Virus record (IMG/VR): IMGVR_UViG_3300023239_000006
Coordinates: 1-64,000 of that record
Length of the DNA: 64,000 nt
Strand: one strand, 5' to 3'
From: a virus
Program-made: the position numbers and the translations under genes
Shown: positions 1-64,000 of the stretch, piece after piece
How positions within the stretch are numbered: position 1 is the stretch's first letter
Layout of the letters: each line of letters opens with the position of its first letter
The notes under the pieces: generated by a model
What the model saw: the letters and a program-made list of their open reading frames with translations, nothing else
The model's database searches: none
Told to the model about the DNA's origin: nothing

Positions 1-99
1 GTGATGATTCTCTTTATAACCCGATATGTCTAAAGGATTATTTTTTCTATTAGATATAATGCTGTTATACCATCTTGTATATTTGTTATTCTTAAACAT
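1..99 (-). CDS. HNH homing endonuclease, 5' part only (runs off the window)
   Basis: A reading frame on the minus strand opens with ATG at 97-99 and stays open for 33 codons to the window edge. The N-terminus (MFKNNKYTRWYNSII, then a spacer, then SGYKENHH at the edge) is typical of phage free-standing HNH endonucleases, where the final HH begins the catalytic HNH motif. The start has no Shine-Dalgarno but lies 5 nt after a late promoter octamer GATAAATA (105-112). The catalytic half is outside the window, so activity cannot be judged. It lies downstream of the recombination operon, separated by about 85 bases. Confidence 0.6.
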   Translation of the reverse strand, partial: MFKNNKYTRWYNSIISNRKNNPLDISGYKENHH

Positions 100-104
100 A
101 CAAG

Positions 105-112
105 TATTTATC
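105..112 (-). promoter_or_regulatory. late promoter octamer, 5 nt before the HNH start
   Basis: GATAAATA on the minus strand, followed by CTTGT and then ATG. If transcription starts about 6 nt after the octamer, as at T4 late promoters, +1 is the A of the ATG. The same 16-nt junction recurs in front of gp13 (18567-18582). Confidence 0.6.
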
Positions 113-184
113 AAACTTTGGATCAAACCTACCGGTAACTAAAATTATTTTGCGCATAAAGTTATTTATGTACGCAGTTAATAC

Positions 185-808
185 CTACCAGCCGAAAATG
201 TAATCTTTTCTAACGCTGGTTAATTCTATTGCACCTAGCGACTTAAGATATTCGCCTGCTTGCTTAAACTTTGCATGTTGTTCAACAATTAAAATAGGTT
301 TATATTTTAATATTGTTTCTGTAGCACCTTTAAGTACTTGGAGTTCGTAGGTTTCACAATCGAGTTTTATCATTCCAAATTTTGGAAGATTTAAATCATC
401 TAATTTTTTAATTAAAATACTACCAGTTCCGAGCGAATCTTTTTTAATATAACTTGCGCCAATGTTTTCATGATCGAAAAACATATCAACAGTATTGTTT
501 TCCTCGCCCAGCGCAAAGTTGTACAAATCAACGTTTAGCCCTTTAACATTTAGTTCTAAACATTCGTAGACTTCGTTAATTGGTTCAAATGCAATTACTT
601 TATTAAACCGTTCAGCTAGATGCTTTGCCCAAAGTCCTACATTGGCTCCTACATCAACAACTAGATCAAAGTCAGTTACATATTTGTATGCTGCATCTCT
701 TACGTCATCTTGATATTGTGCAGGTCCGCCTTTTTTAATACGTTTAGCAATTAACCCTTCAAAATGTTCGTCGCAATCGGGCATCCAATATTCGTAAACT
801 TTTTTCAT
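185..808 (-). CDS. FkbM-family SAM-dependent methyltransferase
   Basis: A 207-residue class I methyltransferase. The SAM-binding glycine motif VVDVGANVG lies near residue 50, followed by VIAFEPI (acidic residue binding the SAM ribose) and the FkbM signature IKLDCETYELQVLKGA in the C-terminal half. FkbM enzymes usually O-methylate sugars or small metabolites. The start is ATG at 808 with AAGG 7 nt upstream. It follows the glycosyltransferase-like gene by 2 nt, so the two probably act on the same glycan (on the virion or the host envelope; inference). It is the last gene of the gp32-uvsX-uvsY transcription unit. Confidence 0.8.
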   Translation of the reverse strand: MKKVYEYWMPDCDEHFEGLIAKRIKKGGPAQYQDDVRDAAYKYVTDFDLVVDVGANVGLWAKHLAERFNKVIAFEPINEVYECLELNVKGLNVDLYNFALGEENNTVDMFFDHENIGASYIKKDSLGTGSILIKKLDDLNLPKFGMIKLDCETYELQVLKGATETILKYKPILIVEQHAKFKQAGEYLKSLGAIELTSVRKDYIFGW

Positions 809-810
809 CT

Positions 811-1443
811 TTATACCTTGTATTTGTTGTATTCTACAAGATATTTATCTATGGTTTTCTGTTCGCCTTTGAGAGTTAAAAATACCCCATTGGTTTTATT
901 TTTTCCACTGTTTATCCATTGTTGTCCTACTGGAGAAAAATTATAATCAGTTGACATTTGCCCAAGAATTTTTTGATCTCTTCCCCACTTCCATTCTTCA
1001 ACAGGAATACTAGTTAACAACTCTGCATACCGTTTTCTAAAATCAGTATTGCCAAAAGATACTAAACATGCTAGCCATCTTGTTGATTTATGGTGCTGCA
1101 TTACGTACTGTTTTGTAAATAATGTTTTAAATTCAGCTTCGGTAAAACTTCTTGTGCATATCGTATCAGTATCTACTACAATTAGGGATTCACTATTTGG
1201 AATCTTTGATGCTGCAAGAAACCTAGCAGCCTGCAAATAAGAAATTTTAGATTCGTCATTTAAAAAAGAGATGTTTTCAGTTGTATATGAAACAAAATCT
1301 AATTCTTTTGCATTTATTGGGTTAACTATATGACATCTTAGTTTAATCCACGGATTGTTATAATGTATAGATTGTAATAATGCAATCCCCCAATCGTCAT
1401 AATAAGATTGGTCGCACCCAATTAAAATACTATAGTGACGCAT
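811..1443 (-). CDS. glycosyltransferase-like protein
   Basis: A 210-residue protein with an N-terminal beta strand (SILIGCDQSYYDDWG), a following LLQSIHYNNP segment as in GT8-type transferases, and a VVDTDTIC strand near residue 90 giving a DxD metal/nucleotide-sugar motif. Length and order fit a small GT-A fold enzyme, but no close family is recognised. The start overlaps the 3' end of uvsY by 14 nt, indicating translational coupling, and the stop lies 2 nt before the FkbM gene. Substrate unknown. A general nucleotide-sugar binding protein is the alternative. Confidence 0.55.
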   Translation of the reverse strand: MRHYSILIGCDQSYYDDWGIALLQSIHYNNPWIKLRCHIVNPINAKELDFVSYTTENISFLNDESKISYLQAARFLAASKIPNSESLIVVDTDTICTRSFTEAEFKTLFTKQYVMQHHKSTRWLACLVSFGNTDFRKRYAELLTSIPVEEWKWGRDQKILGQMSTDYNFSPVGQQWINSGKNKTNGVFLTLKGEQKTIDKYLVEYNKYKV

Positions 1444-1885
1444 CTTCTAATCCTGATACTCGTAATTTAACAATGTTGCTTAGATGCCATTGTTTCTGAT
1501 CAAGTGCTTTAATAATGCCCAACCACTTGTTACGTAATAGGGCAAAATCGTTGATAATTTTTTCAAAGTCTACAACGTCAGCTTCACCTTCTACGAACTT
1601 TTCACAGTCCCTAGAAGATAAAGCTCGTTGATAATTTTCAAGATACTTGCGAAAATATTGACTACGAAGTCTACGAAGTTCAATGTGTAAGTACTCAAGG
1701 ATACCTTCAATCTCTTGAAGTTGATTAAAGCGGTTTTCTACGATGCCGGGCATTTGCGAACTTGCTTTCTCAATGTTTCCCGCTATGCGGACATCTTGTT
1801 TTGCATGAATTAATTCAGCTTCATAATAAGCCACAGCATCGGGAATATTGCTTATATCTTTACTAACCTTGTGGTACCAGTTCAT
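1430..1885 (-). CDS. uvsY: UvsY-like recombination mediator
   Basis: A 151-residue, charged, mostly helical protein. Size (T4 UvsY has 137 residues), position downstream of uvsX, and the C-terminal pattern W-x-II-x-ALDQKQWHLSNIVKLR match T4 UvsY, which loads UvsX onto gp32-coated single-stranded DNA. The middle has an arginine-rich helix (YLHIELRRLRSQYFRKYL) suited to DNA binding. It starts immediately after the stop of the 76-residue gene and overlaps the glycosyltransferase gene. The overall match is by pattern, as no alignment could be run, but the context is strong. Confidence 0.75.
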   Translation of the reverse strand: MNWYHKVSKDISNIPDAVAYYEAELIHAKQDVRIAGNIEKASSQMPGIVENRFNQLQEIEGILEYLHIELRRLRSQYFRKYLENYQRALSSRDCEKFVEGEADVVDFEKIINDFALLRNKWLGIIKALDQKQWHLSNIVKLRVSGLEDASL

Positions 1886-2116
1886 TTAATCCTCGTAATC
1901 TTCTTCGTCTTGTTCTTCGATTTCTTCACCGTCTACTGCATATTCAATAGCCTGATCTAGATATGGATCTACGCCCATTAAACTTTCTAGTACGCTTTCT
2001 TTAATCCCATGATCTAGCAAAGCGTTTACAAAATCTGCTGCAACATCTTTTCTTGCTTTCTCAGGGATATGTTCAATAACAATAGTCCAAATATCCGTAA
2101 TTAAATCTTCTTTCAT
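1886..2116 (-). CDS. conserved small acidic protein between uvsX and uvsY
   Basis: 76 residues, with N-terminal MKEDLITDIWTIVIEHIP, a helical middle (KDVAADFVNALLDHGI) and a very acidic tail (EEIEEQDEEDYED). The start overlaps the uvsX stop by 4 nt (ATGA), so it is translationally coupled. A similar small protein is found beside uvsX in T4-like phages, but its function is unknown. The acidic tail could mimic DNA or contact the recombinase (speculation). Confidence 0.7.
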   Translation of the reverse strand: MKEDLITDIWTIVIEHIPEKARKDVAADFVNALLDHGIKESVLESLMGVDPYLDQAIEYAVDGEEIEEQDEEDYED

Positions 2117-3192
2117 TCAGTAATCTCCGTTTCAGGTTCAACAATAGTAGTTATCTCTGAATCGGATTTTTCGCCATGTTTCGAAATGTCTGCCATAATA
2201 ACATCGAGACCTTTCTTTTCATTGCGTTCCCACGGCTTACGGAACTGTTTGATAATTTCGCCATCACTGGTTATGTATACTAGGCTGTTACCTTCTTTCT
2301 TGAGCATCCCTTTAGCTTCGAACAAGTCGACTAATCCACTATATGGACTCATACCTGTTTCATAAGGAATCTCAACCTGTACACTTTCAAACGGCTTTGC
2401 ATAACGTGTTTTCATAATCTTACAAGCTGCACGAATACCTTGCACAGTTGAAGTTTTGTTACCGGCTGCATCAAGTTTCAACTTTAACTTGCGCATAGCG
2501 ACAACAATTGAACTTGCGTAGATAAAGCCTTGGCCGCCACTGATTTTATCATCCGGATCAAACATATCTTGTGATGCGTATGTGTGATTAGTACATACCA
2601 TACCAATGTTGTAAGCACCAAACATATTAACACAGTTACGAACAAGTGCGGTTAGTGCCTTAGGCTTACGGCCCATATCACCTTTCATATCACCTGCTTG
2701 GAATTGATTAACATCAGTCGGAGTCAACAACATGCCCAAGCTGTCAACGATAAACAATACTTTAGGACGATCTAGTTCATCCATTGTTTTGTACTCTGAA
2801 ATAAACTCTGTGATAGTCTTTGCTACATCGTCAATCATAGCCATGTTAAGTTTTAGCAACTTATCTGGACTCGTATCAACACCAAGAGCATGTAGCCATT
2901 TTTCATCAAGCGCATTCTCTGTATCAATCAAGATAGGATAGATGCCTTGTGCTTGTGCGTTCTTAACTAGATTGCCCGAACAGATAAAAGATTTACCTGC
3001 ACCAGATTCCCCAGCAAATACTGTAACCTTGCCTAGTGGAATGCCTCGATCAAAGTGTCCACTGATAAGATAGTTCAATGCGTAGTTGTTTGTACTAACC
3101 CAATCTGTTGGGTCGTTAAAGCCAATACTTAAACCTTCGATTGATTTAGTGATTGACTTTCTAAATTTAGAAATATCAAATGCTTTTGCCAT
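2113..3192 (-). CDS. uvsX: UvsX RecA-like recombinase
   Basis: 359 residues, catalysing ATP-dependent strand exchange in recombination-dependent replication and repair. Walker A GESGAGKS lies at residues 61-68, Walker B VLFIVDS at about 145-151, and the RecA core includes TNHTYASQDMFDPDDKISGGQG (L2/ATP-sensor region). Length is close to T4 UvsX (391). ATG at 3192 is preceded by CAGGGAC. Upstream, gp32 ends with a hairpin in the 54-nt gap; downstream it overlaps the 76-residue gene. Expression is probably early, from the gp32 promoter. Confidence 0.95.
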   Translation of the reverse strand: MAKAFDISKFRKSITKSIEGLSIGFNDPTDWVSTNNYALNYLISGHFDRGIPLGKVTVFAGESGAGKSFICSGNLVKNAQAQGIYPILIDTENALDEKWLHALGVDTSPDKLLKLNMAMIDDVAKTITEFISEYKTMDELDRPKVLFIVDSLGMLLTPTDVNQFQAGDMKGDMGRKPKALTALVRNCVNMFGAYNIGMVCTNHTYASQDMFDPDDKISGGQGFIYASSIVVAMRKLKLKLDAAGNKTSTVQGIRAACKIMKTRYAKPFESVQVEIPYETGMSPYSGLVDLFEAKGMLKKEGNSLVYITSDGEIIKQFRKPWERNEKKGLDVIMADISKHGEKSDSEITTIVEPETEITE

Positions 3193-3212
3193 ATTAGTCC
3201 CTGTAAATGAAG

Positions 3213-3237
3213 AAGAGTGGGAACCTGTCCCACTCTT
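3213..3237 (-). terminator. hairpin between gp32 and uvsX
   Basis: A 10-bp perfect stem (AAGAGTGGGA / TCCCACTCTT) with a 5-nt loop lies between the gp32 stop and the uvsX start. On the minus strand it is followed by CTTC rather than a long T run, so it is probably a partial terminator or RNA-stabilising element that lets gp32 be made in excess of UvsX. Confidence 0.6.
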
Positions 3238-3246
3238 TTATGTTGC

Positions 3247-4251
3247 TTACTCTGCTGCTTTGCGATTACGAATCATTGCAAGAATGTCTTGCGCACGACT
3301 ATCGCCACCTGTTGTTGCTGCTGGTGCAGCTACTGGTGTTGGTGCTTGAGTAACTCTTGCTACAGGAGCAGGCTCGCTGTCTGCATAGTCTGCACTAGCT
3401 TTAGCAGCTGGTGTAGCTGTGTTAGCAGTTGCACGATGCGGATCGCCAGTTGCTTGACCCATACCCGCTGGCTTGTAATACTGACCCCAACGTTCCAGGT
3501 CATATGCTTCGCCATCAACTGATGCTTCAAACATTTCCTTCATTACCTTAAGCTCAACATCAGTTGGCTTTTTAGGCAGGAAGTCGCTGAGAGTGTACAA
3601 CTCATTTGTTGCCAATGCACTTGCTTCAACTTCTGTCAATGCACGTTCACGACGGCTCCACTTTGAAGTAGAGTAATCAGCGAAGCCACCTTTAGATGTC
3701 TTAGCAATACGGAAGTCTACACCTTTCAGGTAGTCAGTTGGCAACTCTTCCAATTCTGGATCCATCAATGCTGAACGGATAATTTGAAAGATTTGAGGAC
3801 CAATGATGAATCGACGAATTGGGTTTGCCGGAGTCTTTTCTTCACGAATAGGATCTTCAACAACAAAGCCTTGGAAAATGTATGAACGCTTTTTCCAGTA
3901 CTTACGACCCATGTCTTCTAAAGATTTATCTTTAAACCAACCACGTACTTCTGATAAGATCGGACAAACAGTACCGTCATTGTACATTTCAATACAAGGA
4001 ACTTGTACTTGAACTGGACGACTGTCAGTTTCACCTTTAATACCTGCGAACGGCAACTTGATCATTGCACGTTCTACCCAGAAGAATGTATTGGCAGAAT
4101 TGCCATCGGGTAGCAAACGAATTACTGCTTCCTTACCTTCAGCCATGTTCCAATGTGGGTAAATTGCGTTGTCTCCACCGCCGGTGGATTGTCCTGTGGA
4201 CTTTGATTGTGCTTCTGCGAGTTTAGCACGGATTTCTGCGAGTGATGCCAT
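3247..4251 (-). CDS. 32: gp32 single-stranded DNA-binding protein
   Basis: 334 residues. The N-terminus (MASLAEIRAKLAEAQSK) corresponds to the basic cooperativity region, followed by an OB-fold core (YPHWNMAEGKEAVIRLLPDGNSANTFFWVE split across strands) typical of phage gp32. A CIEMYNDGTVCP segment carries two cysteines in the region where T4 gp32 binds zinc, but the full zinc set is not obvious. The tail is low complexity (Pro/Ala/Thr) and ends with basic residues, unlike the acidic T4 tail. AGGAGG precedes ATG 4251, and a sigma70-type promoter lies at 4313-4341. It heads the gp32-uvsX-uvsY unit. Confidence 0.9.
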   Translation of the reverse strand: MASLAEIRAKLAEAQSKSTGQSTGGGDNAIYPHWNMAEGKEAVIRLLPDGNSANTFFWVERAMIKLPFAGIKGETDSRPVQVQVPCIEMYNDGTVCPILSEVRGWFKDKSLEDMGRKYWKKRSYIFQGFVVEDPIREEKTPANPIRRFIIGPQIFQIIRSALMDPELEELPTDYLKGVDFRIAKTSKGGFADYSTSKWSRRERALTEVEASALATNELYTLSDFLPKKPTDVELKVMKEMFEASVDGEAYDLERWGQYYKPAGMGQATGDPHRATANTATPAAKASADYADSEPAPVARVTQAPTPVAAPAATTGGDSRAQDILAMIRNRKAAE

Positions 4252-4312
4252 TTTTGTATGCCTCCTATAGCCTAAAATAAAAATGTTGTATATGCCTTAA
4301 TGCACATAAGCT

Positions 4313-4341
4313 ATTATGCGCTTTTTATTTAGTATTGTCAA
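4313..4341 (-). promoter_or_regulatory. sigma70-type promoter of gp32
   Basis: On the minus strand TTGACA (4336-4341) is separated by exactly 17 nt from CATAAT (4313-4318), giving an expected start near 4306 and a leader of about 55 nt containing AGGAGG. A late-like octamer ACTAAATA (4326-4333) lies inside the spacer, so the gene may also be read late. Confidence 0.75.
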
Positions 4342-4380
4342 CGATTATCTACTACTTTATTGGTTTTATTAAGCCAAAAG

Positions 4381-4404
4381 AAAAGGACTTCGAAAAGTCC
4401 TTTT
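4381..4404 (-). terminator. terminator after the 579-residue gene
   Basis: A 10-bp stem (AAAAGGACTT / AAGTCCTTTT) with a tetraloop that reads TTCG on the minus strand. It lies 16 nt after the stop at 4421 and separates this late gene from the gp32 promoter. Confidence 0.75.
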
Positions 4405-4420
4405 CATGAAGCATTGCTGC

Positions 4421-6160
4421 TTACATACTGTACATGCCTGATAGTGCTTTAATACGAGCTAGCTCTGGATTCTCTGCTGGTTCTGGAGCTTGTTGTTGCG
4501 GCGCCATTCTTTCAGCCATCTTACGAGCTACTGTTTCTGCCTGCTCACCAAACTTCTTACCTACCATAGTGCAAACGCCTTCTGGGCCTTTGGGAAATGT
4601 GCCTGAATCTTTATCATAAAAGCTGTGCATAAACTCAGCTAATTCTTGTACGTTCATCTTGCCACTATGTTCTTCCGGCGATTGTTCTTCCGATTCCTGT
4701 GGGACTTCTTCTGGCGCAGTTTCTTCACCCCCTTGGTCTGTCGCCGGCTCACCGCCCACTGGTTCTGGTTGAAAATCACCAAAATCTAATACCTCTAACA
4801 CTTCTGGAGCATTGGCTTCCAGCCATACTTGTACTAGGCCTCTTACATCTGCTTCCGGATCTTCTTTAGATTGCGTCTTAATTTCTTCTTCTAATCGTGG
4901 ATCATCTATGATGCCTTTAAGACTTTCAATTGCATTAGAACCGTCTACGCCTGCGGGGAATGCCTGGCTAACTAACTCTTGTAATTGTTGTGCTGCTGCT
5001 GCCTGTTCTTCTTCATCTTGGCTTTGTATTGCGCTTTCTTCGCCTAAATTCATAGCCCATTGTTCAAACTTTGCAAATGGGTCATAGCGGTCTGCGTTGA
5101 AATCCTCGTCTTCAGTTTGGATTTCTTCTTGTGTCATGGCGACTATGTCGTCGTAGCCTAGTTCACTTTCTTTCATTAAACGATACAGTACAGGAAATAC
5201 TGCGGCCATATCTTCTTTGAAATTCTTCACTGTAAATTGATCTTTAAATTGTTCTGCAATTTCTTGCGGAACTTCCATAGGTTGCTGTGCCTGGAAACTT
5301 TCTTTGTAAGCCTCATAGTGGCCTTGTTTTGATAGTGCTTTTATTTGCTCACGTAATCCGTTAAGTGCTTGTGTACTACGCTCAACAACACTGTTCGTGT
5401 CGCTGTTCATTAGATCATTGCGTACAACATAATTGCCAAAGCTCTTTAATTGTGCAATCTCTTCACTCATCTTAATGATGCTTTCACCAATGGCATCGTA
5501 CGGTAAGCCACCGTTAGCCACATGGCGTTGCATAGCACGGGCGCCTGCTAAGTGAATGAATGGATATTTAAATCTTTCACCGTCTGCGTTTTCTACAAAC
5601 AGGCCAGCGATATTACGACTTCTGGCACCCGGTGCCATATCGTCATTTAACTTTTGACTGTGTTTAACAATCAATCGTGTATTTTCTAATTTTTGGTAAC
5701 TAACGCTTTTAGTACCGTACATTGTGCTTTCTGCCATAACGCCTTCTCCGACTGGAACTGAATTTTGTGCTTCTTGTTTAGGTTGAGCATTACGAGTTAA
5801 AAATTTGTAATCTCTTTTATCTAGGTTGTCTTTGGCAATATCTCTAGTGTCAAAGTTTAGTAATCTACGCTTGGCAAACATACGTAATTCTTTTAGGAAT
5901 CCGTACCACCTGTCTTTTTGCTCTGCGTCCATTGATTCTGTAATTCCGTGACTGAAGTAAATCTTCATGGAATTATCTTCTGCTAGACTAATGCTAACGT
6001 GACCAATAGGAGTTTCACCTTCCATATAGTCAAAATCAAAGAAACGTGCTTCTTGTGGATTTATAGTAATTTCGCCAATTTCTGTACCTAATTTTAGACC
6101 AGAGAATCTGCTACGAATTTTGTAGAATAAATCTGTTGCGATGTTGTTAGTTGCGTCCAT
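4421..6160 (-). CDS. conserved T4-like phage protein of unknown function, 579 residues
   Basis: Not recognised. The first 110 residues look like a folded alpha/beta domain (KIRSRFSGLKLGTEIG, then FDFDYMEGETPIG). The middle is helical with YPFIHLAGARAMQRHVANGG. The last third is acidic, glutamine-rich and probably disordered, and it ends in a short helical domain (MHSFYDKDSGTFPKGPEGV, then a C-terminal ELARIKALSG). The best start is ATG at 6160, 5 nt after the octamer GATAAATA; a TTG 15 nt further upstream is unlikely. It follows terL and ends with a strong terminator. Late expression suggests a virion or packaging role. Confidence 0.7.
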   Translation of the reverse strand: MDATNNIATDLFYKIRSRFSGLKLGTEIGEITINPQEARFFDFDYMEGETPIGHVSISLAEDNSMKIYFSHGITESMDAEQKDRWYGFLKELRMFAKRRLLNFDTRDIAKDNLDKRDYKFLTRNAQPKQEAQNSVPVGEGVMAESTMYGTKSVSYQKLENTRLIVKHSQKLNDDMAPGARSRNIAGLFVENADGERFKYPFIHLAGARAMQRHVANGGLPYDAIGESIIKMSEEIAQLKSFGNYVVRNDLMNSDTNSVVERSTQALNGLREQIKALSKQGHYEAYKESFQAQQPMEVPQEIAEQFKDQFTVKNFKEDMAAVFPVLYRLMKESELGYDDIVAMTQEEIQTEDEDFNADRYDPFAKFEQWAMNLGEESAIQSQDEEEQAAAAQQLQELVSQAFPAGVDGSNAIESLKGIIDDPRLEEEIKTQSKEDPEADVRGLVQVWLEANAPEVLEVLDFGDFQPEPVGGEPATDQGGEETAPEEVPQESEEQSPEEHSGKMNVQELAEFMHSFYDKDSGTFPKGPEGVCTMVGKKFGEQAETVARKMAERMAPQQQAPEPAENPELARIKALSGMYSM

Positions 6161-6165
6161 AGTTA

Positions 6166-6173
6166 TATTTATC
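6166..6173 (-). promoter_or_regulatory. late promoter octamer at the gp17 stop
   Basis: GATAAATA, then TAACT, then ATG 6160. The octamer overlaps the terL stop codon (6172-6174). No Shine-Dalgarno is present; predicted +1 is the A of the ATG. Confidence 0.6.
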
Positions 6174-7758
6174 AATATCCTGTGCTTACAAAGATCGGCA
6201 TTGGCATTTGTTCTTCAGAAAGTCGTTCAGACATTTTTTCGTAAATCTTAGGATCCCAATCTGCTAATACATCTGCCATACGTATAATTAGCAATGCAGC
6301 GCTTATTAGATCGTCATTTTCTCCTGATTTAGCATTAAATCCTAGGCCGCTGGCTACGAATGTTTTAAGTTCTGATAATAGAGGTTTTGATTTAATAATT
6401 AGTTTGTTAGTTTCGACTAAGTTCTTAAACTGACTACATGCTGTGACTTTACTGCGATGTGTTGTATTAAATCCCTTACGAAATTTACGCACATGCCCTT
6501 TGCGAATAGGTTCGCTTAGGAATAGTCCTGGAAAGTTTTCTTCACCGATGTCACTGATAACAATAAGTGCTGCTTCACCTAGACTGTTGTTTTCTACTGA
6601 GTAATACATCTGGGGCGCACCGCCTTTTTCTATGCCACGATCTTGGATATATCGCAGTATCTCTCTCATGTGCTTTATCTGCTGTTGTATAGGAGTTAAA
6701 TTATGACGCCACTCTGCAACCTGTATCATACTAGGCATTTCAAATACTTGAATAGCTGCATAGTTGCCGCCTGTTCCCAGACTGGGATCTAACGACAATA
6801 AGTAAGTTGCCTTAGGATCAATGTCTTTGTAGAATCTAGTTTGCCCCATAGTCATTACAGGATCAACTCCAGACAGCTCTGCAAGTTTTACAGTATTAAT
6901 CAAGGTTTCGTCAAAGATCAAGAATTCGCAATCAAACTCGCGCCGGAAACGTTCAGGACCAATTTTAGCACGTTCTACTGCCGCCCACTTCTCATCTCGA
7001 TCTGGATGTTCATTCCAGTGTGCAAAGAAGCTGTGGAATCCGTTTGTGCCAAGTTCTTGTTCGTTGCCATACTCGTCAAACTTCTTATTAGCTTCTGTCC
7101 AGATTAAAGCAAATTGATCTTCGTCGCTGTTTGGTGTCGATGTAATGATACACTTACCACCTGTTGACAATGTAGGGCTTAGTGCCGTCCAGAACTCTTT
7201 AGCTTTCTCTGGCGGCTGCACGAATGCGAATTCATCACAGTAAATTAATGATAGTGACTTACCACGACCAGTGTTTTCTGTTGTAGTAGTTGCTTGAATA
7301 CGTGCGCCGTTGTCGTATTCAATTGTGTTTCTGTTGTAGCTGTATACACCTGCACGAATAAAGTCAGGCAAGTTCTCATAACCGAATCGGTAACGATTCA
7401 TAATATCCTGCGCACCTTCGTACTTATGAGCAGCAATTAATACTTGTGCTTCTGGCACAAACATTGTGTACCATAGTAAATATCCCGTAGCGCAAGTAGT
7501 CTTACCCATCTGACGAGGCAGCATACCAATAGACTGTTTGTAGTTGTGGTATGACTGTATTAGCCTCTCTTGGTATTCATACGGTTCAAACTTAATCGAT
7601 CCACGTACAGGATGTTGAATCTTTAAAAAGTTTTTACAGAAGTATAACGGACCGTCTACCGGATGCATACATGCTTCAAGATGCTTAACTTCCTCTAACG
7701 TGTATCGGATCGGAGCATGTGCTTTCTTAATTAAATTACCGTCTAGTGATTTTGCCAT
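6172..7758 (-). CDS. 17: terminase large subunit gp17 (packaging ATPase/nuclease)
   Basis: 528 residues; pumps DNA into the prohead and cuts the concatemer. Walker A PRQMGKT lies at residues 81-87, Walker B plus catalytic Glu LIYCDEFAFV at 171-180, and the coupling motif ITSTPN near 205. The RNase H-like nuclease domain starts with LLSLDPSLGTGG near 320 (Asp 324), with later acidic residues in YYSVENN and ENDDLISA. Length is close to T4 gp17 (610). ATG 7758 sits 5 nt after the octamer AGTAAATA with no Shine-Dalgarno. The small subunit gp16 is four genes upstream. Confidence 0.95.
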   Translation of the reverse strand: MAKSLDGNLIKKAHAPIRYTLEEVKHLEACMHPVDGPLYFCKNFLKIQHPVRGSIKFEPYEYQERLIQSYHNYKQSIGMLPRQMGKTTCATGYLLWYTMFVPEAQVLIAAHKYEGAQDIMNRYRFGYENLPDFIRAGVYSYNRNTIEYDNGARIQATTTTENTGRGKSLSLIYCDEFAFVQPPEKAKEFWTALSPTLSTGGKCIITSTPNSDEDQFALIWTEANKKFDEYGNEQELGTNGFHSFFAHWNEHPDRDEKWAAVERAKIGPERFRREFDCEFLIFDETLINTVKLAELSGVDPVMTMGQTRFYKDIDPKATYLLSLDPSLGTGGNYAAIQVFEMPSMIQVAEWRHNLTPIQQQIKHMREILRYIQDRGIEKGGAPQMYYSVENNSLGEAALIVISDIGEENFPGLFLSEPIRKGHVRKFRKGFNTTHRSKVTACSQFKNLVETNKLIIKSKPLLSELKTFVASGLGFNAKSGENDDLISAALLIIRMADVLADWDPKIYEKMSERLSEEQMPMPIFVSTGY

Positions 7759-7763
7759 ATTGT

Positions 7764-7771
7764 TATTTACT
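7764..7771 (-). promoter_or_regulatory. late promoter octamer of gp17
   Basis: AGTAAATA followed by ACAAT and ATG 7758. It lies immediately downstream of the terminator of the preceding gene, so gp17 late mRNA should begin here. Confidence 0.55.
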
Positions 7772-7772
7772 G

Positions 7773-7800
7773 AAAAAAATAGGCTCCGAAGAGCCTATTT
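7773..7800 (-). terminator. rho-independent terminator with UUCG loop
   Basis: Minus strand: 10-bp stem AAATAGGCTC / GAGCCTATTT closed by a C(TTCG)G tetraloop, followed by a run of seven T. It lies after the stop at 7816 and just before the gp17 promoter. Confidence 0.85.
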
Positions 7801-7815
7801 GGTTTTATAGCTGTA

Positions 7816-8256
7816 TTAAGCGAAAGATAACCCAGTCAATGCCACTTCAGTAATTGTGATATCATTTTCTGCAACACCAAGTGCTGCGCCAATTGCATCT
7901 TCAAGATTTTCATAAGATCCGTCAAAACTTGTTGATGCTCCGTAGCCGTCTCCAGTATCTTCAGAGTGGATTAGCGCTACAAACTGATTAGCACCGGATG
8001 CTGTTGGCTTGCCTGCGTAATAAATCTCTGCACGGCTTTGAAGTCCTGTAAGTGCCTTAGACATATTACTGTTAGCAACTGTAGGTGTTGTGGTAAAGTT
8101 AATAGTTGCTGAAACAATCTTAATTGCCGTTAGCGTAGGAGTACCAAAACTTGTATATGGTCCAACTCCTGCTGCGCCATCTCCTAATACTCTTCTTGCA
8201 TTGGCGTCAACATTAACTGCTGTGCCGCCCGCGGTTGTTCCATATAAATCTGCCAT
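7816..8256 (-). CDS. small virion-like protein of unknown function
   Basis: 146 residues, Gly/Thr/Ala rich, with strands such as IKIVSATINFTTT and a C-terminal ITITEVALTGLSF. It resembles small beta-rich structural proteins and no enzyme motif is seen. GGGAG precedes the ATG at 8256, which overlaps the stop of the EF-hand-like repeat gene by 1 nt. A strong terminator follows. Possibly a head decoration or internal protein, by position only. Confidence 0.55.
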   Translation of the reverse strand: MADLYGTTAGGTAVNVDANARRVLGDGAAGVGPYTSFGTPTLTAIKIVSATINFTTTPTVANSNMSKALTGLQSRAEIYYAGKPTASGANQFVALIHSEDTGDGYGASTSFDGSYENLEDAIGAALGVAENDITITEVALTGLSFA

Positions 8257-9062
8257 TATTTTGCTCCCTTAGCTTCTGCTAATCTTTGTAATAGTTCTGC
8301 ACGGATACTAGCACGTAGGTCGGCGCCTTCTCTAACACGGTTCATTGGGTTGTCGCCGCCAGCCACTTTAGGATGTGTTCCTTTAGGCTTATTCATGCCA
8401 CCGGCTAATTGGTTGTTCATATAGTCAACACTTTTAACTTCAGGATCTGGCTCGTTTGCATATGATTCGTCTTTTTCTTTATCACGCATCTTCTTTTCTA
8501 GCTTGTGATCGTCCATGTCGTGATCACCATCGCCATCTTGGTCGCCCATTGCTTTCTGCATAGCGTCCATTGGACTGTCATCTTTCTCCATATCGTGATC
8601 GTCCATGTCGTGATCACCATCACCATCTTGGTCACCCATTGCTTTCTGCATAGCGTCCATTGGACTGTCATCTTTCTCCATATCGTGATCGTCCATGTCG
8701 TGATCACCATCACCATCTTGGTCACCCATTGCTTTATCAAAGTCTGGTAACATCTTCAACGGACCTTTATCTAGATTACCTAAACTTAAAGGTGCAATGC
8801 TAGGTCCAGGAGGAGTTAAACTAGGCATTGGTTGATTGATCATATCCGGATTTACTTTAGTCATTAACTTTAGTAAACTTTCAATGCTGTCCATACCTTG
8901 TGCATTAAGATTAACACTCATTGATGGTGGAGTTACTGCAGGAGTAGATGACATTGGGGGCATCATTCCACTCATCATAGAATCACCGCAGGCTTCTACT
9001 GCTACGTTACTGACCGGGCGATCTAAGTCACGCATTGTTTGCATTAATTTATTAAAATCCAT
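8256..9062 (-). CDS. Asp-rich protein with three EF-hand-like 30-residue repeats
   Basis: 268 residues. The N-terminal 90 are Met/Pro-rich and probably disordered. Residues of about 108-190 hold three nearly identical 30-residue repeats, each with DQDGDGDHDMDD, which places Asp at loop positions 1, 3, 5, 9 and 12 and Gly at 6, as in EF-hand/calcium loops, followed by HDMEKDDSPMDAMQKA. The DNA repeats at period 90 bp (8504-8733), nearly base-identical, so the expansion is recent. The C-terminus is basic. ATG 9062 has AAAGGA upstream and abuts the preceding gene. Calcium binding is inferred; a simple polyacidic linker is the alternative. Confidence 0.65.
   Translation of the reverse strand: MDFNKLMQTMRDLDRPVSNVAVEACGDSMMSGMMPPMSSTPAVTPPSMSVNLNAQGMDSIESLLKLMTKVNPDMINQPMPSLTPPGPSIAPLSLGNLDKGPLKMLPDFDKAMGDQDGDGDHDMDDHDMEKDDSPMDAMQKAMGDQDGDGDHDMDDHDMEKDDSPMDAMQKAMGDQDGDGDHDMDDHKLEKKMRDKEKDESYANEPDPEVKSVDYMNNQLAGGMNKPKGTHPKVAGGDNPMNRVREGADLRASIRAELLQRLAEAKGAK
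8504..8733 (-). repeat. 90-bp tandem repeat encoding the EF-hand-like loops
   Basis: Two and a half copies of a 90-bp unit (starting near 8504, 8594 and 8684) differ at only a few positions. Everything is in frame with the coding sequence. Confidence 0.9.
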
Positions 9063-9649
9063 TATACTTTTCCTTTAAGTGGATCTGGATTACTAATCTT
9101 GCTCATAGGAGCCATAGATCCAGCTTTGTCTTGTTTTGCCTTAGGTAATTTGTATTCCCCAACACCGTCTTCTTTCTTACGGGCTTTAGCCGTTTTCTCT
9201 AAATCTTTTAAGAAACTCTTGTTAAAATCATCCCCAAAATAATCTTTGTGTTTAATTTTTTCATTTTTGTACTCTGCTTCATCTAGTACTGCTTCACCGC
9301 TAGGGTCTAGGTCAAATGTAGCATGTTCTGCTTCAGCTGGGTCGCCGCCGTTACGCACTCTGAAATTAGATTCAGGCACTAAGTGGCCAACGTGTACAGC
9401 AAGTTCGGGTGCAGTAATTGGATATTCACAAACCACTTCGAATGTGTACACTTCCATGTTTGCAAGTTCTGGGAAATCCAACGGAATCGCTTGAGCAGAT
9501 GTTTTAGACTTTTCAATGATTGTTGGATTAGCTGCCCCGAGCATTTCCTTTAATTTTTTTTCAAAATCCTTAGGCAATTCGCCTGCGACTTTTACTCTAA
9601 AAGGGTATGCTTTTTTGCTTTCAGCAAGATATTCTTTAAAAGTTTTCAT
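9062..9649 (-). CDS. internal-head-protein-like gene with a T4-type capsid targeting N-terminus
   Basis: 195 residues. The N-terminus MKTFKEYLAESKK closely matches the capsid targeting sequence of T4 internal proteins (MKTYQEFIAE in IPIII) and ends in LAE, the (L/I)xE pattern cut by prohead protease gp21. A mixed alpha/beta region follows (PFRVKVAGELPKDFEKKLKE; FEVVCEYPITAPELAVHVG), then a basic tail. Inference: the protein is packaged in the prohead, trimmed after residue 10, and perhaps injected with the DNA. ATG 9649 lies 5 nt after octamer ACTAAATA. It lies between gp16 and the repeat protein. Confidence 0.6.
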   Translation of the reverse strand: MKTFKEYLAESKKAYPFRVKVAGELPKDFEKKLKEMLGAANPTIIEKSKTSAQAIPLDFPELANMEVYTFEVVCEYPITAPELAVHVGHLVPESNFRVRNGGDPAEAEHATFDLDPSGEAVLDEAEYKNEKIKHKDYFGDDFNKSFLKDLEKTAKARKKEDGVGEYKLPKAKQDKAGSMAPMSKISNPDPLKGKV

Positions 9650-9654
9650 ATCAG

Positions 9655-9662
9655 TATTTAGT
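9655..9662 (-). promoter_or_regulatory. late promoter octamer embedding the gp16 stop
   Basis: ACTAAATA followed by CTGAT and ATG 9649. The TAA inside the octamer is the stop codon of gp16 (9658-9660). Confidence 0.55.
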
Positions 9663-10134
9663 CCTTTTGACCCAAACTCTTGAGCAATGCATTACGGTCT
9701 GTGATTATATAACCTGAACCTTTTAGCACATCGTTAGGGTCTTCTGGTGAATCTTTATCCATTTTTAGTTTCTTTAACTGTAGATCAATAGCTTTGAGCT
9801 TTTTATCTACTTTGTTAGTCTTTGCGGTGATAGCATGTCCTAGCATACTGCTAGCAACTTCAAATATTCTGCTAGAATATCGTACTTCTACGTTCATACC
9901 TAGATCCATTAGTTCGTCATAGGCTTTTTCTGCTTTTGCTGCTAGATCGTCAAGTTCGTCGTCGCCTAAGTCGTCCAACTCTGTAATCTGCGGTAATGTT
10001 CGAGTGATCTCTGCTACTGCGTTGTAACTATCAGTTATGCTTTTAACTTGAGAATGGGTAGGAGGTTCAATAACTGGCTTAGCTTCTGGCTCTGCTGAGT
10101 CTAGGTTGAACAATTCTTCTAACTTTTTGGTCAT
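9658..10134 (-). CDS. 16: terminase small subunit gp16
   Basis: 158 residues, similar in size to T4 gp16 (164). The disordered, acidic N-terminus contains MTKKLEELFNLD. A central helical coiled-coil hairpin follows (YDELMDLGMNVEVRYSSRIFEVASSML, then KLKAIDLQLKKLKMDKD), as expected for the ring-forming oligomerisation core. It recognises concatemeric DNA and stimulates gp17. ATG 10134 sits 5 nt after octamer GATAAGTA with no Shine-Dalgarno. Confidence 0.8.
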   Translation of the reverse strand: MTKKLEELFNLDSAEPEAKPVIEPPTHSQVKSITDSYNAVAEITRTLPQITELDDLGDDELDDLAAKAEKAYDELMDLGMNVEVRYSSRIFEVASSMLGHAITAKTNKVDKKLKAIDLQLKKLKMDKDSPEDPNDVLKGSGYIITDRNALLKSLGQKD

Positions 10135-10139
10135 ATAAT

Positions 10140-10147
10140 TACTTATC
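10140..10147 (-). promoter_or_regulatory. late-promoter-like octamer (G variant) before gp16
   Basis: GATAAGTA, then ATTAT, then ATG 10134. It overlaps the TAA stop of gp4 (10143-10145). The sixth base is G instead of the usual A. Confidence 0.45.
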
Positions 10148-10583
10148 TACGTTTACTGCCTTGGTGGAAAATATCGCCTTCATTTACTATTCGAAATTTG
10201 ATACCTTGCTGTTTGCACCATGCAGTAGCAGCTTCCCATTTGGCTACATTCTTAACATACTGTTGCTGATTGTATTGACTCTTTCCTACTTTATCTATAA
10301 ATGTTTGACTAGACGGCTTTACTTCTATTAGCTCTGCATGTTTCGCGCCGTTTTTATCGTTGTACACTACAAAGAAATCAGGAACATAAATGGTATATTT
10401 GCCAGTGAGCGGATCCCTATACGGTATTTGTACGCTTTCGCTTGCCCACTTCTCAACGCTAGGATGTTCGTCTAGCATTTTCATAAAGATAAATTCCCAA
10501 GAGCTGCGAGACATAGGAGTTTTCTTCCCAACATACTTTTCGGGATTTTTTACTTCATATCTACCTTGTGCAAACTTTGCCAT
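10143..10583 (-). CDS. 4: gp4 head completion protein (TnsA-like nuclease fold)
   Basis: 146 residues matching T4-type gp4 (head completion, also called gp50/gp4), added after packaging to stabilise full heads. The PD-(D/E)xK-type residues are visible: Glu 30 in SSWEF, Asp 69 in VPDFFVVY, and EVK at 87-89, as in TnsA-family endonucleases. It starts at 10583, overlapping the stop of the 122-residue gene by 1 nt. Confidence 0.85.
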   Translation of the reverse strand: MAKFAQGRYEVKNPEKYVGKKTPMSRSSWEFIFMKMLDEHPSVEKWASESVQIPYRDPLTGKYTIYVPDFFVVYNDKNGAKHAELIEVKPSSQTFIDKVGKSQYNQQQYVKNVAKWEAATAWCKQQGIKFRIVNEGDIFHQGSKRR

Positions 10584-10951
10584 TATGCTGCAATATTCCT
10601 AATTTGAGTTGGTTTTACATCAGCAGTTCTAAATCCTAGTGTACTACTAGGAGTTCTATTATTATTAAGAACTTCTCCGACTACTTGACTTAACCCTAGA
10701 TTATCAAACCCAGTTAGGCTGTCTAATATTTGAAATATAGGAGTACCGTCTAACTTTGCCTGTTTTAATAAAACAGTTGATACTGTTTGTGCTGCATCTA
10801 ATTCGAATCCTTTTGATCTAAAGAATGCAATAGTTGCATTGACATCATCAGCATTAAATTCTAAAGGTGCTTGCCCATAACTATCAAAGAATAGTTTTGT
10901 TCCTGCTGCACTATCCTGTTTAATTTGTGCGGGGAGATTAGTAGTTGCCAT
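10583..10951 (-). CDS. conserved hypothetical protein near gp4
   Basis: 122 residues, N-terminus MATTNLPAQIKQDSAAGTKL, mostly helical (DVNATIAFFRSKGFEL, TVSTVLLKQAKLDG). Not recognised. A protein of this type sits between gp4 and tail genes in aquatic T4-like phages, suggesting a small tail or baseplate component. No Shine-Dalgarno is visible; the start follows the previous stop by 1 nt, so translation is probably coupled. Confidence 0.6.
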   Translation of the reverse strand: MATTNLPAQIKQDSAAGTKLFFDSYGQAPLEFNADDVNATIAFFRSKGFELDAAQTVSTVLLKQAKLDGTPIFQILDSLTGFDNLGLSQVVGEVLNNNRTPSSTLGFRTADVKPTQIRNIAA

Positions 10952-10952
10952 A

Positions 10953-12029
10953 TTACGGTGCTAGGTTCTTTGGTGAAGCAGTAGTTGTTTCTGTGTTGCT
11001 GGAGCTTTTAGGAAATATTGTTCCTACAAGGCCGCCTACGGTGCTTACTGCGGTTGCAATATTTGCTGGGTTGCTTAAAACATTTATTGCTTCTCTCTTA
11101 AGACTATCTTTTGAAAGTTCTTTAAAATTCTTGTAGGTGTTGACCGTTTTAATAGCACTCCCTAAGAATCCCCCAAAACTGTCAAAAGTATTACCATTAG
11201 CTAAATCGCCAAATATACTTTCTAATCCATCAAGGACTCCGCCGTCACCTGTTAAGTTGCTTACGCCGCCGCCTGCTACACTTAATGGACTTGGTACAGT
11301 ATCATAGTGCAGTGTGGCAAATCCTTTTGGACTATCATATCCTACATTACCCGCACTATACTTTACCGCTTCATATTCTAAAGTCATTTGACTTTCTAGT
11401 ACTTCACTACCTGCTGCATAATCTAATGATCCGTGATTCCAGTTAGTAATTTTTGGATTAATTAACGTGTATCCGGTAAAGCGTCTGCGCGCCATAGTGT
11501 ATATGCTAATGCTTTTAAAGAAAGGAACAGAAATATTATTATCCATACCGTATCTAAAATTATCTAGTGGTGTCTTTGTAGGCCTGAATTTATTTTCGTT
11601 ATACGCAGAAGTTGGCAAGTGTCTATCAGCAACATAGTATCCGTAGTATATTGCCCATAATGCATTAGTTACACCTGCTGCATCATCGTGCATGGTAATT
11701 GATATAGGTTCGTAGTTGATGTTTTTGTAAACAATCTTTTTTCTATTATATTGATTTTTTGTAAGAGTATCAAATTTAAATTTAGGAAGTTCTGTAGTTT
11801 TAACCAGCATACCAACTTCTTGAGAATGTTTAGCTGTAAATGCTGCTGCTGCGTGGGCAGTTGGATCAATCTCAAATCGCACATAGTAATTAAACTTTGT
11901 ACGAGGAGCTAATCTCATAGTATCGTCTATGAATAGACGCGTGGCATGCTGCCAGTTAGAAACTATTCCCTTAGGAGTAGTTAACCCTGTGCCTACGCCA
12001 TTTAGAAAACGAGTAAAGTAGTTTGCCAT
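10953..12029 (-). CDS. tail-tube-like protein (gp54-like tube initiator or gp19 paralog)
   Basis: 358 residues. Residues from about 40 to 235 resemble a tail-tube fold: FNYYVRFEI, VKTTELPKFKFDTLTKN, YKNINYEPISITMHDDAAG and a closing QMTLEYEAVKYSAG. A Gly/Ala-rich C-terminal extension of about 120 residues follows. This fits a gp19-related initiator such as gp54, which starts tube polymerisation on the baseplate; T4 gp54 has 320 residues. It lies directly downstream of gp19. ATG 12029 is 5 nt after octamer CATAAATA. Confidence 0.65.
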   Translation of the reverse strand: MANYFTRFLNGVGTGLTTPKGIVSNWQHATRLFIDDTMRLAPRTKFNYYVRFEIDPTAHAAAAFTAKHSQEVGMLVKTTELPKFKFDTLTKNQYNRKKIVYKNINYEPISITMHDDAAGVTNALWAIYYGYYVADRHLPTSAYNENKFRPTKTPLDNFRYGMDNNISVPFFKSISIYTMARRRFTGYTLINPKITNWNHGSLDYAAGSEVLESQMTLEYEAVKYSAGNVGYDSPKGFATLHYDTVPSPLSVAGGGVSNLTGDGGVLDGLESIFGDLANGNTFDSFGGFLGSAIKTVNTYKNFKELSKDSLKREAINVLSNPANIATAVSTVGGLVGTIFPKSSSNTETTTASPKNLAP

Positions 12030-12034
12030 AATAA

Positions 12035-12042
12035 TATTTATG
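12035..12042 (-). promoter_or_regulatory. late promoter octamer of the tube-like gene
   Basis: CATAAATA followed by TTATT and ATG 12029, no Shine-Dalgarno. It lies just after the gp19 terminator. Confidence 0.6.
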
Positions 12043-12045
12043 CCG

Positions 12046-12078
12046 TAAAAAAAGCCCGGAATGCGTCCGAGCTTTTTC
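12046..12078 (-). terminator. terminator after gp19
   Basis: Minus strand stem AAAAAGCTCGGA / TCCGGGCTTTTT (one mismatch) followed by T residues, 15 nt beyond the gp19 stop at 12093. Confidence 0.75.
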
Positions 12079-12092
12079 TAGTACTGCGTAGA

Positions 12093-12731
12093 TTAGACTG
12101 GTGTACCTGCTCCAGTAACTGCCTCGCCAAGTGTACGACCAACTGCTGCACCGATACCAGATCCAACACTGGATGCTCCTGCACCCCATTGTTCCATGTT
12201 ATCAAAGCGGATTGTTAGTGCCACAGTAGCTGCTTCGTTAGTAGCGTAATTCATATCGCCGTAGTCTGCATTCATTAAGATGCAACCATACATGTTCATA
12301 GTTTCTAGAACGTTTGATACGTAGTTACCGTTACCGCCGTCTAGTACTTCAACACGAGTTGTGAACTTATAGTCAATACCTGAACGTGCAGATGATTGTT
12401 CCATAAAGTCAAACTGTTTCTGAATTTGCTGACCAACTAACTTTTGAACTTCACCACTAGCATCATCACGTAATGTTAATGATAATGTTTCAAAGCTAGG
12501 CTTACCAGCAAGGTAAACCTTGCTGTTGTAAACGTCTAACATAATCTCTTCAAAGTTTACCTTTGGACGAGTAACGTCTTGTACTTGCTTGGTTAGCTCA
12601 GTGGCTGCTGCAACACCAAAACCTAAGAGAGTCACTCTAAAGCGATACTTCAGTTTTGGCATCAATAGTACTTGCGTACTGCCGGCGCCTCCTGTCGGGA
12701 TACCAAAATTATTTAATGATGTAATAGCCAT
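12093..12731 (-). CDS. 19: gp19 major tail tube protein
   Basis: 212 residues (T4 gp19 has 163, so about 50 extra). Typical motifs are KYRFRVTLLGFG, a long loop, FEEIMLDVYNSKVYLAGKP, LSLTLRDDASG, FTTRVEVLDGGNG and VALTIRFDNMEQW near the end, followed by a Gly/Ala tail. It forms the inner tail tube. GGAGAG precedes ATG 12731, 2 nt after the sheath stop, so gp18 and gp19 are co-transcribed. A terminator follows. Confidence 0.92.
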   Translation of the reverse strand: MAITSLNNFGIPTGGAGSTQVLLMPKLKYRFRVTLLGFGVAAATELTKQVQDVTRPKVNFEEIMLDVYNSKVYLAGKPSFETLSLTLRDDASGEVQKLVGQQIQKQFDFMEQSSARSGIDYKFTTRVEVLDGGNGNYVSNVLETMNMYGCILMNADYGDMNYATNEAATVALTIRFDNMEQWGAGASSVGSGIGAAVGRTLGEAVTGAGTPV

Positions 12732-12733
12732 TT

Positions 12734-15700
12734 TTAAATCTCTCCTGTGTTCTTGACACGCAATGGAATGTAAATGAACTCAACTGCCTTGACGGGTTCG
12801 ATAGCGATATCTACCCAAAGCTCGTTGCGATCAATTCTTGCCGCTGTGTTATTTGACTCGTCACACACTACAGCAAAGTCATACAATGCACGTAAGCCTA
12901 CCAATTCTAACAATAGACTTTCACATGCTTGTTTAACTTCATCTCTAGTAATCTTATCATTTGGTTCAAAGATAAACGGACGAGCTAATTTGTTTAACTG
13001 ACTACGTAAGTATACTGTTAAACGTGCTACGTTGATACGATCTAATGCTGATGCGTTTCTTGCACGAGTCTTCTGACCATAGTTAACTAGTCCAACACCA
13101 TTAAAGAATGTAATTGGGTTAATTTTTAAGTCATATAACGTATCACGTTGACCTTCATTCAGTGCAACAGTTTGGAATTCACCGCTTGCTGCATCAATGT
13201 AACCAACGGCTGTAGCGTTAGTAATGCCACCGCGTCTTGTACCTGCTGGAGCAAACCATGGGTAAGAAACGTTGTCGCTTAGTGCAATAGTCTTAAGCAT
13301 CATGTGTGAGCTAGGAACAACTGCATTGGCGCCGCTTAGGTCTGTGGTAAATCCACTTGGGTAGAACGTAGCCAAGTATTCGTCGTAAGTAACAAGCCCT
13401 TTATCGCCGTTATCAGTAACTAGCTCTGCATTTGAACCCCAGTTAGTTAATGTTGTAGCATCGCTAGCTAAACGTAGTGGAGTGTCACCAACTACAAACG
13501 CTGTAATTCCACGATCGATATTCAAGTTAACTAGATTGCTCATTAGCTCAGGATATCCTGGGCAAGAAATAATGTTAAAGTTACGTCTTTCTTCGTCACG
13601 GATCTCGCTGCTTGTATCAACTGCACTCTTAAGCGCAGCAACTACAACACCACGTTGTGCATGACGTAGGAATGATCCAGAACCGTCTTCATTATTTGGG
13701 CTAGCTGTAACCCAACGATCAGTTGCATAGTCTGCCATAGATTCGTTGTTGTTAAAACGTACATTATCACTTGCTGTATTCACGTAGTTGTTTTGGTAAC
13801 GCTTAACGTTGCCGCCACTTCTGCGCAAGTTCCACAGCAACATGCCTCTTGGATATAGATCTGGATCTGGAGCATCAAAGTCTAAGAAGTTACTGTTAGC
13901 TAGATCGCTAATAGAAGCTGCAATAGTTTCTTCGCCGTTCAAGTCATAACGTGCATCGGCAAACAAGATACCTTCTTCAGTTTGTTGATCAGTCTTGTCA
14001 ACTAATTCCCAACGATTCTTTCCGTCGGCAATATCAGTTCTTGCTGAATTGTAACGGTAAATTGTTGGATAATTTTCTAAGTCGGCTGTGCTAATCCACA
14101 AGTCGCCTGTTAGTGTTCCGGCTATCCAAGGATTGCTTGCTGATACCACTGGAGTGTATCCAATACGTGTTGTATCTACGCTATTAAAATCTGATGCAGC
14201 GTTTCTGTAACCAACCCAAGTTGTACCATCATGTATCATAATGTCAACATCGCCAACACTAGAGCTGTACCATAATTGTCCATCATCTGCTTCGTTTAGA
14301 GGAGCGCTAGCAGATGCACTAAAGGCAGTAGTTGTAAATGGTGCCCAGGCTGAGACAACATAGTCATCACTTGAACCTGCAGGCGCAGCATATACATTTA
14401 GTGCGCTGGCAAACAAGTTACCAAATACACTGTCAGTGTCGACAATTCTAAAGTCGCCTCCTAACTTGTGGTAAATGCTCAATACGTTAGTTGCATTAGT
14501 AGGCGCGGTACTTGCTGCTACTGATTCTGCTTCAATGTTTGCAAATCCTGCTGCGTTAATTGCTTGAGCAATTAGTTCAGCATCGTCCATGTCGTTGGTA
14601 GCAGTGAATGAAATAGTCTTTGCTGTACCTAATGCAATAACACCCTTAACACTTTCTGCAATTGTGAATGACTTTGGACCAGTAGATGCAACTGATCCTA
14701 CTGTTATGCTAGTAGCAATTGTTGTGTATTGTCCGGCCGCAACAGACCGTCTCCACATTCTAAATGTAACACTATCAGGCACTATGTCATTGAACGAGCC
14801 TTCTTGGCTGTTTGTTTGAACCATTAATGCGTTAGCACTAATGTTGATTCCGCCGCCGCTGCGGTCTAAGTAATACAATGCTGCATTTGTAGTAGCATAG
14901 ATAGGAGCTTCGCTTGCTACCCAAGTAGCAGTCGCTGAATTCCATTGCTTAACTCTCCAACGTGCGCCATTGTTTGGCTCAGTTGTCTTTAACCATACTG
15001 AACCTGTTGGGCGTGCAGTTGCATCGTTGCTCTTCCATGTTGGAACTTGCGTATGTGGAGTTTGCTGTAGACCTGGAGCATAAAATGTGCCAGCAACTAA
15101 ACCTAATAAGGATAGTGTAGTAGTGCCTGCACCAATGGTAATTGTTGTTGACAGACTAGAATCAACAGTAGCTGGTTGATCGTTAGTACCGGAAGTATAA
15201 AGATAAATTTCGCCGCCAACTGCTCTAGCAAATACGCCTCTTGCTTCTTCAGCATCAACAATAGTTAATCCATTAATAAGTGCAACTGTTGCTGCAACAG
15301 TTTCGCCACCGGTCAATGTAATAGTTGTTCCGTTAATTGTAAAGTTGCCTGCTATAGGAGTACTAAAGCCAGAGCCAGTTACAGTTGCGTGGCTTAATGC
15401 CCACTCTGTAGAACCAACTAGCGCCCATGCACCTGCAACAACACCAGCGACTGGTAGTCCAGCGCTCTTGAAATAAATTTTAGCTTCTTCGCTACCTGCG
15501 CCGCTTCCTTGCACTGTTTGGAACACAACACAGTAGTCACCGATAGAGCCAATAGATGCTTTTGGAACACCGCCTGATTCAATTTTAGAACTGTCGTCGT
15601 CTGTTAGTACTATTGGAGTTTTTGCTGCAAACTTCTGTCCACCGGTAGTGCTAACATCTGCACTGTTCCACTCTTGGATGCCCCAAGTAGTCGCTTGCGT

Positions 15701-16114
15701 ATCAACCCACCATTTGCCGTTATTCGGGGCCGCTCCCGGAGCAGTTGCTTGGGCTTCTAACTCTGATAGATCAACATCAGCACGTACAATAAATGCTGCG
15801 TTGCTGACTCCTAGCAAGCTGTAAGCTGCTAGCAGACCGTATTCGTTTCTTTCACCGCCGTGTACTGGACTTGAAGAAGCAGTCTTCTCAAAGAATGGTA
15901 CTCCAAACAGATCAGTAAGATCGCGTTGGCTAGTTAGTTTAAATGCCTTGCCGGCATTTGCTTTTGTTGTGGATGAGGCAACCGCTGTCCCTGATCCGTT
16001 CGTTTTGTCTTGCGCTGTAGCTACTACGATAAGAGGAGTAGTACCAGGCTCTGCTGGTGTGTAAAAACTCTCGTCGATAACTGTAACTTGTACGCCTGGT
16101 GATTGTAGTGCCAT
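12734..16114 (-). CDS. 18: gp18 tail sheath protein, enlarged by Trp-rich insert modules
   Basis: 1126 residues against 659 in T4. The N-terminus (SPGVQVTVIDESFYT) and the C-terminal sheath domain (NVARLTVYLRSQLNKLARPF, DFAVVCDESNN, PVKAVEFIYIPLRV) are clearly gp18. The extra length is in the middle: repeated surface-like modules of the type G-xLW-x...W (PNNGKWWVDTQATTW, RPTGSVWLKTTEP, DDGQLWYSSSV, TGDLWISTADLE). AGGAG precedes ATG 16114. The late octamer GGTAAATA lies at 16149-16156. Confidence 0.93.
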   Translation of the reverse strand: MALQSPGVQVTVIDESFYTPAEPGTTPLIVVATAQDKTNGSGTAVASSTTKANAGKAFKLTSQRDLTDLFGVPFFEKTASSSPVHGGERNEYGLLAAYSLLGVSNAAFIVRADVDLSELEAQATAPGAAPNNGKWWVDTQATTWGIQEWNSADVSTTGGQKFAAKTPIVLTDDDSSKIESGGVPKASIGSIGDYCVVFQTVQGSGAGSEEAKIYFKSAGLPVAGVVAGAWALVGSTEWALSHATVTGSGFSTPIAGNFTINGTTITLTGGETVAATVALINGLTIVDAEEARGVFARAVGGEIYLYTSGTNDQPATVDSSLSTTITIGAGTTTLSLLGLVAGTFYAPGLQQTPHTQVPTWKSNDATARPTGSVWLKTTEPNNGARWRVKQWNSATATWVASEAPIYATTNAALYYLDRSGGGINISANALMVQTNSQEGSFNDIVPDSVTFRMWRRSVAAGQYTTIATSITVGSVASTGPKSFTIAESVKGVIALGTAKTISFTATNDMDDAELIAQAINAAGFANIEAESVAASTAPTNATNVLSIYHKLGGDFRIVDTDSVFGNLFASALNVYAAPAGSSDDYVVSAWAPFTTTAFSASASAPLNEADDGQLWYSSSVGDVDIMIHDGTTWVGYRNAASDFNSVDTTRIGYTPVVSASNPWIAGTLTGDLWISTADLENYPTIYRYNSARTDIADGKNRWELVDKTDQQTEEGILFADARYDLNGEETIAASISDLANSNFLDFDAPDPDLYPRGMLLWNLRRSGGNVKRYQNNYVNTASDNVRFNNNESMADYATDRWVTASPNNEDGSGSFLRHAQRGVVVAALKSAVDTSSEIRDEERRNFNIISCPGYPELMSNLVNLNIDRGITAFVVGDTPLRLASDATTLTNWGSNAELVTDNGDKGLVTYDEYLATFYPSGFTTDLSGANAVVPSSHMMLKTIALSDNVSYPWFAPAGTRRGGITNATAVGYIDAASGEFQTVALNEGQRDTLYDLKINPITFFNGVGLVNYGQKTRARNASALDRINVARLTVYLRSQLNKLARPFIFEPNDKITRDEVKQACESLLLELVGLRALYDFAVVCDESNNTAARIDRNELWVDIAIEPVKAVEFIYIPLRVKNTGEI

Positions 16115-16148
16115 ATTCCCTATTCTCCTGGTAATAGTTTACTCAAAG

Positions 16149-16156
16149 TATTTACC
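16149..16156 (-). promoter_or_regulatory. late promoter octamer of gp18
   Basis: GGTAAATA on the minus strand, about 34 nt upstream of gp18, leaving a conventional leader with CCAGGAG. Confidence 0.55.
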
Positions 16157-16207
16157 TGAATGCAGGAAAAATAGTCCGTTATAACCCCTGAAAAAGGGGC
16201 AGAAAAG

Positions 16208-16215
16208 GCTAAGTA
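16208..16215 (+). promoter_or_regulatory. late-promoter-like octamer 5 nt before the HNH-like gene
   Basis: GCTAAGTA followed by TTTTT and ATG 16221 on the plus strand; no Shine-Dalgarno. It diverges from the gp18 promoter. Confidence 0.4.
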
Positions 16216-16220
16216 TTTTT

Positions 16221-16556
16221 ATGAGACCACTTTGCAAGTGCGGATACCGCCCTAAAGCAGTAAATTACAAGAAAAATGACAGAGTATACTACCGAAGTCT
16301 CTGTGAAATCTGCATGTCCAACGGAATTGGTCATGGAATACCCCGCTGGGTTAGAGCAGGGTATCAGATAAAGTTACAATGCGATAAGTGCGGGTTTCGA
16401 TCACCGCATAAAGAAGTGTTTAGAGTATTTCACGTAGACGGTAATTTAAACAACTGCCGTCCTAACAATCTAAAAACTGTTTGCTGTAACTGTGCTCAAG
16501 TACTAGGCAAAGAAGGAATTGCCTGGAAGCAGGGTGACCTCATCGCTGACTATTGA
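16221..16556 (+). CDS. zinc-finger / HNH-like protein
   Basis: 111 residues with paired cysteines (CKCG, CEIC, CDKC, CCNC) forming two probable zinc sites, and an HNH-like core FHVDGNLNNCRPNNLKTVCCNC. The last His of the HNH motif is not in its usual place (CAQV follows the final CxxC), so cleavage activity is doubtful. Its 3' end overlaps the convergent dNMP kinase gene by 54 nt. Encoded opposite to its neighbours between gp18 and dNMP kinase, it may be a mobile element or a domesticated DNA-binding protein. Confidence 0.7.
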   Translation: MRPLCKCGYRPKAVNYKKNDRVYYRSLCEICMSNGIGHGIPRWVRAGYQIKLQCDKCGFRSPHKEVFRVFHVDGNLNNCRPNNLKTVCCNCAQVLGKEGIAWKQGDLIADY

Positions 16557-17159
16557 AGCGGCCTGCTTGTACAATGCGTCAATAGTATGATTGTTGTCTA
16601 GAACAGCGTCAAAGTCTGTGCCCACCCATGCTGTTTCACTAGCATGAATTTTTCGCATCTTTAATTCTTGAATTGCATAATTGCGGCCTGTGTTTGCGTC
16701 GAGAGCCACTTGATACCAATCAGGTAATTCTCCACGTTGTACCCAGACAATCTTACCACCTGCATTTCGAATACTTTGAATTTCATTAGGAAATCTACAA
16801 TCACTAATTACTACATTATCTTTACTTAGACGGAGTTTGTTTTCCAAGCTAGCGATCCAGATATCGTCATGGAATGTTTTGCGGCATACTTCTGTACCCC
16901 AATATTGGAGAACCCAACGAGGAGTTAGTGTAGGCATTGCTAGGCGAGTTGCCCACCACGGATCTACTTGTTCTCGCCATTCGCGAGCTTCCTTAGTACG
17001 ACCTTCTAGCATAGTTCGGTCCCAACCAAATACTGCTGCCACTGCATCTTTAAGAGTTGATGCAAAGCTCTCTCTACGATACCGATGAAAATTTACGAGA
17101 TAATCCGCAACAGTATCTTTGCCGCTGCCTATAAATCCCACTACCCCAATTATAGCCAT
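16503..17159 (-). CDS. 1: deoxynucleoside monophosphate kinase (T4 gp1 type)
   Basis: 218 residues; phosphorylates dNMPs for phage DNA synthesis. P-loop GFIGSGKDT lies at residues 8-16, then the substrate region FASTLKDAVAAVFGWDR, the LID-like EAREWREQVDPWWATRL and VVISDCRFPNEIQSIR. ATG 17159 has AAGGA upstream and a perfect sigma70 consensus promoter at 17179-17207, so it is an early gene in a late-gene neighbourhood. The 3' end overlaps the convergent HNH-like gene. An apparent second 5' end lies at 17322-17426. Confidence 0.92.
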   Translation of the reverse strand: MAIIGVVGFIGSGKDTVADYLVNFHRYRRESFASTLKDAVAAVFGWDRTMLEGRTKEAREWREQVDPWWATRLAMPTLTPRWVLQYWGTEVCRKTFHDDIWIASLENKLRLSKDNVVISDCRFPNEIQSIRNAGGKIVWVQRGELPDWYQVALDANTGRNYAIQELKMRKIHASETAWVGTDFDAVLDNNHTIDALYKQAASIVSDEVTLLPGNSFFA

Positions 17160-17178
17160 AAGTTTTTTCCTTTTTCAT

Positions 17179-17207
17179 ATTATATTACACTTTTATATAC
17201 TTGTCAA
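17179..17207 (-). promoter_or_regulatory. consensus sigma70 promoter of dNMP kinase
   Basis: TTGACA (17202-17207), exactly 17 nt, then TATAAT (17179-17184), read on the minus strand: both boxes are perfect. The expected start lies about 12 nt before the kinase ATG. Confidence 0.88.
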
Positions 17208-17214
17208 CCATAAT

Positions 17215-17222
17215 TATAAATA
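17215..17222 (+). promoter_or_regulatory. late promoter TATAAATA before the GIY-YIG remnant
   Basis: An exact T4 late octamer on the plus strand, 7 nt before ATG 17230. It survives although the gene behind it is truncated. Confidence 0.6.
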
Positions 17223-17229
17223 CAAAGTC

Positions 17230-17355
17230 ATGAAAGATTACCAATCTCAAGCATTTGTTTATAAATGGAAGCATATACCAACTAGTATGTGGTATATCGG
17301 ATCACGAACTGCAAAAAATTGTCATCTTAACGATGGATTGCTAACAGCAGTATAG
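17230..17355 (+). pseudogene. truncated GIY-YIG homing endonuclease remnant
   Basis: ATG 17230 begins MKDYQSQAFVYKWKHIPTSM, then WYIGSRTAKNCHLNDG, the N-terminal signature of phage free-standing GIY-YIG endonucleases (VYKW for GIY, WYIGS for YIG). The frame then departs from the family and stops after 41 codons at 17355, so the catalytic Glu and everything later are missing. The rest is not found downstream. Its 3' part overlaps, on the other strand, a short frame resembling a dNMP kinase N-terminus. Confidence 0.8.
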
Positions 17356-17426
17356 ATGTCAGCGCTGTTAATCAGCGTTCTACCAGTTGTGGGCCTTTCT
17401 AAGAACCCGCATACACCTATAATCAT
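17322..17426 (-). pseudogene. 34-codon frame resembling the 5' end of a dNMP kinase
   Basis: ATG 17426 with a good AGGAG Shine-Dalgarno encodes MIIGVCGF, parallel to MAIIGVVGF of the intact kinase 270 bases away, then diverges where the P-loop GSGK should be and stops. It has its own sigma70 promoter (17446-17474). The likeliest reading is a leftover 5' end of a kinase gene after an endonuclease-associated rearrangement. Only 8 residues support the homology, so another P-loop protein or a leader peptide is possible. Confidence 0.45.
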
Positions 17427-17445
17427 AACTATCTCCTATACGACA

Positions 17446-17474
17446 ATTATACTATAATAATGATATAGGGTCAA
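17446..17474 (-). promoter_or_regulatory. second sigma70 promoter upstream of the dNMP kinase locus
   Basis: TTGACC (17469-17474), 17 nt, TATAAT (17446-17451) on the minus strand. The expected start lies about 12 nt before the ATG at 17426. Confidence 0.8.
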
Positions 17475-17475
17475 C

Positions 17476-17814
17476 CTATCTATAAGGTTTTGGTTGTTTT
17501 GGTTTGTTAGTGTTCAATCTATTAGCTAATACACTTGCAGTATTGATAGATTTAGTTCTTTGAGTTCTTCTAGCTGCTTGAGGAGCAGTACGTGCTCTAG
17601 TAGTTTTCATCTTCTGGGCCTGTGCCATATCCATAGGCTGGTGGCATTTTGATGGATGACTAACTTGTCGGCTCTTCCTTGGTCCTGATGAACAACGGAA
17701 TTTTAATTTAGTTGTGCCGCCACGAGCAGTGTGCTTGCCAACACCCCAAACCATTTTAGCAGTTTCAGTATATAACTCTTCGTCATCTTCAAAAATAAAT
17801 TCATTAGCTTTCAT
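17476..17814 (-). CDS. conserved basic phage protein next to gp13
   Basis: 112 residues from ATG 17814, which overlaps the gp13 stop (TAATG); an in-frame ATG 21 nt upstream lies inside gp13 and is less likely. The N-terminus MKANEFIFEDDEE is acidic. The rest is basic: WGVGKHTARGGTTKLKFRCSS, SHPSKCHQPMD, then an Arg/Thr/Lys-rich tail. The middle recurs in aquatic T4-like phages but its function is unknown. IFE at the end of the N-terminal helix resembles a prohead protease site, so an internal head protein is possible (weak inference). Confidence 0.65.
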   Translation of the reverse strand: MKANEFIFEDDEELYTETAKMVWGVGKHTARGGTTKLKFRCSSGPRKSRQVSHPSKCHQPMDMAQAQKMKTTRARTAPQAARRTQRTKSINTASVLANRLNTNKPKQPKPYR

Positions 17815-18569
17815 TATCCGATCACCCATCCCCAACCTTGTGTAGTAATACCAGTCTTAAGGTCTTCACTTAGTCTATCCATATCAGATTGTCCTTCAGC
17901 TTTCATTGCTGCCCCGTTAAGCGCTGTGCCGCCCTGCGGACCTGCAATGCTGGCAAACTTTTCACGGGCTTGACCAAGCATCATTTTGCAATTAGCAAGG
18001 GTGTAATCTTTAATCCATTGTCCTGCATACGTATCTTCGATAATTGCGTGATCAGGTTTGACGTTATAAACCAACAACATAACTGACTCTTGAGTGCGAG
18101 GACGTTGATGAATTGTTAGTTTACGGTTTTGTGGATTCCAATTAAAGTTAATAAAAGATCCAAACATCTTACCAACCATTTCTTGATAGCCTGCAAACAG
18201 TTCGTATGTTGCTAGCCCACCCATGTTTGTTGATGATAACAAATAGGTATTTGTGTAGGCTAAGTTAAACGGTTCAAATACGGTACCGCCGCTTCCTCCG
18301 CCTGTGCGCGAACCAATAGTTCTACGATAAATCTGTCGGACAACCTGTATTTCTTTTGGCAAAATATACTCGTTTTGATCTTCTTCAAGATTCAAAAAGA
18401 TGTAACTTTCTTCAACAGCATTATCTGCACGTTGTCGAAATACTGCTAAACTGCGTGTTAGCGCAGTTTCGTAATGGATAGGATCTAGCTCTATATCAAT
18501 CATGCCGTCACCCAGCATGGCTTTACAGTAGTCGTAAACGCTTTGTTTGGTAATATCTATTTGGCTCAT
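17814..18569 (-). CDS. 13: gp13 neck protein
   Basis: 251 residues (T4 gp13 has 309). With gp14 it closes the portal vertex after packaging and attaches the tail. Diagnostic pieces are YDYCKAMLGDGMIDIEL, a NWNPQNRKLTIHQRPR strand pair, LLVYNVKPDHAIIED, WIKDYTLANCKMMLGQAREKF and the terminal Trp-rich WGWVIG. ATG 18569 lies 5 nt after GATAAATA with no Shine-Dalgarno. It is divergent from gp14 with only 30 nt between the two start codons. Confidence 0.85.
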   Translation of the reverse strand: MSQIDITKQSVYDYCKAMLGDGMIDIELDPIHYETALTRSLAVFRQRADNAVEESYIFLNLEEDQNEYILPKEIQVVRQIYRRTIGSRTGGGSGGTVFEPFNLAYTNTYLLSSTNMGGLATYELFAGYQEMVGKMFGSFINFNWNPQNRKLTIHQRPRTQESVMLLVYNVKPDHAIIEDTYAGQWIKDYTLANCKMMLGQAREKFASIAGPQGGTALNGAAMKAEGQSDMDRLSEDLKTGITTQGWGWVIG

Positions 18570-18574
18570 ACAAG

Positions 18575-18582
18575 TATTTATC
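18575..18582 (-). promoter_or_regulatory. late promoter octamer of gp13
   Basis: GATAAATA, CTTGT, ATG 18569. It occupies the 30-nt gp13/gp14 intergenic space together with the gp14 octamer. Confidence 0.65.
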
Positions 18583-18587
18583 GTTAC

Positions 18588-18595
18588 GGTAAATA
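18588..18595 (+). promoter_or_regulatory. late promoter octamer of gp14
   Basis: GGTAAATA followed by TAGT and ATG 18600 on the plus strand (4-nt spacer), back to back with the gp13 promoter. Confidence 0.5.
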
Positions 18596-18599
18596 TAGT

Positions 18600-19865
18600 A
18601 TGCCAAGATTAAGCCTCTACCGCGCCCAAAAGGGCAATGATTTTAAATTCATCGATAAAACCGTTTGGGAAATGTTCCAAGTCGGCGGAGTCGATGTACT
18701 TGTTCACAAGTATATAGGACCTGGTTCTAGCAGTGAAGTTACTCCGACAACTCCTGCATATACCACAGACAATCCTTTACAAATACAAGATTTACTATTC
18801 TTAGAAAATAGAGATCGTAAGTATGATCCGGATATATATAGGCTGCGAGGTGTTTATAATATTCAAGACATTGACTTTAACCTAAGTCAGTTTGGTCTAT
18901 TTCTACAAAATGACACAGTATTCATGACGTTTCATATTAACGATACTGTCGAAAAACTTGGACGTAAAATTATGTCGGGCGATGTAATTGAGCTACCGCA
19001 CTTAAAAGACGAGTATGCACTTAACGATTTGCAGTTTGCTCTAAAACGTTTTTACGTTGTTGAGGAAGTCAATCGTGCAGCGGAAGGATATTCAGTAACT
19101 TGGTATCCGCACCTATATCGTGCTAAATGTAAACCACTAGTAGACAGTCAAGAATTTAAAGACATTCTCAACGGTCTCGCTGACGGAGATGGTAACGATA
19201 CTACCACTACCTTACGTGACATTATGTCTACGTATGAAAAAGAAATGCAGATTACCCAAGCAGTTCTTAACCAAGCAGAAGCAGATGCTCCTAAGAGCGG
19301 ATACGATACTACTAAATTCTGGACTGTTCAACTGGATGAAAACGGAAATGCTGATCTAGTAACTGTTGACAATGAAACTATTGATGCTAGCTTGCAAACG
19401 CAGGCCACTGATGCTAATGGCAACTTGTTGTTTGATGCCAACAACGACCCAATATATGTTGGGCCAACAGCTAGCACAATGTTACAAACTGCCAAGGGCA
19501 ATGGCTACCAAGGTTACCTAACAGGAGATGGCATTCCTTCAAACGGCGCGCCGTTTACTGCTGGCATTGCATTTCCACTGTCAGGCGTAGACGGACAGTA
19601 TTGCCTAAGAAAAGATTACATGCCTAACAGACTGTTTAGGTTCAACGGAACAAGATGGGTTAAGATGGAAGATATACAGCGTATGACTATGAACAATCTA
19701 GGTGCTAGCGATACCGGAGTTGGCGATACATTTGAAGGTAAAGATGTTCGTCAAACACAGAAAGGTACATTTATTAACAATACAAATACAGCAGTCATCG
19801 ACGGGCATACTGTTGAAGAGAAACAAAGCCTTAGCAAGGCGCTTAGACCACAGGCGGATGTATAA
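18600..19865 (+). CDS. 14: gp14 neck protein
   Basis: 421 residues from ATG 18600, longer than T4 gp14 (256). The N-terminus MPRLSLYRAQKGNDFKFID, then FGLFLQNDTVFMTFHINDTV, GRKIMSGDVIELPHLKDEYAL and WYPHLYRAKCKP define the family, as does the tail EEKQSLSKALRPQADV. A C-terminal insert carries a Trp/Asn module (NRLFRFNGTRWVKMED) like those in the sheath and gp15. The stop TAA overlaps the ATG of the inserted GIY-YIG gene. It is on the plus strand, opposite to gp13. Confidence 0.85.
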   Translation: MPRLSLYRAQKGNDFKFIDKTVWEMFQVGGVDVLVHKYIGPGSSSEVTPTTPAYTTDNPLQIQDLLFLENRDRKYDPDIYRLRGVYNIQDIDFNLSQFGLFLQNDTVFMTFHINDTVEKLGRKIMSGDVIELPHLKDEYALNDLQFALKRFYVVEEVNRAAEGYSVTWYPHLYRAKCKPLVDSQEFKDILNGLADGDGNDTTTTLRDIMSTYEKEMQITQAVLNQAEADAPKSGYDTTKFWTVQLDENGNADLVTVDNETIDASLQTQATDANGNLLFDANNDPIYVGPTASTMLQTAKGNGYQGYLTGDGIPSNGAPFTAGIAFPLSGVDGQYCLRKDYMPNRLFRFNGTRWVKMEDIQRMTMNNLGASDTGVGDTFEGKDVRQTQKGTFINNTNTAVIDGHTVEEKQSLSKALRPQADV

Positions 19866-20413
19866 TGTATATCTATAAATTTATACATACCGAAAGCGGA
19901 AGAGCGTATATAGGGCAAACTATACAAAATCCAAATCGGCGTCGGCTTGAACATATTGCCGATAGTAGGAATACTCCAAGAACATATCACTTTCACAATG
20001 CTTTAAAAAAATACGGATCAGAATCATTTATATTTGAAGTTATTGCAGAAGCGAAATCTTTGGAAGAATTAAACTTGTTAGAGGAAAAATATGTGAATCA
20101 ATACGATTCTATTAACAATGGGTTTAATATTCGACAAGCAGGTGGCAACAAGCTACATTCTGAAGAGAGTAAACAACGGATGAGTGATGCTCAAAAAGCT
20201 GCTCATTTACAGAGAAGATTAGAAGGAAGAGATAGCGGATGGAAAAGGAAAGATGGCGGGCCTATGAAAGGAAAAATCTGTTCCGAAGAAAATAAACAAA
20301 AAAAACGAGAAGCACATTTAAAAGCACAGCACTATACTGGAAAAACTTGGAAAGTTATAGATGGTAAAAGAGTGTGGTTAACTAAGGAGGCTGTGGCTAA
20401 CGCTACTGTATAA
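19865..20413 (+). mobile_element. GIY-YIG homing endonuclease inserted between gp14 and gp15
   Basis: 182 residues. The GIY-YIG domain has YIY (2-4) and YIG (15-17), an Arg cluster NRRRLEH, a catalytic-Glu helix ELNLLEEKYV and GFNIRQ; a NUMOD3-like segment (HSEESKQRMSDAQ) and a basic DNA-binding tail follow. The gene appears intact. It sits exactly at the gp14/gp15 junction: GTATAAT occurs at both borders (19860-19866 and 20408-20414). Its ATG overlaps the gp14 stop, and its own stop overlaps the expected gp15 start. Confidence 0.88.
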
Positions 20414-21843
20414 TCATCGACTATTTTTATGACGGACAAATAAGACGATATGTAACGCAATTCATGCGTGTGTTTATAGGATTTAAGTATCAAGACGGAG
20501 AAGGCAATCAATTAAGTGTTCCGGTGCTGTACGGAGATATGACCAGGCAAGTTGCTAGTATTATTAAAGATAACAGCGAAAACAAAATGTCTACCGTTCC
20601 TCGCATTGCCTGTTATATCAGTGGCGTTGACATGGATATGAGTCGGATGAGTGATGCTACGTTTGTTAGTAAGGTTAATATTAGAGAACGTAGATATGAC
20701 GATATCGACGGTACAATTGATTATCAAAATGCACAAGGCGGCAACTATACCGTCGAACGGCTAATGCCTACTCCGTTCACACTGTCTATGAAAGCAGACA
20801 TCTGGACCAGTAACACTGATCAAAAGTTACAATTATTTGAACAGATTATGGTATTGTTTAATCCTAGTCTTGAGTTACAAACAACGGACAACTATATTGA
20901 TTGGACTAGTTTAAGCGTTCTAAATATAAAGACAACTAATTTTAGTTCTAGAACAATACCACAAGGCACTGACAGTGACATTGACATTTGTTCTGTTGAG
21001 TTCGATATGCCTATATGGTTATCTCCGCCAGCCAAGGTCAAGAAGTTAGGCGTGGTTAGATCAGTTATTGCTAATGTGTTCACAGAAGCCGGTGATATTG
21101 TTAATCTTGAAGATTTAGCATTTAATCGGGATAAGGGATCTTTCCAGACTAATCCGTTGCGCTTTCGTGTACTATTGTTTAAATCTAATACTGGTAATAT
21201 CAGTGATAATATTTACGATCTTACACTAGTCAATCCAGGTGCTGCTGTTATTGCACAAGGGTTAGATCAAAAAGCATTCAAGTTAGGTGAACCAGTTGAT
21301 TGGAATAGTTTGTTATCAGCTACCGGTGGGTTTAAAGCTGGAGACCATATTTTCTTTAAGCAGGCTAGCGGCTTTGACATGGTAGGCACATTTGATATTA
21401 ACCCTACTGATCCAACTATTCTAACTGTGTCGTTTGCAGACGATCCTAACCAAATTTCTAATACTGTTATTGCAGGCAAAACTTATGTAGATGCAATCAT
21501 TGATCCTTATAGATTCAATCCTGTTACTACATTTAACGGACAGGCAAATATACCTGAGATTAGATATCTAATGTTAGACGATGTCAATCCTAATAGTGCA
21601 AATGCAGATGGACCCGATGGCTGGAAGAATCTCGACCTTAGTGACCCAGTTATCAAAGCCAACAGTATTATTGAATGGAACGGCACTAACTGGGTTGAAG
21701 TTTGGGATCCTGCTACTGCTACTGTTCCAACTTATATTCAAAACTATCGTACAGGTATCCAATATCGCTGGGACGGTACTCAATGGATGAAAGCATTTGA
21801 AGGCGAGTACGCTCCAGGATACTGGGGAATAGTTAACGGGTAA
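20413..21843 (+). CDS. 15: gp15 tail completion protein with a lost start codon
   Basis: A family of tail terminators that caps sheath and tube and joins the neck. The reading frame is open from 20401 and encodes IIDYFYDGQIRRYVTQFM, aligning with the T4 gp15 N-terminus MFGYFYNSSFRRYATLM, but no ATG/GTG/TTG is present there. The position equivalent to the start is ATC at 20413, overlapping the endonuclease stop. The first ATG is 20464, which would delete about 17 conserved residues and has no clear Shine-Dalgarno. Downstream are VPVLYGD, YISGVDMDMSR, FDMPIWLSPPAKVKK and a long C-terminal extension with WNGTNWVEVWD and YRWDGTQWM modules. T4 gp15 has 272 residues; this has 459-476. Confidence 0.75.
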   Translation: MIDYFYDGQIRRYVTQFMRVFIGFKYQDGEGNQLSVPVLYGDMTRQVASIIKDNSENKMSTVPRIACYISGVDMDMSRMSDATFVSKVNIRERRYDDIDGTIDYQNAQGGNYTVERLMPTPFTLSMKADIWTSNTDQKLQLFEQIMVLFNPSLELQTTDNYIDWTSLSVLNIKTTNFSSRTIPQGTDSDIDICSVEFDMPIWLSPPAKVKKLGVVRSVIANVFTEAGDIVNLEDLAFNRDKGSFQTNPLRFRVLLFKSNTGNISDNIYDLTLVNPGAAVIAQGLDQKAFKLGEPVDWNSLLSATGGFKAGDHIFFKQASGFDMVGTFDINPTDPTILTVSFADDPNQISNTVIAGKTYVDAIIDPYRFNPVTTFNGQANIPEIRYLMLDDVNPNSANADGPDGWKNLDLSDPVIKANSIIEWNGTNWVEVWDPATATVPTYIQNYRTGIQYRWDGTQWMKAFEGEYAPGYWGIVNG

Positions 21844-21855
21844 TAATTCTAAAGT

Positions 21856-24147
21856 TTAAAGAGTAGAGATAGTTTTAACAGTAATCAGCCCTACCATTGA
21901 GCCGTGTACGCTACACTGATATCGGTATCCACCTGATATGTCCGATGGTACTTTCCAATATAATGTTCCAGAAACCTTACCTTGTGCATTAGTTCCAGTT
22001 GATACTGTACCACCAGTTGATACATGAATTAATCCAGTATTATAATTTATACCGCCTGGTGTTTGTATTAGGAAAGGATGGCCGCTTACATTTAAATTAA
22101 AAGCAATAGTCATTCCTGTAATTGCATATACTGTTGGGTTATCAGTAGATCCGTATTGATCAAATCTATATGCCGATGCTCCGTTATTTGTTACTAACAA
22201 CATTGTCATTGCTGGTAAGTAGATTTGATCTATAGTTGCGCCGGCCGAATCGCTTAATCCTGTAAATGCAGTGGCTCCAGAGGCTACTGTACTTGTAATA
22301 GTTACTGTGTCTGTACTCTCATTTGTAGTTATGCTAATACCTGTACCAGCGGAGATCGTTAACGTATCAGTAGCACTATCTGCTACTACATCATTTTGTC
22401 CGGTAACTGCAATAGTTGCAAAAGCATTAGCAGAGCTAGAACTGTTAGTAATAGTCACAGTGTCTGTGCCTGCATCTGTAGTTATACTGATACCGGTGCC
22501 AGCGACTAGTGTTAACGTATCAGTAGCTGAATCTGCTGCAACACTAGTCTGTCCTGCTACTGCTATTGTTGCAAAACTATCTGATTGTGCGCCACCGCCA
22601 GCTACGGTTGTCCAAGTATTATCGCCTCTCAAGAACGTGGTAGTATCTCTAGTTCCAGCAGTGCCTAACCTCAAAACTGGCACAGTACCACTTGCTAAGT
22701 TACTAGCATTTAATGCTGTTAAGTTTATTCCGCTTACTACTGGAAGCGTAGCAGGGAATCTAGCATCTGGCATAGTACCACTTGCTAAGTTGCTAGCATT
22801 TAATGCTGTTAAGTTTACTCCGCTGGCAACAGGCAGCGTAGCAGGAAATCTAGCATTAGGAACTGTACCACTTGCTAAGTTGCTAGCATTTAATGCTGTT
22901 AGACTTGTTCCTATACCGCTGAATGATGTTGCTGATAATATTCCAGTATCGCTGATAGAAGCCAAACTAGTTTGTATAGATGTACCGGATACACCGTTGT
23001 ACCGGACAAGGTTGTTATCTGCATAGCCGCCATTTACTGAGCTAACATCGCCGGCGCCGCTACCTGTAGGACCAGGAGGGCCTTCATCGCCTTGCGGCCC
23101 TACTAACGTTGCTGTGCTTTGTCTACTACCGTCCCCAAATACGATTTCGCTGCCTATTTCCACATCTGCTGAAAAACTTACATCGGTTAAAAAGGATATA
23201 CTGCTGCCTGTTGACAAATCTATAGTGTTAGTAGAGAAAATTAAGTCGCCTGCGGCAGCAGAAGAATTTATAGTAACTACTCCTTGATTAGTAGTTAGTG
23301 TGATTCCGGTACCTGCAGTAATGCTTAACACTCCTGTATTAGATACCGTAAATGCACCTGCGGTTTCAGAAACTGCAATCCCTGCGGCTGCTTGAATATC
23401 TAATACACCTGTATTAGTCACAGTAGTTACATTATCAACTACTGCTACAGAAATGCCACTACCTGGGGTTATATTAGCAATTCCACCTGATCCTGGATCT
23501 GCTACTGATATGGCATTTCCCATAACTAAATGGTTAGAACACCAATAGTAAAGAGTCGCTGGTGTTGAGTTGGTTATTGTTATCCAAACTTGTCTAGAGG
23601 TGGCTGAGTTGAACGCTGAACTATTATATACAGTCTCAGTTACAGTAAGCCCATTAAGAAAATATCTTACGTTGGACAAATAACGTGTGCCGCCGCCCAA
23701 CGATCCACTTAAATTGTCATCGGAAAAATTCAAAGGATGAGGATTAGGAGTAGAGTTGGTAGCATTTGGAAAGTATACATTAGTAGCATCGCCTTGATCA
23801 AATACATAAGTGTATCCTACTACAAGAGTTGGACTTGCACGATAAATATTGTTAAGATTGTATTTGTTTCCCGCGTCGGCCTCCTGTGGTCCAGTAACAG
23901 TTACTGTATAAACAACAGTTGACACTCTAGATTCTACAGATTTTTTTCTAAATCCTATATTATCTATATTAGAAAGATCAGCCTTAGCAAGCGAAATTCC
24001 GCCTGTCAGATCACCATCAAATAATCTAAGTGTATTTGAATCTCTATCGTAAAAAATTTCTCCCCTGCTCCCAACTTTCCTGTCTAGAAAGTCAGATTCT
24101 CTAGGAATAATTCTTACGCTGTTTAGTATAGGTGCTTTGTTTGACAT
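21856..24147 (-). CDS. tail fibre protein with plastocyanin-like domains and collagen-like linker
   Basis: 763 residues from ATG 24147 (an upstream TTG is less likely). The N-terminus PILNSVRIIPRESDFLDRKVG resembles fibre attachment regions. Two cupredoxin-like domains carry a His strand and a C-x2-H-x2-M loop: HPLNFSDD with CSNHLVM near residue 215, and HPFLIQ with CSVHGSM at the C-terminus. Between them are beta repeats (AGTGISITT...DTVTIT), a Gly-Pro stretch (GPQGDEGPPGPTG) and three NLTALNASNLASGT-type repeats. Its tail-fibre role is inferred from composition and neighbours. The promoter is AATAAATA at 24168. Confidence 0.75.
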   Translation of the reverse strand: MSNKAPILNSVRIIPRESDFLDRKVGSRGEIFYDRDSNTLRLFDGDLTGGISLAKADLSNIDNIGFRKKSVESRVSTVVYTVTVTGPQEADAGNKYNLNNIYRASPTLVVGYTYVFDQGDATNVYFPNATNSTPNPHPLNFSDDNLSGSLGGGTRYLSNVRYFLNGLTVTETVYNSSAFNSATSRQVWITITNSTPATLYYWCSNHLVMGNAISVADPGSGGIANITPGSGISVAVVDNVTTVTNTGVLDIQAAAGIAVSETAGAFTVSNTGVLSITAGTGITLTTNQGVVTINSSAAAGDLIFSTNTIDLSTGSSISFLTDVSFSADVEIGSEIVFGDGSRQSTATLVGPQGDEGPPGPTGSGAGDVSSVNGGYADNNLVRYNGVSGTSIQTSLASISDTGILSATSFSGIGTSLTALNASNLASGTVPNARFPATLPVASGVNLTALNASNLASGTMPDARFPATLPVVSGINLTALNASNLASGTVPVLRLGTAGTRDTTTFLRGDNTWTTVAGGGAQSDSFATIAVAGQTSVAADSATDTLTLVAGTGISITTDAGTDTVTITNSSSSANAFATIAVTGQNDVVADSATDTLTISAGTGISITTNESTDTVTITSTVASGATAFTGLSDSAGATIDQIYLPAMTMLLVTNNGASAYRFDQYGSTDNPTVYAITGMTIAFNLNVSGHPFLIQTPGGINYNTGLIHVSTGGTVSTGTNAQGKVSGTLYWKVPSDISGGYRYQCSVHGSMVGLITVKTISTL
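22685..22914 (-). repeat. 90-bp tandem repeats in the fibre gene
   Basis: Units beginning near 22685, 22775 and 22865 share long identical stretches encoding LTALNASNLASGT and ARFPATLP. They are in frame, and are likely triple-stranded fibre shaft repeats. Confidence 0.8.
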
Positions 24148-24167
24148 GTATAATTCCCGTATCAATA

Positions 24168-24175
24168 TATTTATT
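24168..24175 (-). promoter_or_regulatory. late promoter octamer of the plastocyanin-like fibre gene
   Basis: AATAAATA on the minus strand, about 20 nt before ATG 24147, leaving a short leader with GGGA. Confidence 0.55.
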
Positions 24176-24248
24176 CATAATACAACATAGAATTGTGTGC
24201 CAATACTGGGGTAGTTACCATTATACTATAGGGTAGTTAACTGCTAAC

Positions 24249-24256
24249 GATAAGTA
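24249..24256 (+). promoter_or_regulatory. late-promoter-like octamer of the Nudix-like gene
   Basis: GATAAGTA, then TTGGT, then ATG 24262; no Shine-Dalgarno. G variant of the octamer. Confidence 0.45.
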
Positions 24257-24261
24257 TTGGT

Positions 24262-24639
24262 ATGCAACAGCGTGCCGGATTACTATTCTTAGCAAAAACA
24301 ACAGGTAGGGTACTTCTTATATTAGAAGAATCTAAATGGACAGTTCCTACCTTCCCTCGTAGCCGATCGCTCCTAGAAGATGCTGATGTATTATTAGACA
24401 GGTATTCTAAAGGACGTATTTTGCCTATTGAATTGTACCTATCAGAAGACCGGGGATTTGAATATGGTACGTATGTTTGTCTCGTTGATGAAGAATTTTT
24501 AACAACTGCTGCCTCAACTATTGCTTGGAGTAACCTAGAATATTTGCCTAAGCAATTACATACTGGATTAAAAATTACATTAAATAATTCAGTTATAAGA
24601 ACTAAAATTGAAACTATATTGGAGTTAGAAAAATGTTAG
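24262..24639 (+). CDS. Nudix-fold protein lacking the catalytic box
   Basis: 125 residues. The start RAGLLFLAKTTGRVLLILEESKW is characteristic of phage Nudix proteins. The region that should carry GX5EX7REUXEEXGU is instead PTFPRSRSLLEDADVLLDRY, so the catalytic Glu cluster is absent and hydrolase activity is unlikely. Similar degenerate Nudix proteins occur among T4-like structural genes. It overlaps the next plus-strand gene by 7 nt and is flanked by minus-strand fibre genes. Confidence 0.65.
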   Translation: MQQRAGLLFLAKTTGRVLLILEESKWTVPTFPRSRSLLEDADVLLDRYSKGRILPIELYLSEDRGFEYGTYVCLVDEEFLTTAASTIAWSNLEYLPKQLHTGLKITLNNSVIRTKIETILELEKC

Positions 24640-24905
24640 AAATACTTAAATCTGAAAGATTTCAAGAAGAATATAAAATGTATCAAGCTAGTATTGATGC
24701 TATAGCTAATAGTGATATTCGAGCACAAGCAGAGATATTACTTAAAAGTTTAGTTAACGAAGTGAGAAAACTTGATAATCAACATCAAGAAATGTTTTCC
24801 GGTAATCAAATTCCTATGGCGCTAGGAGACTCTAGATTGGGGATTACTCAGTTACGGAAAAAACTTGATGTTCTTTGTAAAGAGTTGAAAACTTTAAAAA
24901 AATAA
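24633..24905 (+). CDS. small helical protein following the Nudix-like gene
   Basis: 90 residues, predicted almost entirely helical, with heptad-like LVNEVRKLDNQHQEMF and a C-terminal LRKKLDVLCKELKTLKK coiled coil. Not recognised. The start overlaps the previous gene by 7 nt, so the pair is coupled. It converges on the oxygenase gene 17 nt away without an obvious terminator. Confidence 0.65.
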   Translation: MLEILKSERFQEEYKMYQASIDAIANSDIRAQAEILLKSLVNEVRKLDNQHQEMFSGNQIPMALGDSRLGITQLRKKLDVLCKELKTLKK

Positions 24906-24922
24906 TATGCTTATTTGATCTA

Positions 24923-25534
24923 CTAATATAAGTTACCTTGTCTTGTTATTACTATGTTTGATGCAAACACAACTCTCGATTCAGTTGTTTGATTATAGAA
25001 TACATAATGTTCGAGGCATGATGGAAATATTATTAATATTCCCTCTTCCATTGGTGGCTTATATACATTCGGATATTGATCTAGTGGGTCCAATTCTAAA
25101 TATTTCAAATGATTCGATAGATTAGGAGTCCTAAAAACAAGCTGGCCCGAATTCAAATTAGGTTGTTTTAATATCGCTATACATGAAAATGCTGGTACAT
25201 TAGTTGTTATATGATTATGCAATTGTTGGTGATCGTATTGATTATGAACATTATACCATGTATCTATTTCAACTTTATACGGAAATTGAAACATAAAAGA
25301 ATCTATGTAGGACTGAATGTAAGGTCCAGGTAGTACTGTATCATTCCATTTTTTAAAGAATTCAGCATCGCACCAGCGTTGAGATGCATTTTTAGAAATT
25401 CTACTTTCATCGCCTTTGTATTCATCTTCTTCTCCATTTAGTATTAATGGAAGATAATGATCTTGTAGCGTTTTTAGATCTACAGGATTCAATCGAGAAA
25501 TGCTTATTGGGTATCCTTCAAGTTGTATTTTCAT
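24923..25534 (-). CDS. putative 2OG-Fe(II) oxygenase
   Basis: 203 residues. A double-stranded beta-helix is suggested by WYNVHNQYDHQQLHNH (proximal iron ligands), GQLVFRTPN, GILIIFPSCLEHYVFYN (distal His) and SRVVFASNIV (Arg for 2-oxoglutarate). It resembles the small prolyl-hydroxylase-like enzymes of aquatic T4-like phages, although HNH replaces a canonical HxD. It abuts the SGNH-type gene (1-nt overlap). Substrate unknown; protein or sugar hydroxylation is possible. Confidence 0.6.
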   Translation of the reverse strand: MKIQLEGYPISISRLNPVDLKTLQDHYLPLILNGEEDEYKGDESRISKNASQRWCDAEFFKKWNDTVLPGPYIQSYIDSFMFQFPYKVEIDTWYNVHNQYDHQQLHNHITTNVPAFSCIAILKQPNLNSGQLVFRTPNLSNHLKYLELDPLDQYPNVYKPPMEEGILIIFPSCLEHYVFYNQTTESRVVFASNIVITRQGNLY

Positions 25535-26259
25535 TAGATATTGTCTTTGGTGTACAAGCCAGTTTTAAAATTACTTGTGAGATCTACAGTATTACCAGTG
25601 TTAAAGAAGTCAATTACTTTGTCTGCTAAAATTTTATGATTAACTTCTGAAAAGTGATTAAAACGCAGGTCGCCAGTTGCTGCACGATATATCGCAGCCG
25701 TTTCATCGTAGTCAAACTCAGAGCTTGAAGTGTTAAACATAGTGCCTTCTACTCCTGTAACGGAGTGAAACCCTGGTAGAATCAAACATCGAACACCTTG
25801 CTGTGCATATAGTTTAGTTCTAAAAGTTATCGCATCAAGAATTGCATCATAGTGTATTAAAAGGCGGTGATCGGAATATAAATATTTTTTATACATTTCT
25901 AATGCTTCGGCTTGTTCTTTTGTAACATGAATTCCGGGCACAAATTTTGCATTTAGGAAGTTTCCCATGTCTGGGTTATCTTCAAAGAACCATTCTCTGT
26001 AATAAGAAGTAAGTTGTATTATAACATAGTCACCACTTTTAAATGACGGTTCACGACTTCTTAGGGTATGGAAAATATACTCATTGGCACAGCCAGCTAC
26101 AGCGTCATTTATATAATCGCTATCTCCAGTAAAACTTTCAAAAACAATATCGGTCCAATTCTTTTCTAAAGGCATGAACGTTACCGGGCCGTTAATCCCA
26201 ATAACTTCATCCTTATGAGCATTGGGTAAACTAAAACTGTCGCCGAAAATATATAACAT
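25534..26259 (-). CDS. SGNH/GDSL-type hydrolase-like protein
   Basis: 241 residues. Block I FGDSFS near the N-terminus provides the nucleophile Ser, NDAVAGCANEY gives the block II Gly and block III-like Asn, DYVIIQLT is a core strand, and FNHFSEVNHKILADKV near the end could supply the catalytic His. Such enzymes (de)acylate sugars. It overlaps both neighbours by 1 nt inside the oxygenase/carbamoyltransferase cassette, so it probably tailors the same molecule. Confidence 0.65.
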   Translation of the reverse strand: MLYIFGDSFSLPNAHKDEVIGINGPVTFMPLEKNWTDIVFESFTGDSDYINDAVAGCANEYIFHTLRSREPSFKSGDYVIIQLTSYYREWFFEDNPDMGNFLNAKFVPGIHVTKEQAEALEMYKKYLYSDHRLLIHYDAILDAITFRTKLYAQQGVRCLILPGFHSVTGVEGTMFNTSSSEFDYDETAAIYRAATGDLRFNHFSEVNHKILADKVIDFFNTGNTVDLTSNFKTGLYTKDNI

Positions 26260-26888
26260 TAATTAGTTGCTCCGGTTTCTAATAAAATATTGAAAGATAA
26301 ACTAATACGATCTTCATTAGTTTTATTTTCATCAACGCTATGATCTAAATAGCCTGGCCACATACTTATTCTGCCTTGATCCGGAGAGAATGCGTTTTCA
26401 TGAGCATATGAACTTCCGATTGGATTACATTTTAATGCTTTAAGCGCATTTTTAAAAACTATATCACCATCTTGACCATTTGTCTTGAACCAATATACTC
26501 CGCTAATATGACTGGTCCCGTGATCATGAAGATGAACATACTGACCGGGTTTGGTTAGTGTTAGCCATGAGGATTCAATTGCAGGCTTATAAAGAGGTTT
26601 AACATTCATCATTCTCATATAATTGAGACAATTATGCATAATACATGACGTAACTGCCCTCATTTCTTCGACTCGTAAAATAGACTCTCCAAAATTACCT
26701 TTATTAGACAGACAATTGGTGTTAGAATTCCAATGTGGATTTTGCCCCCATTGATCTTCTAAATAAAGTTTATCAACTACAGTTTGCAATTCGGTTTGTA
26801 TCTCAGCATATTCCCTATTTTCTGTTTTATAGGTATAAAAAGGCGTAGGAAATAACGAATAAATTTTAGCTTCATTTTCGTTGTTCAT
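26259..26888 (-). CDS. 2OG-Fe(II) oxygenase (phage prolyl-hydroxylase-like)
   Basis: 209 residues. SSWLTLTKPGQYVHLHDHG supplies the first iron ligands, SGVYWFKTN and GDIVFKNA the following strands, GRISMWPGYLDHSV the distal His, and NEDRISLSFNI the 2-oxoglutarate Arg. This full set is typical of the common phage 2OG-oxygenase family (Fe(II)- and 2OG-dependent hydroxylation). GGA lies ahead of ATG 26888 and the octamer TTTAAATA is 12 nt upstream. Confidence 0.8.
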   Translation of the reverse strand: MNNENEAKIYSLFPTPFYTYKTENREYAEIQTELQTVVDKLYLEDQWGQNPHWNSNTNCLSNKGNFGESILRVEEMRAVTSCIMHNCLNYMRMMNVKPLYKPAIESSWLTLTKPGQYVHLHDHGTSHISGVYWFKTNGQDGDIVFKNALKALKCNPIGSSYAHENAFSPDQGRISMWPGYLDHSVDENKTNEDRISLSFNILLETGATN

Positions 26889-26899
26889 ATTTTATTCCG

Positions 26900-26907
26900 T
26901 ATTTAAA
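26900..26907 (-). promoter_or_regulatory. late-promoter-like octamer inside the cassette
   Basis: TTTAAATA on the minus strand overlapping the TAA stop of the upstream gene (26903-26905), 11 nt before ATG 26888. Confidence 0.35.
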
Positions 26908-27493
26908 TAAACATCATTTGATTAATTCTATAAGAATCGCCAACAAACCAATCAGGTTGCATTACTGCTGTATGTACATCAGTCTGTCTATATAATACTA
27001 ATCTATTAAACATCATTTCTGCATAACCTAGTTCCTGCCCGTTTTCAGAATAGAACGCAGTGCCGCCGCGTGATTCGTTGTTGTAATTTAAATATATCGA
27101 TGCTGCAAATCTTCCAGGATTTGCACTATCTCGATGAGGCGTTGGCTGGTCTTGTCCTTGCATTACATTTACTAAAAATGGCATGAAATTAAACGCTTCA
27201 CGTATATCGTTACTAGTCTTTCGAGGACCATCATTAAAATTCTCATTGATTAATTTAACAAATGTTTCTGCTAACCCTGTTAGATTAATTCCAAGACTGA
27301 TTGATAATCCTGGGTAAGTATTTCTAATCATGCTTTTTGATGCAGGAATAGAAAGGGTCAATTCTCTAATCTTTTCAGGATTAACATAAAAGTCATCAAC
27401 AATAACGCATTTGGAATCGCCTAATTGATGTACACATACTTTAAAATTAGGATTGATTGCAAATATGTCGCATTCATTTATTTTTTTAATCAT
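26903..27493 (-). CDS. DUF6445-like 2OG-Fe(II) oxygenase
   Basis: 196 residues. Features are VIVDDFYVNPEKIREL near residue 30, MQGQDQPTPHRDSAN with the HxD iron ligands, AASIYLNYN, GGTAFYSE, and C-terminal HTAVMQPDWFVGDSYRINQMMFI with the distal His and Arg. This order matches the DUF6445 family of putative oxygenases that often accompany phage carbamoyltransferases. The start overlaps the carbamoyltransferase stop by 4 nt, so the two are translationally coupled. Confidence 0.7.
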   Translation of the reverse strand: MIKKINECDIFAINPNFKVCVHQLGDSKCVIVDDFYVNPEKIRELTLSIPASKSMIRNTYPGLSISLGINLTGLAETFVKLINENFNDGPRKTSNDIREAFNFMPFLVNVMQGQDQPTPHRDSANPGRFAASIYLNYNNESRGGTAFYSENGQELGYAEMMFNRLVLYRQTDVHTAVMQPDWFVGDSYRINQMMFI

Positions 27494-29301
27494 GCTCTAG
27501 CATTATGCTCAATCTCTACCAGCATTCTAACTGCCGGGAAATAGATGTAATTAATTCCGGAATTATACAGAGTACGCATAGCATCGTCAATAGTTTCAAC
27601 TAATGGCTCACCGCCTAAATTAAAACTAGTATTAAACAATGCAGGAACTCCTGTTTGATTTTTAAATTCTTTAATTAAATTATACCAATGAAAGTTTTGC
27701 TCTTCAGTTACAGTTTGAATTCTACATGTACCATCGATGTGTATAACTGCTGGAATCTTTTCTTCTATTCCCGGCTGACAATTAACAGCATACATCATCG
27801 AAGGAGAATCTTCCATGCCTCTTAGATCGAACCAATCATGCACATCGTCCTGTAGTACAGATGCAGCAAATGGTCTAAAGTATTCTCGCTTCTTAATTAA
27901 ATTAACAAAATCTTTACCATCTGTAAATGTTGGATCAAACATCAGTGATCGATTGCCTAATGCACGCGGTCCGTTTTCACATCTTTCTTGAAATAATGCT
28001 ACAATGTTCTTTGATCGGATAGTATTAATAATATCTTTGTAATCAACATCTAGTGTTACGCTTCCGCCGTATTTGCTTGCAGTCTCTATCACTGCATCTT
28101 CAGTAATGCGCTGCACTGGCCCAAGATATAGTCCTTCGTCTTTAGCTCTAATTTTCCTATCTTGTGTAACTTTATAGTAATGATAAAGTGCTGCACCCAT
28201 TGCGGTGCCAGCATCGCTTGATATTGGCTCAACATATATCTTTACGCCTTTTGGTAAGTGCTGTAGATAGAAATAGTTAGCTACGCAATTTAAAGCATAT
28301 CCTCCGCTAATAACAATATTTTTATTGCCAGTACGTTCAATTGATTTTAGAATTAAGTCTAGCACCAATTGCTGAGATTCAGTTTGAACATTGTACGCCA
28401 TATTTCTTCTAGAGGACAATAGCGTTACATCTTCTGCATTAGCTTCAAGCATTTGTTGTTCGTAACGCTGCCTCTGTTGTTGATCAGTAGGGTCTGTTAC
28501 TGCTCTATGAATTACTGTTGGATTATGTAGCCTATCATCTAGCTCGTCGTATAGTTCTTCATTGACCAATGCTCCATTGGGATAGGTTGGTACGATTAAA
28601 TTCTTATTTGCACCAATTTTTTCATAAATCTTTGGTGCTTTATTTGGTTCACCGTATGGGAATAGTCCCATAGTTTTACCTGCTTCGATTGAATGCCACC
28701 CGCAAAATCTAGTAACGGCTTCGTATGCTTTAACAATGCCTGCTCTATCACTAATTACAACTTCACATCCGTTATGGTGAATCTCAGTTGCCCACGGTCC
28801 GTTTCCAGCACAGTGTTTATACACTTCTGTAAACACTGAAGGATATGATACGTCATATATACTTTCTACTTCCCACATTGTGTCGCCATCGTGACGTTTA
28901 ATAAAAGTGCCAGCACCATCTACAATAATAGCACTTGCTTTATCAAACCCAGATCTATAAAATGCACATGCAGCATGATTTCTATGATGTTGATCATGGT
29001 ACTCAGCTACTTGTGTACTAACATCATCAATCAGCCCAACTTTTCTTGCTAGAGAAGAATAAATATTTTCACCAGTGTAATCAACTCTTGCATTACATTC
29101 ATCAGTGTGTGAAATTACCAAATAATCAATTTTATCAGTATAGTCAAGTATTTTTAAAATGCTAGCAAACGGGCCGCCGTCATACTTCTGTCGAGTTAAT
29201 CTTTCTTCTTCGATAGCAAATACAATTTCTCCATCTTTTAAAAGACAAACTCCTGCATTATGTCCTCGAGCAATACCTGCGATATAACCTGTTTTTTGCA
29301 T
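27490..29301 (-). CDS. NodU/CmcH-family carbamoyltransferase
   Basis: 603 residues from ATG 29301 (AAGGA upstream; an in-frame ATG 18 nt further out is unlikely). The N-terminal ASKHA-type domain has GIARGHNAGVCLL, AIEEERLTRQKYDGG, YHDQHHRNHAACAFY (metal-binding histidines) and SAIIVDGAG. The C-terminal domain has FQERCENGPRALGNRS. Carbamoyltransferases move a carbamoyl group from carbamoyl phosphate to a hydroxyl, usually on a sugar. In this phage it heads the oxygenase/SGNH genes and follows GT9, arguing for modification of a glycan or virion component. Confidence 0.88.
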   Translation of the reverse strand: MQKTGYIAGIARGHNAGVCLLKDGEIVFAIEEERLTRQKYDGGPFASILKILDYTDKIDYLVISHTDECNARVDYTGENIYSSLARKVGLIDDVSTQVAEYHDQHHRNHAACAFYRSGFDKASAIIVDGAGTFIKRHDGDTMWEVESIYDVSYPSVFTEVYKHCAGNGPWATEIHHNGCEVVISDRAGIVKAYEAVTRFCGWHSIEAGKTMGLFPYGEPNKAPKIYEKIGANKNLIVPTYPNGALVNEELYDELDDRLHNPTVIHRAVTDPTDQQQRQRYEQQMLEANAEDVTLLSSRRNMAYNVQTESQQLVLDLILKSIERTGNKNIVISGGYALNCVANYFYLQHLPKGVKIYVEPISSDAGTAMGAALYHYYKVTQDRKIRAKDEGLYLGPVQRITEDAVIETASKYGGSVTLDVDYKDIINTIRSKNIVALFQERCENGPRALGNRSLMFDPTFTDGKDFVNLIKKREYFRPFAASVLQDDVHDWFDLRGMEDSPSMMYAVNCQPGIEEKIPAVIHIDGTCRIQTVTEEQNFHWYNLIKEFKNQTGVPALFNTSFNLGGEPLVETIDDAMRTLYNSGINYIYFPAVRMLVEIEHNARA

Positions 29302-29324
29302 TATTTTTCCTTGTAGCATTTATT

Positions 29325-30311
29325 TTAAGAACAACCGGGAGTAGAACAACCAGCAAGTTGTTTAGGTTCAGTATATGTACTGGTAGTTTTACTTAAAGTA
29401 GTTTTAATTCCTTTAGTAAGTGTCTTGATAGTTTCGTCATTAAGTTTCATTAAATTTTCGTTATGCCTATCAATTCTAATATCTACTACAACTCTTATTG
29501 GAGAATATCGTCTTTCGTCTTTGCCATTATCTAGTATCGTAAGTGTACTGCTACTAGGATACGAAATATTTTCTGGGAATGTGCTGCCTATAACCACTGT
29601 ACCTGGTTTGTTTAGAGCATGTGCAATATGCTGTCCAACTGAGTCGCAACCTAAAAAATAATCAGCAGCATTAACAATTCCGGTCCATTGTAATAGGCTA
29701 ACACTCTCCGGAACCATTACTCCTAATGCTTTATTTGTAGGAATTTTTAACTCGCTCATCATTATAACGGCGTAATTTTTATTCAGTTCTTCGAGTATTT
29801 TTATAATATCGTCAACTTCAAATGATCTACCACTTTCGTCAATTATAACATCGCCTTGTATTCTAGCTGTAGATCCGAATGGTTGAAATATTACTACTTG
29901 TTGCTTTTTAAAATGATTCCTAGCTTCATTAACTAGTTCGTTTGATGTTACAATGTCTTTTTTACCAATAAAGATATTGTATTCTTTTGTTTCTGGAATA
30001 GTTTCGGGCGGAACGTCGTAGTTAATCAACATATCAAATGCTTGGACAAGATTGCATCGTTGAGTAAAGTATGCGTTTAGTTTGTACGGTTCGGGAGTAA
30101 TTATTTCTCTGTCTTTTAATTTTTCAAAAAGATTCGGGTCGTTAGCAGGATGTACATTACTTGCTAAGATTTTGCTAGTTAAATATAAATCGATCCAACC
30201 TTCGACAATAATAACTACAGTCGGATCGATATGTTTGACGTAATATTCTAGTGCGGGAATTGCACATAGTACTCTGCCTGCGCCGCCATTTATAAAAAAT
30301 GCTTTTTTCAT
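29325..30311 (-). CDS. GT9 (heptosyltransferase-like) glycosyltransferase
   Basis: 328 residues with two Rossmann-like halves. FINGGAGRVLCAIPALEYY is the GT9 N-terminal loop; VVIFQPFGSTAR and the nucleotide-sugar site GCDSVGQHIAHALNKPGTVVIGSTFPENISYP fit ADP-heptose-type transferases. The C-terminus ends CSTPGCS, an unusual Cys-containing tail. AAGG precedes ATG 30311 and AATAAATA lies at 30348. It leads the carbamoyltransferase cassette. Confidence 0.75.
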   Translation of the reverse strand: MKKAFFINGGAGRVLCAIPALEYYVKHIDPTVVIIVEGWIDLYLTSKILASNVHPANDPNLFEKLKDREIITPEPYKLNAYFTQRCNLVQAFDMLINYDVPPETIPETKEYNIFIGKKDIVTSNELVNEARNHFKKQQVVIFQPFGSTARIQGDVIIDESGRSFEVDDIIKILEELNKNYAVIMMSELKIPTNKALGVMVPESVSLLQWTGIVNAADYFLGCDSVGQHIAHALNKPGTVVIGSTFPENISYPSSSTLTILDNGKDERRYSPIRVVVDIRIDRHNENLMKLNDETIKTLTKGIKTTLSKTTSTYTEPKQLAGCSTPGCS

Positions 30312-30347
30312 TAATATTACAACCTTTGATAACTCATCGTATTATAA

Positions 30348-30355
30348 TATTTATT
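30348..30355 (-). promoter_or_regulatory. late promoter octamer of the modification cassette
   Basis: AATAAATA on the minus strand, 36 nt upstream of the GT9 start. It indicates late expression of the whole cassette. Confidence 0.5.
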
Positions 30356-30391
30356 GTGAAGTATGTACCTCTAAGAACAATGTGGCTGTTA

Positions 30392-30419
30392 AGTATTGTG
30401 CCGTTTCCAGCATAATACT
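30392..30419 (-). terminator. weak hairpin after the tail-assembly chaperone gene
   Basis: A 10-bp imperfect stem (AGTATTGTGC / GCATAATACT) without a T run on the minus strand. It may be a processing or attenuation hairpin. Confidence 0.3.
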
Positions 30420-30427
30420 ATTTAAGA

Positions 30428-31144
30428 TTACTTAACGCCAGCAGGTAGCTGTGACAATGCATCATTGTCTATATCAGTTCTATCAGCAATTCTAATAACA
30501 TCAACGTATGGGTCATTAAATTCCATATCAACAGAGTCATCGGGGCTCATTGGAAATCTTATTAGGTAGCCTGGAACTCCTGCCCAATCTGCTGGCAAAT
30601 CTCTAAGTTTTTGTCTGTATGTCATCCATTGTTCTTTTAATGCAGCAGGCATATCTGATGCAAGTCTACCGTCACTAGCTGCTAATAGTGAGTTTCTTTC
30701 AATTTTAGTAAACTCTATTGACCTATCTCGTAGGTACTCAAAGAACGAAAGAGGTGCAGTATAGTCGCTATCTACAGTCTCTCTATTGTAAACTATTCTA
30801 ACATCGGACGGATCTACAACTGTAGCATTTGCCGCATCAGCTGGGCCAACTGCAACTTCGTAAATTTTTGGCTTGTCGAATCCGCTGTGTATTAATCCAA
30901 TTCTAATACAGTTTTCGTCAGTGTCTGCTTTTAAGATCTCTCTTTTAAGATCCAATGGCAGCGGTTGTGCTGGCTCATTTTCTGCTTCCCACGATTGTGT
31001 AACCCGGCCGGTATCTTTACTAATCCAAAGTATCAATTCGGCTGGACCGTTGTACAACTGTGTACTAGTTTTACCCAACGTAGTTGCAGTTGAGTACATT
31101 TCATCTGGTACGCTATATGTTAGCATTTTAGTTATTTTTGCCAT
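30428..31144 (-). CDS. tail fibre assembly chaperone-like protein (Phage_tail_APC type)
   Basis: 238 residues. The N-terminal 130 residues are beta-rich (AELILWISKDTGRVTQSWE). The C-terminal part carries the APC pattern: IERNSLLAASDGRLASDM, KEQWMTYRQKLRDLPADW, then PGYLIRFPMSPDD. Such domains are found on chaperones or fibre-end proteins next to receptor-binding tips. It lies 10 nt after the two cysteine-rich fibre-tip-like genes, so it may help fold or mount them (inference). Confidence 0.65.
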   Translation of the reverse strand: MAKITKMLTYSVPDEMYSTATTLGKTSTQLYNGPAELILWISKDTGRVTQSWEAENEPAQPLPLDLKREILKADTDENCIRIGLIHSGFDKPKIYEVAVGPADAANATVVDPSDVRIVYNRETVDSDYTAPLSFFEYLRDRSIEFTKIERNSLLAASDGRLASDMPAALKEQWMTYRQKLRDLPADWAGVPGYLIRFPMSPDDSVDMEFNDPYVDVIRIADRTDIDNDALSQLPAGVK

Positions 31145-31154
31145 TTTATTCTCC

Positions 31155-31982
31155 TTAACTATACGTTATTTTAACTAGGCCGCCGGCGCCAAAACTACCC
31201 CAACATGCACTTGATGAGTCAGTTGCGTGTCCCGCGCCCCCGCCACCTGGGAACGCCGCGTGTGCAGAGCAACAGGCTAAGTTCCCAACACATCGATGTT
31301 TTCCGCCTATGCCATGAGGAGCAGTAAATGGTCCACTTGGTCCACCTGCTACTGAGAATGCATCTGCACAACAGTTATACTGCCTGTTAAATGATCCCGT
31401 AGTTCCTCTAAATTCAATATCGCCGCCATAAGTTGGTGAGTTGCAGCTATGGTTGACCCAACCTGCGTTGTAGTTACCTCTGTCACATTGAGTATTACCA
31501 ATATGACAGTTATAACAGTTTGATGTCATATCCCAGCTAGTTGAGCCGCCCATGCCGCCAATTGCACAGAAATTACTTAGGCCAGTTCCCTGAACCCAAC
31601 TAGTACATCCATGACGGCAGTTCATGTTACATGAACAGCAGCAGCTACAGTTTGACGAACCAGCAGCACACACAGTATACCCAGTACCATCTCCAAATCC
31701 ATGCACTGATTTAGTCAATGTCTTTGCGGTATAATTGCCGCCTGCGCCTCCTACACCGTGGTCATAGTCACCACCTGAGGAGCCGCCTGGGCCGCCTCCT
31801 GATAATATTTCAAACTTTATAGAAGTAGTTCCTGCTGGGGCTATAAATTGACAGCATCTTCCGCCGTTTTCTGGCGTCCAGTTGTTTGTATTATATACCC
31901 ATATTTCTTTAACTTCAGCAATTGCGCATTGGTGCTGTCCATTAGCATATACTATACCGTTATTTGATAATTGTACTGGCAT
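31155..31982 (-). CDS. cysteine-rich, glycine-rich fibre-tip-like protein, copy 2
   Basis: 275 residues, a paralog of the adjacent gene 31998-32825, same length. A glycine-rich fibre module (SIKFEILSGGGPGGSSGGD, then GGAGGNYTAKTL) opens it and GGGGAGHATD plus GAGGLVKITYS closes it, as in phage adhesin tips. Between them lie most of 22 cysteines, including CSCCCSC, CRHGC, CYNCHIG, CCAD and CCSAH, plus several His. All 22 Cys align with the paralog. Virions assemble in the reducing cytoplasm, so metal binding (Zn or Fe/S) is more plausible than disulfides. Function unknown. Confidence 0.6.
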   Translation of the reverse strand: MPVQLSNNGIVYANGQHQCAIAEVKEIWVYNTNNWTPENGGRCCQFIAPAGTTSIKFEILSGGGPGGSSGGDYDHGVGGAGGNYTAKTLTKSVHGFGDGTGYTVCAAGSSNCSCCCSCNMNCRHGCTSWVQGTGLSNFCAIGGMGGSTSWDMTSNCYNCHIGNTQCDRGNYNAGWVNHSCNSPTYGGDIEFRGTTGSFNRQYNCCADAFSVAGGPSGPFTAPHGIGGKHRCVGNLACCSAHAAFPGGGGAGHATDSSSACWGSFGAGGLVKITYS

Positions 31983-31997
31983 TTTTTTTATTTCCTC

Positions 31998-32825
31998 TTA
32001 ACTATATGTTATTTTAACTAGGCCGCCGGCACCAAAGCTGCCCCAACATGCATTTGATGACATTGTTGTGTGACCTGCTCCGCCGCCACCTGGATAAGCC
32101 GCATGTGCAGAACAACAGGCTAAGTTGCCAACACATGGATGCTTTCCGCCTATGCCGTGGGCAGCACTTATTGGTCCTGATGGAGAACCTGCAACTGAGA
32201 AGTGGTCTGCACAACAGCTGTACTCTCGGTTCATAGATCCAGCTGTACCTCTAAATTCCATATCGCCGCCATAAGTCGGTGAGTTGCAGGCATTTGCCTG
32301 CCAGCTAGAGTTGTATAATCCTAGATTACACTGGACATTGCCAATGTGACAGTTATAACATTGACTCATCTTGTCCCAGATCGTTGGGCCACCCATGCCG
32401 CCAATAGCGCAGAAATTACTTAGACCTGTTCCTTGGACCCAACCTGTGCATCCATGACGGCAGTTTACGTTACACGAACAACAGCAACTACAATCCGATG
32501 TGCCAGCGGCGCATACTGTATATGTTTGACCATCTGTAAATCCATGCACTGATTTTTGTAGTGTTTTTGCAGTATAATTGCCGCCCTGTCCGCCTATACC
32601 ATAATCATAGTCGCCGCCTGATGAGCCACCTGGCCCGCCGCCTGATAGTATTTCAAACTTTATAGAAGTAGTCCCTGTAGGCACAACCCAGCCACAACAT
32701 CTGCCACCATTTGCAGGCGACCAATGGTTTCCGTTATAAACATAAACTTCTATTTTTTCTTCAATCGTACACTTATGTTGATTGTTGGAATAAATAATAC
32801 CGCAATTTGATAGTTGCACTGCCAT
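31998..32825 (-). CDS. cysteine-rich, glycine-rich fibre-tip-like protein, copy 1
   Basis: 275 residues, first of a tandem pair with 15 nt between copies. The N-terminus MAVQLSNCGIIYSNNQHKC is followed by the glycine-rich module, the Cys core (SDCSCCCSCNVNCRHGC, CYNCHIGNVQC, SCCADHF, LACCSAHAA) and the closing GAGGLVKITYS. Differences from copy 2 are concentrated between the Cys/Gly positions, as expected for diversification on a fixed scaffold. It lies 2 nt after the S74 fibre, suggesting a fibre-plus-tip unit. Confidence 0.6.
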   Translation of the reverse strand: MAVQLSNCGIIYSNNQHKCTIEEKIEVYVYNGNHWSPANGGRCCGWVVPTGTTSIKFEILSGGGPGGSSGGDYDYGIGGQGGNYTAKTLQKSVHGFTDGQTYTVCAAGTSDCSCCCSCNVNCRHGCTGWVQGTGLSNFCAIGGMGGPTIWDKMSQCYNCHIGNVQCNLGLYNSSWQANACNSPTYGGDMEFRGTAGSMNREYSCCADHFSVAGSPSGPISAAHGIGGKHPCVGNLACCSAHAAYPGGGGAGHTTMSSNACWGSFGAGGLVKITYS

Positions 32826-32827
32826 TA

Positions 32828-33718
32828 TTAAATCTCTCTTTTAATATTGTCAATTTCTTCTTTTAGAGTTTTAATAGACTCTATTAACAAAGGAATTATC
32901 TTATTATAATTTACAGCAAGATACCCGTCGTCTCTTTGGACTACAGCTGATGGCAATACTTCCTTTACTTCTTGAGCAATAACTCCCACGTCTAGCGTAG
33001 TTCGCTCTGGATGTAGTTCTTGCGCAATGCTATTCCAGTAATACTCATATCCTGATATTTTTAATAGTTTTTCTAAGCTATTATCAATTTTTGTAATATT
33101 TTCTTTTAGTCTAATATCAGAAGCAGCAAATGCAACAATATCGCCGCCTACATATAGTGATCCACCAATGCCTGCCCCGCCAGTTACAACTAATGCGCCC
33201 GTAGTCTTACTTGATGACCCTGTAGAAGCACTAGCTCTTAGTTCAGAGGAAGATACTGTTCCGGTACTAGGTTGATATGTCAGTTTTGAACTCGACACAC
33301 TAACTGATGTTGCTGCGCCTGATGTAGCAGTGGTAAACAACGGATACTGAAAAGTTGCTGTAGTAATTTCATCACCAATTATAACTGACTTCGATGACCA
33401 ACTTAGTGTACCTGCTGCATTTGTAGTTAATACCTGATCGCTAGATCCGTCAGTTGCCGGTAATGTCCAGATTACGTCTGATACAATAGTTGCAGGAGGT
33501 TTAAAACCTACCCAATTTGAACTATCAGCATCTGAAAATCTTAACTCGCTCTGGGTGCTTAACTCAAAAGCCGTGGTAGAAATTAATATGCCGCCAGCTC
33601 CAGGACTAATGGTAATATTTTGATCGTCTGCTGTAGCAAGTTCTGCATTGGCCGAAATCTGAATAGTTCCTATAAATGTCGAACTACCTGCCAGTCCGCC
33701 TGTAATTTTTCTTGCCAT
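32828..33718 (-). CDS. tail fibre with C-terminal S74 intramolecular chaperone
   Basis: 296 residues. Beta repeats in the N-terminal 200 residues (DQNITISPGAGGILISTT, ALVVTGGAGIGGSLYVGGD) form a fibre shaft. From about residue 205 the S74 domain appears: SDIRLKENITKID with the self-cleavage Ser-Asp pair, GYEYYWN, VGVIAQEVKEVLPSAV, and a terminal coiled coil SIKTLKEEIDNIKREI. The chaperone trimerises the fibre and is then released by autoproteolysis. AAGGA precedes the start. Confidence 0.85.
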   Translation of the reverse strand: MARKITGGLAGSSTFIGTIQISANAELATADDQNITISPGAGGILISTTAFELSTQSELRFSDADSSNWVGFKPPATIVSDVIWTLPATDGSSDQVLTTNAAGTLSWSSKSVIIGDEITTATFQYPLFTTATSGAATSVSVSSSKLTYQPSTGTVSSSELRASASTGSSSKTTGALVVTGGAGIGGSLYVGGDIVAFAASDIRLKENITKIDNSLEKLLKISGYEYYWNSIAQELHPERTTLDVGVIAQEVKEVLPSAVVQRDDGYLAVNYNKIIPLLIESIKTLKEEIDNIKREI

Positions 33719-33732
33719 GATATTATCCTTTT

Positions 33733-34053
33733 TTAAACTGTGGCGGTTTCAATACCATATACTATTGCATTAACGCTAATAGCACTTGATCTTACAACCA
33801 GTAACTTTCCTGCATCTAGTACAATACCAGTACGCTCTAACACACCCTTTGCTAGTAAAGTTATATCAAATTCTAGATACTCGTCGACACCCGGAGTTGA
33901 GGTATCACAAATTGCCAGTTGAACTGTTGCCGAACCACTTCCGCGATTACATACACTAACTGTTACTACTGCAAATGTATCAGCAGGGCAAGTATACACC
34001 GTAGTGTTAGTTGCTGCTGTTAAATCTGCTGTTCCTAATCTTCCTGTTGCCAT
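33733..34053 (-). CDS. small beta-sandwich virion protein
   Basis: 106 residues: strands TTVYTCPADTFAVVTVSVCN, ATVQLAICD, EYLEFDITLLAKGVLERTG and LLVVRSSAISVNAIVYGIE. The same pattern (N-terminal strands, carrier residues before IVLDAG, closing VxVxV) recurs in the proteins at 47464-47796 and 50640-51014, so the three appear related. GGAG is upstream and octamer ACTAAATA lies at 34071-34078. Probably a fibre collar or decoration subunit. Confidence 0.6.
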   Translation of the reverse strand: MATGRLGTADLTAATNTTVYTCPADTFAVVTVSVCNRGSGSATVQLAICDTSTPGVDEYLEFDITLLAKGVLERTGIVLDAGKLLVVRSSAISVNAIVYGIETATV

Positions 34054-34070
34054 AATTTATTTCTCCAATG

Positions 34071-34078
34071 TATTTAGT
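34071..34078 (-). promoter_or_regulatory. late promoter octamer before the small beta protein
   Basis: ACTAAATA on the minus strand, 17 nt upstream of ATG 34053, partly overlapping the end of the giant fibre gene. Confidence 0.45.
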
Positions 34079-37000
34079 TTAAAAAGTAGTTGAATGCTAG
34101 TGGTAAGCCTATTACTCCACCACGGAATTCAAAAGTTGCATTCATCTTAATCGGTGTACCTGTAACTGTAGTAATTACATTACTGCTAATAAAAATAGCA
34201 CCTGCTGTTACGCTATTTACGTTCAACGATGCGCCACCGCCACCAATTTGTGAAGCAATAAATGCTTTAATTGCTCGCTGTGTTGGTACAATATTATCGC
34301 TATCTGCTGTAAAGAACGGATCTGTTGAGAATTCTGTAATAGTTGCTGATCCGCCACCAAGTGTAACATTACCTAGATTAAGTTCCTGTAGACCACTAAT
34401 ATTAAACGCATCAGCATTCAATGTAGCAATACCAGTCGACTGCTCAATAGCAAACAAACTACCAACTCGGAAGTTGCCGTCTTGGTCAGTTGAAGTAAAG
34501 AATACTCGTCCGCCGTCAGCTTCAACCGTCTCGTTACCCGGTATTGGATCTTGCAATGGATCATTAGGGTAGTTACTTTCTGTGAAGCTACCTGTACCAA
34601 TGTCTAAGAAATCGTGTCCAGTTAATCGTACCTGACTGTAGCGCAATCTAGTAGTTACACCCTCTAAATGTTCAGGAGCTTGACTGATTGTTAATTGAGG
34701 ACTTATTTGTAAGAATGCTGTATATTCTCCATCATTCGTACCAAGGAAAGTTACAATATTTACTAACTTAAAAGTTACTCCTGGTACACCATCGAACACT
34801 ACGTTAGATCCAGCTACTGGACGTGTTGCTAGTTGTCGAACTGCAACAAAACTACCTGTTTGATAGTTATCAGCAAATCCGTCGCCACTACCTATCTCAG
34901 CACTTGCTGTTTCGTACTGGATTCCGCGATTAATAAATGACGGGTTGGCTAATGTTCCTTTACCTGTTCTGACTGTAAATGGTGCTTCGAAGATATTGTT
35001 AGGGTCAGTAATGGTCATTGTTGGCAATGAAGCATAACCCGATCCAGGTTCTAAGATATTAATTGCAAATATTTTACCGTTAGCTACTTGCGCTCTTGCT
35101 CGGGCACGGGTGCTAGCAGTTATCACACTAACATTAGATGCGCCGCTGTTACTAATTGTTACAAATTTACCAATTCTATTTGTATTTCCAAATACTACGG
35201 CTACACTGTTACTTGTACTAATAGTTCTTGAAGTCCAAACAACTCCGTCTGGAGAGCTAGCTGCTGTTGTACCTGCGCCTACTGCAACAAATGTTCCTTG
35301 GCCGTAAGCAACTGACAGGTAAGCAGCACTAATAATAGTGCTAGCTACCCAAGTAATGCCGTCTAAGCTGAAAGCTGCTGCTGTTCCGCTAGTACTTGAT
35401 ACTGCAACAAATCTATTATTGCCAAATTCAACACTCTTCCAGTTAGTGCTAGATGGTAAAGCAGCCGTAACCCAGGTTAAACCGTAATTTATAGAGTATG
35501 CTGCTTGAGTTCCGCCTGAAGCTACTGCAACAAATTTTCCAGCACCGTAAGTAACGCTAGTCCAAGTAGTGCTTGCAGGCAATACTGCTCCGGCTACCCA
35601 TGTTAGTCCGCCGTTTGTGCTATATGCATTTGCAGTTCCGCCCGTAGCAACTGCAACCCATACTCCGCCACCGTAGGCAATACTAGTCCAAGTAGTAGTT
35701 GCAGGTAAGTTTCCGCCGGCTGTCCAATTAATTCCGCCATCGACTGAGCGTGTAGTTGTGTTAGAGCCAGTTGCAATTGCAACTATTATAGAATTAACTG
35801 CTACAACTGTTCCAGTGCCTGTAGTAGCGCCTGTGGCAATAAATGTAGTTCCAACAAAGTTGTTTACTGCTCCTACTGTATTGAACAACGAATCACCTAA
35901 TACTGTAATCTTATATGCTGTTCCAGCTACTAGACTGTCAGCGGTGATAGCTGTAATATCTTGTCCAGATGCAGCGGCAATCCAATCTCTGCTAGCAGAT
36001 AGTGTTCTTGAGGTCCATGTGCCGCCGATTGATGTTTCAGCTGTAGCACTTCCTGACAACAATGCAACAAAATTGCCGCCAACTCCGCTACCAGTAGTGT
36101 CAACTGCAAGTACTGCACCAGATAGGCTGTTAATTGCTGTGATAGTGATAGTGATATCATTGGTTGTGCTAACACCGCCTAGCGATGTCCCTGCAATTGT
36201 TAGAGTGTTTAATCTAACATATCCAGTTCCGGCAGCGGCAATACTTACAAGGTACTTGGTTCCTTTCTTGATAACATTAAATGTAGCGCCAGTTCCTGTG
36301 CCGCCTGTGCCAGCAACTCCGAGGTAAGTAGTTACTGCTGATGCAAATTTTACATCAGTGTATGTACCAGCAGTTGGAAGCCCTGTTCCTGCCGCAGAAG
36401 CATATGATGGTGCTGTAAACGTTAATCTTGGTTCAACAGTGTACGTAGTACTTGCATCCGGAGAAGCAATAGTAGTTCCTGCTACAAAATGTTCCCACCC
36501 TGCTGCGCCTGTAGATTCGGTAATTATTGTGGCAATTTTGGTACCGGTGTTGTATGTATCGATGATACCAAACTGGCCTACTCCTGTTCCGCCAGTAATT
36601 ACTACCTTCATTCCAATATATCCTGTACTAATTGTACTATCAGTAGCAGCTAGTGTAATTTGCGTAGTAGATCCTGCTTGAGCTGTGTTGGAGTTAGTTA
36701 GGTATCCTGAGCCGCCAAACTCGCCATTAAGCCCATCTTCTGCTAATTGCACCAATCTAACTTGGTAAACTGCATCGTCTCGGAACTCGTCCGCTTCAGA
36801 AGTAGCATTAATTCCGCCGCCCGTTAGTACAAATTGTGCATCAGTGTAGTCTATACCTGCATTACTAAACTCTAAACCAATAAACTGTGCGCCAGTTGTA
36901 GTTACATTACCGACTGTTGCAACAAACTGCAATATGTTATCGACTACCGCAGTGTTTGGTGTTTCGCGATCGTCGAATCCTTCTGCTACAGAACCAAAAT

Positions 37001-40000
37001 CTCCATAAGAGTTATTGCCATTAGTAGCTCTGATTCGTCCGCCGTTTTCAGCTAGGTATGCTATGTGTGCATAGTATGAGAACACAGATACTAACTCTGC
37101 ACGACCATTGTTGGTGATCCAAGCACCGATACCGTCTGATATTACCTGCGTAAAGTCATTAGATACTATAGAATCGTTACCGCCATTATGCAATGCGCCG
37201 TCAATTTTTTGTCCTACTGCTCCGTTACCAAATGTAGTTAACCCTTGCACATACGGTGAACGGCTGATAATCCATGTACGGAAGTCATTTGGTCCCCAAC
37301 CTGGATCTAAACTTGCATATGCTCCAGCTGACACGCGGCTAGTGCCAAATTCATTTTCTGCTAACATGTCACCTGTTAGTCCAACTAATGTCTGATCTCG
37401 TAATCCAGTGCCATCACGTAGATAATACATATCTTCTTCTAGACTTCCAAGCACTGCATTTGCATAATAACGTGAAGCAAATCTTGATTGATAGTTAGAA
37501 GTATATTTCAAATCCCACTTTAGTGCGTCAATGTATGTACCAACATCTCGTGCGCATGACTCTGTGTTGTAAGCTAAATTAACAGCCATTGACCCTGTAT
37601 CGTCAGTAAATAATGCAGCAGTTCCATAACGTGTTGTGGATACTGTAAAGGTAGTTGAGCTAACTACACTTTGAACATAATACCTAGTACCTACGGTAAT
37701 CCCGCCAAATGTTGTGCCACTGAATACAATCTCAGCGTTTCTTTTTAACCAGCTAGTATCGCTAATTGTAATTACGTTAGTAGTCACAGCGGTAGCAGTA
37801 TCACTAAAGGTATTAGCAATATATGCATTAACTTCTGCTACAATAAATGATCGGTTAAGTTCAAGTTGTAAGATTGCATAATCTCTGTTACGTAATTCTG
37901 TTGAACAAACATTTCCTTCATTTGATCCGCTGTAGATAATCGTAGTAATCAAAGGCATCAATATGTTTATACGTGCAATCGCAGTTGCATCACTACTCAC
38001 ATTAGCAATAGCCTGTGTTCGAGCATACTCAATTGCTTCTATAGTAACTGCCTTTTGTCCTAAAGTATATACTTCAGCAGCGTTATCTCTCAAATAAGAC
38101 TGTGCTGCAATAATTGATTTAAAGTTAGTAGACACATTATTAGCTGCAACATTACCAAGCATAAAATCGTAGCCAACAGCTTTTAGAATAATACCAATAT
38201 CTCTTGAACACTTTGCACTATCGTATGTTAATGCCGGATATTGTGCATTAATATAGGAGATTGTATTTGCTCTAATAGTTGCTGCTGCTGAATTCAATGC
38301 ACTATATGCACCAATTAATGCAGTAGTAGAGCTTACTCCGTCAGTAGTAGCTGGGTCAGATAATGTTACGGTAGATCCAACTGCGCCAGGACCAGTATCG
38401 ATAATTTCAATAATTGCATCTAAACTATTACCAATAAGTGTTGACGATTCTGCACTGCCTACTGTATCAGTATACGGTGTAATCACAGTCTGTAGTGGAG
38501 TAAATGCGCTACCGAGTGCAACTGCCTGCATTCTAGTTTTTAAAAATGCAAGTCCGGCAAGTGTTGCTGGTTTAAATGATGCAGAAAGTATTGATTTAGC
38601 AATAGTACTGTCAGCACTGTCGCCATCAAAATATGCTAGACCAGCAGTAACACTTTGAGAGTTTCCGCCGTAAGTTAAGTCATATATCACGGCATCAATT
38701 GCATACCCAGTATCTCTTCGATTAGCAGTTCTACTATATTTTGTATCAGCTTTAATTATAGTAGATGGCACTGTTTGAAACTTACTTACTTCGTATGTAC
38801 CAATTTCACCAGTAGCGCCTGAAAGTTGTTTATCGATACGTGTGCCTTGAATTACACTTTCACCGTGAATTAATGCATCATTAGTAACCACGCCACTTTC
38901 AACTGAAGTAACAGTTAACACATTTCCAGCAATTGATCCAGTAAATGCTAGAGAACTGTATGAATTTTTAAGATACGTAATTACTTCTTCTTGCAAGAAC
39001 TTTTTGTTTTCTTTAATTAATTTTCTAGCATTACCATATCCTGCTAGATAGCCGGCATTGTAGCCCACAGGATCTATAAGATTTGTAGTATGCAATGTGC
39101 CTAAGCGATAATCACTTTGCAACTTAATTACGTCAACTAATTGAGTAACGGCAACATTTTCTGCTACATCAGCGAATGGCCAATTTGCGCTTTGTGCTAC
39201 AATGTTTCCGGTTGTCGGTGTGACTGTGCTGCCTGTAACAATATTGCCAATAAATCCACTAATGTGTGCCAGAGAGCTAAGGCTGTAGTAGCTATCTGAA
39301 ATATCAACTAAGCTGCCTGCTGGACCAACATTAGTAGAACGTAGTTCGTCACCTTGTATACAAGTGTTTGCTGGTACAATAATTGGCAATGTTTCACGAT
39401 ACTGCCCAGTTGCTACATTAATTAATGTGAACGGTACGTATCTTGCAGGAATTGTAGGTAACGGTCCAACTTGTGTAGGATTAGCTAGTGCATCGGTAAT
39501 AATGGCCACTAGTAAAGTAATAGTTGTTAGTACTCCTGCTTCTGCAACTAATGTAATATCAATAAATTGTCCAGCAATTGCTGTAGAATCATCTGTTACA
39601 TTTTGATATGCAACTGCAGGTGCTTGGTTAGCTAACACTGCTGCAACAACCACTAGCAGATAATTATATGCTGCGATTCCTTGAGCTGTTTCTGACGATA
39701 ATGTAGAATATGGTGCATCTTCTTCGGCTACTGAAAATGGTCCATCGACTAAAAGTCCTAGCAAAGATTGAGCTGCTGCTCTAATCTTTAAATTGCCTCC
39801 ATGCCCAATATCCCACTGTAGTCTGTCAACAACGAACCCAATATCTCTTGCGCACTTGGCATCTTCGTATACAAAGTTTTCCCAAATGCTGTCAGAAGTT
39901 GCATTTGCAACTTGATAGTCAATCCAGCTAGTAACTTCACGTTGAATAAACACGCGGTTCAGTTCTAATAGTCGTTGTGCGCTAGGGTTACGTGGTCCGT

Positions 40001-41450
40001 TTTCAACTTGCTCACATGCGTATCGGATTGTTTTAAACGGCTTATCTAAAGTTTTGCCTTGTACTGGACTTGGTGCGTCGGAACCATGTGGTGCAACATA
40101 ATACACTTGGTCAGCAGCACCTAATGACACCCATTCTGGATCGTCTGCTCCTGCACGTAAAACTTGTCCTTCAGTACCAATTGGTAACCTAGTTGGGCCT
40201 GCTCCGCCAAAGTACACTAAATCGCCACGAGTAGTTAATACAGATACTTCTGTACCGATAGATAACAGATTCCAGTACGTACCACTAATATCTTGGTCTG
40301 GACGGCTGTTTACATTGCCGCCGCCTTGTGGATCATTGCCAATAGTTGATCCATCGTCTGCTTCAGATTTATGACCCAATACACAGATATAAGCATTTGA
40401 TCCGTAACGGACTGCATCTCCCAATTTGTATATAACATCATCTACCCACTCGGCTTGCCATGAAATACCAGAATTAAGTTTTTGCCAGTATGTTAAGTTT
40501 GGCGGTTCTTGATTTGTACTGTCTGCGGTGGCAATATATGTGTATCCGCGTTGGCTAATTACATTACCGACACGATAGGCAGTTGCACTACTCCATTCTG
40601 ATTCGAACGTAATGCCTTCACTAAATAATGACCAGATAGCAGTACTTGTACTAGGCGTTGCATTGAAATGGTTAGTTATTGCAATATATTGATTGCCGCC
40701 GTAACGTACAATATCACCTATCTGGTAGACTGTTGAACTGTTCCAATTATCTTCAAATTGTACACCCTCAACAAACTGACTCCAGTACGCGGAACTATCA
40801 GTAATGAAGTTAGTAGTAGAAATGTGTTTATCTATACAAATCCATAATCCTGCACCTTGTTTAACAATATCGTTAAGTTTGTAAAGTACTGAGCTTCCAC
40901 TCCATGCGCCTTTATATTCTAATCCGGCGTTAAACTCGTCCCAATTTGCGGCGTTGGCTTCTAATCCTAATAGTTCAGTAGCTGCTGAAGTATGTCCGGT
41001 CTTACAAACATATGTGTATGCGCCGGTTCTAACTAGATCGCCGATTTTGTATCGAGTACTAATTGTCCAGGTGTTTTTCCACTCGGTACCTTCAGCAAAT
41101 ACATCCCAATTGTCTGGCAAATTAGCTTCAAGCCCTAGTGCTAAGGTAGCAGCCGATGTGTGAGAATTTGTACAGATATATAAAAGAGCTCCGTATTTTA
41201 CAACATCGTTATCTTTATAAAATGTACCTACAGTCCAGTCACTTTTCCATTCTTGACCGTCTGTCATTTGATTCCATTTTGTTGGATTGTAATCAAGATT
41301 GGTATAGAAGTCGGCAGCGGCTGTGTGTCCTACAGTACAAATATAGGTTTTGCCGCCGTTTCTAACTACATCGTCAACATAATATGTTGTACCGGTGATC
41401 CATACATCTTTCCATACAAATCTAATTCTACCTAATTTAAATTCTGCCAT
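34074..41450 (-). CDS. giant tail fibre/adhesin, 2458 residues
   Basis: Residues 1 to about 400 hold seven or so CBM5/12-like modules of 55-60 residues (W..Y..GDVVRYGGxxYIC..H..., ending W..FxEG). Near 450, VYYVAPHGSD then TLDKPFKTIRYACEQ opens a beta-helix. Around 1390 is the block LDPGWGPNDFRTWII to SIVSNDFTQVISDGIGAW, nearly identical in the paralog 41496-47075. Residues about 1820-2080 contain sialidase/BNR-like repeats (WTSIAYGGGVWVAVATGG). The C-terminus (SQVRLTGHDFLDIGTG, FFTADSDNIVPTQRAIKAF) is shared too. It likely binds surface polysaccharide. The octamer CATAAATA lies upstream at 41469. Confidence 0.8.
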   Translation of the reverse strand: MAEFKLGRIRFVWKDVWITGTTYYVDDVVRNGGKTYICTVGHTAAADFYTNLDYNPTKWNQMTDGQEWKSDWTVGTFYKDNDVVKYGALLYICTNSHTSAATLALGLEANLPDNWDVFAEGTEWKNTWTISTRYKIGDLVRTGAYTYVCKTGHTSAATELLGLEANAANWDEFNAGLEYKGAWSGSSVLYKLNDIVKQGAGLWICIDKHISTTNFITDSSAYWSQFVEGVQFEDNWNSSTVYQIGDIVRYGGNQYIAITNHFNATPSTSTAIWSLFSEGITFESEWSSATAYRVGNVISQRGYTYIATADSTNQEPPNLTYWQKLNSGISWQAEWVDDVIYKLGDAVRYGSNAYICVLGHKSEADDGSTIGNDPQGGGNVNSRPDQDISGTYWNLLSIGTEVSVLTTRGDLVYFGGAGPTRLPIGTEGQVLRAGADDPEWVSLGAADQVYYVAPHGSDAPSPVQGKTLDKPFKTIRYACEQVENGPRNPSAQRLLELNRVFIQREVTSWIDYQVANATSDSIWENFVYEDAKCARDIGFVVDRLQWDIGHGGNLKIRAAAQSLLGLLVDGPFSVAEEDAPYSTLSSETAQGIAAYNYLLVVVAAVLANQAPAVAYQNVTDDSTAIAGQFIDITLVAEAGVLTTITLLVAIITDALANPTQVGPLPTIPARYVPFTLINVATGQYRETLPIIVPANTCIQGDELRSTNVGPAGSLVDISDSYYSLSSLAHISGFIGNIVTGSTVTPTTGNIVAQSANWPFADVAENVAVTQLVDVIKLQSDYRLGTLHTTNLIDPVGYNAGYLAGYGNARKLIKENKKFLQEEVITYLKNSYSSLAFTGSIAGNVLTVTSVESGVVTNDALIHGESVIQGTRIDKQLSGATGEIGTYEVSKFQTVPSTIIKADTKYSRTANRRDTGYAIDAVIYDLTYGGNSQSVTAGLAYFDGDSADSTIAKSILSASFKPATLAGLAFLKTRMQAVALGSAFTPLQTVITPYTDTVGSAESSTLIGNSLDAIIEIIDTGPGAVGSTVTLSDPATTDGVSSTTALIGAYSALNSAAATIRANTISYINAQYPALTYDSAKCSRDIGIILKAVGYDFMLGNVAANNVSTNFKSIIAAQSYLRDNAAEVYTLGQKAVTIEAIEYARTQAIANVSSDATAIARINILMPLITTIIYSGSNEGNVCSTELRNRDYAILQLELNRSFIVAEVNAYIANTFSDTATAVTTNVITISDTSWLKRNAEIVFSGTTFGGITVGTRYYVQSVVSSTTFTVSTTRYGTAALFTDDTGSMAVNLAYNTESCARDVGTYIDALKWDLKYTSNYQSRFASRYYANAVLGSLEEDMYYLRDGTGLRDQTLVGLTGDMLAENEFGTSRVSAGAYASLDPGWGPNDFRTWIISRSPYVQGLTTFGNGAVGQKIDGALHNGGNDSIVSNDFTQVISDGIGAWITNNGRAELVSVFSYYAHIAYLAENGGRIRATNGNNSYGDFGSVAEGFDDRETPNTAVVDNILQFVATVGNVTTTGAQFIGLEFSNAGIDYTDAQFVLTGGGINATSEADEFRDDAVYQVRLVQLAEDGLNGEFGGSGYLTNSNTAQAGSTTQITLAATDSTISTGYIGMKVVITGGTGVGQFGIIDTYNTGTKIATIITESTGAAGWEHFVAGTTIASPDASTTYTVEPRLTFTAPSYASAAGTGLPTAGTYTDVKFASAVTTYLGVAGTGGTGTGATFNVIKKGTKYLVSIAAAGTGYVRLNTLTIAGTSLGGVSTTNDITITITAINSLSGAVLAVDTTGSGVGGNFVALLSGSATAETSIGGTWTSRTLSASRDWIAAASGQDITAITADSLVAGTAYKITVLGDSLFNTVGAVNNFVGTTFIATGATTGTGTVVAVNSIIVAIATGSNTTTRSVDGGINWTAGGNLPATTTWTSIAYGGGVWVAVATGGTANAYSTNGGLTWVAGAVLPASTTWTSVTYGAGKFVAVASGGTQAAYSINYGLTWVTAALPSSTNWKSVEFGNNRFVAVSSTSGTAAAFSLDGITWVASTIISAAYLSVAYGQGTFVAVGAGTTAASSPDGVVWTSRTISTSNSVAVVFGNTNRIGKFVTISNSGASNVSVITASTRARARAQVANGKIFAINILEPGSGYASLPTMTITDPNNIFEAPFTVRTGKGTLANPSFINRGIQYETASAEIGSGDGFADNYQTGSFVAVRQLATRPVAGSNVVFDGVPGVTFKLVNIVTFLGTNDGEYTAFLQISPQLTISQAPEHLEGVTTRLRYSQVRLTGHDFLDIGTGSFTESNYPNDPLQDPIPGNETVEADGGRVFFTSTDQDGNFRVGSLFAIEQSTGIATLNADAFNISGLQELNLGNVTLGGGSATITEFSTDPFFTADSDNIVPTQRAIKAFIASQIGGGGASLNVNSVTAGAIFISSNVITTVTGTPIKMNATFEFRGGVIGLPLAFNYFLN

Positions 41451-41468
41451 TTTCTACTCCGTATCTTA

Positions 41469-41476
41469 TATTTATG
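41469..41476 (-). promoter_or_regulatory. late promoter octamer of the giant fibre gene
   Basis: CATAAATA on the minus strand, 18 nt before ATG 41450, leaving a leader with ACGGAG. Confidence 0.55.
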
Positions 41477-41495
41477 TATCTGTTATTACTATTGT

Positions 41496-44400
41496 TTAGA
41501 ATGATTTATAAAACATAGTTTGTGCTAGTATACTGCCGCTGACGCCTGCAAACTCGCCTTCAAATTTTGCGAGTTTAGGAAAGATTATTTTTGACCCAGC
41601 AGTATTTCCCATTTTATCTGGACCTACTAGTACTGTACCTGCAATAAAACTTCCCACTGCAATTTCTGATCCACCAATACTTAATCTTCCTGCCAAGTAC
41701 GCACGAATTGCTCGTTGTGTAGGAACTACATTATTAGAATCTGCAGTAAATAACGAATCTGTTGAAAATTCCCTAACTACTGCTCCAGTACCTCCTACTC
41801 TAATACCACCCAAGGTCAATTCTGTCAATCCGCTAAAGTCAAAGAAGTCTGCACTAATTGTAACAGTACCAGTTGCCTGTTCTACAGCAAATAATTCGCC
41901 TGTTCTAAAATTACCTGATTGATCAGTACTTGTATAGAATACGCGGCCACCGCCTGTTTCAACAATTTCGTTTTCTGGAGAAGGTGTATAAAATCCTGAA
42001 TATAATAGTGGGTAATTAGTTTCTTGAAAATTGCCAGTTCCGACGTCTAAAAAGTCGTGTCCAGTAATTCGACATTGGCTATATCGTGATCTAATGGATA
42101 CCTGAGTATTGTGTTGTAGGTTATCTCTAACTGTAATTTCCGGACTAATTCGAATCCTTGCAGCAAGTCCTTGATCAGTTTGCCCAATTGGTGTAATTGC
42201 AACTAATGTGAAAATACCCTCGAGACCAGCAATAGTTAGCTGTGCGCCAGGTCCTGGATAATTTTCCAACTCGTTTATAACAATAAATTTACCGGACGGA
42301 ATAATGTCAGCGAATCCATTTCCAGCTATTGTAATTTTAGTAGAATTAGTACGATATCCCAACCCTCGGTTAATCCATGTTGGATTAGGTAATACTCCGT
42401 CTCCGACTCTACTTTCAAGTAGCACATCAGATGTATTATTTGGATCAATTAGCGTAATCGCAGGACCATCAAGATAGCCTGATCCCGGATCCCATAATCT
42501 AATCTCTGATATTTTGCCTGCTACAACAGTTGCTCTTCCTAACGCTCTAGCTCCTGTTAACACTTTGTTAAATTTATCAGTAGCCGCAGGAACTACTACC
42601 CACATTGGTGAACGTTTTCCTATAGACGAGTCTCTTGACGCAATGTAAGGATTTCCAAAGCCAACTGCTTCCCATGATTGCTCTGATGCTAATTCTCTGT
42701 TAGTCCAAACTATGCCGTCGAATGATGTTGCTGCGAAAGTTGTAGGTCCTGCAGTAGCATCAGCGCCGACTAATCGTGCTCCAGTATCGCCAATAGCAAA
42801 GAATACGCCTTGGGCGTATCTAATTTTCTTCCAATTGTGTGAAGTTGATCCGTCCTGACTTGGCATCGTTCCTGGATACCATTCTACTCCATCAAAGCTG
42901 TATCCGACGTCACCAGTAGATGATATTGCCACAAATCTATTATTGCCATATGCAATACTTTGCCAAGACTTGTTAGATGAGTCAGCAATAACATCCATTG
43001 TGCGAGGAGTCCATGTAATAATACCGTCTTCACTGTTATATACTCCAATTCCAACATAGTTTCCACTATTTGACAATGCTACAAATTTTCTTGCGCCGTA
43101 GGCTATGTCAACCCATTCGCTAAAACTTGAGTCGCCAAATTCTGGTAAATTAGTTGATGTCCAAGTAGTTCCGTTAGTACTAATAGCTCCTGCATCTAAA
43201 TCACCAGCAACTGCAACAAATATACCGTTACCGTAAACAACTGAGTTCCAAAGCCTACTTGCTGGCATCGTTCTAGCAGTCCATGTTATTCCGTCCAATG
43301 AACTAGCTGCGGCATTACTTCCTGTACGGATGGCTACAAATTTGTTATCGCCTGCGGCTGTACATTTCCAGTCTCCCGCAGTAGGTAAAGTAAATGATTC
43401 CCATGTGTCTCCGTCGCCGCTATAAAGGCCTGCTGTTCCGCCTGACGAGATAACAACAAATTTACCGCTTGATGCTTCGATGCCGTTTCCTGCTCCGAAT
43501 GTTCTCTGATCAATAGCTAAAATTGAGTTAGTGCTGTCATCACTAGCAGAAGTTACTACAAGTAACAAATCGTTTAATGGAGTTTCTCCGCCGATTTTTT
43601 CTCCAGTAATTATTAACTGGTCGCCAACAAGGTACCCTGAACCTGCCGTTGCAATATCAACAGTGTAATCTCTTCCAATTTTAGTAATAGTAAAAGTTGC
43701 GGCAGTTACTACTAGGCCATCACGACCATCGACACTGCCAGTGCCTGTACCGGCTGTTAACTCTGTATATGTTTCAGTAGTTTCACCGTAGGCAATATCA
43801 GTCCAAGTAGTACTAACAGGAGTAGTAACTTCAGCAGCAATGTACTGAGGAGCTGCAAAGATAATTCTTGGCTCTATTCGATATGTAGTTCCAGTAGTTA
43901 ACGGTATAGTTGCTGGCTTTCCCGGAACAACATGATCCCAGCCGGGCTGATCGTCACTTTCTCTATAAACTGTGAGAACTTTACTTGTATTATTGTAAGC
44001 TGTTACGTAACCATATTGTCCAGTACCTGGTCCGCTAGTTAACACAATTCTCATGCCTAGATAATTAGATTGTGCGTTTGGATCATTAGTTGCTAGAGTG
44101 ATAGTTGTTGCGTTTCCTGTTTGTGCGTTGTTCTGAACAATGATGTAGCCGCCGCCGCCGATATCCTGTGTGATAGTCTCACTGACATCTAAACGACGTG
44201 CTTCAAACACTGCGTCATCTCTAAATTCTTCAAATAATACTTCAGCGTCTACTCCAGCTCCTACAAAGGTAGCAGTTGCTTGTGTATAATCTTGTCCAGC
44301 ATTAGTCCACTCAAATATTTGAATCTCATCAACGAAGTCGCCGGCAAACGCCGATGATATAATTGCCTCGTTGGCTCTAGTACCAACTGCTGCTGCTACA

Positions 44401-47075
44401 GGTACTTCTGTTAGGTCAACTCCAGATGCAATGGCTCCAAACGTACCGTATGAACTGTTACCGTTAGTTGCACGAATAATTCCGCCGTTTTGAGTTAAGT
44501 AGCCAATGTGTGCATAATACGAGAAAACAGATACAAGCTCTCCTCTACCATTATTCGTAACCCATGCACCAATACCATCACTGATTACTTGTGTAAAGTC
44601 GTTAGATACAATAGATCTATTTCCGCCATTATGTAAGTTACCGTCGATCTTTTGCCCAGTACATCCAGTACCAAATGTAGTAACTCCTTGAATATAAGGA
44701 GAACGATTAATAATCCAAGTACGATTATCAGCTGGACCCCAGCCTGGATCTAATGATATATATGCTCCAGCAGTGGGCACTCTAAAAATATCAGCCACTC
44801 CTAACGGATTTAAGACTCCAGCTAACCCTGTTAATGTACAGTTTCTAACTCCAGTAGTATCGCGGCAGTAAAACATATCTTCAGTTGCTGAGCCTAATAC
44901 CGAATTACGATAGCATCTTGCTGCTAATTTTGATTTATAATTACCAGTATAGATAATGTCATACTTCCATGCATCAATGTATCTACTTAAGTCTGCTTTA
45001 ACTAGCTCGCTATCAAAATTGTAGTCTGGGTGAGTAAATTCAATAAATGCAACAGCTTCAGCAATTATGAACTGTCTGTTAGCTTCGAGAATACGCACAG
45101 CATTTACGTATCCAGCTGATGTAATCGCAACGTTACTACCGACTAATGTCGGATCAATTCCAGTTGAATTAACATAAAAATTAATATAATTTTTAATATC
45201 TAAAATTAATAGTTGAATATCAGTTGCGGCTTGTTGATCAGCTACTACCACCCCTGTAGAAGTTGATGTTGTAGAAATACCATACTCATCTATAACTGTT
45301 TCTGAAACTGTTTCAGTTAATATTACTTGATCTTTTAAATTTCCAACAGTTTTTGGCGGTATTAATTCTGTACCTCCAATTACTCCTTCAATTACTTGTG
45401 AAATTCTAGTTAACACTGCAATAGTGTAAGCACTATCTAATGCCAATGATGCAATCGGTCCAGCGGCATTTATCACAGTAGTTCTTAACTCTGAGCCTAA
45501 CACCACTGTTCTTGCAGGGACACTTATTGGCAAAATTTCATCGTATGTGCCAGCGCCAACTTTTACTGTAGATGTTCCGGCAAATCCGTCGTCTAGTTGA
45601 TCACAGGCAAATCTAATTGTGCGCCATGGTTTAAATTGACTGTTTCCTTGTTGTGGATCAGAGGTATCATCAGTGCCATTGATATCTACGTAAACAACTC
45701 TGTTAGCTTGTCCGAAGATTTTATAGATAACACTATCTGTATTGTTAATAGCAACTACCTGTCCAGGAGTTCCAATATTAACTGCTGCTGCGCCAAATGT
45801 ACTGCCGTCGCCTGCTGCGCCACGACTAAGATCATAAGTTAATAAATCTCCTCGAAGTCTAAGACCTGATTCAGAACCAGCTAATAGTACCAACTCCCAG
45901 TAGAAATATCCTGAGCCGTTATCTCCAGGATAATTCTGATCCGTTGACACATGCTCAGTTATCGATTTATATGTGCTTCCTAGAAAAATTACTAGATCGT
46001 TAGGAGAATAGCGATTGCCGTCAGCCCAAAAATTACGCCAGTTTTGGCCAACAGTAATAAGTTCCCAGTTTGTATCGTCTAGATAATCTAGACTACTGCC
46101 GTCGGCTGTTGTATCTAGTAATGCACTATAAGTGTTTCCGCCTCGGCGGACTAGGTCGCCTGTTTTATATAATCCAGTAACGCTCCAGTCGCCTCTAAAA
46201 TTAATATTCTTAGCTGCAATTTGCCAATCTATTGCATCAACTCTATCTTCTAATTGATAGATGCTGTTACTTGGATTGCTACCGTAATTATTAGTTAAAC
46301 TATAAAATAAGTACCCACCATGTTTAACCAAGTCACCGACTTGATATACCGTAGTAGTGTTCCACTCGTTACTAAACTGAAATCCTGGAAATTCAATTTC
46401 CCAATTTTCTTCTTGATTAAAGTTTAAAGTTGAGTCGCTGCCAGCAGTATGTCCTTTCTTACAACGGAATAATGTTCCACCAAATGTTGTTAGATCATTT
46501 TTACGATATCGAGTGCCATTTGCCCACTGTCCTACATATTCTACGCCGTCGTAAACAAGTTCCCACTTTTCTTGATCTGCTTCTAATCCGTCGCTAATTG
46601 AGCTTGCAGTATGTCCAGTAATAGCACGATACACAATACCATTGTATTTTACAACATCGCCTGCACCATACCGTGTACTATCAATCCAATCTGATTTAAA
46701 TGCTGAACCCTCAGTGTACACAATCCAATTACTAATATCGTCATCAAATATACTAGTTGAGGTATAGCTAACTGCACACAGATATAAGTTACCACCGTTT
46801 AATACGATGTCGCCGGGGTTATATAACGTAGATCCTGTCCAAGCTGAACGCCACGCATAACCGTCGGTCATTTTGCGCCATGCTGGTGTTGGATCTGTAT
46901 CGTTAGGATTTGCTAAAAATGTTTGGTCAGCAGCAAATGCCCCGGCAGTATGTTGTCTAAAACATACCCAAGAATAACCACCGTATTGTACTACATCATC
47001 TCTATTATACTCAGTTGAAAGAACCCATGTTCCTTTCCAGGTATATCGTAATCTACTGATCTTAAATTCTGCCAT
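41496..47075 (-). CDS. giant tail fibre/adhesin paralog, 1859 residues
   Basis: Same architecture as 34074-41450: about seven N-terminal CBM5/12-like modules (NRDDVVQYGGYSWVCFRQH and similar), VVYVDINGTDD with PWRTIRFACDQ near 460, LDPGWGPADNRTWII near 780, BNR-like repeats at about 1200-1475 (NSVVYGNGIFVAVAGD), and the C-terminal SQCRITGHDFLDVGTG / VPTQRAIRAY block. It is about 600 residues shorter, mainly in the beta-helix region. GGA precedes ATG 47075. The paralogs may form one composite fibre or alternative adhesins. Confidence 0.8.
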   Translation of the reverse strand: MAEFKISRLRYTWKGTWVLSTEYNRDDVVQYGGYSWVCFRQHTAGAFAADQTFLANPNDTDPTPAWRKMTDGYAWRSAWTGSTLYNPGDIVLNGGNLYLCAVSYTSTSIFDDDISNWIVYTEGSAFKSDWIDSTRYGAGDVVKYNGIVYRAITGHTASSISDGLEADQEKWELVYDGVEYVGQWANGTRYRKNDLTTFGGTLFRCKKGHTAGSDSTLNFNQEENWEIEFPGFQFSNEWNTTTVYQVGDLVKHGGYLFYSLTNNYGSNPSNSIYQLEDRVDAIDWQIAAKNINFRGDWSVTGLYKTGDLVRRGGNTYSALLDTTADGSSLDYLDDTNWELITVGQNWRNFWADGNRYSPNDLVIFLGSTYKSITEHVSTDQNYPGDNGSGYFYWELVLLAGSESGLRLRGDLLTYDLSRGAAGDGSTFGAAAVNIGTPGQVVAINNTDSVIYKIFGQANRVVYVDINGTDDTSDPQQGNSQFKPWRTIRFACDQLDDGFAGTSTVKVGAGTYDEILPISVPARTVVLGSELRTTVINAAGPIASLALDSAYTIAVLTRISQVIEGVIGGTELIPPKTVGNLKDQVILTETVSETVIDEYGISTTSTSTGVVVADQQAATDIQLLILDIKNYINFYVNSTGIDPTLVGSNVAITSAGYVNAVRILEANRQFIIAEAVAFIEFTHPDYNFDSELVKADLSRYIDAWKYDIIYTGNYKSKLAARCYRNSVLGSATEDMFYCRDTTGVRNCTLTGLAGVLNPLGVADIFRVPTAGAYISLDPGWGPADNRTWIINRSPYIQGVTTFGTGCTGQKIDGNLHNGGNRSIVSNDFTQVISDGIGAWVTNNGRGELVSVFSYYAHIGYLTQNGGIIRATNGNSSYGTFGAIASGVDLTEVPVAAAVGTRANEAIISSAFAGDFVDEIQIFEWTNAGQDYTQATATFVGAGVDAEVLFEEFRDDAVFEARRLDVSETITQDIGGGGYIIVQNNAQTGNATTITLATNDPNAQSNYLGMRIVLTSGPGTGQYGYVTAYNNTSKVLTVYRESDDQPGWDHVVPGKPATIPLTTGTTYRIEPRIIFAAPQYIAAEVTTPVSTTWTDIAYGETTETYTELTAGTGTGSVDGRDGLVVTAATFTITKIGRDYTVDIATAGSGYLVGDQLIITGEKIGGETPLNDLLLVVTSASDDSTNSILAIDQRTFGAGNGIEASSGKFVVISSGGTAGLYSGDGDTWESFTLPTAGDWKCTAAGDNKFVAIRTGSNAAASSLDGITWTARTMPASRLWNSVVYGNGIFVAVAGDLDAGAISTNGTTWTSTNLPEFGDSSFSEWVDIAYGARKFVALSNSGNYVGIGVYNSEDGIITWTPRTMDVIADSSNKSWQSIAYGNNRFVAISSTGDVGYSFDGVEWYPGTMPSQDGSTSHNWKKIRYAQGVFFAIGDTGARLVGADATAGPTTFAATSFDGIVWTNRELASEQSWEAVGFGNPYIASRDSSIGKRSPMWVVVPAATDKFNKVLTGARALGRATVVAGKISEIRLWDPGSGYLDGPAITLIDPNNTSDVLLESRVGDGVLPNPTWINRGLGYRTNSTKITIAGNGFADIIPSGKFIVINELENYPGPGAQLTIAGLEGIFTLVAITPIGQTDQGLAARIRISPEITVRDNLQHNTQVSIRSRYSQCRITGHDFLDVGTGNFQETNYPLLYSGFYTPSPENEIVETGGGRVFYTSTDQSGNFRTGELFAVEQATGTVTISADFFDFSGLTELTLGGIRVGGTGAVVREFSTDSLFTADSNNVVPTQRAIRAYLAGRLSIGGSEIAVGSFIAGTVLVGPDKMGNTAGSKIIFPKLAKFEGEFAGVSGSILAQTMFYKSF

Positions 47076-47087
47076 AATATATTCCGT

Positions 47088-47453
47088 TTAACTTGATGTA
47101 CCTGTTGGATACACGTATCCTTGATTTATTCGTTGTACTAATCGACCTTCTGCACCAATATAGTACAGCATATTTCTATTATCCCATCGATACTGAGTCC
47201 AATTTAAATTGTCATACTCAACTACATGATCGGCAGTAACACCTTCAAAATAATCAACACCAGGTTCAAAATCTTCAAAATTTTCCGAAGGAATTCCTGC
47301 AGTATTTAATTCAATCGAATCTTTATCTTTTAATTGATCACTACGCAGTAAAAATAATTCACCGTCATCGTTTCTACGAAGTGCGTACCAGTACCTAGGA
47401 CTATCTCCTAGGGCTTCATCTGGACTGGTACCTAAATAATATGGGCTTGGCAT
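47088..47453 (-). CDS. hypothetical fibre-associated protein
   Basis: 121 residues, N-terminus MPSPYYLGTSPDEALGDSP, rich in Tyr, Asp and Asn, with RYWYALRRNDDGELFLLRS and NWTQYRWDNRNMLYYIG. Not recognised. The Trp/Asn pattern resembles modules in gp14, gp15 and gp18. It lies 12 nt upstream of the second giant fibre gene; a fibre connector is plausible. Confidence 0.6.
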   Translation of the reverse strand: MPSPYYLGTSPDEALGDSPRYWYALRRNDDGELFLLRSDQLKDKDSIELNTAGIPSENFEDFEPGVDYFEGVTADHVVEYDNLNWTQYRWDNRNMLYYIGAEGRLVQRINQGYVYPTGTSS

Positions 47454-47463
47454 TAGTTTTTCC

Positions 47464-47796
47464 TTATGATATCTCTACGTAACTTACCGTAGCATCAATG
47501 CTGTCAGGGGTATCGCATACTAATCTTAACCCTGTTGTTGACGGAAGAATTAACTTTTCTCCCTGTGTAATTACTTTAACACTAGTATTTGGAGGAATTA
47601 CTAATCCTCGTATGTAATAACTTACTGTGGTGTCTGCTCCTACAACTTGTAGGTCAGCAACAACAGTATCATAATCTGTTATATTTGCAAGGTTACAACC
47701 AATTACAGTTGCTCTAACTCCTGCATCAATAGTTACTAGATCTTGAGGAACAGTTCCTATTTCTGTTACTAGTGCATGTCTAAATACGGTTGGCAT
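47464..47796 (-). CDS. small beta-sandwich virion protein (second copy of the type)
   Basis: 110 residues: VPQDLVTIDAGVRATVIGCNLANI, then DTTVSYYIRGLVIPPNTSVKVI, GEKLILPSTTGLRLVCDTP and a closing IDATVSYVEIS. It has the fold pattern of small phage beta proteins with IPPN/IPAG turns, related in layout to 33733-34053 and 50640-51014. It is co-transcribed with the fibre genes on either side. Confidence 0.6.
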   Translation of the reverse strand: MPTVFRHALVTEIGTVPQDLVTIDAGVRATVIGCNLANITDYDTVVADLQVVGADTTVSYYIRGLVIPPNTSVKVITQGEKLILPSTTGLRLVCDTPDSIDATVSYVEIS

Positions 47797-47803
47797 ATTA
47801 TAA

Positions 47804-48856
47804 TTATCCTAATGTTAGTGCGAACGAAACTGCAATATCTTCTGCTTGGATACCGCTAACTGCACCTGATGCGCCTGCTGGGCTAGCCCATGCAAATCCG
47901 TCCCAAATTTCAAGAGCTTTCGAGTTCGTGTTATACCGTGTCATACCAGCTATTGCATAAGCAGTTGGACGTTGAGCATCATTGCCTACAGGTGGTACAA
48001 ATCCGTTAGTGGTTGCTATTTTAAAATAGCCGGTTCCGGTTTGCGCAATTTGAGTAATTGCATTATTTGATACGTTTGTAATAACGTTGTCAACAATTCT
48101 AAAATTACCTAATCTAACGCCGCCGACGCCACTTCCATCTATGTATAAATCGCTGCCGGAAGTTGTTGTAATTTCATTATCACGAAATATTAAATTACCA
48201 ACATCTAGTGTAGGTAATGTAACTGAAGTTGTGTAGAAATTGTTAACGTATAAATTATTCCATCTAAAAGAGGCGCTACCTAAATCATATAGCGTGTCAG
48301 TTTCGGGAATTAAATCACTTTTAATAGCAGCGTTAATAACAATGTTATCAGTTAGTGCATCACCAATTACAATGTTGCCGCCAATAGTAACGTTACCTGT
48401 TGCTGAAATATTTCCAGCAACATCTAAATTACCAGTGATTTGAGTGTTACCAGTAATTTCAACAATGCCAGACCCATTAGGTTGAAGTTCTAAATTACTG
48501 TTTGAAACAAAAGTAGATATTACATTACCAGTAATCTGTATATCATCAACTTGTAAAATTGCGTTGTAGATTACAGGATTCCCTGCGCTGGCAACAAAAC
48601 TAATAGTATCGATATCACTGGAAATTGTATTGCCAGTGATATGTAAATTGCCTACATCTAGTTGGTCGGTTACAGAAAGTGTTGTAGTACGGGTTGTACC
48701 GATAACATCTAGGTCTGTGGTCGGATTGGAGTTATTCACGCCTATGCGTGAGTTAGTAACATCTAGGTATAACAGGTCAGTCTCAAAAGCAAGATCCACA
48801 CCATCTCTGATGAGGTTAGCCTTTAAGAGCGGACCACTAATTCGACCAATAGCCAT
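47804..48856 (-). CDS. tail fibre subunit, paralog of 48978-50084
   Basis: 350 residues. The N-terminus IGRISGPLLKANLIRDG-VDLAF with DLLYLDVTNSRIGVNNSNP is shared with the neighbouring paralog. The middle has many short beta repeats (DVAGNISATGNVTIGGNIVIGDAL), then DTLYDLGSASFRWNNLYV and a C-terminal domain with GMTRYNTNSKALEIWDGFAW. The fibre role is inferred from the repeats. GGAGAG precedes ATG 48856. Confidence 0.75.
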   Translation of the reverse strand: MAIGRISGPLLKANLIRDGVDLAFETDLLYLDVTNSRIGVNNSNPTTDLDVIGTTRTTTLSVTDQLDVGNLHITGNTISSDIDTISFVASAGNPVIYNAILQVDDIQITGNVISTFVSNSNLELQPNGSGIVEITGNTQITGNLDVAGNISATGNVTIGGNIVIGDALTDNIVINAAIKSDLIPETDTLYDLGSASFRWNNLYVNNFYTTSVTLPTLDVGNLIFRDNEITTTSGSDLYIDGSGVGGVRLGNFRIVDNVITNVSNNAITQIAQTGTGYFKIATTNGFVPPVGNDAQRPTAYAIAGMTRYNTNSKALEIWDGFAWASPAGASGAVSGIQAEDIAVSFALTLG

Positions 48857-48877
48857 GTGCTCTCCATTTCCACCGAC

Positions 48878-48976
48878 TTACACGGATACGGACACCTTAC
48901 ATAGCGGTCCTGCGCTGTTGAGTATCGTAAAAACTTGGTCAGTCTTTACAGTAATAGTATTTAGCCCAAAGGACAT
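48878..48976 (-). CDS. possible 32-residue peptide between two fibre paralogs
   Basis: ATG 48976 lies 1 nt after the TAA of the upstream fibre gene and opens a frame starting MSFGLNTITVKTDQVFTIL that stops at 48878. It fills most of a 120-nt gap, contains a late octamer and has no Shine-Dalgarno. It may be a coupled small protein, a fragment of a lost gene, or chance. Confidence 0.3.
   Translation of the reverse strand: MSFGLNTITVKTDQVFTILNSAGPLCKVSVSV
48958..48965 (-). promoter_or_regulatory. late-promoter-like octamer between fibre paralogs
   Basis: GCTAAATA on the minus strand about 100 nt before ATG 48856, in the gap between the two paralogs. Confidence 0.35.
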
Positions 48977-48977
48977 T

Positions 48978-50084
48978 TTAGCCAAGTATGAGGCTAAAAA
49001 CGTTACCTAAATCTTCCATAACACCTTGAGTAACTTCTTCACCACCGCCAGTAGCAATAACATATACATTACCGTCAAAACACTCTAGGTAGCTTATCTC
49101 AGTATTCCATCGAGTATCGCCTAATTCAGGAACAGCTGGGCGACTAGCATTATCACCTGCTGGGATTGCTAACGCATTTGTACCAACAAATTTTACATAT
49201 CCAATACCTCCATTATTTCTAAATGTTAATGCAGTATTAAGCAAGTTAGTAATGTCATTTTCTTGCCATTTAATGTTTTCAATATAAACAACGCCAGTCT
49301 CTGGGTTTAGTAGTACATCTTCATTAGATTGCAAACCGCTAATCTTATTGTCAACTCCGTTAATAAATAGCTGGTCGCTAACTATAACGTTAGTTGGTCG
49401 TATAGTATCTATCTGTTGCCAGACAGGAGAACGAAGTTCGGACCAACGTTTATTGCTCTTACCTAGATCATAAGTAATATCAGTTCCCGGAATAATGCTC
49501 TGTGTAAAATCAGTGTTAACTGTTACAGTATCTAATATGTTGTCACCAACTGTAATAGTGCCGTCGGCTTGTAAATTGCCTCCCATAACAATATTACCAG
49601 TACCGGTTCCTTGTACTGTGACATTACCATAAGTTTGTACATTTGATTCAGCTACAACTTGACCAGTGCCATTAGGGTCTAATTTAATATTAGAATTAGC
49701 GATGCTATCAATTCGACCATTATATATTTCTAAATAATCGCTTTTTAGCTTACCCATTGAGATAACTGAATTAGGTATTGCTGTAGAAATAATAATAGGA
49801 CCAGTGTATGATCCAAACGAGCCGGCTGCATTGATTAAGATATTATCAATACGTGCTTGACCTGTAACATTTAAAACTGTAGTTTTAACATCAGTATCAA
49901 TCTGTAGATCGTATAACGGTGCATCAGTATTAATACCGATACGCAGGTTATTAACGTCAAGATATAATAAGTCGTCGTCAGTAGGAGCGTTTCTAAAGGT
50001 TAGATCGCTACCGTTGCGTAGAAGGTTTTCAGTAAGTAGCTTACCGCTGATTCTACCTAAACTGGCTGCATAAGATTCTGGCAT
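48978..50084 (-). CDS. tail fibre subunit, paralog of 47804-48856
   Basis: 368 residues. It shares with the neighbour the N-terminal LGRISGKLLTENLLRNGSDLTF and DLLYLDVNNLRIGINTDAP, the middle TDITYDLGKSNKRWSELRS, and a C-terminal GDTRWNTEISYLECFDGNVYV with VMEDLGNVFSLILG. The DNA is clearly diverged, so this is an old duplication. AACGGAG precedes ATG 50084; octamer AGTAAATA at 50108. Confidence 0.75.
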   Translation of the reverse strand: MPESYAASLGRISGKLLTENLLRNGSDLTFRNAPTDDDLLYLDVNNLRIGINTDAPLYDLQIDTDVKTTVLNVTGQARIDNILINAAGSFGSYTGPIIISTAIPNSVISMGKLKSDYLEIYNGRIDSIANSNIKLDPNGTGQVVAESNVQTYGNVTVQGTGTGNIVMGGNLQADGTITVGDNILDTVTVNTDFTQSIIPGTDITYDLGKSNKRWSELRSPVWQQIDTIRPTNVIVSDQLFINGVDNKISGLQSNEDVLLNPETGVVYIENIKWQENDITNLLNTALTFRNNGGIGYVKFVGTNALAIPAGDNASRPAVPELGDTRWNTEISYLECFDGNVYVIATGGGEEVTQGVMEDLGNVFSLILG

Positions 50085-50107
50085 TACATATCTCCGTTCG
50101 ATATGTA

Positions 50108-50115
50108 TATTTACT
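50108..50115 (-). promoter_or_regulatory. late promoter octamer of the fibre subunit
   Basis: AGTAAATA on the minus strand, 23 nt upstream of ATG 50084 with a conventional Shine-Dalgarno leader. Confidence 0.5.
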
Positions 50116-50125
50116 CTAAATCTAG

Positions 50126-50638
50126 TTAGTTAGCAAAGCCGTAATAGACTGTAACGTACTTGCCGCCCGGGATAGCACTGGTAAATTCGATTTCAGTGTT
50201 GCCGTTGATCAAGTTATAGTTAGTAACAGAAATTTGCATAACGTTTTCTACTAGAACAATAAGATTATCTGCACTAGATGGTGCTATATCAAATGGTGGG
50301 TTAAGAGTATAAGTAGTTTCGACATCGTTGCCAGGGCCTAATGTTTCTTTAGTAATTGCAGTTGCACCCGGACCTCGTACAATTTCCCATACTCCTGCAA
50401 TAAGAGCTTCTAAGCTGTTAGTGTCTAAGTTGTAACGAATTGTACCGTCGGCAAATTCAGCGCCACTAATGCCGCCTGGATAACGTACAAGTGTTTCGTT
50501 AGGACGTTGTGCAGTTGTTCCCTGTGGCAATCTTAACCCACCAGTTAGTCCCATTACTGCACGACCAAATTGATTAGTGAATAGAGTTTGGTCTCTAATA
50601 CTAAACTTTGAAATATTTTTTTGTTTTAGAAATTTCAT
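50126..50638 (-). CDS. fibre/tail surface protein
   Basis: 170 residues. The basic N-terminus MKFLKQKNISKFSIRDQ is followed by GTTAQRPNETLVRYPGGISGAEFADGTIRYNLDTNSLEALIAG, the 'W/Y-T...N...LE' fibre-end motif, and a C-terminal beta domain VETTYTLNPPFDIA, NLIVLVENVMQISVTNY. It is similar in type to the C-termini of the neighbouring fibres, but separate. Role inferred from context. Confidence 0.65.
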   Translation of the reverse strand: MKFLKQKNISKFSIRDQTLFTNQFGRAVMGLTGGLRLPQGTTAQRPNETLVRYPGGISGAEFADGTIRYNLDTNSLEALIAGVWEIVRGPGATAITKETLGPGNDVETTYTLNPPFDIAPSSADNLIVLVENVMQISVTNYNLINGNTEIEFTSAIPGGKYVTVYYGFAN

Positions 50639-50639
50639 A

Positions 50640-51014
50640 TTATACCGGCAATGAACTTACTGTTACTGCGATTAAGTCTGCAACATCTGCGCCTACATAA
50701 ATTGTATCGTTTGCATCTAACACTATTCTTTCTTCTGAAAAGAAAACAGTTTCGCCTGCTGGAATAATCAAGTTGCTAACAATCCTGTTATAATTTTGAT
50801 TGCCAATTCCAGCACGAGCAAACCAAATATTAACTGTAACTGCATTAGCTGTTTCGTCAGTTAGTGTTACATCACCAATATTACATAATGCAATAGTTGT
50901 TATAGCATTCACTTGCCCAGTCCCGCCACTAGCTCCGTTAGTAGTGCTAACAAAAATAGGAAGTCCTGGAGATGTAAGTGCTCTTGTTACATCAATCAAT
51001 GTACTTGTAATCAT
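50640..51014 (-). CDS. small beta-sandwich virion protein (third copy of the type)
   Basis: 124 residues: ITTIALCNIGDVTLTDE, AVTVNIWFARAG, RIVSNLIIPAGETVFFSEERIVLDANDTIYVGAD and VTVSSLPV. It carries the IPAG / VLDANDTI pattern of small phage beta proteins and resembles 33733-34053. It starts 1-2 nt after neighbouring stops within the fibre operon. Confidence 0.6.
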   Translation of the reverse strand: MITSTLIDVTRALTSPGLPIFVSTTNGASGGTGQVNAITTIALCNIGDVTLTDETANAVTVNIWFARAGIGNQNYNRIVSNLIIPAGETVFFSEERIVLDANDTIYVGADVADLIAVTVSSLPV

Positions 51015-51024
51015 AGTTGTCTCT

Positions 51025-52119
51025 TTAAAATATCATGCTAAAAACAAGTGCCTTGTTTTTGCTTATTAATTCGCCAGTTCGGTGATTAGTGCTTGCACTA
51101 TCGTTTACATAGTAAACACCGCTAGTTCCTAATCCCGGGTCGCCTGCTCGAATTAATGTTGCCCCAGAAACAAAAGCAGGATCACTAGATATTTGATCTA
51201 GTTGTAATGCATAATTTGTTTGAAGCTTTCCAGTACTGCCGGCATCAAATCGAGCAGTGTTGATAAAAATATTTTGATCCGATACACCGTTGGGCGTTCT
51301 TACTTCAAAATTTACCCCGTCGATCTCAATACCATTCAGTCCTTTGAGTCCAACTAAAAATCTATCTGCAAAAAACTGAGCCGTTAGCGTAGTATCCACT
51401 ACAATAGATACAGAGCTTTCATTAATTAATTGACCAACAGTTGCAGTAGCAAATGCAAGCGAGCCTGCTGTATCTGTATTATTAGGAGTAACATCGGCGT
51501 CAGCAATAATTACTCTAGTGTTATCTTTAAGAATTTGAAATGTTGGATTATTTTGAATTGCATCATCAACATATTTTTTGTTTGTTAACACATCGTCGTG
51601 TGTAACTTGATCTTCATAGCTAGTAGTACCAGATACTTTAACAACTCCTGTTCCCTGACCAATCAATGTCAAGTCTCCGGCGTCTGTTATACTATCTGTA
51701 ATTATTTGTCTTAATTTTAAACGACTGTTTTGGAATGTATAAGCGTCTTCGGCGCCGACTAGTTTCCATCCGCCTGCGGTTGCTCCTAGTTCTAAACTTG
51801 GAAATGTCTGTGCTGTTGGTATAGCAATATTCTCATCCCAAAGTAAAGAAGCGTCATCAGCTGAACCTCGATCAATTCGGATTCCGGAAATAATTAATGA
51901 TACTCCGTCGCCTCCTTCACCTTTGTTTAGCGTGATAACGTTGTCTTCAATTTCTAATTGTGTTGCAGCAACATAGACAGTTTCCCCTTCAACTAGTAAT
52001 CCGCCAGTTACAATAACCGTACCTGAAGGTCCAGTATCTAGAGTAATTGTACCTCCGGATACTGAATCTCTAATGGCTTGTATATTATAATCGCCGTTGA
52101 CTCTTAAAAACTGTCCCAT
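51025..52119 (-). CDS. tail fibre protein
   Basis: 364 residues. The N-terminus MGQFLRVNGDYNIQAIRDS leads into beta repeats (TLDTGPSGTVIVTGGLLVEGETVYV), then VITLNKGEGGDGVSLIISGIRIDRG and SLLWDEN, typical of aquatic T4-like fibre proteins. A helical segment (TSYEDQVTHDDVLTNKKYVDDAI) follows and the C-terminal domain ends SKNKALVFSMIF. It lies between a structural gene and a small beta protein in one transcription unit. Confidence 0.72.
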   Translation of the reverse strand: MGQFLRVNGDYNIQAIRDSVSGGTITLDTGPSGTVIVTGGLLVEGETVYVAATQLEIEDNVITLNKGEGGDGVSLIISGIRIDRGSADDASLLWDENIAIPTAQTFPSLELGATAGGWKLVGAEDAYTFQNSRLKLRQIITDSITDAGDLTLIGQGTGVVKVSGTTSYEDQVTHDDVLTNKKYVDDAIQNNPTFQILKDNTRVIIADADVTPNNTDTAGSLAFATATVGQLINESSVSIVVDTTLTAQFFADRFLVGLKGLNGIEIDGVNFEVRTPNGVSDQNIFINTARFDAGSTGKLQTNYALQLDQISSDPAFVSGATLIRAGDPGLGTSGVYYVNDSASTNHRTGELISKNKALVFSMIF

Positions 52120-52133
52120 GTTGTAATCCTAAA

Positions 52134-52529
52134 TTAAACGATTGCTGTTAGTACAATGTAGTCTGCTGATGAGTCATTTTCTAAGTACCAATTGTACTTA
52201 ACGCCGTCGAAGTCTGTAGCTACACGTTTAGTAATCTTAGCAATTTGTTTGGTATTATTAAGTCCGTTTCCGCCAACATAACCAGTGATACGCATTTCGC
52301 CGTATGCATTAGGTTCATCAGATACTACAGTTGCAGTAACATATGATGAAGTTGTACCAATGTTTCCTACTTGAGTAACTACGAAAGTTTTTGCGCCACG
52401 TTGCTTGAGAATAACACCGTCTGTTCTTAACGATGCATCAAAAAACTCAACTCTTACACCAGTAGCTGTAGTAGCACCAGTTCCGATAACATCAACTCCG
52501 TTTACATCTTTTCTTAATGGACGTCCCAT
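52134..52529 (-). CDS. conserved structural protein downstream of gp23
   Basis: 131 residues, N-terminus MGRPLRKDVNGVDVIGTG, then strands VRVEFFDASLRTDGVILKQRGAKTFVV split by turns, and a C-terminal YNWYLENDSSADYIVLTAIV. This small protein is commonly encoded near the capsid gene in aquatic T4-like phages; its function is unknown. AAGGAG precedes ATG 52529 and GATAAATA lies at 52598. A leader hairpin (GCAGA/TCTGC, 52564-52578) lies in the untranslated region. Confidence 0.65.
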   Translation of the reverse strand: MGRPLRKDVNGVDVIGTGATTATGVRVEFFDASLRTDGVILKQRGAKTFVVTQVGNIGTTSSYVTATVVSDEPNAYGEMRITGYVGGNGLNNTKQIAKITKRVATDFDGVKYNWYLENDSSADYIVLTAIV

Positions 52530-52597
52530 TTTGTTTCTCCTTAATTTGACGTTCTAGGTCTACGCAGAGGGATTCTGCATAAATCTTCTTGACTCTT

Positions 52598-52605
52598 TAT
52601 TTATC
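52598..52605 (-). promoter_or_regulatory. late promoter octamer embedding the stop of the 89-residue gene
   Basis: GATAAATA on the minus strand, whose TAA is the stop codon at 52601-52603. It starts a leader of about 65 nt. Confidence 0.6.
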
Positions 52606-52870
52606 CACGACTAAGCATTGCCATTAGCTCAATTTTTTCAACTGTGCTTAGTATTTGATTAATAGTGTCTATTTCTTTTTGTGCTTTTTCTAAATAGGCT
52701 CGACTTTTAGTTTGTCTATGCTGTACCATAATAATACTATGTTGCTTTATGCGATTTTCAATCATATGTTCTATCTGATTAACATCGTGAGTAAACATAG
52801 GAAAGCGTTTACGCCATATACTAAACTGCTCACGCATCTGTTTAAAGTCGTTGTCTGATTCTATTTGCAT
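52601..52870 (-). CDS. small helical protein after gp23
   Basis: 89 residues, helical and charged (DDFKQMREQFSIWRKRF, NQIEHMIENRIKQHSIIMVQHRQTKSRAYLEKAQ). Not recognised; a similar short gene follows gp23 in related phages. ATG 52870 is 4 nt after octamer CTTAAATA with no Shine-Dalgarno, just beyond the gp23 terminator, so it has its own late transcript. Confidence 0.65.
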   Translation of the reverse strand: MQIESDNDFKQMREQFSIWRKRFPMFTHDVNQIEHMIENRIKQHSIIMVQHRQTKSRAYLEKAQKEIDTINQILSTVEKIELMAMLSRG

Positions 52871-52874
52871 TAGG

Positions 52875-52882
52875 TATTTAAG
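52875..52882 (-). promoter_or_regulatory. late promoter octamer of the 89-residue gene
   Basis: CTTAAATA, then CCTA, then ATG 52870 (4-nt spacer), immediately after the gp23 terminator. Confidence 0.45.
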
Positions 52883-52887
52883 TCAAC

Positions 52888-52911
52888 AAAAAAGCCCCGA
52901 AGGGCCTTTTT
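52888..52911 (-). terminator. terminator after the capsid gene, UUCG loop
   Basis: Minus strand AAAAAGGCCC-TTCG-GGGCTTTTTT: a GC stem with a C(TTCG)G loop and a T run, 25 nt after the gp23 stop. Confidence 0.85.
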
Positions 52912-52936
52912 GAATCTTTCTTCTTGTTTCTAAGAA

Positions 52937-54106
52937 TTAAGCAAAACGTAGGTTTGCGCTAGTTACAGCAACAGTACCTAGGTAATCAGCTGCGTTACCT
53001 AAAGAAGATGCTGTGTTTGTCAACTCAACATAACCATAGCGTGTCATGAATGACACCACTGGTTCGAATGTTGATGGATCTAACACTACACCAGAACTCA
53101 TTAGAGGAATGTAAGGGCAGTAAAATGCCGCTGCATCTGACTCAGATGAACCTTTGTAACCTACTAATACGTTGTCGTCAGTAGCATAGCCGTTAACATA
53201 AATCTTCATTGCACTGTTCAATGTACCAACAAACTTTGTGTTTGTAGGAGCTTCGAATGTACCTTCTGTTGTACGAGCAAATGCGCTTGTAGTAGCAGAT
53301 TGTAGAAGAGTTAGAACTGTTGGAGATACAACAGCCCAGTTACCAGCACCACGACGTGTGCGTTGAGCAATCAAGTTAGCAGTACGATTGATTTGAACAG
53401 CTAAAGCAGCGTGCTCGTCACCAACGAAAGTTGCAGTACCAGAAACAGCAGCTTGGTCGTATGTTAATACGATACCAGACAAGCTCTTCAAGCTAGCAAT
53501 AACTTCTTGGTCAATTTCAGCAGTAATTTCTTGCGCCAAAGCAGCCATAATTTCTGCTTCGATGTCAATACCCTGTTGGGCTTGTGCATCTTGTGCAGAC
53601 TCAAACGTCCAGCGAGCTGACAATTTACGTGTCTTAGCTTCAACTGTCTGTTTCAAGATTTGAATGCTTAGTCTGTTACCAGCACGACCTTCTAAAGCTG
53701 CTGTACTAGCTGCTTTGTCAGATGCTGAACCGGAATAGCCTTCGGCGATCTTGAATGGGCTTAGTGCCTCATCACCAGCTGTGATGTCAGTACCGGCTGC
53801 GCTGTTAAAGCTATCTGCATAGCGAACACGCAAGGTATGGATCTGACCAACTGGGCCAGTCATTGGTTGTACACCTACTAACTCGTTAGCGATAACGGTA
53901 GGCATTACACGTCTGATCACTGGAAGGATCACACGATTTAAAGTTGCAACGTTGCCAGCGGATGTAGCTCCAGCAGTAGCACTCTCAGCCAAATACTTGC
54001 GGGTATTTTCTAAAGTAGTAGCCATTACTGAACGCTTGTTACCTTGAAGACCTTCTAGAAGGGCGTCTTTGGTTTCCGACCAGCGTGACTCGAGTAATTG
54101 TGACAT
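52937..54106 (-). CDS. 23: gp23 major capsid protein
   Basis: 389 residues, HK97-fold shell subunit. The N-terminal propeptide ends RKYLAE at residue 41 followed by SATAG, the (L/I)xE site of the gp21 protease. Family motifs are NRVILPVIRRVMPTVIANELVGVQPMTGPVG, WTFESAQDAQAQQGIDIEAE, GNWAVVSPTVLTLLQ and YCPYIPLMSSGVV. It is shorter than T4 gp23 (521), as in aquatic T4-like phages. AAGGAG precedes the start. Order gp20-(3 genes)-gp21-gp22-gp23 is conserved. Confidence 0.97.
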   Translation of the reverse strand: MSQLLESRWSETKDALLEGLQGNKRSVMATTLENTRKYLAESATAGATSAGNVATLNRVILPVIRRVMPTVIANELVGVQPMTGPVGQIHTLRVRYADSFNSAAGTDITAGDEALSPFKIAEGYSGSASDKAASTAALEGRAGNRLSIQILKQTVEAKTRKLSARWTFESAQDAQAQQGIDIEAEIMAALAQEITAEIDQEVIASLKSLSGIVLTYDQAAVSGTATFVGDEHAALAVQINRTANLIAQRTRRGAGNWAVVSPTVLTLLQSATTSAFARTTEGTFEAPTNTKFVGTLNSAMKIYVNGYATDDNVLVGYKGSSESDAAAFYCPYIPLMSSGVVLDPSTFEPVVSFMTRYGYVELTNTASSLGNAADYLGTVAVTSANLRFA

Positions 54107-54117
54107 TATAGTTCTCC

Positions 54118-55212
54118 TTAAACTTTTAGTCCCGCAAGCCTGCGGATGTCAAATATTTCAGCAGTTTTTTCTTCACTGCTAAATTGTTGTGCCTGATGTT
54201 TATTGCCTGTAATTTCTTTGCCTTCGGTCAATGCTTTCTTGGCCGGAGTTCCACCATTCATTACTGCTGGTAGATACTTGTCAAAAGCTGCATTTAGCTT
54301 ATCTGTTTGTACTGACTCTAATAGTTGGCTCATTACTGAACGCTTATCACCACCTAATGGTCCTAACAACTCGCCTATAACTGCTGTGCGCTTTGCGGAT
54401 TCTTTAATGATTCTTAATTCAGTTTTATTGCTTTCTACTAATTTTTCTGTTTCTGCAACAATCTTTGCTGCTTCTTCTAATTCCATTTCTTTCTGTGCAA
54501 CTACCTTTAACAGGCGTGCAGTTTCAGATTTTTCATTTAGATGACTTGCAGCAAACTCGCTTGCGAATGATTCAAAAATTCTGCGACCAAAGTCGTTTCT
54601 GCGAGCAGAGTTGATATCTTCTTTCAACTGAGTCATTTCAGATTTCAATCCCTTAGAGACTGTTTCTTCAATGATTTGTGCTGAACGAGCGATGAAATCT
54701 TTCCTGACAGCTTCAAACTTAACTCTACTATCACGTACTAGACGTACTTTAGTTTCAGCTAAATCTTTCTTGTCGCTGTGGAATTCTGCGATTTCTTTCG
54801 CTAGTGAGTCCACAATAAAAGACTCTAATTTTTCAACGTTGCCTGCAACTGCGTTACGGTCTTCGTGTAATTCTGCAATTTCTTTGCGTAGATTATTTAA
54901 GATAAATGATTCCATAGTGGCCGCATCATCTTTCATTTTTCTAGCGTATTTTGCACGGGCTTCGATAAGTCCTTGACGGTCTTCAGCAAGTTCTGTTAGC
55001 TCTGCGGTTAAGCGATCAGCTAACATTCCTTCAACAGCTTCAACCATTGCGGTTTTATCGTGCGCATATTTCTGCGCAAATTCTTCACGTAGTGTAGCAG
55101 TGACTTGATCACGAGATTCTTGAATCTGCGTATTCCAAGCAGTTTCAATCTCCGATTTGATGTCCTCGGAAATCACATTGTTTTCAAATAATTGTTTAAC
55201 GAAATCTAGCAT
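54118..55212 (-). CDS. 22: gp22 prohead scaffold core protein
   Basis: 364 residues, almost all helical and highly charged, with long coiled-coil stretches (RQGLIEARAKYARKMKDDAATMESF; MELEEAAKIVAETEKLVES). Position between gp21 and gp23 and composition define gp22, the scaffold degraded during maturation. LFE at residues 8-10 and other (L/I)xE sites suit gp21 cleavage. AAGGAGAATC precedes ATG 55212. Confidence 0.9.
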   Translation of the reverse strand: MLDFVKQLFENNVISEDIKSEIETAWNTQIQESRDQVTATLREEFAQKYAHDKTAMVEAVEGMLADRLTAELTELAEDRQGLIEARAKYARKMKDDAATMESFILNNLRKEIAELHEDRNAVAGNVEKLESFIVDSLAKEIAEFHSDKKDLAETKVRLVRDSRVKFEAVRKDFIARSAQIIEETVSKGLKSEMTQLKEDINSARRNDFGRRIFESFASEFAASHLNEKSETARLLKVVAQKEMELEEAAKIVAETEKLVESNKTELRIIKESAKRTAVIGELLGPLGGDKRSVMSQLLESVQTDKLNAAFDKYLPAVMNGGTPAKKALTEGKEITGNKHQAQQFSSEEKTAEIFDIRRLAGLKV

Positions 55213-55225
55213 GTGATTCTCCTTT

Positions 55226-55861
55226 TTATTTGAGATCCTTGATGATTTTCACCAAGCTCTCTGCTATATATCTTTGTGCCTGTGGGTTGCCTTGTACTTC
55301 TAATGCCATTTTAAATGCCTGATAGCCACCTGTGTTATTCATCAAGTGCTCATATACTGGAGTTGGGTAAGCTCCGGGTGCGCTTGGCTGCGCAACAATG
55401 TCAACAGTGATAATTTCAAATCCCTGGACATTGCCGCCACCGTCTACTTCGCCGGATCCTCTTGAACTTACACCCAACTTAACTCCTGCCGTCAACATGG
55501 ATTCAATTAATTTACCCATTGGTGTTGGCAAGATTTTTAGTTTTCCGTAGCCGTTAGGACCATCCATCCACATCTTGGTAATCATATGACTAACACGATC
55601 TAGATTAATTTTTAAATCCTGAGGATGATCAACTTCACCTAGCACAGAGTAACCACCAGAGATCTGTTCGTTGAGCGTTTTGACAGCCCTGCCAATCTCT
55701 TGAGAAGAATAAACACGTTGATTTGCATTGCGGATATCACCTTGGATGCAAATCCCGTTGAGATGTAACGACTTACCGCCGTTACCATCTTCTTCGCTCT
55801 CAAGAACAATCTTAGCCTGATCGTAACTTAAATGTTCTGCTAGAGTAAATTTTTTCACCAT
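55226..55861 (-). CDS. 21: gp21 prohead maturation protease
   Basis: 211 residues, a serine protease of the herpes-assemblin-like fold. Catalytic His is in LGEVDHP (His 79) and the Ser in KLGVSSRGSG (about 132-133), followed by EIITVDIVAQPSAPGA. It cleaves gp22, gp23 and internal proteins at (L/I)xE. Length matches T4 gp21 (212). The start lies 9 nt after the core-protein stop. Confidence 0.95.
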   Translation of the reverse strand: MVKKFTLAEHLSYDQAKIVLESEEDGNGGKSLHLNGICIQGDIRNANQRVYSSQEIGRAVKTLNEQISGGYSVLGEVDHPQDLKINLDRVSHMITKMWMDGPNGYGKLKILPTPMGKLIESMLTAGVKLGVSSRGSGEVDGGGNVQGFEIITVDIVAQPSAPGAYPTPVYEHLMNNTGGYQAFKMALEVQGNPQAQRYIAESLVKIIKDLK

Positions 55862-55870
55862 TCGGTCCTA

Positions 55871-56707
55871 TTATCTACGACCACGGAAAAGACTTTGGCC
55901 ATCAGTGGAACCTTCCGCTGCGCCCTTTTTCTCAGCACCATGACCTGACTCTTTCTTGGAGAAAGCACTACCTGCTTTTCCGCCTGGGACATTGATGTTA
56001 CCTGTATTTTGTTCTTTTGGATTACCTTTTAACAGACCGTTGCCTTTTAATGCACCTGTCTCTGAACCTTCGCTACCGTTACGGCCGCTTAGGATGTTAG
56101 CAGTTGTACCACCCATATCATTCTTACCAGCTACTGGGGACTTGCCGCCGTCAGCTTTTTCGGATTGACCTTTCTTTTCTGCGCCGTGACCTGCTGGAAC
56201 TTTCTCAACATATTCACGCACTGTTTCTAGATCAAAGTCATCTTTCATTTCCATTTCGTCGCCCATGTCGTCGCTGTCGTCAGCCATGTCGCCACCTTTC
56301 AATGCATCAAACTTAGCTTGTAGTTCATCTACAATACTGTCTAGATCTTGGAATAATTCTTCTTCGGACTTTTCTTCGTCATCTTCTTCTGGACCCATGT
56401 CCATATCTAAATCACTTTCTAGATCGTCAGTTGCGTCGCCGCCCATTTCGTGATCGCCTTCATATGCGATATCTTCGAAGTTTTCATCCATCTTGTCTTC
56501 TTCAGCATCTTCATCTTCAGCTGCTTCGTCCATTTCTTCTTCGTCTTCGTCTTCTTCTTCTTCTTCAGAAATTTCGGAATCGATTAGATTTTCGTAAATT
56601 TCACGTGAAGCAGCAACTACGTATTCGTGGAATAGTTCTTCTGCTTTAGCTTGGTCTTCGTTAACTAGATGCGCTAGCATCTGTTCTAAAATATTTTTGT
56701 CTGCCAT
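55871..56707 (-). CDS. acidic prohead core protein (gp67/gp68-like position)
   Basis: 278 residues. A helical N-terminus (ILEQMLAHLVNEDQAKAEELFHEYVV) is followed by an extremely acidic stretch of about 80 residues, a helix (LFQDLDSIVDELQAKFDAL), and a basic Gly/Lys/Ser tail in which GHGAEKKG occurs twice. It lies directly upstream of gp21, where T4 has gp67/gp68, and the composition fits a scaffold core component. AAGGAGAAC precedes ATG 56707 and octamer ATTAAATA is at 56742. Confidence 0.7.
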   Translation of the reverse strand: MADKNILEQMLAHLVNEDQAKAEELFHEYVVAASREIYENLIDSEISEEEEEDEDEEEMDEAAEDEDAEEDKMDENFEDIAYEGDHEMGGDATDDLESDLDMDMGPEEDDEEKSEEELFQDLDSIVDELQAKFDALKGGDMADDSDDMGDEMEMKDDFDLETVREYVEKVPAGHGAEKKGQSEKADGGKSPVAGKNDMGGTTANILSGRNGSEGSETGALKGNGLLKGNPKEQNTGNINVPGGKAGSAFSKKESGHGAEKKGAAEGSTDGQSLFRGRR

Positions 56708-56741
56708 GTTATGTTCTCCTTCAAGATTGTTAGGCTGTAGT

Positions 56742-56749
56742 ATATTTAA
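56742..56749 (-). promoter_or_regulatory. late promoter octamer of the head maturation genes
   Basis: ATTAAATA on the minus strand, 34 nt before ATG 56707; likely start of the core-gp21-gp22-gp23 transcript. Confidence 0.5.
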
Positions 56750-56770
56750 TGCGTAGATTTAAAACCGGCG

Positions 56771-57421
56771 TTAAATGATAGTTTTTTGATTCGTTTGATC
56801 TGAATATGCAGTTTCTGGAAATTTTTGTTCAAATTGACTAAAACTTATATGGCTAAGATTACCTAGCTGATTTCCAAGTTTATCTGGAATAAAAGCAGTT
56901 GTCGGTATAACTCTATAAAATTTAATACCTTTAAACTCTTTAATAACTTTTTCCGTCTGACTTAACCAGTTTCCATGAAAAGTTGCTGCGTCTGTTGATT
57001 TTTTGTAGTTAAATGTATCTGCATACACATTGTTAAACTTTCCAGCAATACCTTGATAGTCAAACCCTAAAATGTAAACTTCTTTATGGCCTTGACTTGC
57101 AGCATGCCATAGTGCTGTTGGACCACTTGACCAACCTTTATGAGGTGTAAAGAAATTTATACCTGCTTTAGAGCTAATACCTTTATTAGGATTAGTCCAT
57201 ACCTGGTGTGTCTTATGATAGCCAGACTCAATAATCTCATTAACCATTTTAACATCTACTGCAATTAAAACGTGTGGTTCATATTCTCTATACTGGGCAT
57301 TACATCCGTAAACAATACCTTTAGGTAGCAGAGATTTAGGATCAACAGATAGTCTGCTGGTTCCATTTCCTAGTACAAATGCTGGAGTATTATTCGGCTG
57401 CTGCTTCAACTGGGATACCAT
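56771..57421 (-). CDS. DUF115/MptE-like Rossmann protein
   Basis: 216 residues. PAFVLGNGTSRLSVD near residue 15 is a nucleotide-binding loop, then GIVYGCNAQYREYEPHVLIAVD, SSGPTALWHAASQGHKEVYILGFDYQG, as in DUF115/MptE-like and some glycosyltransferase-like proteins. The C-terminus (FHGNWLSQTEKVIKEFKGIKFYRV) completes an alpha/beta fold. Its start overlaps the 80-residue gene by 32 nt. An enzyme-like gene within a pure head-assembly cluster is unexpected; possible glycan or nucleotide chemistry on the capsid is speculative. Confidence 0.55.
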   Translation of the reverse strand: MVSQLKQQPNNTPAFVLGNGTSRLSVDPKSLLPKGIVYGCNAQYREYEPHVLIAVDVKMVNEIIESGYHKTHQVWTNPNKGISSKAGINFFTPHKGWSSGPTALWHAASQGHKEVYILGFDYQGIAGKFNNVYADTFNYKKSTDAATFHGNWLSQTEKVIKEFKGIKFYRVIPTTAFIPDKLGNQLGNLSHISFSQFEQKFPETAYSDQTNQKTII

Positions 57422-57632
57422 ACATCTGTTGGATAAACCCTTGCTCTGAATTTTCTTCTGCTTGGTGCGCTTCAGATTGTAACCTAAGCTGATTTATCTG
57501 TCTTAGTGTTAAGCGAATCTTGCGAGTGTCGCTTTTTTTCACAACTGAACTGTCTTTACTGTTATCGTATCTACGATCGTTAGCAAAGTCGTTATTTTCG
57601 TTGTTGAAATAAAAAAATTCTAATAGGAGCAT
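57390..57632 (-). CDS. conserved small protein downstream of gp20
   Basis: 80 residues. The basic KKSDTRKIRLTLRQINQLRLQSEAHQAEENSEQGF core recurs next to gp20 in aquatic T4-like phages and may be a gp67-like core component; the N-terminal 20 residues look unrelated. ATG 57632 lies 5 nt after octamer ACTAAATA and lacks a Shine-Dalgarno. Confidence 0.65.
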   Translation of the reverse strand: MLLLEFFYFNNENNDFANDRRYDNSKDSSVVKKSDTRKIRLTLRQINQLRLQSEAHQAEENSEQGFIQQMYGIPVEAAAE

Positions 57633-57637
57633 ACTTG

Positions 57638-57645
57638 TATTTAGT
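57638..57645 (-). promoter_or_regulatory. late promoter octamer before the 80-residue gene
   Basis: ACTAAATA, CAAGT, ATG 57632; it lies 1 nt from the gp20 stop. Confidence 0.6.
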
Positions 57646-57646
57646 C

Positions 57647-59350
57647 TTATACTGCTGGAGGTTCTTCTGCAGGTGCCTGGGCTGCTGCGCCTGCTTCGGC
57701 TGCTGCTGCCATATCATCAGGAGCTGTTTCATCTTGGGCGCCTAAATCAGCTGACATACCGCTTGGAGTAATACCTGCTGATCGCATCTCGCTTGCTGCA
57801 TCTGTGGATGCTTTTAGCTTGTTGCCGTTTTCTTCGCGCCATAATGTTTCGTTTTCTACAATCTCTTCCTGAGTAAGACCAAGATATCGTTTCATAGCAA
57901 AACGTTTGCTCATATGTGGAATTTCTTGCACCTGCGCAAACACTCCAACACGAGTAGTATCAAGTTCTGCTTGACGGTAAGCAGCAAAGTTTTGCGGAGG
58001 ATTAAATCTTAAGTCAAACAAACTTGAATCAATATTGATGCCTTGGTGCTGCATCCATAACTTAAATTCTAAGTCGAATGTTTCGACAACCATTGCCTGC
58101 AACCGTTCGCAGTACTTGTTAAATCGTAGTTCTTGAATGTATGCTGTGCCAACTTTGCCATCGGCAACTGAGTTACTTGATTCTTCAACACCTGTTGGCA
58201 AGTAAGCACTGGGAATTCTCAACGCACGGAATAACTTGTTAGTAAAGAAGCGTAAGTCAGTAATTTCACCTAGGTTAGTACCGCCTGGTAACGTTTCTAC
58301 TTTTGATCCGCGACCTTCTGCTGTCTGCGGAAAGAAATAATCTTCGTTAGTGCTTAATGGATTATAACTTGAGTCAACAATGTTTGAACCGCCGCCACTA
58401 GCACTAGGAATGCGGCGCTGCTGTATTTCGTTTTTAACACGTTCAACAAAGCTCATGGCCATGTGTGCTGGCATATTACCCACGTCAACATAGAAAATCC
58501 TACGTTCAGGCGCACGTTGAATACGATAGATAATAATTGCATCTTCCAGCAATTCTTTTTGCTTGTAAACTTTGAATACTGATTCTAGCAAGCTATTGCC
58601 GAAAGGATAGTTTCTATCTAGTCCTTCACTTAATGAAATATGCACAACATCTTTTGCATCAACGCAAAATTCGTTTGAAGCATTTTGAAAACGTGTACCA
58701 GGAGACTGTCCCATATCACCAACCATACCGCGTCCAAATCCGCCACCTGTGGTGTAAGAGCTTGTACCGCTAGGGCTAGTGTTAGATGTTCCGTGTGGAG
58801 TAACCGCAACTAGATTTGCAAAGTTGAAGTTCATATCTTTAATAACATACTGCTCAGGAACTTTACCTTCGCTTTCGTTTACAATAATTTTGCTTACTTT
58901 GGCAGCATCAACAAATAGCCATTTTTTAGTTTCAGGATCACGTACAAAGAAACAGTCGCCGTATTTGAATGCATTACGCACAATGCGGAATATACGTGTT
59001 TCAAATTGTTGTTGCTTGACCCACTTCTGCAGGCTGTCTTTAATTAGTTTAACTTCAGTGCTAGTCGGCTTGCCGCGGAAGTGTGTACTAAACGGTGTTT
59101 CGTTTTCTTTATCGCGCTGTGTACAAAATTCAGCAAGGATATCTAGTGCAGCGTTAACTTCACTGTCCATATCCATTGTGTCGTATTGAATATACTTTTC
59201 AATACGGTTCGGACTACCTGCGTATACATCTGGCAAGTAGCTTGAGTAATTAGTACGAGCTGGCCCGGGTCTCCCTTGGCCGCCCAATGGACTCATTGAT
59301 CCTGATTGATTCGATGTGTCTACTGGGGTGAAGTATTTTTTCCAACTCAT
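57647..59350 (-). CDS. 20: gp20 portal protein
   Basis: 567 residues (T4 gp20 has 524). The dodecameric portal through which DNA enters. Features are the N-terminal PDVYAGSPNRIEKYIQYDTMDMDSEVNAALDILAEFCTQ, the QFETRIFRIVRNAFKYGDCFFVRD region, APERRIFYVDVGNMPAHMAMSFVERVKNEIQQRRIPSASGGG and LRIPSAYLPTG. The Ala/Pro/Glu-rich C-terminus is disordered. AGGAT lies ahead of ATG 59350. Confidence 0.95.
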   Translation of the reverse strand: MSWKKYFTPVDTSNQSGSMSPLGGQGRPGPARTNYSSYLPDVYAGSPNRIEKYIQYDTMDMDSEVNAALDILAEFCTQRDKENETPFSTHFRGKPTSTEVKLIKDSLQKWVKQQQFETRIFRIVRNAFKYGDCFFVRDPETKKWLFVDAAKVSKIIVNESEGKVPEQYVIKDMNFNFANLVAVTPHGTSNTSPSGTSSYTTGGGFGRGMVGDMGQSPGTRFQNASNEFCVDAKDVVHISLSEGLDRNYPFGNSLLESVFKVYKQKELLEDAIIIYRIQRAPERRIFYVDVGNMPAHMAMSFVERVKNEIQQRRIPSASGGGSNIVDSSYNPLSTNEDYFFPQTAEGRGSKVETLPGGTNLGEITDLRFFTNKLFRALRIPSAYLPTGVEESSNSVADGKVGTAYIQELRFNKYCERLQAMVVETFDLEFKLWMQHQGINIDSSLFDLRFNPPQNFAAYRQAELDTTRVGVFAQVQEIPHMSKRFAMKRYLGLTQEEIVENETLWREENGNKLKASTDAASEMRSAGITPSGMSADLGAQDETAPDDMAAAAEAGAAAQAPAEEPPAV

Positions 59351-59365
59351 TATATTATCCTATTA

Positions 59366-61954
59366 TTAGACGCTGGCAAATAAGTCACCGCTCAATCCTT
59401 GCTGCACTGTAAGCTGTCTATCTTGAACATCTTTCATGTTCATATTTACTTTTATTAACTGCTCCAACTTAGTATTTAAGCTAGCAAGTAATGATTCTGC
59501 TGATTCTTGAGTAGGTGCCGCAGCAGTAGCAGCGCCTCCTGAGTTCTTCATCTCTGCTTTGTCTGCTTTAGCTTTAACTTCAGCTTCTTTTTTATTTTCA
59601 ATATCTTTCTTTCCGGCTTCAGCTGTAGACATACCGCCTGATTTTGGTCCTCCGGCAATTGCTACTTCAGATTTCAACAAGTCTAAACTATTGTTTGTAT
59701 TAAAATTAGTCTTTGCTTGTGCTGCCTCGGCTTTATCGTTTTCAACACCAATTTTCTTAGTATGACTATCTTTTAGTCCAATAAGTTTTTTATCTATTTC
59801 AGTTTTCTTTTGCTCTCTGGCTTCTTTCTTTGTTTCACTGCTTCGTTCGTTAGCTACCCCTTTTCTTTCTGCATCTCTAACTTTTTCTTTTTCGTCTAAT
59901 GCTTGTCGTTCAGCTGCTACTTCTTGTTGTTTAAGTTTAACTGCTTTATTTGCATCACCAAATGTAATTTTATCAAGTACTGCTAAAAATCCGTCTTGCA
60001 ACAATAGAAAGAATCGTTTTAAATTATCTCCGACTGCATCAAGTGCTGTGCTAAATGACCAACCAGTATCATAGAGCTGTTTAAATCCTGCAATAAGTGC
60101 AACAACACCTGCAACTATACCAATAATTGGAAGAGTAAGCAAAGATAGTGCCGTTGTGGCTAAAAAGGATGCTGCAGATTGTGCTAGAGTTGCGGCTGTC
60201 GTTATAGCTAGATAGCCTCCATATATTGCTAATGCTGTACCTAATCCCAAAAATATTGGCATCAGATTATCAGCAATAAATGTTCCTATACGTTCAAACA
60301 TAGGCATTACATAGGTGCCTATTAGATTAGCAATGTCGTTAAACACGGGTACAACATAGTCGTTAATAGCTGATGCCATTAGTTGCAACACTGGAACAAT
60401 ATCTACCAACACAAATGCTGCCAAAGTTAGGAAAGCTGGGTACAGGCTATCTCTAATAAAGTTTCCAATACTTTCAAATATTGGTTTTAAATTTGTTACA
60501 AGATACATACCAACTTGTGTAATAATATCGCTAAAAATCATAAAGGCAGGTAACACATAAGTTGTTACTAGATCGGCAACAATTTTAAATGCTCCCATTA
60601 ATACATCAAGCATACCACTTCCAGCTAATGCCATTGAAAAAGCGTTTCCAATTTCTGCAAGACTTTGCTGAAACTTTTGCATCTTCTCATTCATCTTGTC
60701 AGTGTTCTTTGCAGCTTCGCCCTGTTGTTCCCCTGCTTTCTTCACACCGTCTGTGGCAATTTGGTAAGTGGCTGCAAGTGCATTAGTGGTTCCTGCAAGA
60801 CTAGCATCGGCTGCTGCTGCACTTTTAATATTTTTTAGATTCTTTGCACCCTCTTCCTTCATTTTATTGTTAAGAGCGTTACGTTCTGCATCAGTAACCG
60901 CTTCACCACGCTGCATCTTCTGTTGCATAGTAGTTAACATAGCCGCCGACTGAGGCAATTGCGCTAACAACTTTTGATTCTCTTCAGTAGTTGCTGTACC
61001 GTTGGCCAACATATCTTTGGTAAAGTTCTGCAACGGTTCTGGCAATCCGAGAACAGTATTTCTAAAAGACTTTTGTACTTCTTCGTTCTGTCCAGCCATT
61101 GCTGCTTGGAACTGTGCATCTTTAGCCAGTGTTGCTGCTTGTGCTTCTTTAGCAGAACGTTCTTCGCCGGTAATCTTTGCAAGGCCGTCCATCTCTTTTA
61201 GATATGTCCTTGCACCTTGTGCTAGTTGAGCATTAGTCTTACCGCCAGACAACCCTTGGCTTCTTAATAACGCACCATATCGAATAAGACCGCCATTAAT
61301 TTCTTGACTACTCATACCTAGTGCATATAACTCCGAACTAGTTGACCGTACTGATTTTGAAACTTGTGCAAAGTTTTTAGCACCATCTTCGGTAGTTGTA
61401 CCAAAGGCCATCAAGCCGGCACCGTTATTTTTAATTAATGATCCAAATTCTGCCATGTTCATGCCAGCTTGAGATGCTGATGCAGAGAAACTAGCCATGC
61501 TTCCACCGAAACTTGCTCCGCCGCCTGCGGCATTTACAAATGATTTAGTAACTCTATCAGCTGCGCCAGCAACTGCTCCAAATGCTCCACCTACTAGGCC
61601 GCCCACAATTGGTAACTGTTTAAATATATCAGCTGCATCTGTAATTGAACCATCTAACTGAGCGAACTGGCTAACAGTGCTGGTTAGTTTATTACCTAGA
61701 GTAAAGAACCCTCCAACAACACTACTGATACCAACTGTTAGTCTTTTAAAATGATCAGTGCTAGCTTTCCGGTTACCGTTATCTTCTTTCTGATTTTTAT
61801 TTCGATCTCTCTGATTCTTTTCGTCGTCTTTATTACCTTTTCCACCTTTCATTCCCTTAATAGCACTGACTAACTCTCGTAAGGTGGCTTCAGACGCTGC
61901 ATTCTTAGCTTCTACATTTCCTATGCCTGGTATATCAATTGTTACTGATGCCAT
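59366..61954 (-). CDS. tail tape measure protein
   Basis: 862 residues. The N-terminus is charged (KGGKGNKDDEKNQRDRNKNQK). A long helical body with hydrophobic segments follows (VVGGFFTLGNKLTSTV; LVGGAFGAVAGAADRV). From about 450 to 640 there are several membrane-like helices (YVLPAFMIFSDIITQVGMYLV; LPIIGIVAGVVALIAGF), then a Lys/Glu/Ala coiled-coil tail. This is the tape-measure pattern (gp29-like in role), setting tail length and possibly forming a membrane channel on injection. It sits divergently from gp26 rather than in the T4 gp29 position. Confidence 0.75.
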   Translation of the reverse strand: MASVTIDIPGIGNVEAKNAASEATLRELVSAIKGMKGGKGNKDDEKNQRDRNKNQKEDNGNRKASTDHFKRLTVGISSVVGGFFTLGNKLTSTVSQFAQLDGSITDAADIFKQLPIVGGLVGGAFGAVAGAADRVTKSFVNAAGGGASFGGSMASFSASASQAGMNMAEFGSLIKNNGAGLMAFGTTTEDGAKNFAQVSKSVRSTSSELYALGMSSQEINGGLIRYGALLRSQGLSGGKTNAQLAQGARTYLKEMDGLAKITGEERSAKEAQAATLAKDAQFQAAMAGQNEEVQKSFRNTVLGLPEPLQNFTKDMLANGTATTEENQKLLAQLPQSAAMLTTMQQKMQRGEAVTDAERNALNNKMKEEGAKNLKNIKSAAAADASLAGTTNALAATYQIATDGVKKAGEQQGEAAKNTDKMNEKMQKFQQSLAEIGNAFSMALAGSGMLDVLMGAFKIVADLVTTYVLPAFMIFSDIITQVGMYLVTNLKPIFESIGNFIRDSLYPAFLTLAAFVLVDIVPVLQLMASAINDYVVPVFNDIANLIGTYVMPMFERIGTFIADNLMPIFLGLGTALAIYGGYLAITTAATLAQSAASFLATTALSLLTLPIIGIVAGVVALIAGFKQLYDTGWSFSTALDAVGDNLKRFFLLLQDGFLAVLDKITFGDANKAVKLKQQEVAAERQALDEKEKVRDAERKGVANERSSETKKEAREQKKTEIDKKLIGLKDSHTKKIGVENDKAEAAQAKTNFNTNNSLDLLKSEVAIAGGPKSGGMSTAEAGKKDIENKKEAEVKAKADKAEMKNSGGAATAAAPTQESAESLLASLNTKLEQLIKVNMNMKDVQDRQLTVQQGLSGDLFASV

Positions 61955-61980
61955 TAAATAAATTCCTGGTAAACTGCGTA

Positions 61981-61988
61981 CATAAATA
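61981..61988 (+). promoter_or_regulatory. late promoter octamer of gp26
   Basis: CATAAATA on the plus strand; predicted start near 61994 and a leader of about 29 nt ending TCGGAG before ATG 62023. Confidence 0.65.
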
Positions 61989-62004
61989 CGTTATAACACT
62001 ATTG

Positions 62005-62012
62005 TATTTATC
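62005..62012 (-). promoter_or_regulatory. late promoter octamer of the tape measure gene
   Basis: GATAAATA on the minus strand; predicted start near 61999. It faces the gp26 promoter, and the two transcripts would overlap by only about 6 nt. Confidence 0.65.
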
Positions 62013-62022
62013 GGAGAAAAAT

Positions 62023-62889
62023 ATGAATCAAAATGTAAATATACCGCAAACGCCAAAATTAAATCCTTTGGCTAATTGGTATAGACAGCCTAAAATCTAT
62101 GTGAGATTGCCTAGTCAAGGTCGATTCTATCCCCCAGGTGCATTAGACGTTAGTGCAAACGAAGAATATCCTGTATACTCAATGACTGCCAAAGACGAGT
62201 TAATGTTTAAAACTCCTGATGCACTGTTAAGCGGGCAAAGTACAGTTGAAGTTATTAAAAGTTGTATTCCTGCTATTTTAGATCCCTGGGCAATGCCCAG
62301 TATTGATCTAGACTTTGCACTCATTGCTATCCGCATCGCTACCTACGGCGAAAACATGGAAGTTAGAGTAGACTGTCCACATTGCAAAGAAGAAAATACC
62401 TACGATATCAACCTGTCAGACTGGATTGGTATCTTTAGCCAATTTACTTACAATTCAATTGTAGAAGCTGGGCCGCTAAACGTGCATGTGAGACCTTACA
62501 ACTATAAAGAAGTTACAAAAGCATCAATTAAAACACTAGAGCAACAGAAGATCTTTGGCATTATTAACAATGAAGAAATCAGCGATGAACTAAAGTTAGA
62601 AAAGTTTGGTGAAAGTTTTGTTAGACTAACTGAACTCACAGTTGATATTATTGCAGATTGCATTACACATATTGAAACTCCAGACGGATCCACTGACGAT
62701 AAAGTTCAGATCAAAGACTTTATTAATAATTCATCTAAAGATGTATTTGAAGCTATCCAAACACACATTACTAAAATTAAAGATACTATAGAGTTTAAAG
62801 CAAAAGATGTCCAATGCGGAGACTGTCATAAGGAGTTCTTACTACCTGTGACAATGGACCAATCAAATTTTTTCGCAGTAAAATCTTAA
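62023..62889 (+). CDS. 26: gp26 baseplate hub subunit
   Basis: 288 residues from ATG 62023 (CGGAG 8 nt upstream; an earlier in-frame ATG lies within the promoter region). Family motifs are WYRQPKIYVRLPSQGRFYPPGAL, MTAKDELMFKTPDALLSGQSTVEVIKSCIPAI and MPSIDLDFALIAIRIATYGE. Two CxxC pairs, CPHC near residue 122 and CGDC near the C-terminus, probably form one zinc ribbon. Acts in hub assembly. The gp51-like gene follows. Confidence 0.85.
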   Translation: MNQNVNIPQTPKLNPLANWYRQPKIYVRLPSQGRFYPPGALDVSANEEYPVYSMTAKDELMFKTPDALLSGQSTVEVIKSCIPAILDPWAMPSIDLDFALIAIRIATYGENMEVRVDCPHCKEENTYDINLSDWIGIFSQFTYNSIVEAGPLNVHVRPYNYKEVTKASIKTLEQQKIFGIINNEEISDELKLEKFGESFVRLTELTVDIIADCITHIETPDGSTDDKVQIKDFINNSSKDVFEAIQTHITKIKDTIEFKAKDVQCGDCHKEFLLPVTMDQSNFFAVKS

Positions 62890-62897
62890 ACAGCCCT

Positions 62898-63101
62898 TTG
62901 CCGGAGATTTTACAGATAGCCAAACGGATGGAGTCTGAGGTTAAGGGAATCAAGAAAGACGTTCTCAAAATGTGTTGGTACATGAGAGGTCTTTCTTATA
63001 GTGAAGGCATGAATCTAAGTCATGATGAAAGAGAAATTGTTGCTGAGATTATTAAAGAAAACTTAGAGACTACAAAGAAAACTAACTTACCTTTCTTTTA
63101 A
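62898..63101 (+). CDS. 51: gp51-like baseplate hub assembly protein
   Basis: 67 residues: PEILQIAKRMESEVKGIKKD, then WYMRGLSYSEGMNLSHDEREIVAEIIKENLETTKKTNLPFF, the conserved C-terminal pattern of gp51-type proteins that follow gp26. No ATG is available upstream in frame before gp26 sequence; TTG 62898, 8 nt after the gp26 stop, is the most likely start, although in-frame sequence continues upstream and ATG 62928 would be a shorter option. A bidirectional terminator follows. Confidence 0.7.
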   Translation: MPEILQIAKRMESEVKGIKKDVLKMCWYMRGLSYSEGMNLSHDEREIVAEIIKENLETTKKTNLPFF

Positions 63102-63105
63102 TCAT

Positions 63106-63133
63106 AAAAAAGCCTGCTTAAAGCAGGCTTTTT
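63106..63133. terminator. bidirectional terminator
   Basis: A stem of about 12-13 bp (AAAAAGCCTGCT / AGCAGGCTTTTT) with A residues on one side and T on the other in both directions. It serves gp51 (plus) and the 188-residue gene (minus). Confidence 0.88.
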
Positions 63134-63147
63134 GTTGGCTGTATATA

Positions 63148-63714
63148 TTACTTTTGACGGAACAATGTAAAGCCTTCGGCAACTACTTTACCGCTATTAA
63201 CTTTACTTTGAGTCTGCATAGCTGGTTGAGCTGGTTGAGCTGCTGCTCTGCCAGTAACTCTAACTGGATTTTTGCGTACAGGAGCCGGCGCTGTCATTGA
63301 AGTTTGTAGCATAGCAAGAATTTTCTGTTTCTCGCTAGGCTTTAAAGTGGCAATGGCCTGCTGTGCTTGTTTGTACCCAGATGCTGCTGCCATTGGTGCT
63401 GCGTTCTTAGGAGCTGCTTTCTTAGGAGCTGCTTTCTTAGGAGCCGTAACTTTAGCATATTCATCGTCATATGCTTTTTTCACAGCTGGATCTTGTTCTG
63501 CATCTGGTTCTGCATCTGGAACATCACCTGCAATGTTTGCAGTAGAAGTAGCTTTACCTTTTTGGTACGCTTTCTTAACGCCACCTGCAATGCCGCCAAT
63601 CATACCAACGCCTTTAGCAACCCCGCCAATGCCCTTAGCTAGTCCACGACCAATAGCACCTAACGGTCCTTCTTCAAGTTCTTGTGATTCAGTTAAGATT
63701 TCAGTTAGTCGCAT
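63148..63714 (-). CDS. Ala/Lys-rich internal-protein-like gene
   Basis: 188 residues. The N-terminus MRLTEILTESQELEEGPLG has an amphipathic start ending LTE (residues 7-9), then LEE, resembling capsid-targeting/gp21-cleavage sequences. A Gly-rich hydrophobic stretch follows (GAIGRGLAKGIGGVAKGVGMIGGIAGG), then APKKAAPKKAAPKNAAP repeats, a helical YKQAQQAIATLKPSEKQKILAML and a basic tail. No enzyme motif. A DNA-associated internal head protein is a reasonable inference. AGGAATG lies upstream and octamer AATAAATA is at 63764. Confidence 0.6.
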   Translation of the reverse strand: MRLTEILTESQELEEGPLGAIGRGLAKGIGGVAKGVGMIGGIAGGVKKAYQKGKATSTANIAGDVPDAEPDAEQDPAVKKAYDDEYAKVTAPKKAAPKKAAPKNAAPMAAASGYKQAQQAIATLKPSEKQKILAMLQTSMTAPAPVRKNPVRVTGRAAAQPAQPAMQTQSKVNSGKVVAEGFTLFRQK

Positions 63715-63763
63715 TTTAATTCATTCCTAGGCATATGTTATAATCTTTTTCAGATCTATAGTT

Positions 63764-63771
63764 TATTTATT
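63764..63771 (-). promoter_or_regulatory. late promoter octamer of the 188-residue gene
   Basis: AATAAATA on the minus strand, about 50 nt before ATG 63714. Confidence 0.5.
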
Positions 63772-63776
63772 ACAAT

Positions 63777-63794
63777 AATGAGCTAAAGCTCATT
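63777..63794. other. short perfect inverted repeat
   Basis: AATGAGCT, AA, AGCTCATT: an 8-bp stem with a 2-nt loop. It could terminate minus-strand transcripts from beyond the window, though the T run is poor. Confidence 0.4.
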
Positions 63795-63871
63795 TGCTTT
63801 TTCGCTCACGCTCAAAGCACTTCTTTTATTTAACAGTATTTTAAGAGATATGTTATTAATGCAATTAAGTA

Positions 63872-64000
63872 TTATGCAGATTGTTCAGTCACACTTAGCC
63901 CTTGCGGGCTAAGAAAATCTAGCATTATGCGAGTTGCACAGTACACAGTAGCGTTAGAACTATAAGCATTGCTGCTTGCGTAGGCGGTTATCCGGTACCT
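63872..64000 (-). CDS. possible 3' end of a gene entering from the right
   Basis: A minus-strand frame is open from the window edge for 42 codons (ending MLDFLSPQGLSVTEQSA) and stops at 63872-63874. No family is recognised, and it contains an internal 8-bp hairpin (CTTAGCCC/GGGCTAAG, 63894-63913), so it may equally be non-coding. The rest of 63715-63871 holds only the late octamer and inverted repeats. Confidence 0.25.
   Translation of the reverse strand, partial: RYRITAYASSNAYSSNATVYCATRIMLDFLSPQGLSVTEQSA

Follow-up and report, generated by a model that had tools for sequence, protein, structure and literature searches.

The window analysed here is a stretch of 64,000 nucleotides (positions 1 to 64,000 of IMG/VR record IMGVR_UViG_3300023239_000006), and the source record is a virus contig of 126,576 bases from an uncultured T4-related phage. 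The initial annotation had reported twelve late-promoter-like octamers in it, with a spacing to the ATG of 5 nt in ten and of 4 nt in two. This claim held for all twelve, which are given below with the genes that follow them and the adjoining terminators.

105-112, minus strand: octamer GATAAATA, 5 nt before the ATG at 99-97; the frame is cut by the record end and is not shown to be a gene
6166-6173, minus strand: octamer GATAAATA, 5 nt before 4421-6160 (virion structural protein); overlaps the gp17 stop; 4-5 nt in 66/66 orthologs
7764-7771, minus strand: octamer AGTAAATA, 5 nt before 6172-7758 (gp17, large subunit of the terminase); spacing of 4-5 nt in 72/79 orthologs
7773-7797, minus strand: intrinsic terminator (hairpin and T-run), one base upstream of the gp17 octamer; 41/42 distinct orthologs, with covariation
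9655-9662, minus strand: octamer ACTAAATA, 5 nt before 9062-9649 (virion structural protein); 64/64 orthologs
10140-10147, minus strand: octamer GATAAGTA, 5 nt before 9658-10134; 4 or 5 nt in 64/64 orthologs
12035-12042, minus strand: octamer CATAAATA, 5 nt before 10953-12029 (tail tube-like protein); 54/55 orthologs
12047-12072, minus strand: terminator-like hairpin and T-run, just upstream of the 12035 octamer; 33/33 distinct orthologs
16208-16215, plus strand: octamer GCTAAGTA, 5 nt before 16221-16556; 41/41 orthologs
18575-18582, minus strand: octamer GATAAATA, 5 nt before 17814-18569 (head-tail adaptor); 20/20 orthologs
18588-18595, plus strand: octamer GGTAAATA, 4 nt before 18600-19865 (virion structural protein); faces away from the neighbouring 18575 octamer; 7 nt in 8/8 orthologs
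24249-24256, plus strand: octamer GATAAGTA, 5 nt before 24262-24639
52875-52882, minus strand: octamer CTTAAATA, 4 nt before 52601-52870
52888-52907, minus strand: terminator-like hairpin and T-run, just upstream of the 52875 octamer; read from the window sequence only
57638-57645, minus strand: octamer ACTAAATA, 5 nt before 57390-57632

The octamers in the window read NNTAAATA or NNTAAGTA and not strictly TATAAATA; their core, TAAATA or TAAGTA, has on average RA on its 5' side. Two further octamers were found outside the window, at record positions 91795-91802 on the plus strand (5 nt) and 64751-64758 on the minus strand (4 nt). Among the 121 called genes of the record, 10 have TAARTA 5 nt from the start codon and 3 have it at 4 nt; every other distance occurred three times or fewer. 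Genes having this arrangement are termed fused. They encode the terminase large subunit (TerL), several virion proteins, a tail tube-like protein, a head-tail adaptor (matched by 17814-18569) and proteins of unknown function; the major capsid, sheath, tube and gp32 genes are led by a Shine-Dalgarno (SD) sequence. Of the 13 fused genes in the record, four diverge from their neighbour, and about half lie 14 nt or less from an upstream co-directional gene. Several octamers had also been said to contain the upstream stop codon, which was borne out: the TAA of the octamer, or a TGA overlapping its start, is the stop of the upstream gene, the gene gaps then being 8 and 11 nt. Of the gene names assigned earlier, only gp17 was confirmed; gp16, gp13 and gp26 remain without confirmation. 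Further octamer-5 nt-ATG matches occur on the minus strand of the window at 155-168 and 30411-30424, where the frames, read by eye, are very short; these may be leaderless mini-ORFs or chance occurrences. The fused gene at record 64312-64746 (minus strand; in a relative, L173:7514-7948) matches a PHROG named NAD synthetase along with several homing endonuclease families, and that name is probably misleading.

The comparison of octamer-to-ATG spacing with shuffled sequence, proposed as a check in the initial annotation, was run and strongly passed. Rotation of each upstream region of the 126.6-kb record gave an expectation of 1.19 cases at 4-5 nt against 13 observed (P ~5e-10), and letter shuffling gave 0.51. 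Out of 14 other permutations of the TAAATA letters, 13 yielded 0-1 cases at this spacing; AAATAT, which overlaps the octamer, yielded 2. The exact-hexamer scan by position revealed TAAATA at 5 nt as the strongest signal outside SD-like sites. When the record was pooled with three relatives, the spacings of 4, 5 and 6 nt occurred 31, 51 and 10 times, compared to 0, 2 and 0, respectively, for seven cultured T4-related phages (two sampled in part). The pattern could be attributed to chance, or to an artefact of start calling in AT-rich DNA, given so short a motif, rich in A and T and containing a TAA that may double as a stop codon. However, the rotation and shuffle nulls lie about tenfold or more below the observed count, the same gene caller gave 0-2 such starts in five cultured phages, the spacing is kept by orthologs, and the GenBank starts of phage HTVC008M also show 5 nt; this explanation is all but excluded. 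Wrong start codons were rejected too, because the first 20 codons held no SD-preceded in-frame ATG or GTG in 6/7 families (2 cases in the seventh) and codons 2-20 vary with third-position bias.

Orthologs were analysed in 80 IMG/VR loci encoding the same terminase. The spacing of 4-5 nt was kept in nearly all orthologs of seven families (66/66, 72/79, 64/64, 64/64, 54/55, 41/41 and 20/20). The spacing is looser for 18600-19865, where the octamer stands at 7 nt in all eight orthologs. The orthologs of neighbouring genes showed no octamer at the 4-5 nt position: gp32, tail tube, tail sheath and some others carry an SD in every ortholog, and a few (10143, 10583) mostly carry neither octamer nor SD. 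The five gp17 orthologs without the octamer have one common upstream sequence, with an SD-like site instead. For a wider terminase set, SD was present in 0/79 distinct fused upstream regions vs 13/30 non-fused ones (P 5e-9). On the terminase tree the fused state was distributed widely within a large uncultured group, and the subgroup containing the cultured phage PA5oct lacked it; the direction of change is tentative, as the tree was quick and has long branches. The motif, its spacing and its conservation are direct observations, and the fusion of octamer and ATG is real, conserved and specific. A search for the host, by matching the terminase in bacterial genomes, gave no match.

The arrangement is not a general property of T4-related phages. 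T4, KVP40, Syn9, CBB and PA5oct have 0-2 such starts and no peak, and no clear excess over the reversed control was seen in XaC1, Vibrio 2.275.O, PHA46, RM378, P-SSM2, RaK2, Aeh1, Paride, Phosso and Atu_ph07. Restriction to one clade was also rejected, as HTVC008M and G008 (the 328-kb IMG/VR contig of L236) peak as well. In G008, 40 matches to TAARTANNNNYATG were counted vs 4 for the reversed control, and its terminase start is not fused. The pelagiphage HTVC008M (KC465899) resembles the present phage in that TAARTA stands 5 nt before 11 of its starts, the -1 base is mostly a pyrimidine and SD is flagged in only 2/14 fused genes; it differs in belonging to another lineage (Kyanoviridae) and in its TerL start, which is not fused. 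Its fused starts include 18916-, 18943+, 19456+ and 75559+; two of its fused starts are divergent and separated by 26 nt, and at one place a terminator, octamer and ATG form a unit. The DNA end protector, head completion, tail completion and baseplate wedge proteins are encoded by fused genes in this phage, and its capsid, sheath and tube genes have SD. No description of HTVC008M as leaderless was found in the literature searched.

T4 is the textbook of phage late transcription. The octamer of its late promoters lies at -13 to -6 relative to +1, and the first T is weakly conserved in most T4 relatives (PMC1524935). The octamers of the present phage are close to the T4 late consensus TATAAATA and meet the criterion of a T4-type promoter, an octamer resembling TATAAATA. 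Both systems share the TAAATA core, the weak first base, a gp55-family gene and the lack of any other fixed promoter element seen. The gp55-family late sigma gene is situated at record 67877-68647 on the minus strand (PHROG 12791, E 3.9e-77; also PHROG 234) and was present in every relative tested; its presence is shown, and the reading of the octamer by gp55 is inferred. Pfam gave no match in this group for the gp45 clamp (PF02916) or the gp33 co-activator (PF16805), which leaves the complete T4 apparatus unproven here; incompleteness of the record and divergence of the proteins are both possible. Unlike the present phage, T4 has no called start 4-5 nt after the motif; its motifs near genes are mostly 12-40 nt upstream, with strong SD pairing in 27/30 such genes. 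The late promoters of phiKZ are alike in having a short motif near the transcription start, but they consist of a TATG motif with +1 at G (PMC4666361), are used by a phage polymerase and have no TAAATA octamer. A phiKZ-type TATG promoter was rejected here, since +1 would differ and the octamers stand at a fixed distance; most fused ATGs, but not all, follow a T. A phage-coded bS21 (Pfam PF01165) occurs in some relatives (G001:33352-33510, G002:292290-292445) and at 170985-171143 in PA5oct. It was rejected as the cause, as no match was obtained in the record holding the window or in G003, and PA5oct has it without a peak.

Placing the T4 octamer (-13 to -6) at the 5-nt spacing puts +1, by analogy with T4, on the A of ATG. 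The usual bacterial initiator has a pyrimidine at -1 and a purine at +1. The base before ATG was T or C in 49/51 five-nt cases compared to 549/1203 (46%) other genes (P 2.5e-14), and A at -1 was avoided in both spacing classes (3/82 fused vs 505/1203 others). The 4-nt class was not enriched in pyrimidine and had G at -1 in 13/31 cases, so a one-base leader is possible there; transcription at these sites could start either at the A of ATG or one base upstream. SD was found in 2/82 fused genes vs 502/1203 other genes (P 1e-15), by which the leaderless criterion of SD absence before the start is met. The initiator-like base and the lack of SD are thus measured properties of the class. The start codon was ATG in 81/82 fused genes, which is weak evidence for leaderlessness because most other genes use ATG too. 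The earlier claim that fused starts lack SD largely held, one of the 13 fused genes in the record being flagged, and its counterpart that other genes have SD held for gp32, tail sheath and major capsid. For 9062-9649 an AGGA is present 5' of the octamer and therefore lies outside the predicted transcript.

The room available for a leader was limited at several loci. In 41/42 distinct gp17 orthologs and 33/33 tail tube-like ones, the octamer is closely preceded by a hairpin and T-run, with at most a few bases between them; compensatory changes are seen in the gp17 hairpin. As these conserved terminators, which are directly observed, abut the octamer, no room for a leader is left at either gene, and RNA from upstream is expected to end mostly before their ATG. 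The divergent start codons at 18569 and 18600 are 30 nt apart with octamers back to back, leaving no room for two leaders.

The above observations favour an explanation in which each octamer would act as a gp55-type (T4-like) late promoter, with +1 at the A of the start codon or no more than a few bases from it. In the fused class the late mRNAs would then begin with AUG or carry a leader too short for SD, and their translation would proceed by leaderless initiation. The likely reading of the class pairs T4-type late promoters with leaderless or near-leaderless initiation; it remains a prediction, as no transcript 5' end has been mapped. Four supports are available for it, namely the T4 geometry, the pyrimidine at -1, the near absence of SD and, for two genes, the abutting terminators. 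Against it stand the transfer of the T4 spacing by analogy, the absence of Pfam matches for gp45 and gp33, and the 4-nt class with no pyrimidine enrichment at -1. The exact +1 and the mode of translation are inferred, and the earlier inference that +1 falls on the A of ATG, giving leaderless or near-leaderless late mRNAs, is well supported and not demonstrated.

One rival explanation relies on longer polycistronic transcripts, in which coupling or reinitiation at the stop of the preceding gene would allow translation of the fused genes, the octamer being a minor extra promoter. Many fused genes do follow a co-directional gene by 3-14 nt, and the octamer may hold the stop of that gene. However, four fused genes of the record diverge from their neighbour, terminators separate gp17 and the tail tube-like gene from the preceding genes, and the fixed octamer spacing and the -1 base are left unexplained, rendering this explanation unlikely. 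Read-through translation is not excluded for the half or so of fused genes lying 14 nt or less from a co-directional gene.

The octamer motif is also present 13-40 nt upstream of other genes, usually with an SD in the leader between, and its flanks are the same in the fused and the distant class. Since the motif occupies both positions, it is proposed that one promoter type feeds two initiation modes. TAAATA near ATG could alternatively be a translation signal, such as a ribosome standby site or an A/T-rich enhancer, and not a promoter; it does lie at about SD distance, in place of SD. This is very improbable, as the same element and flanks stand 13-40 nt upstream of other genes with SD in between, TAAATA directly follows terminators, and the element matches the T4 late consensus in a phage having a gp55 gene.

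The predicted mRNAs resemble the leaderless mRNAs of bacteria and of phage lambda cI (PMC9031893) in the 5'-terminal AUG, the lack of SD and the almost invariable use of ATG. They would differ in forming a whole late gene class under a phage-specific promoter, which is predicted without 5' mapping. A full-text literature search for leaderless late transcripts in T4-related or jumbo phages found no report of the class; most subscription papers were outside the search and priority is not established. Provided that the prediction is correct, many late proteins of a large uncultured T4-related lineage, and of one or more cultured ocean phages, would be translated from leaderless messages. This would offer a natural system in which one promoter type leads to two translation-initiation modes in the same infected cell, and would bear on how ribosomes handle leaderless messages in vivo. 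Detection of late promoters is reported to fail in pelagimyophages (PMC7029224), and the fused-octamer pattern may aid promoter annotation in such phages.

A bolder reading, which is only a possibility, is that these phages deliberately use leaderless initiation as a second class of expression. Leaderless late mRNAs might supply several low-copy virion parts (TerL, neck-type), and SD leaders the abundant capsid, sheath and tube; the HTVC008M end protector, head and tail completion and baseplate wedge proteins could conceivably represent the same low-copy class. Promoter placement alone may set stoichiometry, or may answer a late change of the ribosome. The split between low and high copy is inferred from known T4 biology without a statistical test, and the relative G001 has many fused genes of unknown or non-virion function.

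A different arrangement was seen upstream of the terminase of L254, where the octamer, 5 nt and an ATG are followed by GAG, with the terminase ATG 13 nt later. This could give a 5'-terminal AUG together with an SD-like leader, as for some E. coli mRNAs (PMC4965119).
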